A stretch of DNA of 64,000 nt from Plumapathes pennacea (lineage: Eukaryota; Cnidaria; Anthozoa; Antipatharia; Myriopathidae), in the NCBI GenBank assembly GCA_964036295.1, contig OZ038469.1, forward strand, positions 11,362,067 to 11,426,066, written 5' to 3'. The notes under the pieces were generated by a model, which was not told the origin of the DNA, ran no database searches, and was given only the letters and a program-made list of their open reading frames with translations. Positions 1-64,000 of the stretch are shown here, piece after piece (position 1 is the first letter of the stretch; each line of letters opens with the position of its first letter). Position numbers and translations under genes: made by a program.

Positions 1-109
1 CACCACGCTTGTACTTGTTCTTTCTTTTTTCTATACCTTAACTACAAGTGAGTGGTAACCCAATTTTCAGACTGCGCAGACTAATTTGCTTGTGCTGTTT
101 ATCCCGTAG

Positions 110-11213
<11,104 letters not shown>

Positions 11214-11425
11214 CAAGCCGAGGAGTTCGTCACGTAACCCAGCTTTGTAAAGAACCCATCATTCGATGCTATGTCAGGTCAGAAAGTTTATTTGTGTCAT
11301 ATCTGCCCAAAGAATTGAGAACCAGTGCAATAGACGATAAAAGTGGAGTCGCCTGAACGTAGCGTTAAGTATTAAGTATAGGTCTAGCGATATGGGCCCA
11401 GTTGTTCAAAACACGATTTGGTTAA

Positions 11426-11562
11426 TAGAGAGTTTGCACGGCAGCCATGTTGGATGGTAGGAACAATAAAATTCAATTCCTCTGGGAAAGAAATGGTACT
11501 GTCATGGGAAAATATTTCATGGTTCCTGCCATCCAACATGCCCGCCGTGCAAACCCTCTATA
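11426..11562. mobile_element. Foldback MITE nested in the 11394-11762 element
   Basis: Inverted arms of about 38 bp share AGTTTGCACGGC and CATGTTGGATGG motifs and begin and end with TAGAG/CTCTA. It sits inside another MITE with TA at both edges. The short interior includes an AATAAA at 11465-11470, about 250 nt past the ANAPC1 stop codon. Confidence 0.7.
11465..11470 (+). promoter_or_regulatory. Candidate polyadenylation signal AATAAA for ANAPC1
   Basis: A canonical hexamer about 250 nt downstream of the ANAPC1 stop codon, inside the nested MITE. A second AATAAA lies at 12078-12083. Which is used cannot be told from sequence. Confidence 0.35.
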
Positions 11563-11762
11563 CTGGATAAGTTCTAAACTTGGCTGTCATTTTTAAGCCT
11601 GAAAATGAAAAGCTTTTGTTCACTAAAGAACCTTTATTCTCGATGTAACAATTTTTTTAGTTGGTCTTTCATCTAAACTTTGCAGTTTGTTGGCCAAGAA
11701 ATCGAGAGAAAGTATTTGGTTGATCCTGGATTAGCTTAATCGGACTTTTAACAACCGGGCCC

Positions 11763-12756
11763 TGGAATTAGGTCGCTCGGTGTAAATGACTCAAAAAGAC
11801 TTACTGCGATACTACGAGTTGTAAGAAAAATGCTCATCTTGTGGAATGTGCTCTTCTCAAAGCACTTGTTGGTCTGTCAGAACGCTCTCGCCTAATTCGG
11901 TTTAATCGGCTGTTTTTCCGATTCCTGGTGCAAATTGAAGAAAGGAGGCGAGGAATGAGCGTATACATTTAGATTTTTTTTTTATTCCGTTGTTTTCTAT
12001 TTGATGCCATAATATTTCTTTAGTGTCTCAGGAACAGATGCAGTTACTTCATTCTGTGTTCGATTGATTCGCTTCTGAATAAAACGACTGGAGTGATTAA
12101 TAAGAAATATGAATCGAGGTTTGTTTACTTTTTGTTACCTGTCTTGCTTCTACTGGTACAAAGATAAATAACAAACCGGTAACGTAAACTGGGTTTTTCA
12201 GAATTATTTAGTCGTGCAGGAAGTTTAATGAATGATGTTGGTTGTCTCCAGTTCTTCCCTTTTTCTGCTGCTGTTAAAAGGAATATTGGATAGCACAGGT
12301 TTCTTTGAAAAACTCTCACATTACTATTTAATGGGTAATTTTTACCAGATTATTTTGTTTAATTTGATTGGATGTGAGATGCGGCCCTGCCTGTTTGAGA
12401 GACTTCCCTAAGCAATAGTGTGTGTTGAAGTGTTTACAAACATACTTTGATTAACTAATACCTAGTTGGGGAGTCTTAATAACAAAAATTATTTAAAATA
12501 AAGTTTGTCGCAAAACAAAACAATGCAACATATCATAAAACAACTGAATTCGAAGACAGCTTCCATCGATGGGCTTTTCCGTGTCGTCATTATTAATATT
12601 AGTACATTTTGTCAGATTACAGACCGTCCAGTTTCACTTATATCTTCGTAAGAAAATGGAAAATCAATAATGACAATTCCGTACTTTTCCCCAAGCTATG
12701 AGAGCTGTCGTTGAATAAAAATGCATCCTTTCTTCGATAGTTCCTTTGAAACGCTT
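11763..12756. other. Intergenic region between ANAPC1 and a convergent minus-strand gene
   Basis: No gene is seen. It contains an AATAAA at 12078-12083 on the plus strand and general AT-rich sequence. The two flanking genes converge, so both 3' untranslated regions probably lie here. Confidence 0.5.
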
Positions 12757-13701
12757 CTACCTACTTTCTGATATAACCTCCACGTTCTGTGGAGCGGTGG
12801 GACTGTCAGAAGTTTCCCTGTGGAATGTAACAGTGACGCTTGCGGTGTTATCTGGATACGTTATGGCCGCTGTGGCTCTCGGCTGTGCAATTTTACCAGG
12901 GACCTCAAGCAACCAAGCTGTCCCCAAACCGAGCGACCACCCCATCACGCCTCCAACGAAGGAACCTAGTGGCCCACCAAATAAACCGGCAGCCCCTCCT
13001 AACACCAGACCTCCGAGCCCCATCAAGATCTTGAACCTATGCGTTTTCCACTCTGGAGTCTGCATGAGTCCCACTCCGATGAGAATGAGAACTAGAGCTG
13101 CTGCAGAGAGAGTCACGTAGATAACCACAGACCCCGGTTTCACGTCGACTACGGAAACCTCGGACGCCATCAGGTGAATCGGAATTTTAAACGCCCTGGC
13201 GAGCTCTCGCTTGGTAAACAACTCCAACTTGATACGTTCTTGTGAGTCTTTCGACGCAAACTCCTTTTTAAACGTTGCAGGAATGGATATCTGCAGTTTC
13301 AAGTTCCCTCCTTTTATCTGGTCCAACTCGTATTGCACTTTCTTTCCGGCTTGAAAATCAGCCGTAGCAAAAGGCGATGCTGAGCTCGGCTGGAATGCGT
13401 CGGAACCTTGCAAGGCGTGGAGTACTTCACTTTCAGTCGCTTCATAACGCAGCCCTAAAAGTTTGCAAAGCTTGGGGAATTCAGTTCTCCAATTCAGCTC
13501 ATCTACTTTAAGCTTCACGTTCCTTTGCCTACTGAAACAACGATACAGCTGAACAGAACTCGTGGGGTTCTTAGAGTCCCAGCTGATATCTTCAAACAAC
13601 TTTTGTTCCTGACCACTTTGGATTAGCAAAGTACGTTTAGAACTAATAGTGCTTTCATGAAAGGTTAGACCAGAAGTCGAGCACGTGGAAGGTTTAGACA
13701 T
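12757..13701 (-). CDS. Unrecognised intronless membrane protein, 314 residues
   Basis: The frame is uninterrupted, and an in-frame TGA 15 codons upstream makes the methionine at 13701 the first available start. Residues 1-190 are soluble and of mixed composition; residues 66-95 contain a W..EF..L...LGL pattern loosely reminiscent of a death-fold helix pair, too weak to name. Residues 191-213 form a clear membrane segment (VVIYVTLSAAALVLILIGVG). Residues 224-265 are a long glycine-rich hydrophobic stretch with GxxxG-like spacing (GLGGLVLGGAAGLFGGPLG), probably one or two tightly packed membrane helices. The C-terminal 48 residues are polar. No signal peptide is evident. It converges with ANAPC1. 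It could be a retrocopy or a lineage-specific gene; the function is unknown. Confidence 0.75.
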   Translation of the reverse strand: MSKPSTCSTSGLTFHESTISSKRTLLIQSGQEQKLFEDISWDSKNPTSSVQLYRCFSRQRNVKLKVDELNWRTEFPKLCKLLGLRYEATESEVLHALQGSDAFQPSSASPFATADFQAGKKVQYELDQIKGGNLKLQISIPATFKKEFASKDSQERIKLELFTKRELARAFKIPIHLMASEVSVVDVKPGSVVIYVTLSAAALVLILIGVGLMQTPEWKTHRFKILMGLGGLVLGGAAGLFGGPLGSFVGGVMGWSLGLGTAWLLEVPGKIAQPRATAAITYPDNTASVTVTFHRETSDSPTAPQNVEVISESR

Positions 13702-14005
13702 AACTGCTTCTAACAGTGCCCTTCGCAGGTGTATGGGTACTAGTCACTAGATACCAGTTACTTTCTTTATATTTGTGTTATTGCGAATCATTGGCAAATT
13801 TGCATCTTTAGCATATAAACAGCCGCTCTGCTATGTTTTGCGGTTTTCAGGAAGTTGTTATATCGCTCGTTAAAATTTTAAATTATCCACAACTTTTGGT
13901 TAAGTTTGGTCAATGCGTTAAGTTTTTTTTAGTTACTGGGGAAATTTGAACACTACAACACAACAACAATTTTATTTGTGCCTGGCAAAACCAAAGTGCA
14001 ATACA
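13702..14005. other. Upstream region of the minus-strand gene; nothing further seen
   Basis: This presumably holds the promoter of the 12757-13701 gene. No convincing TATA box in minus orientation, RNA gene or mobile element was recognised. Confidence 0.4.
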
Positions 14006-14538
14006 TGATGTATATATACATACTTTTGAATATTATTACAAGCAATATTATATGCGTGACCTGATAGAGGCTGTCAGAAATAGCTATAAGAGCTAGACGA
14101 GTCAGATAACCTGAATATGGTTTGGTCCTATTTAAGTGGAACATGCAAAAATGCAAAAATAGGCTCCGGTCGCACTCGTAATTTTAACGACATTGGTTTG
14201 CATTTAGTCCCCAATATTTTTTCTCGTTCATTCTCATCGAGTGAGGACTGGGGAGAGTGAGGGGGACTGGAGAGGGGGACGAGCACCACGAAATTGTCAC
14301 TGAAGGACACGTCACGACTTTCAAGGACAACCTTCTTTGAAGACATTTCGTCCCTCACATACTTCATAGGAGAAGGTAGACGGATTCAATTTATCTGAAA
14401 TTTGAGTTCATTGTGAGATTCTTGCGCCCACCAAAAAAACAAAATGGCGAACTTCATCAACACATGGTTTGCATGAGATCGAGGCTGACCGGAAGTATAT
14501 CTGGATAAAGTGGAATAATTTGAAACTCGTTTGAGATG

Positions 14539-14770
14539 CCATCGAAAGCAGATCTCAAGACACTCGAAGGAAAAAAGAGATAATGCAATACGCGCTCTGA
14601 ATGATTTGTTTGAAGAATTTGAAACACTTTTTGCAGTTCAGCCACAACCGGAAATACTTGAAGCTGTATTCAACCAAATTGAAGCAAAATACAGAAGCGT
14701 AAAGAAATAACAAGAAGTCATTGCGGCTCAGAGACCGTCTGCTAATCAGAAGATTGGGGATAAAGATTGG
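14539..14770 (+). pseudogene. Decayed retroelement-like coding remnant (BEL/Pao gag-like), copy A
   Basis: An ATG at 14539 opens about 15 codons, then a frame change leads into residues reading NDLFEEFETLFAVQPQPEIL and EAKYRSVKK before a stop codon. The acidic coiled segment with a KYR.VKK motif resembles the N-terminal region of BEL/Pao polyproteins before DUF1759. The homologue at 56863-57127 stays open longer. The frameshift and stop make it non-functional. The family call is a weak recollection. Confidence 0.4.
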
Positions 14771-15109
14771 GGACATTAATATTGACCTTTGCATTATTTG
14801 AAGTGTAAACAGCGCTTGTCACCAGATATATATGTCAGCAAGTTTCTACCAAACATTTTAGAAGCCGTCGTATTGCTCTCGATGCTGAGTTGTTATCGAC
14901 TAAACTTCCCTGTGCGACCGGGCCCATAGTAACGAAATTTTCGATAAAATGATAAGCTAATTAAACGAATTGATATTATATAAAATGAGGTATGTAAACT
15001 AAAATGCAATGTAAGCTAAGTAAATAAGTAAATATATTAGAGCCGTTTTCGCATGACTGTCTAAAATAATCGTGTGATTGCTTTGGTTTTGCGTTTGCTA
15101 CGCTTTCTG

Positions 15110-15315
15110 ATTGGTCCTAACAAGTTTAGCAACATTCTTGGCCAATCAAAAGCAAAAGCACAACCTGGTTGCGATATTCTCACGCAAGGAAGCAAGTGGC
15201 GATGGCGTGTTCTCGCACTACTGATTGGTTAGCAAAACCAATCGCAAGTACTTGGTTTTAGTTTTGCTCGTACTCCTAATTGGTCCGACATGTTTTTGCT
15301 CGCCTCATTGATTGG
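15110..15315. promoter_or_regulatory. Cluster of six CCAAT boxes, copy A
   Basis: ATTGG/CCAAT pentamers occur at 15110, 15142, 15224, 15238, 15279 and 15311. The cluster is kept in copy B (about 57853-58078). NF-Y-type promoters show such clusters. A transcript starting here would run rightward through 15430-16560, where open frames are short and none is recognised. It could instead be internal sequence of an old transposon. Confidence 0.35.
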
Positions 15316-17729
15316 CTCTGTGATTGCTTTGGATTTGGTTTTTGGCAGTCATTTCAAAAGCGCTCTAACAGCACACGGAATTGATCAAAATATGGCGGAC
15401 TTTCAGTAAGAAATACTACGTGGCACACCGACAAAAACTGACGCCATCTTTCTCAGCGTCTGGAACATGGCGTCTTGTGCAACATTTACTCTGTTAGTAT
15501 GAGTTATAGTTTGTTTTACAATGCGTAGAAAAGTTTGACAGATACCTTCAATACGCGATTGATTATATTTGAAAAATCCTCCATCCTTTGAAGAAGACCT
15601 TGATCTTTATCTCTTTTTTCATTCAATTATGTCTTACACATTAAATTCGCATGGCCGTGGCATATTCTCTGGCATCGACCTGCCAGCTCTGCTCGACCAG
15701 AAGAAAAAAAGCGAGGATTTCTGCGGTGCATTTTTTTGCATTTGTGATGAGTGACACCGCGGATATACGTTTTTTGGCCGTGCGGTCACCTTGCTTTTGT
15801 TTCAGCGGTTATTGCACAAAACCGTGAATTCAAGTACAGATTTTGTAGTTAAATGTAGCGCTCGTAAAACCTCAAGACGTAGCCAAGGAACTCAATACTT
15901 GGACTACACTCAACTATAAGTTAGTTTAATGCATTTTCGGCGAGCTCCGCGAGGGTAATAATCATGACGCTAATGCTGTAGTATCGCGCTTTTTGAGACT
16001 CCAAGCGCGTCGCCATCTCGAAATTTAATGCTGTCAGTCTGTAAGGCGTACGACCTCCAGGCCAGGTTACCAAGCACCACGTTTAATTCATTACGGCCAC
16101 AAGCGAGAGAGGACAGACAGATTGATTTTATACAACAAGATGCAGATACAAGGCCAAGCAATTCGACCTACGACTGTAAATGACCCGGATCATTATGCCA
16201 TTGCATGGGAGGCAAGCTCGCTAGCCGTAAAAGGAGTGAAACGATCATTTAAGGCATCGATTGCCCGACCTGAACACAATCCCAGACGCAAACATTGTGT
16301 TAAAACTCGGATACTTTTTAGAAAGGAAGAGCAAAATACAGTCGGTGGAAATCGAGCAATCACCGGGACAAATTTCACCGTTTGACCGTTCACAGGATGA
16401 TCCAAGTTTTGACAAGATCGACGCGGGCGCTTAGTGCAATGGAGATTGGAATTTTTGAACTGTATGAGGGCTGCTCTGTATTTCGAATTACAAGGATAAT
16501 GTAGAATTTGCTGGAAAAGAAACACTACGACTTTCAGGAACCGGTGAGTTTTTAATAAATGCAGTTGACTACGCTTGAAAACGTCTGTCGTGTACATTTC
16601 ATTAGTCGCCGTATATTTTGTGGTTTGATGCCCCGGGACTGTGATGAAGGCGAATGTTGGTGACCTTTTCGCTAATTTTCGAAGAGTGCCTTCGTGCAAG
16701 ATAACCTTTCCTATTATTTTAAATTGTGTGTCACCCAGACAATATAACTAATATATTCGCAAACTTAACGTATTTCCGAGACAAACAAGCAGCTCTCGCT
16801 TTCAGTTTTAAATTTGTTCGCACTCGAATAAACGTACTTTATAAAGTAACAAAACCATACACGTATTTGGTTAAGATGCAGCGTTGGTTGGAGTAATCGC
16901 GGCTTCTGTTAAAAGGAAAAAAACAAAAAATTAAAAAAATGAAATAAAAAGAAATCGAAGATCGACTTCGTTGACTAAGCAAAACTGATTGAGCCACGAT
17001 TTTAATTGCCCTTTCCTTAGCTTGCTGTAGTTCGTCTGGAAAGTTGTCTCACCGAATTTTAAAGTTTAGCTTCCACGAAAACTTCAAAACGCATCACTCT
17101 GCACTACACATAGCCTGAACTGTACCAGACTCCGTGCGACAAAAGTTTTTTTTAGCGGCCGGCCGACTGGTGACGTTGCGACACACAACGTATCTTCTTA
17201 TAAATTATTCCCATTTAGCTGCAGTTGGGTAGCTTCTTTTTAATTAGAACTGTCTCCGTATCACTGCAAAGCTCGAATCGTGAAAAACTAATCTAAACTT
17301 ATGGTAAGGTAAGGTTATTTGGTGCGCTGCAATATGACAACACTAAATGTTTCATTAAAAAAATGCATACCTACTGGAGAGGTAAAACAACCGAAACAGT
17401 GAGACGGTTTTACAGGCCGATGCTTATTGAAGTTTTGCAAGCAGCCAACGACTGCTAATTACAATCATATAAAGAGTTATTGGCTCTCAATGTTTTTTAA
17501 TAAAAAAAACAAAAAACAAAAAAAAAAACACATACACTACAGTATAAATCATCCTTCATCTTGGTTCACGCTATTCTTTCAAACTACTGTGGAGAAATTC
17601 AGGAAACACTCAATCGCTTTCGCAGTGCTGTAGCGCCTTTTACGATGCCGGTCTTATGCTGAAATCGTTCCCAAATGGAGTACGTGTATTATTAAAGAAC
17701 AGAACACACACACACAACTATGCTCGTAC

Positions 17730-18814
17730 CTTTTCGTTTCCGTTCTCTTTGAAGAACTTCCACAGAACTGCGTCCTCACTTGACGACAGCTTGTATTGTG
17801 TCACATAATAAGACACTCCTCCAAGAGGACCCCCCTGAGTGTCAACTTTCGTCAAAGCCATTGCCTGTTTGAATTCGATCTGTAGCCATTCACCTGCTCT
17901 CATTGTCAGAGCTGCCCAATTCTTGGCATTGTTTAGTCGGCCATACTTGAGGTACCTGACATATTTCGTTACCCATGACGATGCAGTTATCTGGTAATCT
18001 TCTATATCTTTGCTTTCCATGCCAAGAGGAGAATTAGCACACGCTGAAAAAAAGATAAACCATTTAGGGTTTGATCGCGGAGAGGAGGGGTGGGGAGTAT
18101 TTATCCTCGTTTTTATGGGTTTTCTCTTTCTTATGTTCACCGGGCGACGCTCTCACAACGGTCTTCTGTTAGGCCCCGTTTGTATGGACAACAGTTGTCC
18201 CGGGTAACCGAGACAACCCGCCTCCGAGTTACCCGGGGCGAGCTAACTTTTCATTTATTCTTCTAAAGTATTCAACCAACCGTTTATTTGATGCGAGATA
18301 ACTCGGGAGGGCCAGTTGCCTCGCCTCAGCAGGGCGGGTAAAGCCTGGCAGGAGAGACAAATTTTTCTCATATAACAACTTTGGCTCAGGAGAAGGAACA
18401 ACTCGGGTTTTCAAGAGCCTGTTTCGCGCCGGCAAAACAAAATTTTGGCATAATCGAAACTACAAGAGTACAGAAATCAACGATAGGACAATTCTCCTTC
18501 GGCCTGCCATCCGTGGGCTTTATAGACCGAGTTTTAAAAATTCTTCCCAATCGTGTAATCAACGATTTGATTACACGTCAGCACTTTCTCACGTGAAATA
18601 TTCACTTGGCAAAATTTATATATCAGCTTCTCGGAGTCTAATATTTAAATCACTTGAACCATAACAAGTCTCTGACAATTTGATAACTGACAATATAAAA
18701 ACTGTAAATGTTGCAGTCTCACGAGAAAGACTAAGCACGTCTTTAAAACCAAACAGAACGAGAATGAGGAAGGCGTCTATATTCTGAGACAAGCGAAAAG
18801 CGGGGCAAATCCAT
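17730..18814 (-). pseudogene. F5/8 type C (discoidin) domain gene, copy A, truncated
   Basis: Exon 18043-17730 has an acceptor CAG at 18044-18046 and a donor GT at 17729-17728. It encodes the first two thirds of an F5/8C domain: CANSPLGMES, then DYQITASSW, GEWLQIEF and VTQYKLSSSED. The copy B homologue is 61353-61666. The next exon, which supplies the last strands and closing cysteine, is absent because about 795 bp present in B is missing here near 17183. The upstream candidate signal-peptide exon (18723-18814) has one extra G at 18802-18805 relative to B, shifting its frame after the fourth codon. This copy is therefore probably a non-functional relic, unless it splices to sequence not recognised here. 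Confidence 0.75.
18172..18552. mobile_element. Harbinger-like MITE, copy A, right end lost
   Basis: The left terminus GGCCCCGTTTGTATGGA, preceded by TTA at 18169-18171, matches the complete element at 61795-62323. The right part is missing; the sequence jumps to flanking DNA at about 18552. Confidence 0.65.
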
Positions 18815-19205
18815 CTTGAGAAATGGCGGGAAGCAGAAAGCAAAAAAAGACAATGTCACAAATCAGAAATTTTTGCCACCAAAAACAAACAAAACTATGC
18901 CCGAGAGTAGCATTAGTAGCCTAGAAGTCGCCGAGCCCAAGAAACAACACATAAAAGAGAACAGTGCATGAAAGCCGATCGAGAGCATTCGAACTACAAG
19001 AAGAACAAAGTGCGTAGCTCAGTTGAAGAACAGGGTAGGAGAAGGGATCGGATAAATAAGACATAAGTAAGATAGAAGAAGCAATATGCATAGCACTTAG
19101 GAAGGCATGATCCTATTTTGCAAGTGAGCAGTCACGGGGAAAAAATAGAATCAACAGAATCTTAAGTTGAATCTCAAGATGAAACTTGACACTCAAGTAA
19201 AAGCT

Positions 19206-19412
19206 ACAATCATGATCAAAAGTCGTTGGGACGTTTCCCTTACGCACATGGGGGTTTCATATTTCTTGTTTTGAAGTCCCCCCCCCCCCCCCCCCTCCAT
19301 TCAGTGTTGGCCCGTGGTGTAGCTATGAGCCAAACCATGCTCAACTACCCAACATTGAATTGGGGGGAGGGGGTAAACTTGAAATCGTCCCAACAATTTT
19401 GACCATGATTGT
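19206..19412. mobile_element. Foldback MITE (ACAATCATGG family), copy at the right edge of block A
   Basis: The termini are inverted repeats: the left reads ACAATCATGATCAAAAGTCG and then TTGGGACG; the right is the reverse complement with small differences. The interior has an 18-nt C run (19278-19295) and a G-rich stretch. It is homologous in the opposite orientation to 56247-56478. It lies exactly at the point where copy A stops matching copy B. Confidence 0.75.
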
Positions 19413-20610
19413 GTTTGTTCTGCAGAAGTAAAATCGCTGTTTAAGGCTCTTGGACTGAGGGGACGGGAAATATTTTGATACACCTTGGCAGATATTGTCA
19501 CAAGAAATCATTTTACGTCTAGTTTATAAAAAATAGAAACAAGAAACTGTCCGCTAGCAGAAAATGGGGCCCACATTATGCTTCTAAAGGTTAAAAGGTC
19601 TGGTGACAGGAAATTTATATATTTTTAAGTAGCTACATTTTACAGTAAGACGATTGACTGTATTGAAAAGATGCTAAACATATTTAGTGTAAAGGAAAAT
19701 GGATCCTCGTTGAATTTACTATTTGAAAGGTAATACAGTATTCACTTAGGCCGAGTCTGGTACCGGGGTGCAGCTGTTTAGTGGTGGGAATTCACCGTTA
19801 CGGCAAGTTTCATTCACGGATTGTTGTTATAGGACTTGCTTATAACACCTGATATTTTGATGAATCGAATAATAATTCATACAGCTTGCGAATAGCCGTG
19901 TTATGGCGGCGACAACAGTTCATGTGACGTCAGACGGAGATTGCTCAACATTACACCAGACAATGCTCCGTAGTTTTGGTTCAAATTCGGCCGTTTTAAA
20001 ACAGTTAAAGACTGGAAAAGTGTATTACCGTGAATAGTTATATCTAAAGCCCATATTGGTACATAATCCGCTTAATGTTTCCCTTGTATAGAAGGAAAAA
20101 CAACAATACTCCACTGAACGACAACAAAAGAGATAATTGCTCGCGGGGCGTGGCCCCGACGAGCTTAAAAATGGAAATTCTTTTTTTTTTCCGTGTTCTT
20201 TTCTGGGTCGAGAATCAGCACACGGTGATTGGTTCATGTTATCACGTGATATGCAATGACGTAATTGACTTCGCAAAACAACTCGAGATGTGGCAAGTGA
20301 ATTGTTCGTTATACTTGTGTATAAAAGTTAACTACATCCCATCCAAACTCAACACCACTGGCCTCTGTGGAACATGCACGGATAAACTGGATTTTAGGGA
20401 ACAATTTTGGCTTGCGTTCTTAAGTTCACCGCGGAAGCTTTGAGAATAGCCGTAAACAGATGTTTGATGAATACCGCTGGGGGATTGCAAATATCTCTGT
20501 CGCCGCTAAATATTTATTCCCGACGAAACTTTCTGTGGCGACACGAAATACTTCTGGGAAGAAAACAGGCCGAAAACGGATACCCCGATTAACGGATACT
20601 ACGATTTTCT
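19413..20610. other. Sequence between block A and the satellite; no gene recognised
   Basis: It contains a 122-codon plus-strand open frame (20075-20443) with no recognised motif, and a CCAAT/CACGTG-containing stretch near 20227-20250. It looks like non-coding or transposon-derived DNA. Confidence 0.4.
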
Positions 20611-20696
20611 TTGATTTCCTCTAATTTGCTCTAATTTCTCACGAAAAACTATGCAAAATCCGTCGGCATACTTCCAGGAACGATTCCTGAAAGTTT
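20611..20696 (-). repeat. Inverted satellite fragment at the left edge of the array
   Basis: The reverse complement matches the monomer segment from 'GAAACTTTCAGGAA' through 'GTGAGAAATT' and 'GAGCAAATT', with an internal deletion of about 18 nt. It abuts the first direct-orientation monomer at 20697. Confidence 0.7.
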
Positions 20697-23600
20697 AAGC
20701 TGCTATATCTCGCCAACGGATGACGATAGATAAAGCAAATGTATTGCAAAAAGTCTTCTAATAGTCCAAGGAAGGTTTCCTGAAAGTTTCAAAAGTTTCA
20801 ATTTTTGGCCAAAATCGGCAAAAAACCCTGTGCTATAGCCTTAGTATTTTGTCAAAATTCCAAGATTTTTCGACCATCTCAGAATCGCATGAAACTTTCA
20901 GGAAACGTTCCTGGGACTATGCCGACGGTTTTTGCATAATTTTTGTAAACTTTTAGCCGGCGCGTCGTGAGAAATTCGAGCAAATTTGAGCAAATCATGC
21001 ACTAATTAAAAAATCACACCTTTCGCGCAAAGGAGCCAATTTAAGCTGGTATATCTCGCGAACGGATGACGATAGATAAAGCAAATGTATTGCAAAAAGT
21101 CTTGTAATAGTCCAAGGAAGGTTTCCTGAAAGTTTCAAGAGTTTTCAATTTTTGGCCAAAATCGGCAAAAAACCCTGTGCTATAGCCTTAGTATTTTGTC
21201 AAAATTCCAAGATTTTTCGACCATCTCAGAATCGAATGAAACTTTCAGGAAACGTTCCAGGGACTATTCCGACGGTTTTTGCATAGTTTTTGTAAACTTT
21301 TAGCCCGCGCGTCGTGAGAAATTAGAGCAAATTCGAGCAAATCATGCATTAATTAAAACATCACACCTTTCGCGGAAAGGAGCCAAACTTAAGCTGCTAT
21401 ATCTCGCCAACGGATGACGATAGATAAAGCAAATGTATTGCAAAAAGTCTTCTAATAGTCCAAAGAAGGTTTCCTGAAAGTTTCAAGAGTTTTCAATTTT
21501 TGGCCAAAATCGGCAAAAAACCCTGTGCTATAGCCTTAGTATTTTGTCAAAATTCCAACATTTTTCGACCATCTCAGAATCGCATGAAACTTTCAGGAAA
21601 CGTTCCAGGGACTATGCCGACGGGTTTTGCATAGTTTTTGTAAACTTTTAGCTCGCGCGTGGTGAGAAATTCGAGCAAATTTGAGCAAATCATGCACTAA
21701 TTAAAACATCACACCTCTCGCGCAAAGGATCCAATTTAAGCTGCTATATCTCGCCAACGGATGACGATAGATAAAGCAAATGTATTGCAAAAAGTCTTGT
21801 AATAGTCCAAGGAAGGTTTCCTGAAACTTTCAAGAGTTTTCAATTTTTGGCCAAAATCGGCAAAAATCCCTGTGCTATAGCCTTAGTATTTTGTCAAAAT
21901 TCCAACATTTTTCGACCATCTCAGAATCGCATGAAACTTTCAGGAAACGTTCCAGGAACTATGCCGACGGGTTTTGCATAGTTTTTGTAAACTTTTAGCT
22001 CGCGCGTGGTGAGAAATTCGAGCAAATTTGAGCAAATCATGCACTAATTAAAACATCACACCTTTCGCGCAAAGGATCCAATTTAAGCTGCTATATCTCG
22101 CCAACGGATGACGATAGATAAAGCAAATGTATTGCAAAAAGTCTTGTAATAGTCCAAGGAAGGTTTCCTGAAAGTTTCAAGAGTTTTCAATTTTTGGCCA
22201 AAATCGGCAAAAATCCCTGTGCTATAGCCTTAGTATTTTGTCAAATTTCCAACATTTTTAGACCATCTGAGAATCGCATGAAACTTTCAGGAAACGTTCC
22301 TGGGACTATGCCGACGGATTTTGCATAGTTTTTGTAAACTTTTAGCCCGCGCGTGGTGAGAAAATTCGAGCAAATTCGAGCAAATCATGCACTAATTAAA
22401 ACATCACACCTTTCGCGCAAAGGTGCCAATTTAAGCTGCTATATCTCGCCAACGGATGACGATAGAAAAAGGAAATGTATTGCAAAAAGTCTTGTAATTG
22501 TCCAAGGAAGGTTTCCTGAAAGTTTCAAGAGTTTTCAATTTTTGGCCAAAATCGGCAAAAAACCCTGTGCTATAGCCTTAGTATTTTGTCAAAATTCCAA
22601 CATTTTTCGACCATCTCAGAATCGCATGAAACTTTCAGGAAACGTTCCTGGGACTATGCCGACGGTTTTTGCATAGTTTTTGTAAACTTTTAGCCGGCGC
22701 GTCGTGAGAAATTCGAGTAAATTCGAGCAAATCATGCATTAATTAAAACATCACACCTTTCGCGCAAAGGAGCCAATTTTAAGCTGCTATATCTCGCCAA
22801 CGGATGACGATAGATAAAGCAAATGTATTGCAAAAAGTCTTGTAATTGACCAAGGAAGGTTTCCTGAAAGTTTCAAGAGTTTTCAATTTTTGGCCAAAAT
22901 GGGCAAAAAACCCTGTGCTATAGCCTTAGTATTTTGTCAAAATTCTAAGATTTTTCGACCATCTCAGAATCGCATGAAACTTTCAGGAAACGTTCCAGGG
23001 ACTATGCCGACGGTTTTTGCTTAGTTTTTGTAAACTTTTAGCCCGCGCGTGGTGAGAAATTCGAGCAAATTCGAGCAAAGCATGCACTAATTAAAATATC
23101 ACACCTTTCGCGCAAAGGAGCCAATTTAAACTGCTATATCTCGCCAACGGATGACGATAGATAAAGCAAATGTATTGCAAAAAGTCTTGTAATAGTCCAA
23201 GGAAGGTTTCCTGAAAGTTTCAAGAGTTTTCAATTTTTGGCCAAAATCGGCAAAAAACCCTGTGCTATAGCCTTAGTATTTTGTCAAATTTCCAAGATTT
23301 TCGACCATCTCAGAATCGCATGAAACTTTCAGGAAACGTTCCAGGGACTATCCCGACGGGTTTTGCATAGTTTTTGTAAACTTTTAGCCCGCGCGTCGTG
23401 AGAAATTCGAGTAAATTCGAGCAAATCATGCATTAATTAAAACATCACACCTTTCGCGCAAAGGAGTCAAACTTAAGCTACTATATCTCGCCAACTGATG
23501 ACGATAGATAAAGCAAATGTATTGCAAAAAGTCTTGTAATTGTCCAAGGAAGGTTTCCTGAAAGTTTCAAGAGTTTTCAATTTTTGGCCAAAATCGGCAA

Positions 23601-26600
23601 AAAACCCTGTGCTATAGCCTTAGTATTTTGTCAAAATTCCAAGATTTTTCGACCATCTCAGAATCGCATGAAACTTTCAGGAAACGTTCCTGGGACTATG
23701 CCGATGGATTTTGCATAGTTTTTGTAAACTTTTAGCCCGCGCGTCGTGAGAAATTCGAGTAAATTCGAGGAAATCATGCACTAATTAAAACATCACACCT
23801 TTCGCGCAAAGGAGCCAATTTTAAGCTGCTATATCTCGCCAACGGATGACGATAGATAAAGAAATATATTGCAAAAAGTCTTGTAATTGTCCAAGGAAGA
23901 TTTCCTGAAAGTTTCAAGAGTTTTCAATTTTTGGCCAAAATGAGCAAAAAACCCTGTGCTATAGCCTTAGTATTTTGTCAAAATTCCAACATTTTTCGAC
24001 CATCTCAGAATCGCATGAAACTTTCAGGAAACGTTCCAGGGACTATGCCGACGGTTTTTGCATAGTTTTTGTAAACTTTTAGCCCGCGCGTCGTGAGAAA
24101 TTCGAGTAATTTTGAGCAAATCATGCATTAATTAAAACATCACACCTTTCGCGGAAAGGAGCAAAATTTAAGCTGGTATATCTCGCCAACGGATGACGAT
24201 AGATAAAGCAAATGTATTGCAAAAAGTCTTGTAATAGTCCAAGGAAGGTTTCCCGAAAGTTTCAAGAGTTTTCAATTTTTGGCCAAAATCGGCAAAAAAC
24301 CCTTTGCTATAGCCTTAGTATTTTGTCAAAATTCCAAGATTTTTCGACCATCTCAGAATCGCATGAAACTTTCAGGAAACGTTCCAGGGACTATACCGAC
24401 GGTTTTTGAATAGTTTTTGTAAACTTTTAGCCCGCGCGTCGTGAGAAATTCGAGTAAATTCGAGCAAATCATGCACTAATTAAAACATCACACCTTTCGC
24501 GCAAAGGAGCCAATTTAAGCTGGTATATCTCGCCAACGGATGACGATAGATAAAGCAAATGTATTGCAAAAAGTCTTGTAATAGTCCAAGGAAGGTTTTC
24601 TGAAAGTTTCAAGAGTTTTCAATTTTTGGCCAAAATCGGCAAAAAACCCTGTGCTATAGCCTTAGTATTTTGTCAAAATTCCAAGATTTTTCGACCATCT
24701 GAGAATCGCATGAAACTTTCAGGAAACGTTCCAGGGACTATGCCGACGGGTTTTGCATAGTTTTTGTAAACTTTTAGCCGGCGCGTGGTGAGAAATTCGA
24801 GCAAATTTGAGCAAATCATGCATTAATTAAAACATCACACCTTTCGCGCAAAGGAGCCAATTTAAGCTGGTATATCTCGCCAACGGATGACGATAGATAA
24901 AGCAAATGTATTGCAAAAAGTCTTGTAATTGACCAAGGAAGGTTTCCTGAAAGTTTCAAGAGTTTTCAATTTTTGGCCAAAATCGGCAAAAAACCCTCTG
25001 CTATAGCCTTAGTATTTGTCAAAATTCCAAGATTTTTCGATCATCTCAGAATCGCATGAAACTTTCAGGAAACGTTCCAGGGACTATGCCGACGGGTTTT
25101 GCATAGTTTTTGTAGACTATTAGCCCGCGCGTGGTGAGAAATTCGAGCAAATTTGAGCAAATCATGCACTATTTAAAACATCACACCTTTCGCGCAAAGG
25201 AGCCAAATTAAGCTGGTATATCTCGCCAACGGATGACGATAGATAAAGCAAATGTATTGCAAAAAGTCTTGTAATAGTCCAAGGAAGGTTTCCTGAAAGT
25301 TTCAAGAGTTTTCAATTTTTGGCCAAAATCGGCAAAAAACCCTGTGCTATAGCCTTAGTATTTTGTCAAAATTCCAAGATTTTTCGACCATCTCAGAATC
25401 GCATGAAACTTTAAGGAAACGTTCCAGGGACTATGCCGACGGTTTTTGCATAGTTTTTGTAAACTTTTAGCCCGCGCGTCGTGAGAAATTCGAGTAAATT
25501 CGAGCAAATCATGCATTAATTAAAACATCACACCTTTCGCGCAAAGGAGCCAAACTTAAGCTGCTATATCTCGCCAACGGATGACGATAGATAAAGCAAA
25601 AGTAAAACAAAAAGTCTTGTAATTGTCCAAAAAAGGTTTCCTGAAAGTTTCAAGAGTTTTCAATTTTTGGCCAAAATCGGCAAAAAACCCTGTGCTATAG
25701 CCTTAGTATTTTGTCAAAATTCCAAAATTTTTCGACCATCTGAGAATCGCATGAAACTTTCACGAAACGTTCCAGGGACTATGCCTAAGGGTTTTGCATA
25801 GTTTTTGTAAACTTTTAGCCCGCGCGTGGTGAGAAATTCGAGTAAATTTAAACAAATCATGCACTAATTAAAACATCACACCTTTCGCGCAAAGGAGCCA
25901 ATTTAAGCTGCTATATCTCGCCAACGGATGACGATAGATAAAGCAAAAGTAAAACAAAAAGTCTTGTAATAGTCCAAGGAAGGTTTCCTGAAAGTTTCAA
26001 GAGTTTTCAATTTTTGGCCAAAATCGGCAAAAAACCCTGTGCTATAGCCTTAGTATTTTGTCAAATTTCCAAGATTTTTCGACCATCTGAGAATCGCATG
26101 AAACTTTCACGAAACGTTCCAGGGACTAAGCCGACGGTTTTTGCATACTTTTTGTAAACTTTTAGCCGGCGCGTCGTGAGAAATTCGGGTAAATTTGAGG
26201 AAATCATGCATTAATTAAAACATCACACCTTTCGCGCAAAGGAACCAATTTTAAGCTGCTATATCTCGCCAACGGATGACGATAGATAAAGCAAATGTAT
26301 TGCAAAAAGTCTTGTAATTGACCAAGGAAGGTTTCCTGAAAGTTTCAAGAGTTTTCAATTTTTGGCCAAAATCGGCAAAAAACCCTGTGCTATAGCCTTA
26401 GTATTTTGTCAAAATTCCAAGATTTTTCGACCATCTCAGAATCGCATGAAACTTTCAGGAAACGTTCCAGGGACTATGCCGACGGTTTTTGAATAGTTTT
26501 TGTAAACTTTTAGCCGGCGCGTGGTGAGAAATTCGAGTAAATTCGAGCAAATCATGCACTAATTAAAACATCACACCTTTCGCGCAAAGGAGCCAATTTA

Positions 26601-29236
26601 AGCTGGTATATCTCGCCAACGGATGACGATAGATAAAACAAATGTATTGCAAAAAGTCTTGTAATAGTCCAAGGAAGGTTTCCTGAAAGTTTCAAGAGTT
26701 TTCAATTTTTGGCCAAAATCGGCAAAAAACCCTGTGCTATAGCCTTAGTATTTTGTCAAAATTCCAAGATTTTTCGACCATGTCAGAATCGCATGAAACT
26801 TTCAGGAAACGTTCCAGGGACTATGCCGACGGGTTTTGAATAGTTTTTGTAAACTTTTAGCCCGCGCGTGGTGAGAAATTCGAGTAAATTCGAGCAAATC
26901 ATGCACTAATTAAAACATCACACCTTTCGCGAAAAGGAGCCAATTTAAGCTGGTATATCTCGCCAACGGATGACGATAGATAAAGCAAATGTATTGCAAC
27001 AAGTCTTGTAATAGTCCAAGGAAGGTTTCCTGAAAGTTTCAAGAGTTTTCAATTTTTGGCCAAAATCGGCAAAAAACCCTGTGCTATAGCCTTAGTATTT
27101 TGTCAAAATTCCAAGGTTTTTCGACCATCTCAGAATCGCATGAAACTTTCAGGAAACGTTCCAGGGAATATGCCGACGGGTTTTGCATAGTTTTTGTAAA
27201 CTTTTAGCCGGCGCGTCGTGAGAAATTAGAGCAAATTCGAGCAAATCATGCATTAATTAAAACATTACACCTTTCGCGCAAAGGAGCCAAACTTAAGCTG
27301 CTATATCTCGCCAACGGATGACGATAGATAAAGCAAATGTATTGCAAAAAGTCTTGTAATTGACCAAGGAAGGTTTCCTGAAAGTTTCAAGAGTTTTCAA
27401 TTTTTGGCCAAAATCGGCAAAAAACCCTGTGCTATAGCCTTAGTATTTTGTCAAAATTCCAAGATTTTTCGACCATCTCAGAATCGCATGAAACTTTCAG
27501 GAAACGTTCCAGGGACTATGCCGACGGGTTTTGCATAGTTTTTGTAAACTTTTAGCCCGCGCGTGGTGAGAAATTCGAGCAAATTTGAGCAAATCATGCA
27601 CTAATTAAAACATCACACCTTTCGCGCAAAGGAGCCAATTTAAGCTGCTATGTCTCGCCAACGGATGACGATAGATAAAGCAAATGTATTGCAAAAAGTC
27701 TTGTAATAGTCCAAGGAAGGTTTCCTGAAAGTTTCAAGAGTTTTCAATTTTTGGCCAAAATCGGCAAAAAACCCTGTGCTATAGCCTTAGTATTTTGTCA
27801 AAATTCCAAGATTTTTCGACCATCTCAGAATCGCATGAAACTTTCAGGAAACGTTCCAGGGACTATGCCGACGGTTTTTGCATAGTTTTTGTAAACTTTT
27901 AGCCCGCGCGTCATGAGAAATTCGAGTAAATTCGAGCAAATCATGCATTAATTAAAACATCACACCTTTCGCGCAAAGGAGCCAAACTTAAGCTGCTATA
28001 TCTCGCCAACGGATGACGATAGATAAAGCAAATGTATTGCAAAAAGTCTTGTAATTGTCCAAGGAAGGTTTCCTGAAAGTTTCAAGAGTTTTCAATTTTT
28101 GGCCAAAATCGGCAAAAAGCCCTGTGCTGTAGCCTTAATTTTTTGTCAAAATTCCAAGATTTTTCGACCATCTGAGAATCGCATGAAACTTTCAGGAAAC
28201 GTTCCAGGGACTATGCCGACGGTTTTTGAATAGTTTTTGTAAACTTTTAGCCCGCGCGTCGTGAGAAATTCGAGTAAATTTGAGCAAATCATGCATTAAT
28301 TAAAACATCACACCTTTCGCGAAAAGGAGCCAAACTTAAGCTGCTATATCTCGCCAACGGATGACGATAGATAAAGCAAATGTATTGCAAAAAGTCTTGT
28401 AATAGTCCAAGGAAGGTTTCCTGAAAGTTTCAAGAGTTTTCAATTTTTGGCCAAAAGCGGCAAAAAACCCTGTGCTATAGCCTTAGTATTTTGTCAAATT
28501 TCCAAGATTTTTCGACCATCTCAGAATCGCATGAAACTTTCAGGAAACGTTCCAGGGACTATGCCGACGGTTTTTGCATAGTTTTTGTAAACTTTTAGCC
28601 CGCGCGTCGTGAGAAATTCGAGTAAATTCGAGCAAATCATGCATTAATTAAAACATCACACCTTTCGCGCAAAGGAGCCAAACTTAAGCTGCTATATCTC
28701 GCCAACGGATGACGATAGATAAAGCAAATGTATTGCAAAAAGTCTTGTAATTGTCCAAGGAAGGTTTCCTGAAAGTTTCAAGAGTTTTCAATTTTTGGCC
28801 AAAATCGGCAAAAAGCCCTGTGCTGTAGCCTTAATTTTTTGTCAAAATTCCAAGATTTTTCGACCATCTGAGAATCGCATGAAACTTTCAGGAAACGTTC
28901 CAGGGACTATGCCGACGGTTTTTGCATAGTTTTTGTAAACTTTTAGCCCGCGCGTCGTGAGAAATTCGAGTAAATTCGAGCAAATCATGCATTAATTAAA
29001 ACATCACACCTTTCGCGAAAAGGAGCCAAACTTAAGCTGCTATATCTCGCCAACGGATGACGATAAATAAAGCAAATGTATTGCAAAAAGTCTTGTAATT
29101 GTCCAAGGAAGATTTCCTGAAAGTTTCAAGAGTTTTCAATTTTTGGCCAAAATCGGCAAAAAGCCCTGTGCTATAGCCTTAATTGTTTGTCAAAATTCCA
29201 AGATTTTTCGACCATCTCAGAATCGCATGAAACTTT

Positions 29237-32200
29237 CAGAAAACGTTCCAGGGACTATGCCGACAGTTTTTGCATACTTTTTGTAAACTTTTAGCCGGCG
29301 AGTGGTGAGAAATTCGAGCAAATTTGAGCAAATCATGCACTAATTAAAACATCACACCTTTCGCGCAAAGGAGCAAAATTTAAGCTGCTATATCTCGCCA
29401 ACGGATGTCGATAGATAAAGCAAATGTATTGCAACAAGTCTTGTAATTGACCAAGGAAGGTTTCCTGAAAGTTTCAAGAGTTTTCAATTTTTGGCCAAAA
29501 TCGGCAAAAAGCCCTGTGCTATAGCCTTAGTATTTTGTCAAAATTCCAAGATTTTTCGACCATCTCAGAATTGCATGAAACTTTCAGGAAACGTTCCAGG
29601 GACTATGCCGACGGTTTTTGCATAGTTTTTGTAAACTTTTAGCTGGCGCGTGGTGAGAAATTCGAGTAAATTCGAGCAAATCATGCACTAATTAAAACAT
29701 CACACCTTTCGCGCAAAGGAGCCAATTTAAGCTGGTATATCTCGCCAACGGATGACGATAGATAAAGCAAATGTATTGCAACAAGTCTTGTAATAGTCCA
29801 AGGAAGGTTTCCTGAAAGTTTCAAGAGTTTTCAATTTTTGGCCAAAATCGGCAAAAAACCCTGTGCTATAGCCTTAGTATTTTGTCAAAATTCCAAGATT
29901 TTTCGACCATCTCAGAATTGCATGAAACTTTCAGGAAACGTTCCAGGGACTATGCCGACGGTTTTTGAATAGTTTTTGTAAACTTTTAGCCCGCGCGTGG
30001 TGAGAAATTCGAGTAAATTCGAGCAAATCATGCACTAATTAAAACATCACACCTTTCGCGCAAAGGAGCCAATTTAAGCTGGTATATCTCGCCAACGGAT
30101 GACGATAGATAAAGCAAATGTATTGCAACAAGTCTTGTAATAGTCCAAGGAAGGTTTCCTGAAAGTTTCAAGAGTTTTCAATTTTTGGTCAAAATCGGCA
30201 AAAAACCCTGTGCTATAGCCTTAGTATTTTGTCAAAATTCCAAGATTTTTCGACCATCTCAGAATCGCATGAAACTTTCAGGAAACGTTCCAGGGACTAT
30301 GCCGACGGGTTTTGCATAGTTTTTGTAAACTTTTAGTCCGCGCGTCGTGAGAAATTCGAGCAAATTTGAGCAAATCATGCACTAATTAAAACATCACACC
30401 TTTCGCGCATAGGAGCCAATTTAAGCTGCTATGTCTCGCCAACGGATGACGATAGATAAAGCAAATGTATTGCAAAAAGTCTTGTAATTGACCAAGGAAG
30501 GTTTCCTGAAAGTTTCAAGAGTTTTCAATTTTTGGCCAAAATCGGCAAAAAACCCTGTGCTATAGCCTTACTATTTGTCAAAATTCCAAGATTTTTCGAC
30601 CATCTCAAAATCGCATGAAACTTTCAGGAAACGTTCCAGGGACTATGCCGACGGGTTTTGCATAGTTTTTGTAAACTTTTAGCCCGCGCGTGGTGAGAAA
30701 TTCGAGTAAATTCGAGCAAATCATGCATTAATTAAAACATCACACCTTTCGCGCAAAGGAGCCAAACTTAAGCTGCTATATCTCGCCAACGGATGACGAT
30801 AGATAAAGCAAATGTATTGCAAAAAGTCTTGTAATTGTCCAAGGAAGGTTTCCTGAAAGTTTCAAGAGTTTTCAATTTTTGGCCAAAATCGGCAAAAAGC
30901 CCTGTGCTATAGCCTTAATTTTTTGTCAAAATTCCAAGATTTTTCGACCATCTCAGAATCGCATGAAACTTTCAGGAAACGTTCCAGGGACTATGCCGAC
31001 GGTTTTTGCATACTTTTTGTAAACTTTTAGCCGGCGAGTGGTGAGAAATTCGAGTAAATTCGAGCAAATCATGCACTAATTAAAACATCACACCTTTCGC
31101 GCAAAGGAGCCAATTTAAGCTGCTATATCTCGCCAACGGATGACGATAGATAAAGCAAATGTATTGCAACAAGTCTTGTAATAGTCCAAGGAAGGTTTCC
31201 TGAAAGTTTCAAGAGTTTTCAATTTTTGGCCAAAATCGGCAAAAAACCCTGTGCTATAGCCTTAGTATTTTGTCAAAATTCCAAGATTTTTCGACCATCT
31301 CAGAATTGCATGAAACTTTCAGGAAACGTTCCAGGGACTATGCCGACGGTTTTTGCATAGTTTTTGTAAACTTTTAGCCCGCGCGTCGTGAGAAATTCGA
31401 GTAAATTCGAGCAAATCATGCATTAAATAAAACATCACACCTTTCGCGCAAAGGAGCCAAACTTAAGCTGCTATATCTCGCCAACGGATGACGATAGATA
31501 AAGCAAATGTATTGCAAAATGTCTTGTAATTGTCCAAGGAAGGTTTCCTGAAAGTTTCAAGAGTTTTCAATTTTTGGCCAAAATCGGCAAAAAGCCCTGT
31601 GCTATAGCCTTAATTTTTTGTCAAAATTCCAAGATTTTTCGACCATCTCAGAATCGCATGAAACTTTCAGAAAACGTTCCAGGGACTATGCCGACGGTTT
31701 TTGCATACTTTTTGTAAACTTTTAGCCGGCGAGTGGTGAGAAATTCGAGCAAATTTGAGCAAATCATGCACTAATTAAAACATCACACCTTTCGCGCAAA
31801 GGAGCAAAATTTAAGCTGCTATATCTCGCCAACGGATGTCGATAGATAAAGCAAATGTATTGCAACAAGTCTTGTAATTGACCAAGGAAGGTTTCCTGAA
31901 AGTTTCAAGAGTTTTCAATTTTTGGCCAAAATCGGCAAAAAGCCCTGTGCTATAGCCTTAGTATTTTGTCAAAATTCCAAGATTTTTCGACCATCTCAGA
32001 ATTGCATGAAACTTTCAGGAAACGTTCCAGGGACTATGCCGACGGTTTTTGCATAGTTTTTGTAAACTTTTAGCTGGCGCGTGGTGAGAAATTCGAGTAA
32101 ATTCGAGCAAATCATGCACTAATTAAAACATCACACCTTTCGCGCAAAGGAGCCAATTTAAGCTGGTATATCTCGCCAACGGATGACGATAGATAAAGCA

Positions 32201-34098
32201 AATGTATTGCAACAAGTCTTGTAATAGTCCAAGGAAGGTTTCCTGAAAGTTTCAAGAGTTTTCAATTTTTGGCCAAAATCGGCAAAAAACCCTGTGCTAT
32301 AGCCTTAGTATTTTGTCAAAATTCCAAGATTTTTCGACCATCTCAGAATTGCATGAAACTTTCAGGAAACGTTCCAGGGACTATGCCGACGGTTTTTGAA
32401 TAGTTTTTGTAAACTTTTAGCCCGCGCGTGGTGAGAAATTCGAGTAAATTCGAGCAAATCATGCACTAATTAAAACATCACACCTTTCGCGCAAAGGAGC
32501 CAATTTAAGCTGGTATATCTCGCCAACGGATGACGATAGATAAAGCAAATGTATTGCAACAAGTCTTGTAATAGTCCAAGGAAGGTTTCCTGAAAGTTTC
32601 AAGAGTTTTCAATTTTTGGTCAAAATCGGCAAAAAACCCTGTGCTATAGCCTTAGTATTTTGTCAAAATTCCAAGATTTTTCGACCATCTCAGAATCGCA
32701 TGAAACTTTCAGGAAACGTTCCAGGGACTATGCCGACGGGTTTTGCATAGTTTTTGTAAACTTTTAGTCCGCGCGTCGTGAGAAATTCGAGCAAATTTGA
32801 GCAAATCATGCACTAATTAAAACATCACACCTTTCGCGCATAGGAGCCAATTTAAGCTGCTATGTCTCGCCAACGGATGACGATAGATAAAGCAAATGTA
32901 TTGCAAAAAGTCTTGTAATTGACCAAGGAAGGTTTCCTGAAAGTTTCAAGAGTTTTCAATTTTTGGCCAAAATCGGCAAAAAACCCTGTGCTATAGCCTT
33001 ACTATTTGTCAAAATTCCAAGATTTTTCGACCATCTCAAAATCGCATGAAACTTTCAGGAAACGTTCCAGGGACTATGCCGACGGGTTTTGCATAGTTTT
33101 TGTAAACTTTTAGCCCGCGCGTGGTGAGAAATTCGAGTAAATTCGAGCAAATCATGCATTAATTAAAACATCACACCTTTCGCGCAAAGGAGCCAAACTT
33201 AAGCTGCTATATCTCGCCAACGGATGACGATAGATAAAGCAAATGTATTGCAAAAAGTCTTGTAATTGTCCAAGGAAGGTTTCCTGAAAGTTTCAAGAGT
33301 TTTCAATTTTTGGCCAAAATCGGCAAAAAGCCCTGTGCTATAGCCTTAATTTTTTGTCAAAATTCCAAGATTTTTCGACCATCTCAGAATCGCATGAAAC
33401 TTTCAGGAAACGTTCCAGGGACTATGCCGACGGTTTTTGCATACTTTTTGTAAACTTTTAGCCGGCGAGTGGTGAGAAATTCGAGTAAATTCGAGCAAAT
33501 CATGCACTAATTAAAACATCACACCTTTCGCGCAAAGGAGCCAATTTAAGCTGCTATATCTCGCCAACGGATGACGATAGATAAAGCAAATGTATTGCAA
33601 CAAGTCTTGTAATAGTCCAAGGAAGGTTTCCTGAAAGTTTCAAGAGTTTTCAATTTTTGGCCAAAATCGGCAAAAAACCCTGTGCTATAGCCTTAGTATT
33701 TTGTCAAAATTCCAAGATTTTTCGACCATCTCAGAATTGCATGAAACTTTCAGGAAACGTTCCAGGGACTATGCCGACGGTTTTTGCATAGTTTTTGTAA
33801 ACTTTTAGCCCGCGCGTCGTGAGAAATTCGAGTAAATTCGAGCAAATCATGCATTAATTAAAACATCACACCTTTCGCGCAAAGGAGCCAAACTTAAGCT
33901 GCTATATCTCGCCAACGGATGACGATAGATAAAGCAAATGTATTGCAAAAAGTCTTGTAATTGTCCAAGGAAGGTTTCCTGAAAGTTTCAAGAGTTTTCA
34001 ATTTTTGGCCAAAATCGGCAAAAAGCCCTGTGCTATAGCCTTAATTTTTTGTCAAAATTCCAAGATTTTTCGACCATCTCAGAATCGCATGAAACTTT
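29237..34098 (+). repeat. Higher-order repeat: 7-monomer unit of 2,431 bp, two copies
   Basis: Rare variants recur at a fixed distance of about 2,431 bp: CAGAAAACG at 29237 and 31668, ACGGATGTCG at 29401 and 31832, TTTTGGTCAAAATC at about 30187 and 32617, CGCGCATAGGAG at about 30405 and 32837, and the shortened CTTACTATTTGTC at about 30568 and 32999. Seven monomers were thus copied together recently. The two units are almost identical by eye. Confidence 0.85.
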
Positions 34099-37000
34099 CA
34101 GGAAACGTTCCAGGGACTATGCCGACGGTTTTTGCATACTTTTTGTAAACTTTTAGCCGGCGAGTGGTGAGAAATTCGAGTAAATTCGAGCAAATCATGC
34201 ACTAATTAAAACATCACACCTTTCGCGTAAAGGAGCCAATTTAAGCTGCTATATCTCGCCAACGGATGACGATAGATAAAGCAAATGTATTGCAACAAGT
34301 CTTGTAATAGTCCAAGGAAGGTTTCCTGAAAGTTTCAAGAGTTTTCAATTTTTGGCCAAAATCGGCAAAAAGCCCTGTGCTATAGCCTTAGTATTTTGTC
34401 AAAATTCCAAGATTTTTCGACCATCTCAGAATTGCATGAAACTTTCAGGAAACGTTCCTGGGACTATGCCGACGGGTTTTGCATAGTTTTTGTAAACTTT
34501 TAGCCCGCGCGTCGTGAGAAATTCGAGCAAAATTGAGCAAATCATGCACTAATTAAAACATCACACCTTTCGCGCATAGGAGCCAATTTAAGCTGCTATG
34601 TCTCGCCAACGGATGACGATAGATAAAGCAAATGTATTGCAAAAAGTCTTGTAATTGACCAAGGAAGGTTTCCTGAAAGTTTCAAGAGTTTTCAATTTTT
34701 GGCCAAAATCGGCAAAAACCCCTGTGCTATAGCCTTAGTATTTTGTCAAAATTCCAAGATTTTTCGACCATCTCAGAATCGCATAATACTTTCAGGAAAC
34801 GTTCCAGGGACTATGCCGACGGTTTTTGAATAGTTTTTGTAAACTTTTAGCCCTCGTGTGGTGAGAAATTCGAGTAAATTCGAGCAAATCATGCACTAAT
34901 TAAAACATCACACCTTTCGCGCAAAGGAGCCAATTTAAGCTGCTATATCTCGCCAACGGATGACGATAGATAAAGCAAATGTATTGCAACAAGTCTTGTA
35001 ATAGTCCAAGGAAGGTTTCCTGAAAGTTTCAAGAGTTTTCAATTTTTGGCCAAAATCGGCAAAAAACCCTGTGCTATAGCCTTAGTATTTTGTCAAAATT
35101 CCAAGATTTTTCGACCATGTCAGAATCGCATGAAACTTTCAGGAAACGTTCCAGGGACTATGCCGACGTTTTTTGAATAGTTTTTGTAAACTTCTAGCCC
35201 GCGCGTGGTGAGAAATTCGAGTAAATTCGAGCAAATCATGCATTAATTAAAACATCACACCTTTCGCGCAAAGGAGCCAAACTTAAGCTGCTATATCTCG
35301 CCAACGGATGACGATAGATAAAGGAAATGTATTGCAAAAAGTCTTGTAATAGTCCAAGGAAGGTTTCCTGAAAGTTTCAAGAGTTTTCAATTTTTGGCCA
35401 AAATCGGCAAAAAGCCCTGTGCTATAGCCTTAATATTTTGTCAAAATTCCAAGATTTTTCGACCATCTCAGAATCGCATGAAACTTTCAGGAAACGTTCC
35501 AGGGACTATGCCGACGGGTTTTGCATACTTTTTGTAAACTTTTAGCCGCCGAGTGGTGAGAAATTCGAGCAACTTTGAGGAAATCATGCACTATTTAAAA
35601 CATCACACCTTTCGCGCAAAGGAGCAAAATTTAAGCTGCTATATCTCGCCAACGGATGACGATAGATAAAGCAAATGTATTGCAAAAAGTCTTGTAATTG
35701 ACCAAGGAAGGTTTCCTGAAAGTTTCAAGAGTTTTCAATTTTTGGCCAAAATCGGCAAAAACCCCTGTGCTATAGCCTTAGTATTTTGTCAAAATTCCAA
35801 GATTTTTCGACCATCTCAGAATCGCATGAAACTTTCAGGAAACGTTGCAGGGACTATGCCGACGGTTTTTGCATAGTTTTTGTAAACTTTTAGCCGGCGC
35901 GTGGTGAGAAATTCGAGTAAATTCGAGCAAATCATGCACTAATTAAAACATCACACCTTTCGCGCAAAGGAGCCAATTTAAGCTGGTATATCTCGCCAAC
36001 GGATGACGATAGATAAAGCAAATGTATTGCAACAAGTCTTGTAATAGTCCAAGGAAGGTTTCCTGAAAGTTTCAAGAGTTTTCAATTTTTGGCCAAAATC
36101 GGCAAAAAACCCTGTGCTATAGCCTTAGTATTTTGTCAAAATTCCAAGATTTTTCGACCATCTCAGAATTGCATGAAACTTTCAGGAAACGTTCCAGGGA
36201 CTATGCCGACGGTTTTTGAATAGTTTTTGTAAACTTTTAGCCCGCGCGTGGTGAGAAATTCGAGTAAATTCGAGCAAATCATGCACTAATTAAAACATCA
36301 CACCTTTCGCGCAAAGGAGCCAATTTAAGCTGGTATATCTCGCCAACGGATGACGATAGATAAAGCAAATGTATTGCAACAAGTCTTGTAATAGTCCAAG
36401 GAAGGTTTCCTGAAAGTTTCAAGAGTTTTCAATTTTTGGCCAAAATCGGCAAAAAACCCTGTGCTATAGCCTTAGTATTTTGTCAAAATTCCAAGATTTT
36501 TCGACCATCTCAGAATCGCATGAAACTTTCAGGAAACGTTGCAGGGACTATGCCGACGGGTTTTGCATAGTTTTTGTAAACTTTTAGCCCGCCCGTGGTG
36601 AGAAATTCGAGCAAATTTGAGCAAATCATGCACTAATTAAAACATCACACCTTTCGCGCAAAGGAGCCAATTTAAGCTGCTATGTCTCGCCAACGGATGA
36701 CGATAGATAAAGCAAATGTATTGCAAAAAGTCTTGTAATTGACCAAGGAAGGTTTCCTGAAAGTTTCAAGAGTTTTCAATTTTTGGCCAAAATCGGCAAA
36801 AAACCCTGTGCTATAGCCTTAGTATTTTGTCAAAATTCCAAGATTTTTCGACCATCTCAGAATTGCATGAAACTTTCCAGGGACTATGCCGACGGTTTTT
36901 GAATAGTTTTTGTAAACTTTTAGCCCGCGCGTGGTGAGAAATTCGAGTAAATTCGAGCAAATCATGCACTAATTAAAAAATCAGACCTTTCGCGCAAAGG

Positions 37001-37760
37001 AGCCAATTTAAGCTGGTATATCTCGGCAACGGATGACGATAGATAAAGCAAATGTATTGCAACAAGTCTTGTAATAGTCCAAGGAAGGTTTCCTGAAAGT
37101 TTCAAGAGTTTTCAATTTTTGGCCAAAATCGCAAAAAACCCTGTGCTATAGCCTTAGTATTTTGTCAAAATTCCAAGATTTTTCGACCATCTCAGAATTG
37201 CATGAAACTTTCAGGAAACGTTCCAGGGACTATGCCGACGGTTTTTGAATAGTTTTTGTAAACTTTTAGCCCGCGCGTCGTGAGAAATTCGAGTAAATTC
37301 GAGCAAATCATGCACTAATTAAAACATCACACCTTTCGCGCAAAGGAGCCAATTTAAGCTGCTATATCTCGCCAACGGATGACGATAGATAAAGCAAATG
37401 TATTGCAACAAGTCTTGTAATAGTCCAAGGAAGGTTTCCTGAAAGTTTCAAGAGTTTTCAATTTTTGGCCAAAATCGCAAAAAACCCTGTGCTATAGCCT
37501 TAGTATTTTGTCAAAATTCCAAGATTTTTCGACCATCTCAGAATTGCATGAAACTTTCAGGAAACGTTCCAGGGACTATGCCGACGGGTTTTGCATAGTT
37601 TTTGTAAACTTTTAGCCCGCGCGTGGTGAGAAATTCGAGCAAATTTGAGCAAATCATGCACTAATTAAAACATCACACCTTTCGCGCAAAGGAGCCAATT
37701 TAAGCTGCTATGTCTCGCCAACGGATGACGATAGATAAAGCAAATGTATTGCAAAAAGTC

Positions 37761-40700
37761 TTGTAATTGACGAAGGAAGGTTTCCTGAAAGTTTCAAGAG
37801 TTTTCAATTTTTGGCCAAAATCGGCAAAAAACCCTGTGCTATAGCCTTAGTATTTTGTCAAAATTCCAAGATTTTTCGACCATCTCAGAATCGCATGAAA
37901 CTTTCAGGAAACGTTCCAGGGACTATGCCGACGGGTTTTGCATAGTTTTTGTAAACTTTTAGCCCGCGCGTCGTGAGAAATTCGAGTAAATTCGAGCAAA
38001 TCATGCATTAATTAAAACATCACACCTTTCGCGCAAAGGAGCCAATTTAAGCTGCTATATCTCGCCAACGGATGACGATAGATAAAGCAAATGTATTGCA
38101 AAAAGTCTTGTAATTGTCCAAGAAAGGTTTCCTGAAAGTTTCAAGAGTTTTCAATTTTTGGCCAAAATCGGCAGAAAGCCCTGTGCTAGAGCCTTAATTT
38201 TTTGTCAAAATTCCAAGATTTTTCGACCATCTCAGAATCGCATGAAACTTTCAGGAAACGTTCCAGGGACTATGCCGACGGTTTTTGCATACTTTTTGTA
38301 AACTTTTAGCCGGCGAGTGGTGAGAAATTCGAGCAAATTTGAGGAAATCATGCACTATTTAAAATATTACACCTTTCGCGCAAAGGAGCAAAATTTAAGC
38401 TGCTATATCTCGCCAACGGATGACGATAGATAAAGCAAATGTATTGCAAAAAGTCTTGTAATTGACCAAGGAAGGTTTCCTGAAAGTTTCAAGAGTTTTC
38501 AATTTTTGGCCAAAATCGGCAAAAACCCCTGTGCTATAGCCTTAGTATTTTGTCAAAATTCCAAGATTTTTCGACCATCTCAGAATCGCATGAAACTTTC
38601 AGGAAACGTTCCAGGGACTATGCCGACGGTTTTTGCATAGTTTTTGTAAACTTTTAGAAGGCGCGTGGTGAGAAATTCGAGTAAATTCGAGCAAATCATG
38701 CACTAATTAAAACATCACACCTTTCGCGCAAAGGAGCCAATTTAAGCTGGTATATCTCGCCAACGGATGACGATAGATAAAGCAAATGTATTGCAACAAG
38801 TCTTGTAATAGTCCAAGGAAGGTTTCCTGAAAGTTTCAAGAGTTTTCAATTTTTGGCCAAAATCGCAAAAAACCCTGTGCTATAGCCTTAGTATTTTGTC
38901 AAAATTCCAAGATTTTTCGACCATCTCAGAATTGCATGAAACTTTCAGGAAACGTTCCAGGGACTATGCCGACGGTTTTTGAATAGTTTTTGTAAACTTT
39001 TAGCCCGCGCGTGGTGAGAAATTCGAGTAAATTCGAGCAAATCATGCACTAATTAAAACATCACACCTTTCGCGCAAAGGAGCCAATTTAAGCTGGTATA
39101 TCTCGCCAACGGATGACGATAGATAAAGCAAATGTATTGCAAAAAGTCTTGTAATAGTCCAAGGAAGGTTTCCTGAAAGTTTCAAGAGTTTTCAATTTTT
39201 GGCCAAAATCGGCAAAAAACCCTGTGCTATAGCCTTAGTATTTTGTCAAAATTCCAAGATTTTTCGACCATCTCAGAATCGCATGAAACTTTCAGGAAAC
39301 GTTCCAGGGACTATGCCGACGGGTTTTGCATAGTTTTTCTAAATTTTTAGCCCGCCCGTGGTGAGAAATTCGAGCACATTTGAGCAAATCATGCACTAAT
39401 TAAAACATCACACCTTTCGCGCAAAGGAGCCAATTTAAGCTGCTATATCTCGCCAACGGATGACGATAGATAAAGCAAATGTATTGCAAAAAGTCTTGTA
39501 ATTGACCAAGGAAGGTTTCCTGAAAGTTTCAAGAGTTTTCAATTTTTGGCCAAAATGGGCAAAAAACCCTGTGCTATATATAGTCTTACTATTTGTCAAA
39601 ATTCCAAGATTTTTCGACCATCTCAGAATCGCATGAAACTTTCAGGAAACGTTCCAGGGACTATGCCGACGGGTTTTGCATAGTTTTTGTAAACTTTTAG
39701 CCCGCGCGTGGTGAGAAATTCGAGTAAATTCGAGCAAATCATGCACTAATTAAAAAATCAGACCTTTCGCGCAAAGGAGCCAATTTAAGCTGGTATATCT
39801 CGCCAACGGATGACGATAGATAAAGCAAATGTATTGCAACAAGTCTTGTAATAGTCCAAGGAAGGTTTCCTGAAAGTTTCAAGAGTTTTCAATTTTTGGC
39901 CAAAATCGCAAAAAACCCTGTGCTATAGCCTTAGTATTTTGTCAAAATTCCAAGATTTTTCGACCATCTCAGAATTGCATGAAACTTTCAGGAAACGTTC
40001 CAGGGACTATGCCGACGGTTTTTGAATAGTTTTTGTAAACTTTTAGCCCGCGCGTGGTGAGAAATTCGAGTAAATTCGAGCAAATCATGCACTAATTAAA
40101 ACATCACACCTTTCGCGCAAAGGAGCCAATTTAAGCTGGTATATCTCGCCAACGGATGACGATAGATAAAGCAAATGTATTGCAAAAAGTCTTGTAATAG
40201 TCCAAGGAAGGTTTCCTGAAAGTTTCAAGAGTTTTCAATTTTTGGCCAAAATCGGCAAAAAACCCTGTGTTATAGCCTTAGTATTTTGTCAAAATTCCAA
40301 GATTTTTCGACCATCTCAGAATCGCATGAAACTTTCAGGAAACGTTCCAGGGACTATTTGACGGGTTTTGCATAGTTTTTGTAAACTTTTAGCCCGCCCG
40401 TGGTGAGAAATTCGAGCAAATTTGAGCAAATCATGCACTAATTAAAACATCACACCTTTCGCGCAAAGGAGCCAATTTAAGCTGCTATGTCTCGCCAACG
40501 GATGACGATAGATAAAGCAAATGTATTGCAAAAAGTCTTGTAATTGACCAAGGAAGGTTTCCTGAAAGTTTCAAGAGTTTTCAATTTTTGGCCAAAATCG
40601 GCAAAAATCCCTGTGCTATAGCCTTAGTATTTTGTCAAAATTCCAAGATTTTTCGACCATCTCAGAATTGCATGAAACTTTCAGGAAACGTTCCAGGGAC

Positions 40701-43700
40701 TATGCCGACGGTTTTTGAATAGTTTTTGTAAACTTTTAGCCCGCGCGTGGTGAGAAATTCGAGTAAATTCGAGCAAATCATGCACTAATTAAAAAATCAG
40801 ACCTTTCGCGCAAAGGAGCCAATTTAAGCTGGTATATCTCGCCAACGGATGACGATAGATAAAGCAAATGTATTGCAAGAAGTCTTGTAATAGTCCAAGG
40901 AAGGTTTCCTGAAAGTTTCAAGAGTTTTCAATTTTTGGCCAAAATCGCAAAAAACCCTGTGCTATAGCCTTAGTATTTTGTCAAAATTCCAAGATTTTTC
41001 GACCATCTCAGAATTGCATGAAACTTTCAGGAAACGTTCCAGGGACAATGCCGACGGTTTTTGAATAGTTTTTGTAAACTTTTAGCCCGCGCGTGGTGAG
41101 AAATTCGAGTAAATTCGAGCAAATCATGCACTAATTAAAACAACACACCTTTCGCGCAAAGGAGCCAATTTAAGCTGGTATATCTCGCCAACGGATGACG
41201 ATAGATAAAGCAAATGTATTGCAACAAGTCTTGTAATAGTCCAAGGAAGGTTTCCTGAAAGTTTCAAGAGTTTTCAATTTTTGGCCAAAATCGGCAAAAA
41301 ACCCTGTGCTATAGCCTTAGTATTTTGTCAAATTTCCAAGATTTTTCGACCATCTCAGAATCGCACGAAACTTTCAGGAAACGTTCCAGGGACTATGCCG
41401 ACGGGTTTAGCATAGTTTTTGTAAACTTTTAGCCCGCGCGTGGTGAGAAATTTTAGCAAATTTGAGCAAATCATGCACTAATTAAAACATCACACCTTTC
41501 GCGCAAAGGAGCCAATTTAAGCTGCTATGTCTCGCCAACGGATGACGATAGATAAAGCAAATGTATTGCAAAAAGTCTTGTAATTGACGAAGGAAGGTTT
41601 CCTGAAAGTTTCAAGAGTTTTCAATTTTTGGCCAAAATCGGCAAAAAACCCTGTGCTATAGCCTTAGTATTTTGTCAAAATTCCAAGATTTTTCGACCAT
41701 CTCAGAATCGCATGAAACTTTCAGGAAACGTTCCAGGGACTATGCCGACGGGTTTTGCATAGTTTTTGTAAACTTTTAGCCCGCGCGTCGTGAGAAATTC
41801 GAGTAAATTCGAGCAAATCATGCATTAATTAAAACATCACACCTTTCGCGCAAAGGAGCCAATTTAAGCTGCTATATCTCGCCAACGGATGACGATAGAT
41901 AAAGCAAATGTATTGCAAAAAGTCTTGTAATTGTCCAAGAAAGGTTTCCTGAAAGTTTCAAGAGTTTTCAATTTTTGGCCAAAATCGGCAGAAAGCCCTG
42001 TGCTAGAGCCTTAATTTTTTGTCAAAATTCCAAGATTTTTCGACCATCTCAGAATCGCATGAAACTTTCAGGAAACGTTCCAGGGACTATGCCGACGGTT
42101 TTTGCATAGCTTTTGTAAACTTTTAGCCGGCGCGTGGTGAGAAATTCGAGTAAATTCGAGCAAATCATGCACTAATTAAAACATCACACCTTTCGCGCAA
42201 AGGAGCCAATTTAAGCTGGTATATCTCGCCAACGGATGACGATAGATAAAGCAAATGTATTGCAACAAGTCTTGTAATAGTCCAAGGAAGGTTTCCTGAA
42301 AGTTTCAAGAGTTTTCAATTTTTGGCCAAAATCGGCAAAAAACCCTGTGCTATAGCCTTAGTATTTTGTCAAAATTCCAAGATTTTTCGACCATCTCAGA
42401 ATTGCATGAAACTTTCAGGAAACGTTCCAGGGACTATGCCGACGGTTTTTGAATAGTTTTTGTAAACTTTTAGCCCGCGCGTGGTGAGAAATTCGAGTAA
42501 ATTCGAGCAAATCATGCACTAATTAAAACATCACACCTTTCGCGCAAAGGAGCCAATTTAAGCTGGTATATCTCGCCAACGGATGACGATAGATAAAGCA
42601 AATGTATTGCAACAAGTCTTGTAATAGTCCAAGGAAGGTTTCCTGAAAGTTTCAAGAGTTTTCAATTTTTGGCCAAAATCGGCAAAAAACCCTGTGCTAT
42701 AGCCTTAGTATTTTGTCAAAATTCCAAGATTTTTCGACCATCTCAGAATCGCATGAAACTTTCAGGAAACGTTCCAGGGACTATGCCGACGGGTTTTGCA
42801 TAGTTTTTCTAAATTTTTAGCCCGCCCGTGGTGAGAAATTCGAGCACATTTGAGCAAATCATGCACTAATTAAAACATCACACCTTTCGCGCAAAGGAGC
42901 CAATTTAAGCTGTTATATCTCGCCAACGGATGACGATAGATAAAGCAAATGTATTGCAAAAAGTCTTGTAATTGACCAAGGAAGGTTTCCTGAAAGTTTC
43001 AAGAGTTTTCAATTTTTGGCCAAAATGGGCAAAAAACCCTGTGCTATATATAGTCTTACTATTTGTCAAAATTCCAAGATTTTTCGACCATCTCAGAATC
43101 GCATGAAACTTTCAGGAAACGTTCCAGGGACTATGCCGACGGGTTTTGCATAGTTTTTGTAAACTTTTAGCCCGCGCGTGGTGAGAAATTCGAGTAAATT
43201 CGAGCAAATCATGCACTAATTAAAAAATCACACCTTTCGCGCAAAGGAGCCAATTTAAGCTGGTATATCTCGCCAACGGATGACGATAGATAAAGCAAAT
43301 GTATTGCAACAAGTCTTGTAATAGTCCAAGGAAGGTTTCCTGAAAGTTTCAAGAGTTTTCAATTTTTGGCCAAAATCGCAAAAAACCCTGTGCTATAGCC
43401 TTAGTATTTTGTCAAAATTCCAAGATTTTTCGACCATCTCAGAATTGCATGAAACTTTCAGGAAACGTTCCAGGGACTATGCCGACGGTTTTTGAATAGT
43501 TTTTGTAAACTTTTAGCCTGCGCGTGGTGAGAAATTCGAGTAAATTCGAGCAAATCATGCACTAATTAAAACATCACACCTTTCGCGCAAAGGAGCCAAT
43601 TTAAGCTGGTATATCTCGCCAACGGATGACGATAGATAAAGCAAATGTATTGCAACAAGTCTTGTAATAGTCCAAGGAAGGTTTCCTGAAAGTTTCAAGA

Positions 43701-46700
43701 GTTTTCAATTTTTGGCCAAAATCGGCAAAAAACCCTGTGCTATAGCTTAAGTATTTTGTCAAATTTCCAAGATTTTTCGACCATCTGAGAATCGCATGAA
43801 ACTTTCAGGAAACGTTCCAGGGACTATGCCGACGGGTTTTGCATAGTTTTTGTAAACTTTTAGCCCGCGCGTGGTGAGAAATTCGAGCAAATTTGAGCAA
43901 ATCATGCACTAATTAAAACATCACACCTTTCGCGCAAAGGAGCCAATTTAAGCTGCTATGTTTCGCCAACGGATGACGATAGATAAAGCAAATGTATTGC
44001 AAAAAGTCTTGTAATTGACGAAGGAAGGTTTCCTGAAAGTTTCAAGAGTTTTCAATTTTTGGCCAAAATCGGCAAAAAACCCTGTGCTATAGCCTTAGTA
44101 TTTTGTCAAAATTCCAAGATTTTTCGACCATCTCAGAATCGCATGAAACTTTCAGGAAACGTTCCAGGGACTATGCCGACGGGTTTTGCATAGTTTTTGT
44201 AAACTTTTAGCCCGCGCGTCGTGAGAAATTCGAGTAAATTCGAGCAAATCATGCATTAATTAAAACATCACACCTTTCGCGCAAAGGAGCCAATTTAAGC
44301 TGGTATATCTCGCCAACGGATGACGATAGATAAAGCAAATGTATTGCAACAAGTCTTGTAATTGTCCAAGAAAGGTTTCCTGAAAGTTTCAAGAGTTTTC
44401 AATTTTTGGCCAAAATCGGCAAAAAGCCCTGTGCCTTAATTTTTTGTCAAAATTCCAAGATTTTTCGACCATCTCAGAATCGCATGAAACTTTCAGGAAA
44501 CGTTCCAGGGACTATGCCGACGGTTTTTGCATACTTTTTGTAAACTTTTAGCCGGCGAGTGGTGAAAAATTCAAGCAAATTTGAGGAAATCATGCACTAT
44601 TTAAAACATTACACCTTTCGCGCAAAGGAGCAAAATTTAAGCTGCTATATCTCGCCAACGGATGACGATAGATAAAGCAAATGTATTGCAAAAAGTCTTG
44701 TAATTGACCAAGGAAGGTTTCCTGAAAGTTTCAAGAGTTTTCAATTTTTGGCCAAAATCGGGAAAAACCCCTGTGCTATAGCCTTAGTATTTTGTCAAAA
44801 TTCCAAGATTTTTCGACCATCTCAGAATCGCATGAAACTTTCAGGAAACGTTCCAGGGACTATGCCGACGGTTTTTGCATAGTTTTTGTAAACTTTTAGC
44901 CGGCGCGTGGTGAGAAATTCGAGTAAATTCGAGCAAATCATGCACTAATTAAAACATCACACCTTTCGCGCAAAGGAGCCAATTTAAGCTGGTATATCTC
45001 GCCAACGGATGACGATAGATAAAGCAAATGTATTGCAACAAGTCTTGTAATAGTCCAAGGAAGGTTTCCTGAAAGTTTCAAGAGTTTTCAATTTTTGGCC
45101 AAAATCGGCAAAAAACCCTGTGCTATAGCCTTAGTATTTTGTCAAAATTCCAAGATTTTTCGACCATCTCAGAATTGCATGAAACTTTCAGGAAACGTTC
45201 CAGGGACTATGCCGACGGTTTTTGAATAGTTTTTGTAAACTTTTAGCCCGCGCGTGGTGAGAAATTCGAGTAAATTCGAGCAAATCATGCACTAATTAAA
45301 ACATCACACCTTTCGCGCAAAGGAGCCAATTTAAGCTGGTATATCTCGCCAACGGATGACGATAGATAAAGCAAATGTATTGCAACAAGTCTTGTAATAG
45401 TCCAAGGAAGGTTTCCTGAAAGTTTCAAGAGTTTTCAATTTTTGGCCAAAATCGGCAAAAAACCCTGTGCTATAGCCTTAGTATTTTGTCAAAATTCCAA
45501 GATTTTTCGACCATCTCAGAATCGCATGAAACTTTCAGGAAACGTTCCAGGGACTATGCCGACGGGTTTTGCATAGTTTTTCTAAATTTTTAGCCCGCCC
45601 GTGGTGAGAAATTAGAGCACATTTGAGCAAATCATGCACTAATTAAAACATCACACCTTTCGCGCAAAGGAGCCAATTTAAGCTGCTATATCTCGCCAAC
45701 GGATGACGATAGATAAAGCAAATGTATTGCAAAAAGTCTTGTAATTGACCAAGGAAGGTTTCCTGAAAGTTTCAAGAGTTTTCAATTTTTGGCCAAAATG
45801 GGCAAAAAACCCTGTGCTATATATAGTCTTACTATTTGTCAAAATTCCAAGATTTTTCGACCATCTCAGAATCGCATGAGACTTTCAGGAAACGTTCCAG
45901 GGACTATGCCGACGGGTTTTGCATAGTTTTTGTAAACTTTTAGCCCGCGCGTGGTGAGAAATTCGAGCAAATTCGAGCAAATCATGCACTAATTAAAACA
46001 TCACACCTTTCGCGCAAAGGAGCCAATTTAAGCTGGTATATCTCGCCAACGGATTACGATAGATAAAGCAAATGTATTGCAACAAGTCTTGTAATAGTCC
46101 AAGGAAGGTTTCCTGAAAGTTTCAAGAGTTTTCAATTTTTGGCCAAAATCGGCAAAAAGCCCTGTGCTATAGCCTTAGTATTTTGTCAAAATTCCAAGAT
46201 TTTTCGACCATCTCAGAATCGCATGAAACTTTCAGGAAACGTTCCAGGGACTATGCCGACGGTTTTTGAATAATTTTTGTAAACTTTTAGCCCGCACGTG
46301 GTGAGAAATTCGAGCAAATTCGAGCAAATCATGCACTAATTAAAACATCACACCTTTCGCGTAAAGGAGCCAATTTAAGCTGCTATATCTCGCCAACGGA
46401 TGACGATAGATAAAGCAAATGTATTGCAACAAGTCTTGTAATAGTCCAAGGAAGGTTTCCTGAAAGTTTCAAGAGTTTTCAATTTTTGGCCAAAATCGGC
46501 AAAAAGCCCTGTGCTATAGCCTTAGTATTTTGTCAAAATTCCAAGATTTTTCGACCATCTCAGAATCGCATGAAACTTTCAGGAAACGTTCCAGGGACTA
46601 TGCCGACGGGTTTTGCATAGTTTTTGTAAACTTCTAGCCCGCGCGTCGTGAGAAATTCGAGCAAATTCGAGCAAATCATGCATTAATTAAAACATCACAC

Positions 46701-47230
46701 CTTTCACGCAAAGGAGCCAAACTTAAGCTGCTATATCTCGCCAACGGATGACGATAGATAAAGCAAATGTATTGCAAAAAGTCTTGTAATTGACCAAGGA
46801 AGGTTTCCTGAAAGTTTCAAGAGTTTTCAATTTTTGGCCAAAATCGGCAAAAAAACCCTGTGCTATAGCCTTAGTATTTTGTCAAAATTCCAAGATTTTT
46901 CGACCATCTCAGAATCGCATGAAACTTTCAGGAAACGTTCCAGGGACTATGCCGACGGGTTTTGCATAGTTTTTGTAAACTTTTAGCCGGCGCGTCGTGA
47001 GAAATTCGAGCAAATTCGAGCAAATCATGCATTAATTAAAACATCACACCTTTCGCGCAAAGGAGCCAAACTTAAGCTGTTATATCTCGCCAACGGATGA
47101 CGATAGATAAAGCAAATGTATTGCAAAAAGTCTTGTAATTGACCAAGGAAGGTTTCCTGAAAGTTTCAAGAGTTTTCAATTTTTGGCCAAAATCGGCAAA
47201 AAACCCTGTGCTATATATAGTCTTACTATT
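37761..47230 (+). repeat. Further higher-order repeats (7, 8, 10 and 11 monomers)
   Basis: The variant TTGTAATTGACGAAGG occurs at 37761, 41578 and 44009 (spacings 3,817 and 2,431 bp: 11 and 7 monomers). The variant GTGCTATATATAGTC occurs at 39571, 43041, 45814 and 47208 (spacings 3,470, 2,773 and 1,394: 10, 8 and 4 monomers). Unequal exchange has copied blocks of different lengths. Confidence 0.8.
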
Positions 47231-50200
47231 TGTCAAAATTCCAAGATTTTTCGACAATCTCAGAATCGCATGAGACTTTCAGGAAACGTTCAAGGGACTA
47301 TGCCGACGGGTTTTGCATAGTTTTTGTAAACTTTTAGCCCGCGCGTGGTGAGAAATTCGAGCAAATTTGAGCAAATCATGCACTAATTAAAACATCACAC
47401 CTTTCGCGCAAAGGAGCCAATTTAAGCTGCTATATCTCGCCAACGGATGACGATAGATAAAGCAAATGTATTGCAAAAAGTCTTGTAATAGTCCAAGGAA
47501 GGTTTCCTGAAAGTTTCAAGAGTTTTCAATTTTTGGCCAAAATCGGCAAAAAGCCCTGTGCTATAGCCTTAGTATTTTGTCAAAATTCCAAGATTTTTCG
47601 ACCATCTCAGAATCGCATGAAACTTTCAGGAAACGTTTCAGGGACTATGCCGACGGTTTTTGAATAGTTTTTGTAAACTTCTAGCCCGCGCGTGGTGAGA
47701 AATTCGAGTAAATTCGAGCAAATCATGCACTAATTAAAACATCACACCTTTCGCGCAAAGGAGCCAATTTAAGCTGCTATATCTCGCCAACGGATGACGA
47801 TAGATAAAGCAAATGTCTTGCAACAAGTCTTGTAATAGTCCAAGGAAGGTTTCCTGAAAGTTTCAAGAGTTTTCAATTTTTGGCCAAAATCGGCAAAAAA
47901 CCCTGTGCTATAGCCTTAGTATTTTGTCGAAATTCCAAAATTTTTCGACCATCTCAGAATCGCATGAAACTTTCAGGAAACGTTCCAGGGACAATGCCGA
48001 CGGGTTTTGCATAGTTTTTGTAAACTTTTAGCTGGCGCGTCGTGAGAAATTTGAGCAAATTCGAGCAAATCATGCATTAATTAAAACATCACACCTTTCG
48101 CGCAAAGGAGCCATACTTAAGCTGCTATATCTCGCCTACGGATGACGATAGATAAAGCAAATGTATTGCAAAAAGTCTTGTAATTGACCAAGGAAGGTTT
48201 CCTGAAAGTTTCAAGAGTTTTCAATTTTTGGCCAAAATCGGCAAAAAGCCCTGTGCTATAGCCTTAGTATTTTGTCAAAATTCCAAGATTTTTCGACCAT
48301 CTCAGAATCGCATGAAACTTTCAGGAAACGTTCCAGGGACTATTTGACGGGTTTTGCATAGTTTTTGTAAACTTTTAGTCAGCGCGTGGTGAGAAATTCG
48401 AGCACATTTGAGCAAATCATGCACTAATTAAAACATCACACCTTTCGCGCAAAGGAGCCAATTTAAGCTGCTATATCTTGCCAACGGATGACGATAGATA
48501 AAGCAAATGTATTGCAAAAAGTCTTGTAATTGACCAAGGAAGGTTTCCTGAAAGTTTCAAGAGTTTTCAATTTTTGGCCAAAATCGGCAAAAAGCCCTGT
48601 GCTATAGCCTTAGTATTTTGTCAAAATTCCAAGATTTTTCGACCATCTCAGAATCGCATGAAACTTTCAGGAAACGTTCCAGGGACTATGCCGACGGGTT
48701 TTGCATAGTTTTTGTAAACTTTTAGCCGGCGCGTCGTGAGAAATTCGAGCAAATTCGAGCAAATCATGCACTAATTAAAACATCACACCTTTCGCGCAAA
48801 GGAGCCAAACTTAAGCTGTTATATCTCGCCAACGGATGACGATAGATAAAGCAAATGTATTGCGAAAAGTCTTGTAATTGACCAAGGAAGGTTTCCTGAA
48901 AGTTTCAAGAATTTTCAATTTTTGGCCAAAATCGGCAAAAAACCCTGTGCTATAGCCTTAGTATTTTGTCGAAATTCCAAAATTTTTCGACCATCTCAGA
49001 ATCGCATGAGACTTTCAGGAAACGTTCCAGGGACAATGCCGACGGGTTTTGCATAGTTTTTGTAAACTTTTAGCTGGCGCGTCGTGAGAAATTTGAGCAA
49101 ATTCGAGCAAATCATGCATTAATTAAAACATCACACCTTTCGCGCAAAGGAGCCATACTTAAGCTGCTATATCTCGCCAACGGATGACGATAGATAAAGC
49201 AAATGTATTGCAAAAAGTCTTGTAATTGTCCAAGGAAGGTTTCCTGAAAGTTTCAAGAGTTTTCAATTTTTGGCCAAAATCGGCAAAAAGCCCTGTGCTA
49301 TAGCCTTAGTATTTTGTCAAAATTCCAAGATTTTTCGACCATCTCAGAATCGCATAAAACTTTCAGGAAACGTTCCAGGGACTATGCCGACGGGTTTTGC
49401 ATAGTTTTTGTAAACTTTTAGCCGGCGCGTGGTGAGAAATTCGAGCAAGTTTGAGCAAATCATGCACTAATTAAAACATCACACCTTTCGCGCAAAGGAG
49501 CCAATTTAAGCTGCTATATCTTGCCAACGGATGACGATAGATAAAGCAAAAGTATTGCAAAAAGTCTTGTAATTGTCCAAGGAAGGTTTCCTGAAAGTTT
49601 CAAGAATTTTCAATTTTTGGCCAAAATCTGCAAAAAACCCTGTGCTATAGCCTTAGTATTTTGTCAAAATTCCAAGATTTTTCGACCATCTCAGAATCGC
49701 ATGAAACTTTCAGGAAACGTTCCAGGGACTATTTGACGGGTTTTGCATAGTTTTTGTAATCTTTTAGCCCGCGCGTCGTGAGGAATTCGAGTAAATTCGA
49801 GCAAATCATGCATTAATTAAAACATCACACCTTTCGCGCAAAGGAGCCAAACTTAAGCTGCTATATCTCGCCAACGGATGACGATAGATAAAGCAAATGT
49901 ATTGCAAAAAGTCTTGTAATTGACCAAGGAAGGTTTCCTGAAAGTTTCAAGAGTTTTCAATTTTTGGCCAAAATCGGCAAAAAACCCTGTGCTATACCCT
50001 TAGTATTTTGTCAAAATTCCAAGATTTTTCGACCATCTCAGAATCACATGAAACTTTCAGGAAACGTTCCAGGGACTATGCCGACGGTTTTTGAATAGTT
50101 TTTGTAAACTTTTAGCCGGCGAGTGGTGAGAAATTCGAGCAAGTTTGAGCAAATCATGCACTAATTAAAACATCACACCTTTCGCGCAAAGGAGCAAAAT

Positions 50201-53200
50201 TTAAGCTGCTATATCTCGCCAACGGATGACGATAGATAAAGCAAATGTATTGCAAAAAGTCTTGTAATTGTCCAAGGAAGGTTTCCTGAAAGTTTCAAGA
50301 GTTTTCACTTTTTGGCCAAAATCGGCAAAAAACCCTGTGCTATAGCCTTAGTATTTTGTCAAAATTCCAAGATTTTTCGACCATCTGAGAATCGCATGAA
50401 ACTTTCAGGAAACGTTCCTGGGACTATGCCGACGGTTTTTGCATAGTTTTTGTAAACTTTTAGCCCGCGCGTCGTGAGAAATTCGAGTAAATTCGAGATA
50501 ATCATGCATTAATTAAAACATCACACCTTTCGCGCTAAGGAGCCAAACTTAAGCTGCTATATCTCGCCAACGGATGACGATAGATAAAGCAAATGTATTG
50601 CAAAAAGTCTTGTAATTGTCCAAGGGAGGTTTCCTGAAAGTTTCAAGAGTTTTCAATTTTTGGCCAAAATGGGCAAAAAACCCTGTGCTATAGCCTTAGT
50701 ACTTTGTCAAAATTCCAAGATTTTTCGACCATCCCACAATCGCATGAAACTTTCAGGAAACGTTGCTGGGACTATTCCGACGGGTTTTGCAAAGCTTTTG
50801 TAAACTTTTAGTCCGTGCGTCGTGAGAAAATCGAGTAAATTCGAGCAAATCATGCATTAATTAAAACATCACACCTTTCGCGCATAGGAGCCAATTTAAG
50901 CTGCTATGTCTCGCCAACGGATGACGATAGATAAAGCAAATGTATTGCAAAAAGTCTTGTAATTGACCAAGGAAGGTTTCCTGAAAGTTTCAAGAGTTTT
51001 CAATTTTTGGCCAAAATCGGCAAAAAACCCTGTGCTATAGCCTTACTATTTGTCAAAATTCCAAGATTTTTCGACCATCTCAGAATCGCATGAAACTTTC
51101 AGAAAAAGTTCCTGGGACTATGCCGACGGGTTGGGCACAGTTTTTGTAAACTTTTAGCCCGTTCGTCGTGAGAAATTCGAGCAAATTCGAGCAAATCATG
51201 CACTAATTAAAACATCACACCTTTCGCGCAAAGGAGCCAAAATTAAGCTGCTATATCTCGCCAACGGATGACGATAGATAAAGCAAATGTATTGCAAAAA
51301 GTCTTGTAATAGTCCAAGGAAGGTTTCCTGAAAGTTTCATGAGTTTTCAATTTTTGGCCAAAATGGGCAAAAAACCCTGTGCTATAGCCTTAGTATTTTG
51401 TCAAAATTCCAAGATTTTTCGACCATCTCAGAATCGCATGAAACTTTCAGGAAACGTTCCTGGGACTATGCCGACAGGTTTTGCATATTTTTTGTAAACT
51501 TTTAGCCCGCGCGTCGTGAGAAATTCGAGCAAATTCGAGCAAATCATGCACTAATTAAAACATCACAGCTTTCGCACAAAGGAGCCAAATTTAAGCTGGT
51601 ATATCTCGCCAACGGATGACGATAGATAAAGCATATGTATTGCAAAAAGTCTTGTAATAGTCCAAGGAAGGTTTCCTGAAAGTTTCAAGAGTTTTCAATT
51701 TTTGGCCAAAATCGGCAAAAAACCCTGCTATAGCCTTAGTATTTTGTCAAAATTCCAAGATTTTTCGACCATCTCAGAATCGCATGAAACTTTCAGGAAA
51801 CGTTCCTGGGACTATTCCGACGGTTTTTGCATAGTTTTTGTAAACTTTTAGCCCGCTCGTCGTGAGAAATTTGAATAAATTCGAGCAAATCATGCATTAA
51901 TTAAAACATCACACCTTTCGCGCTAAGGAGCCAAACTTAAGCTGCTATATCTCGCCAACGGATGACGATAGATAAAGCAAATGTATTGCAAAAAGTCTTG
52001 TAATTGTCCAAGGGAGGTTTCCTGAAAGTTTCAAGAGTTTTCAATTTTTGGCCAAAATGGGCAAAAAACCCTGTGCTATAGCCTTAGTACTTTGTCAAAA
52101 TTCCAAGATTTTTCGACCATCTCAGAATCACATGAAACTTTCAGGAAACGTTGCTGGGACTATGCCGACGGGTTTTGCAAAGCTTTTGTAAACTTTTAGT
52201 CCGCGCGTGGTGAGAAATTCGAGCACATTTGAGCAAATCATGCACTAATTAAAACATCACACCTTTCGCGCAAAGGAGCCAATTTCAGCTGCTATATCTC
52301 GCCAACGGATGACGATAGATAAAGCAAATGTATTACAAAAAGTCTTGAAATAGTCCAAGGAAGGTTTCCTGAAAGTTTCAAGAGTTTTCAATTTTTGGCC
52401 AAAATCGGCAAAAACCCTGTGCTATAGCCTTAGTATTTTGTCAAAATTCCAAGATTTTTCGACCATCTCAGAATCGCATGAAACTTTCAGGAAAAGTTCC
52501 TGGGACTATGCCGACGGGCTGGGCACAGTTTTTGTAAACTTTTAGCCCGTTCGTCGTGAGAAATTCGAGCAAATTCGAGCAAATCATGCACTAATTAAAA
52601 CATCACACCTTTCGCGCAAAGGAGCCAAAATTAAGCTGCTATATCTCGCCAACGGATGACGATAGATAAACCAAATGTATTGCAACAAGTCTTGTAATAG
52701 TCCAAGGAAGGTTTCCTGAAAGTTTCATGAGTTTTCAATTTTTGGCCAAAATGGGCAAAAAACCCTGTGCTATAGCCTTAGTATTTTGTCAAAATTCCAA
52801 CATTTTTCGAATATCTCACAATCGCATGAAACTTTCAGGAAACGTTCCTGGGACTATGCCGACGGGTTTTGCATAGTTTTTGTAAACTTTTAGCCCGCTC
52901 GTCGTGAGAAATTCGAGCAACTTCGAGCAAATCATACAAAAAATAAAACATCACACCTTTCGCGCAAAAGAGCCAAATTTAAGCCCCTATATCTCGCCAA
53001 CGGATGACGATAGATAAAGCAAATGTATTGCAAAAAGTCTTGTAATAGTCCAAGGAAGGTTTCCTGAAAGTTTCAAGAGTTTTCAATTTTTGGCGAAAAT
53101 CGGCAAAAAACCCTGTGCTATAGCCTTAGTATTTTGTCAAAATTCCAAGATTTTTCGACTATCTCAGAATTGCATGAAACTTTCAGGAAAGGTTCCTGGG

Positions 53201-53294
53201 ACTATGCCGACGGGTTTTGCATAATTTTTGTAAACTTTTAGCCCGCGCGACGTGAGAAATTCGAGCAAATCATGCATTAATTAAAACATCACAC

Positions 53295-53646
53295 CTTTCG
53301 CGCAATGGAGCCAAATTTAAGCTGCTATATCTCGCGAACGGATGACGATAGATAAAGCAAATGTATTGCAAAAAGTCTTGTAAAAGTCCAAGGAAGGTTT
53401 CCTGAAAGTTTCAAGAGTTTTCAATTTTTGGCCAAAATCGGCAAAAAACCCTGTGCTATAGCCTTAGTATATACTAAGGTTATGGCACAGGGTTTTCTAC
53501 CGATTTTGGCCAAAAATTGAAAACTCTTGAAACTTTTAGGAAACCTTCTTTGGGCTATAACAAGACTTTTTGCAATACATTTGCTTTATCTATCTTCATC
53601 CGTTGGCGAGATATAGCAACTTAAATTTGGCTCCTTTGTTCGAAAG
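53295..53646. repeat. Spacer-free palindrome of about 350 bp at the right edge of the satellite
   Basis: The last direct monomer stops mid-unit at 53470 and the array then reads backward as an inverted copy to about 53646. The centre is the perfect 18-bp palindrome CCTTAGTATATACTAAGG at 53462-53479. Arms of about 175 bp match with scattered differences and no loop. Confidence 0.85.
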
Positions 53647-54865
53647 GATATACCATCAAATATGATGTATTTATTATAAGGCACTGATACTACGCACGCT
53701 ACGATTGGTTAATTTACCGGTCTATACTTTTCTGTACGGACCGCAAATTGATTTTACGCACGTTCTGATTGGTCAATGTTACCGGTCCATAACTTACTGT
53801 ACGGACTGCAAAATCAGTTTGCACATGTGGATCGCAAATGATTACTCGAAAAGTTGCTAAACGTTTGTCATAAAAGGCCCAGAAGTGCAATGGGGAGTTT
53901 AAACGTTCCGGATACTCACTGTTAAGTTATGATGATCGGGGAAAGTTTACAATCTTGGAAAATGACCGTTACGAAGAAGGAAAACGTCCGAGGAAAAAAT
54001 TGCTTGCGACCTCAGCCGTCTTTGACAACAAGTGCTGCAGAGTATGGAGAGTTGTTTCACCCCTGTGTTAAAATTTGCACACTTGCCAGGAAGAAAGTGG
54101 AAAGCGAACAATCCACCGTGAACAGTTATGACTAAAACCGTGCAAGAATCAAGTTTTGCAGACATGTTTGCTCGTCATGGCGCACTGTGAAGACTGTAAA
54201 TAAATTTTTCACAATGCACGAGAACTCTGTATTTCGAAATCACTGACTGGGACAAAAACGCCGTGGTGATTTGAGGACGTTTATTTTGCTGGAAGAAACC
54301 TAAACGCTCCAAGAGGAGGCAGGAAAATTAAGCGGTGAGTTTTGAATAATATAACTTTCAACGATGTGTCGGTCGCAGTTTGTGATGAAATGATTTTCTT
54401 TTAGTGCCATTTTGCCTTCTACATTATTGTACGCGTGAGAAACTTATTCAAAAGAATAAAAAATACTCTGAGTTACAAAGCAGTTTCTTCTGGAAAGAGA
54501 TAGGACTGCAGTTTTTTTAAATCTTTAGTGAGCGAGCAAGGGCGAGTTCGAGTCGTTCACCGAATAAAGTTCACTGCAGTGTCGTTGTTTGGCATACGCT
54601 ATGGGCCATTTCATTTAGCTCAGAACAAATTAGTATTTATCTAGGCAGTTGGTTCGACAGACGCTTATTTTCTTTCAAGATTTTCAAATCGGTAGAATTG
54701 TAAGCTGTTAACTGGATTTTTGTTGTGAAAACAAACGTGCGTAATTCATGCCTGATCGCGATTGATGTTGTTGAATGAACAAGACGAGTACTCGTTGGGG
54801 CCTTGTTTTGTGTTTGCCGAAAGAGTAAAGCCATATAATAAATATCTTATTAACCTCGTTTGCTT
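53647..54865. other. Region right of the satellite; no gene recognised
   Basis: Two tandem units of about 65 bp at about 53692-53822 each contain TACGCACG, a GATTGGT box and CTGTACGGAC. A 68-codon open frame at 53929-54135 has no recognisable motif. The CGGTCCATAACTTACTGTAC motif at about 53783 recurs in the hairpin at 54866-54983, suggesting both belong to one non-autonomous element. Confidence 0.4.
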
Positions 54866-54983
54866 GGTCCGTATCGTAAGTTATGGATCCTCGTTTTTTT
54901 CGTCGCCTTATGGCCCTCGCGCGAAGCGCGCTCGGGCCATAAGGCGACGAAAAAAACTCGGTCCATAACTTACTGTACGGACC
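54866..54983. repeat. 118-bp near-perfect hairpin
   Basis: Two arms of about 57 nt read GGTCCGTA...AAGTTATGG...TTTTTTTCGTCGCCTTATGG and back, with a tiny GAA turn between GCGC runs. Differences are few. It is probably the end of a foldback element. Confidence 0.75.
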
Positions 54984-55119
54984 GCGCGCTCGGTTAATAA
55001 TATATATGTATATATATCATTGATATATGTCACGTGTCAGATATAATGGTCACGGGGGTCACGTGATAGGTATAATTGCCTAAATATATATTTCAACTGG
55101 ACAACCTTTTCGGGAATGA

Positions 55120-55379
<260 letters not shown>

Positions 55380-55380
55380 G

Positions 55381-55658
55381 CAGCCCTTTGCAAAAATTTT
55401 TAGCCCTCAATATATATCACTATATACAAATATCGAGTGCATTGTGGGAAGAGTTCAACTGGAACATTTTCTTCCCCAGCCGAATAACGAGGAGGAACAC
55501 GCAGTAATCATTGGATTTTGAACTTAAATATCTTTCTGGTAATATATTGTTCTGAGTTGTGTGGTTTGTGTGCAAATTTAGAACCATTACCTTCCCACAA
55601 TGCACTTGATATTTGTATATAGTGATCTATATTGAGGGCTCAAAATTTTTGCAAAGGG

Positions 55659-55661
<3 letters not shown>
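55381..55661. mobile_element. Foldback MITE with arms of about 70 bp, bracketed by TA tracts
   Basis: The left arm (55381-55450) begins CAGCCCTTTGCAAAAATTTT and ends GCATTGTGGGAA. The right arm (55592-55661) is its reverse complement with a few mismatches. The interior is about 140 bp without coding sequence. Long TA tracts lie on both sides (55123-55379 and 55664-55751), as expected if a TA-targeting element inserted into a TA microsatellite. Confidence 0.75.

Positions 55662-55663
<2 letters not shown>

Positions 55664-55751
<88 letters not shown>
55664..55751. repeat. (AT)n microsatellite, about 88 bp
   Basis: Pure TA tract between the MITE and the left boundary of duplication block B. 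Confidence 0.95.
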
Positions 55752-55754
<3 letters not shown>

Positions 55755-56246
55755 TTGAATATTATTACAAGCAATATTATATGCATCACCTGATAGAGAT
55801 TGTCAGAAATAGCTATAAGAGCTAGACGAGTCAGATAACCTGAATATGGTTTGGTGGTATTTTAGTAGAACATGCAAAAATGCAAAAATAGGCTCCGGTC
55901 GCACTGGTAATTTTAACGACATAGGTTTGCATTTAGTCCCCAATATTTTTTCTCATTCATTCTCATCGAGTAAGGACTGGGGAGGGTGAGATGAGAGGGA
56001 CTGGAGAAGGGGACGAGCAACGAGAAACAAGAGCGTCGGCGAGTTTTCAAGAAAGGCGCAATGTTCAAATTTTATCGTTCGAATCCAAAGGAAAATGCTT
56101 CCATCGTCCCAAAAAAGTGTAAGTATCGTTTTCAGCGACGGTTATTTTTTCCAGTTCTAAATATATATTTTTTCCTTTTTGTAATCGTTGTATCATTATT
56201 TAATTCCCAGTTGACTAGACTAAAATTGGAAAGGACCTCCGAAGCT

Positions 56247-56478
56247 ACAATCATGGTCAAAATTGTTGGGACGATTTCAAGTTTACCCCCTCCCCCATTC
56301 AATGTTGGGTAGTTGAGCATGGTTCGGCTTATAGCTGCACGACGGGCCAACATTGAATGGAGGGGAGGGGGAGGAACTTGAAAACAAGAAATATAAGACC
56401 CCCATAGGTTGTACGGATTTACATTGTGCTCCGGATGTGCGTAAGTGGAGCGTCCCAACGACTTTTGACCGTGATTGT
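56247..56478. mobile_element. Foldback MITE (ACAATCATGG family), copy in block B
   Basis: A 232-bp element whose left end, ACAATCATGGTCAAAATTG, is the inverse of its right end. The interior has complementary C-rich and G-rich parts around CATTCAATGTTGG motifs. It is the reverse-complement homologue of 19206-19412. Confidence 0.75.
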
Positions 56479-56862
56479 AGTACAAATATAAGACAAGGGA
56501 GCATTCTCTGTGTGTGGCTTTCATCAATAGTAGCGTATCGCCCTTACATGCGAAACAGTCAAATTCTAGTAAGCACAAAAACACACCAAATCACCACGAA
56601 ATCGTCACTGAAGGGCACGTCACGACTTTCAAGGACAACCGACAGCCAAAAGACCGACCGACCGTCTTTAAAGACATTTCGTCCCTCATATACTTCACAG
56701 GAGAAGGTAGACGGATTCAACTTTTCTGAAATTTGAGTTCATTGTGAGATTCTCGCGCCCACCAAAAAACAAAATGGCGGACTTCATCAACATATGGTTT
56801 GCATGAGATCGAGGCTGACCGGAAGTATATCTGGATAAAGTGGAATAATTTGAAACTTGTTT

Positions 56863-57127
56863 GAGATGCCATCGAAAGCAGATCTCAAGACACTCGAAGG
56901 AAAAAAGAGATAATGCAATACGCACTCTGAATGATTTGTTTGAAGAATTTGAAACAGTTTTTGCAGTTCAACCACAACCGGAAATACTTGAAGCTGTATT
57001 CAACCAACTTGAAGCAAAATACAGAAGCGTAAAGAAACAACAAGAAGTCATTACGGGCAGACTTGTAGAGGAAGATACCGGCTCAGAGACCGAGTCAGCG
57101 TCTGCTAATCAAAAAGATTGGGGATAA
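56863..57127 (+). pseudogene. Retroelement-like coding remnant (BEL/Pao gag-like), copy B
   Basis: The frame reads DNAIRTLNDLFEEFETVF, then EAVFNQLEAKYRSVKKQQEV, then an acidic tail, and stops at 57125-57127. The start ATG used in the other frame (near 56868) is separated from this frame by a 1-nt shift. The coil-rich segment resembles the N-terminal region of BEL/Pao polyproteins. There is no protease or reverse transcriptase nearby. Confidence 0.4.
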
Positions 57128-57373
57128 AGATTGGGGACATTAATATCAACCTTTGCATTATTTGAAGTGTAAACAGCGCTTGTCACCAGACATGTGTCAG
57201 AAAGTTTCCACCAAACATTTTAGAAGCCGTCGTATTGCTCTCGATGCTAAGTTATTATCGACTAAACTTTCCAGTGCAACCGGGCCCATAGAAACAAAAA
57301 TTTCGATAAAATGATAACCTAATTAAAACGAATTGATACTATACAAAATGAGGAATGTAAACTAAAATGCAAT

Positions 57374-57750
57374 AGTAGGTTGGTTGTGATCGTCCGGGTT
57401 AGAGTAGTCTCCAGAAAGACTGTTGTTGGTGACTGACGTTTCGACTACCTGAGCGGAAGTCATCTTCAGAGTCAAGTGAAAAGTATTCGTCAGATGGCGG
57501 TATATATGTCTCTGGTCGTAGAAGTGATTGGTCCGTTATGTCGGCCTATGGTTGGTCGAGTCGGCTTGGTTGTGTTGATGTTGTTGATGTCAGTTGATGT
57601 TCTTTTGTCCTGTTGATTAGTCTATTGTTCGTTCGGTTGCGTTTGATGTCATCTATCAGTCGTTTGTAAGGTGCCGGTAATTGTTGGCATCTGTTGAGAG
57701 GTTTCCGTTCTAAGTTTGTGTACCAGCTTTCCAGTGTAAGTCGTTGGTAG
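57374..57750. mobile_element. 377-bp insertion with 11-bp target duplication, possible Penelope-like 3' fragment
   Basis: TAAAATGCAAT at 57363-57373 is repeated at 57751-57761, and copy A has a single copy at the equivalent site (about 15003), so this is a clean insertion in B. The segment near 57434-57478 (GTTTCGACTACCTGAGCGGA, then TCATCTTCAGAGTC) resembles sequence often found at Penelope-like element ends. No reverse transcriptase is encoded. Confidence 0.55.
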
Positions 57751-57852
57751 TAAAATGCAATGTAAGGTAAGTAAATAATAAGTAAATATATTAGAGCCGT
57801 TTTCGCATTACTGTCGAAAGTAATCGTGTGATTTTGCGTTTGCTACGCTTTC

Positions 57853-58078
57853 TGATTGGTCCTAACAAGTTTAGCAACATTCTTGGCCAATCAAGAGCAA
57901 AAGCAAAATAAAAACCTAGTTGCGATATTTTCACGCAAGAAAGCAAGTGGCGATGACGTGTTCTCGCACTACTGATTGGTTAGTAAAACCAATCGCAATT
58001 ACTTGGTTTTAGTTTTGCTCGTACTCATAATTGGTCCAACATGTTTTTGCTCGCCTCATTGATTGGCTCTGTGATTGC
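57853..58078. promoter_or_regulatory. CCAAT-box cluster, copy B
   Basis: The counterpart of 15110-15315, with repeated GATTGG/CCAATC motifs kept in spacing and orientation. The function is uncertain, as in copy A. Confidence 0.35.
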
Positions 58079-60467
58079 TTTGGATTTGGTTTTCGGCAGT
58101 CATCCGAAAAGCGCTCTAACAGCACTCGGAATTGATTAAAATATGGCGGACTTTCAGTAAGAAATACTACGTGGCGCACCGACAAAAACTGACGCCATCT
58201 TTCTCAGCATGTCTGGAACATGGCGTCTTGTGCAACATTTACTCTGTTAGTATGAGTTATAGTTTGTTTTACAATGCATAGAAAAGTTTGACAGATAACT
58301 TCAATACGCTATTGATTATATTTGAAAAATCCTCCATCCTTTGAAGAAGACCTTGATCTTTATCTCTTTATTCATTCAATTATCTTACATATTAAATTCG
58401 CATGGCCGTAGCATATTCTCTGGCATCGACCTGCCAGGTCTGCTCGACCAGCAGAAACAAAGCGAGGATTTCTGCGGTGCATTTTGTAGAAATGTACCCA
58501 TTCTGAGGGGGTATTGTCAAGTCTCGCATTGGTCCTTGTAATGAGTGACACCGCGGAAATACGTTCCTTGGCCGTGCGGTCACCTTGCTTTTGTGTCAGC
58601 GGTTATTGCACAAAACCGTGGATTCAAGTACAGATTTTGTAGTTAAATGTAGCGCTCGTAAAACCTCAAGACGTAGCCAAGGAACTCAATATTTGGACTC
58701 TATACTCAACTATAAGTTAGTTTAATGCATTTTCCCCGAGCTCCGCGAGGGTAATAATCATGACGCCAATGCTGTGATACGCGCTTTTTGAGACTCCAAG
58801 CGCGTCGCCATCTCGAAATTTAATGTTGTCAGTCTTTAAGGCGTACCACCTCCTGGCCAGGTTACCAAGCACCACGTTTAATTCATTACGGCCACAAGCG
58901 AGAGAGGACAGACAGATTGATTTTATACAACAAGATGCAGATACAAGGTCAAGCAATTCGACCTACAAATGTAAATGACCCGGATCATTATGCCATTGCA
59001 AGGGAGGCAAGCTCGCTAGCCATAAAAGGAGTGAAACGATCATTTAAGGCATCAATTGGCCGACCTGAACATAATCCCAGACGCAAACACTGTGTTAAAA
59101 GTCGGATACCTTTTAGAAAGGACAAGAAAAATACAGTCGGTGGAAATCGAACAATCACAGTGACAAATGTCATCGTTTGACCGTTCACAGGATGATCCAA
59201 GTTTTGACAAGATCGACGCGGGCGCTCAGTGCAATGGAGATTGGAATTTTTGAACTGTATGAGGGCTGCTCTGTATTTCGAATCACAAGGATAATGTAGA
59301 CGATAACGTTTGTTTTTTTTTTTGTTTTTTGCTTTTTTTTTCATTTGCTGGAAAAGAAACACTACGACTTTCAGGAACCGGTGAGTTTTTAATAAATGCA
59401 GTTGACTACGCTTGCAAACGTCTGTCGTGTACATTTCAACAGTCGCCGTATATTTTGTGGTTTGATGCCCAGGGACTGTGATGAAGGCGAAGTAGGATCA
59501 TGTTGTGACCTTTTCGCTAATTTTCGAAGCTATTTCAGAGTGCCTTCGTGCAAGATAACCTTTCCTATTATTTTGAATCGTGTGTGACCTAGACAACGTA
59601 GCTAATATATTCGCAAAATTAACGTATTTCCGAGACAAACAAGCAGCTCTCGCTTTCAGTTTTAAATTTGCTCGCACTCGAAGAAACGTACTTTATAAAG
59701 TAACCACAAAACCATACACGTATTTGGTTAAGATGCAGTGTTGGTTGGAGCAATCGCGGCTTCTGTTAAAAGGAAAAAAAAATAGAAATCGAAGATCGTT
59801 GACTGAGCAAAACTGATTGAGCCACGATTTTAATTGCCTTTTCCTTAGCTTGCTGTAGTTCGTCTGGAAAGTTGTCTCACCGAAGTTTAAAGTTTAGCTT
59901 CCACGAAAACTTCAAAACGCATCACTCTGCACTAAATATATCCTGAACTGTACCAGACTCCGTGCGACAAAAGTTTTTTTAACGGCCGGCCGACTGGTGG
60001 CGTTGCGACACAACCATGGTTTGTGAACGATTCATAATAACCTAACGGAAAGTAAAGAAGAATCCCGTATTCCGAAATCCACTTACAGAGCGAAGGGATA
60101 TATGCGATTATCGTATTTCTAGTTTATAGCATAATCAGGTTTCATTTGAGCAAGGTGTCAAAAGCCAAGTTCCCTATAGTGTATGAATTTTTTCTGATGA
60201 GAAACTGAAAGAAAAAAAATGTTTATCAGTCTTGGGAGTCTCTCTCTATTCCAGAGATCAAAGAATTCTAATGATGCGTGCGGAAAGTTGCCACACCAAA
60301 CTTGAATCCCAGCATCTGTTGCGTTTTCCCGCGACAAAACTTCTTACAACCTGTATTCATATCACATATTTTAGAACGAAATAGCGGTCTGTCAGATGTG
60401 CATTCGACTGCGCTCGGAAAACTTGTGGCAAAGAAAGAGAAAAGAAAAACTAAAGGTTCCTTGTAGC

Positions 60468-60473
60468 TTTATT
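60468..60473 (-). promoter_or_regulatory. Candidate polyadenylation signal for the copy B F5/8C gene
   Basis: TTTATT on the plus strand reads AATAAA on the minus strand, 131 nt past the stop codon at 60604-60606. Confidence 0.5.
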
Positions 60474-60603
60474 GTAGAGTAGTGTAGTGAAGTGCTATGT
60501 AGTGCTAAGTGTAGTACATAACGTATGATTGGGAGCGTGCAGTGCAGGGTTTTAGTAAACAGAGGCGTTCTTAGCCATGTGTGACATTTTTCAGTTTATA
60601 AGA

Positions 60604-61666
60604 TTATTCCTTGCATCCGTACAACTCTACCCTCATATGGATCCCGTTGTTCCACGATATCACCACAAACCTGATGTAACGCACTTGACGAATCTTTGGC
60701 GAGAGGGCATGGAACACGACTGTGTTTCGGTCCGTATTTCCTGGGAAGGCCTGAAATACGAAACATGGACAATCGAAGATTTCTAAAAATAGCGTAGTCT
60801 TTATAGGCACGTATCTTCTTATAAATTATTCTCATTTAGCTGCAGTTGGGTAGCTTCCTTTTGATTAGAACTGTCTCCGTATCATTGCAAAGCTCGAATA
60901 TTGAAAATCCAATCTAAACTTTTTAGGTAAGGTAGGGTTATTTGGTGCGCTGCAATATGACAACATTAATATGTTTCTTTAAAAAAATGCATACCTACTG
61001 GAGAGGTAAAACAACCGAGACAGTGAGACGGTTTTACAGGCCGATGCTTATTGAAGTTTTGCAAGCAGCCAACGACTGCTAATTACAATCATATAAAAAA
61101 ATCATATAAAAAGTTATTGGCTCTCCATGTTTTTTAATAATAATAATAAAAAAAAAAAACACTACAGTATAAATCATCCTTCATCTTGGTTCACGCTATT
61201 CTTTCAAACTACTGTGGAGAAATTCACGGCAACACTAATCGCTTTCGCAATGCTGTCGCCTTTTACGATGCCGGTTTTGTGCCGAAATCGTTCCCAAATG
61301 GAGTACGTGCATTATTAAAAAGCAGAACACACGCACACAACTATGCTCGTACCTTTTCGTTTCCGTTCTCTTTGAAGAACTTCCACAGAACTGCGTCCTC
61401 ACTTGACGACAGCTTGTATTGTGTCACATAATAGGACACTCCTCCAAGAGGACCCCCCTGAGTGGCAACTTTCGTCAAAGCCATTCCCTGTTTGAATTCG
61501 ATCTGTAGCCATTCACCTGCTCTCATTGTCAGAGCTGCCCAATTCTTGGCATTGTTTAGTCGGCCATACTTGGGGTACCTGACATGTTTCGTTACCCATG
61601 ACGATGCAGTTATCTGGTAATCTTCTATATTTTTGCTTTCCATGCCAAGAGGAGAATTAGCACACG
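60604..61666 (-). CDS. F5/8 type C (discoidin) domain, two 3'-terminal exons with stop
   Basis: Exon 61666-61353 (acceptor CAG at 61667-61669, donor GT at 61352-61351) encodes CANSPLGMES, DYQITASSW, GEWLQIEF, VTQYKLSSSED. It joins in phase 0 to exon 60750-60604 (acceptor CAG at 60753-60751), which encodes AFPGNTDRNT, RYIRFVVISWNN and MRVELYGC, followed by KE and TAA. Together they form a complete F5/8C domain of about 150 residues. The ends are tied by the conserved first and last cysteines, and the family features GESW-like Trp, GNTD and RYIR are present. Such domains bind phospholipid or carbohydrate on secreted and cell-surface proteins. The first exon enters with a split codon (phase 1), matching the PAN exon at 63783-64000 or the candidate signal-peptide exon at 62501-62591. 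Confidence 0.85.
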
Positions 61667-61794
61667 CTGAAAAAAAGATAAACCATTTAGGGTTTGATCG
61701 CGGAGAGGAAGGGTTGGGAGTGTTTATTCTCCTTCTTATGGGTTTTCTCTTTCTTATGTTCACCGGGCGACGCCCTCACACCGGTCGTCTGTTA

Positions 61795-62323
61795 GGCCCC
61801 GTTTATATGGATAAAAGTTGTCCCGGGTAACCAAGACAACCCGCCCCCGAGTTACCCGGGGCGAGCTAACTTTTCATTTATTCTTTTAAAAAATTCAACC
61901 AACCGTTTATTTGATGCGGGAAAACTCGGGAGGGCCAGTTGCCTCGCCTCAGCAGGGCGGGTAAAGCCTGGCAGGAGGGACAAATTTTTCTCAGACATAT
62001 GACAACTTTGGCTCAGGAGAAGGGACAACTCGGGTTTCAAAAGCCTGTTTCGCGCCGGCAAAACAAAATATCGGCATAATCGAAACTACAAGAGTACAGA
62101 AATCAACGATAGGACAATTCCCCTTTGGCCTGCCATCCGTGGGCTTTATAGACTGAGTTTTAAAAATTCTTCCCAATCTTCAAACCGAGAGGGCCAGCTT
62201 TGACCAGGTTTACCCTGGACAACATTTTTCCATGTAAACGCTCGGTAAAGTTGTCTGGGGGGGGGGGGGGGGGGGGGGTGTCTCAGGTACCCGGGGCACT
62301 CTTTTCTCCATATAAACGGGGCC
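61795..62323. mobile_element. Harbinger-like MITE, complete, 529 bp
   Basis: Perfect 17-bp inverted termini GGCCCCGTTTATATGGA are flanked by TTA at 61792-61794 and 62324-62326. A 3-bp TTA/TAA target duplication and GG-starting termini fit the PIF/Harbinger superfamily. The interior includes a G run of 22 (62257-62278) and no coding sequence. It lies upstream of the F5/8C exon in what would be an intron. Confidence 0.8.
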
Positions 62324-62500
62324 TTAGTCTGCCTTATTTACGATTTGATTACACGTCAGCACTTTCTCACGTGAAATATTCACTTGGCAAAATTTATATA
62401 TCAGCTTCTTGGAGTCTAATCTTTAAAACACTTGAACCATAACAAGTCTTTGACAATTTGATAACTGACAATATGAAAACTGTAAATGTTGCAGTCTCAC

Positions 62501-62591
62501 GAGAAAGACTAAGCACGTCTTTAAAACCAAACAGAACGAGAATGAGGAAGGCGTCTATATTCTGAGACAAGCGAAAAGCGGGCAAATCCAT
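62501..62591 (-). CDS. Candidate alternative first exon (signal peptide) for the F5/8C gene
   Basis: An ATG at 62591 opens MDLPAFRLSQNIDAFLILVL, then FGFKDVLSLS: a short polar start followed by a hydrophobic core. A GTGAGA donor follows at 62500. The exon ends with one spare nucleotide, matching the phase of the F5/8C exon; splicing would give a 183-residue secreted discoidin-like protein. There is no clear small-residue cleavage site, and the homologous exon in copy A is frameshifted. The PAN-exon model is therefore at least as likely. Confidence 0.35.
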
Positions 62592-63006
62592 CTTGAGAAA
62601 TGGCGGGAAGCAGAAAGCAAAAAAGACAATGTCACAAATCAGAAATTTTCGCCACCAAAAACAAACAAAACTATGCCCGAGAGTTGCATTAGTAGCCTAG
62701 AAGTCGGCGAGCCCAAGAAACAACATATAAAAGAGAACAGTGCATGAAAGCCGATCGAGAGCATTCGAACTACAAGAAGAGCAAAGTACGTAGCTCAGTT
62801 GAAGAACAGGGTAGGAGAAGGGATCGGATGAATAAGACATAAGTAAGATAGAAGAAGCAGTATGCATGGTACTTAGGAAGGCATGATCCTATTTTGCAAG
62901 TAAGCAGTCACGGGGAAAAAGTAGAATTAACAGAAACTTAAGTTGAATCTCAAGATGCAAGTTGATACTCAAGTAAAAGCTTGAATGTTCAATATGTTAT
63001 TTTAAA

Positions 63007-63698
63007 GTCTCGATAAAGGTTCGCGCGCCCCTTTCGGGAAAAATCGTTGTAGCGTTACAATTTAACGTACATGCACGTATTATATATCGTTGTACAGGTC
63101 TTGGACAACAGATTACAGATCTAGTGTTATCATTTTCAGGCACACTCACTGAAGGTGAAGTACAAGTGAGGTTAATTTGAAACATGATTGTTTCGGAAAC
63201 AGGAAACAATACTTCCGTCGGTTTTATTCGAAAATGCTAAAACAACTTTTTTCTGATACTCAATGAAGTTGACTTAAAAATACTATGTCAGCGAATTTTG
63301 ATCTGTTTTGTTTTAAGGATTTTATTCTCATTTAAAGTGGAGAGAGCGTTTCAGGACCCGTTTTTTATACAAACTATTTAATAAAAAATGAACGAAACAA
63401 AAAAATCAAAAATCGCTGACAGGCTGTTAGAGAAGAATGTGTTGTCTACAGCTCACGAAAATTTGAGCAATATTGACATAGACGCTCGAAAGTTTTTTTT
63501 CCCGAAAGACCTGATTTTTCGCGAAAATCTTTCATCAGTCTGATCTAGATCGCACTCTACCTTTAACGTGTATGAAAAATGTAATACTAGATCTGCATTC
63601 TTCAGTCCCAGACCTTTACAACGATATACTGTACGTGTATATATCTTAAATAGCAACGCGAGAATATTTTTGAGGAACACGCGAACCTTTATCGAGAC
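63007..63698. mobile_element. Foldback element of about 690 bp with perfect 19-bp termini
   Basis: The left end GTCTCGATAAAGGTTCGCG (63007-63025) is the exact reverse complement of 63680-63698. Similarity continues inward about 170 bp on each side (CAGATCTAGT and related motifs) around an unrelated centre of about 360 bp. It has no coding sequence and lies between the PAN exon and block B. Confidence 0.7.
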
Positions 63699-63782
63699 CT
63701 TAACACAAAAATCTCCAATAACATGCATTCATACACAAAGATCATATTGCTGTACATCTGAAGCTAATGTAAAAGTCCATAC

Positions 63783-64000
63783 CTTTGCAGTACACGCGGT
63801 CAACCCTGTCCATGGTGCAAATTTTCTCCGGGGGACAGAACAAGTGACTGCAGTCGATGTATGGACAATGAATATCCAGGTAACTTCCATCCTCAACGAT
63901 CATGTGTTCTGGATTGTTGAAGGACGTCTTGTCGTTCAGCTCGCACTTCCTCTTTTTATTGTAGTAGTTCACGCTATAGCATGAAGAGTTTCCCGCGCAA
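63783..64000 (-). CDS. PAN/Apple-like domain exon, secreted or surface protein (partial at window edge)
   Basis: Read from 63999 downward the frame gives CAGNSSCYSVNYYNKKRKCE, then LNDKTSFNNPEHM, the hallmark of a PAN/Apple core (C...N..C.S.NY....KCELND). A cysteine-rich tail follows (CPYIDCSHLFCPPEKICTMD, VYCK). The donor GT is at 63782-63781. The exon ends in phase 1, the same phase required by the F5/8C exon at 61666, so a PAN-F5/8C protein is the likely product, with the 2.1-kb intron holding a foldback element and a Harbinger-like MITE. The 5' exons lie beyond the window. PAN domains mediate protein or carbohydrate contacts. Confidence 0.75.

Follow-up and report, generated by a model that had tools for sequence, protein, structure and literature searches.

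A 33-kb satellite array in the interior of a Plumapathes pennacea chromosome probably belongs to a dispersed and subtelomeric superfamily and is homogenised locally

Subtelomeric satellites of plants, primates and other groups consist of units of several hundred bases that lie next to the telomere repeats and are common to non-homologous chromosome ends. Centromeric satellites of the alpha type form long, homogeneous tandem arrays with local block duplication. The satellite family described here, from the antipatharian Plumapathes pennacea, resembles the subtelomeric satellites in its units of several hundred bases beside telomere repeats, its presence at many ends and its interior relatives; unlike subtelomeric satellites generally, the array at the centre of this analysis is itself interior. 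The length and homogeneity of that array and its local block duplication recall alpha-type satellites, from which the family differs in having many arrays per arm and a concentration near the tips. Among hexacorals, Porites carries a 188-nt satellite that is arrayed in tandem in intergenic sequence, includes a palindromic telomere motif and is confined to Porites according to the available part of the source (PMC10236652). That satellite shares with the present family its hexacoral host, its intergenic tandem arrangement and a palindromic part, but its 188-nt unit contains TTAGGG (PMC10236652), whereas the unit here is about 347 bp and has no tandem TTAGGG. MA-TEL, a FISH marker for the telomere regions of several chromosomes of Micromussa amakusensis, is likewise a hexacoral repeat concentrated at several chromosome tips; it differs in being a 149-bp clone (PMC12355185). 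Zoantharian satellites show species-specific amplification, as far as the available portion of that report goes (PMC10586311). The accessible parts of the literature on cnidarian, coral and sea anemone satellites, including PMC9005458 and PMC11577847, described no such family. The family is new; its kind is already known.

The window, that is, the whole 64,000-nucleotide stretch that was analysed, contains no N and corresponds to positions 11362067-11426066 of chromosome C8 in an assembly of 290.0 Mb and 24 contigs, of which C1-C12 account for 289.3 Mb. TRF delimited an array at 20694-53470 with a period of 347, 94.4 copies and 95% matches. Unit-by-unit decomposition resolved it into 94 full head-to-tail units on the forward strand, closed by a 155-bp partial unit. 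Start-to-start spacings (n = 93) were 347 bp in 49 cases, 348 in 26, 346 in 11, 350 in four and 336, 342 and 349 in one each, so that 86 of the 93 were 346-348 bp. Pairwise divergence among the 94 units averaged 4.2% (range 0-10.3%), the G+C content was flat along the array at about 38-40%, and CpG was not depleted in the unit consensus (16 seen, 13.3 expected). There was no sign of coding in the array: 34 stop-to-stop frames in the window reach 100 aa or more, and a single one of them lies in the array (22338-22676, 112 aa); no Rfam family reached its gathering score anywhere in the 64-kb window, and ARAGORN, run on the window with the bacterial code, found nothing. The array is satellite DNA, a long head-to-tail run of alike, non-coding units, and in this the original prediction of a homogeneous, non-coding 33-kb array of a 347-bp satellite was borne out; the inverted edges, inverted halves and six-unit duplication described below were absent from it.

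A self-cleaving RNA satellite of the retrozyme type was considered and rejected: besides the lack of Rfam support at gathering score in the window, none of the 11 matches returned for 1.4 kb of the array at E up to 10 was a ribozyme. A 26-base word of the unit had no matches in viral contigs.

Each 347-bp unit is an old pair of inverted halves. When the two parts of the consensus unit were aligned in inverted orientation the score was 51, compared with a maximum of 27 in 300 dinucleotide-shuffled pairs. The arms are clearest at about unit positions 52-98 and 198-244; in one example unit the half-unit alignment places the left arm at 21107-21137 on the forward strand and the right arm at 21237-21283 on the reverse strand. 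Such arms might be kept by selection if a transcript or single strand had to fold into a hairpin, and the predicted RNA fold of one unit was moderately better than that of shuffled sequences (z = -2.0, with 3 of 100 equally good), the arms being well conserved from array to array. Their conservation, however, did not exceed that of the middle of the unit. On the consensus fold, calculated from 13 of 17 array consensus or single-unit sequences, the covariation term was +0.72, a small penalty and no support, and double changes occurred in 4 of 51 pairs; Rfam returned sub-threshold matches only, even at E up to 10. Selection for a hairpin was rejected for want of covariation support and strikes us as a very remote prospect; the inverted halves are read as history and not as a selected fold.

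Inverted unit pieces also border the array. A diverged partial unit on the reverse strand lies at the left edge (20612-20693; about 74% identical to the consensus, unit positions about 200-305), and at the right edge another (53471-53625, reverse strand) meets the last forward copy in a palindromic junction. The two arms of this junction agree at 143 of 155 positions; relative to the consensus, the forward arm has two differences and the inverted arm 10. At 15 visible array edges, where an inverted piece was counted within 700 bp of the edge, pieces of more than 70 bp were found at seven and shorter ones at two (51 and 68 bp), and six edges were without one.

Divergence from the consensus was 2.7% in the first five units of the window array, 2.4% in the middle and 3.8% in the last 15 units. 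A block of six units has been duplicated recently over 2083 bp, the forward-strand copies at 29379-31461 and 31810-33892 differing by one mismatch; the longest duplicated run in 500 permuted unit orders was three units, compared with six here. There is good support for local growth of the array through unequal exchange and the duplication of segments. By these processes the array would grow and shrink with no cellular role of its own being required.

The surroundings of the array contain other repeated sequence. Direct duplicates of one segment flank it (14008-19205 and 55737-62981, 87-96% alike in pieces), and in each of them one frame encodes an F5/8 type C domain. Inverted 172-bp arms at 55280-55451 and 55591-55762 are 93.6% identical and have a TA tract in each. 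Directly left of the array, 20152-20584 is similar to sequence not far from the left end of C2 (C2:60001-60600; 82% over 434 bp) and is therefore probably part of a dispersed element.

The family occurs at many places along the chromosome arms. An exact 39-base core word had 3298 matches in the assembly (1924 forward, 1374 reverse), and the reversed word, used as a control, had none. The 100 matches listed of these 3298 fell at eight separate sites between 0.38 and 5.13 Mb of C1, and the stretches of all eight listed sites were fetched and their units mapped. Among the matches listed, five of these interior sites were in plus and three in minus orientation, with no orientation rule. The unit period was about 334-335 bp at six sites and about 347-348 bp at 1.79 and 5.12 Mb, and the identity of the units to the window consensus was mostly 84%-98%. 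Words differing by one letter from the consensus were used to sample mutated units along the genome, and further arm sites were seen, among the matches listed, on C3, C4, C5, C6, C7, C8 and C11. A word of the 347 type had 253 matches; those listed included C3:626-666 kb, where the last part was inverted, and a site at C3:4.40 Mb, where the first matches were. On C8, the family has another interior site, at 2.68 Mb, as well as matches at both ends. A 13-bp minisatellite (GTGGTAATCGGGA-like) adjoins three C1 arrays (L002:4421+, L003:7824+, L004:3416+).

The distribution of the family bears on the centromeric reading of the original prediction. As the centromere of C8, the array could point to its 33 kb of homogeneous sequence, its unit of about two nucleosome repeats and its interior location at 11.38-11.42 of 18.2 Mb. 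Single arms, however, carry several comparable arrays, and C1 has eight sites in its first 5.13 Mb instead of one dominant site per chromosome; small arrays dispersed along the arms, a pattern that the original prediction itself counted against a centromere, are largely what the genome shows among the matches listed. The window array is also not unusually large, given the 40-kb-scale match extent noted above on C3 and a 269-kb extent of one variant at the C4 right end (26.865-27.134 of 27.196 Mb), both being spans of matches between which the sequence may not be continuous array. A 117-base variant is private to the window locus, all 23 of its matches (one mismatch allowed) lying within the window array. 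The argument from two nucleosomes is weak because the unit lengths of sister arrays vary (about 334-335, 338, 347-348 and about 381 bp). As the family forms many scattered blocks and also lies beside many tips, the window array is, judged from the sequence, probably not a centromere; with many arrays per arm and enrichment near the tips, the centromere was rejected as the best reading, and we regard it as highly improbable. Length, homogeneity and an interior position do not on their own make a satellite array a centromere candidate, and a likely misreading is thereby corrected.

The concentration of the family near chromosome tips was measured with probes. End probes of 600 bp (n = 40) sampled each of the 24 ends at a distance of 15 kb and both ends of C1-C8 also at 60 kb. 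End probes of 300 bp sampled both ends of C9-C12 at 60 kb and, at 150 kb, 12 of the 13 ends where the 335-bp type of unit had not been found by then; the controls were 40 random interior pieces of 300 bp at least 1 Mb from the ends. The queries were the window consensus, a unit from the C3 end and the relative from the C2 end, with matches accepted at E up to 1e-6. The family was matched by 20 of 60 end probes and by 1 of 40 interior controls (Fisher p = 1.1e-4), the matches by distance being 8 among the 24 probes at 15 kb, 9 among the 24 at 60 kb and 3 among the 12 at 150 kb. The 600-bp end probes alone gave 17 of 40 (Fisher p = 2.1e-5); the 300-bp end probes alone gave 3 of 20, which was not significant against the controls (p = 0.10). 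Since the other two queries were derived from ends, we note that the window consensus as sole query matched 18 of 60 end probes and 1 of 40 controls.

A branch of the family with 335-bp units adjoins the telomere repeats. TTAGGG-type telomere tracts were seen at the starts of C3, C5, C6 and C9; on the first three of these the satellite starts, at the left end, some 0.4-1.0 kb inside the terminal tract, and at the C3 left end the telomere repeats give way to the 335-bp array at about base 808. Within the first 500 bases of C3 the telomere repeats switch head-to-head from CCCTAA to TTAGGG, which is possibly an assembly fold. The 335-bp type was found near at least 13 of the 24 chromosome ends by the probes and, for the C1 right end, by word search, and was not found by the probes at 11. 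Its polarity was plus at six of six left ends and minus at seven of seven right ends (p = 2.4e-4). Concentrated near many ends in a fixed orientation, and adjoining telomere repeats at the three junctions seen, the 335-bp branch is a subtelomeric satellite; the window array is not subtelomeric in position.

Other relatives at ends include a 381 type in plus orientation at the C2 left end, a 347-like type in minus orientation at the C9 right end, and a weak match (69.7%) at the C12 left end, whose minus orientation goes against the polarity rule. The C2 relative is diverged and occupies the whole contig start (C2:1-3000), where there are no telomere repeats; its units measure about 381 bp and follow an alternating two-unit pattern. 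Among the ends of C7, C9, C10, C11 and C12, several that lack the satellite have other sequences in common, and therefore other subtelomeric repeats exist; the left ends of C10 and C12, for example, are 99.6% identical over 484 bp.

End and interior types differ in their words. A 41-base end-type word had 2050 matches (954 forward, 1096 reverse), those listed lying at C1:8.1-60.7 kb. Counted by unit, it occurred in 24 of the 36 end units and in 4 of the 215 interior units, and the 39-base core word in 131 of the 215 interior units (94 of them window units) and in none of the 36 end units. Of the 33 matches of a one-letter variant of the 41-base word, 16 lay near ends, all in the expected orientation, but the other 17 lay in an interior array at C6:7.83 Mb, which thus has a word typical of the end type and is a counterpoint to the split between end and interior.

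Relationships among units were examined over the shared core. Arrays at the ends of different chromosomes differed by 0.3-7%, whereas interior arrays differed by 1.3-4% within arrays (8.1% at C1:0.38 Mb) and 5-14% between them. A FastTree tree was built from 92 of 213 near-complete core units, with a maximum of eight per locus; it omits L003 and the partial units of L042, L084, L087 and L105, which have no core, and L133-L135, which were fetched later. Seven of eight interior arrays formed private clades with supports of 0.77-1.0 (0.87 for the window array). The exception was the array at C1:0.38 Mb, which did not form a clade; of the interior arrays examined, it resembled the end type most and lay closest to a tip. 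The 20 units from ten ends formed one clade (support 0.967), in which the ends were mixed: four ends contributed at least two units each, and not one of these four formed a clade. Most of the examined interior arrays are thus private and homogenised internally, and the end arrays are homogenised across chromosomes. Units more alike within than between arrays are the pattern of concerted evolution, which the interior arrays show with one exception in eight. The interior arrays are more diverse than the end arrays, and the end type could therefore be younger.

In our estimation, the window array quite probably belongs, as a locally homogenised interior array, to a satellite superfamily that is both dispersed and subtelomeric and whose units are about 335-381 bp long. 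Sequence exchange between chromosome tips occurs in other eukaryotes, and tip-to-tip exchange, the natural reading of the mixed end clade, may keep the end arrays alike here. New arrays may be founded by break repair that copies a few units to another place, or by excised circles that re-insert. For the reversed units at array edges, we prefer an account in which fold-back copying between the inverted arms would have made them. A more elaborate version, in which a polar subtelomeric satellite is homogenised among tips and its inverted halves allow fold-back copying to seed private arm arrays with palindromic edges, is a tentative and rather unlikely proposal.

The units might instead be the inner repeats of a mobile element, Helitron- or foldback-like, that spreads them. 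The dispersal of the arrays in both orientations, the inverted units at several edges and the minisatellite common to the flanks of three C1 arrays would fit such a carrier, but the phase of the edges varies from array to array, and what the 13 flanks compared (up to 2.5 kb each) had in common was limited to diverged units, the minisatellite and, between two flanks, a weak 144-bp match well away from the arrays. No common terminus was seen among these 13 flanks; the short minisatellite lay at three. A transposon carrier is not supported by the flanks compared, and we consider it improbable.

A scar of chromosome fusion was also considered for the window array and rejected, as no TTAGGG dimer occurs within the 64-kb window and interior arrays are many.

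The whole family may be roughly estimated, from word counts in the assembled sequence that were scaled up, at about 5400 interior and about 3100 end units, or about 2.9 Mb and about 1% of the assembly. Within one genome, the arrays at the tips look exchanged between chromosomes and those in the arms do not. With this contrast, the part that chromosome position plays in satellite evolution can be put to the test in an animal of an early-branching lineage.

Contig C24 (17,711 bp) is the mitochondrial genome; it reads well in the coelenterate code and supports a cnidarian origin of the DNA. Its genes, which we named by eye, presumably include a nad5 in two parts, with nad1 and nad3 between them, and a cox1 whose frame is interrupted by another open frame, an arrangement that we take to be that of a hexacoral allied to sea anemones, zoanthids or black corals.
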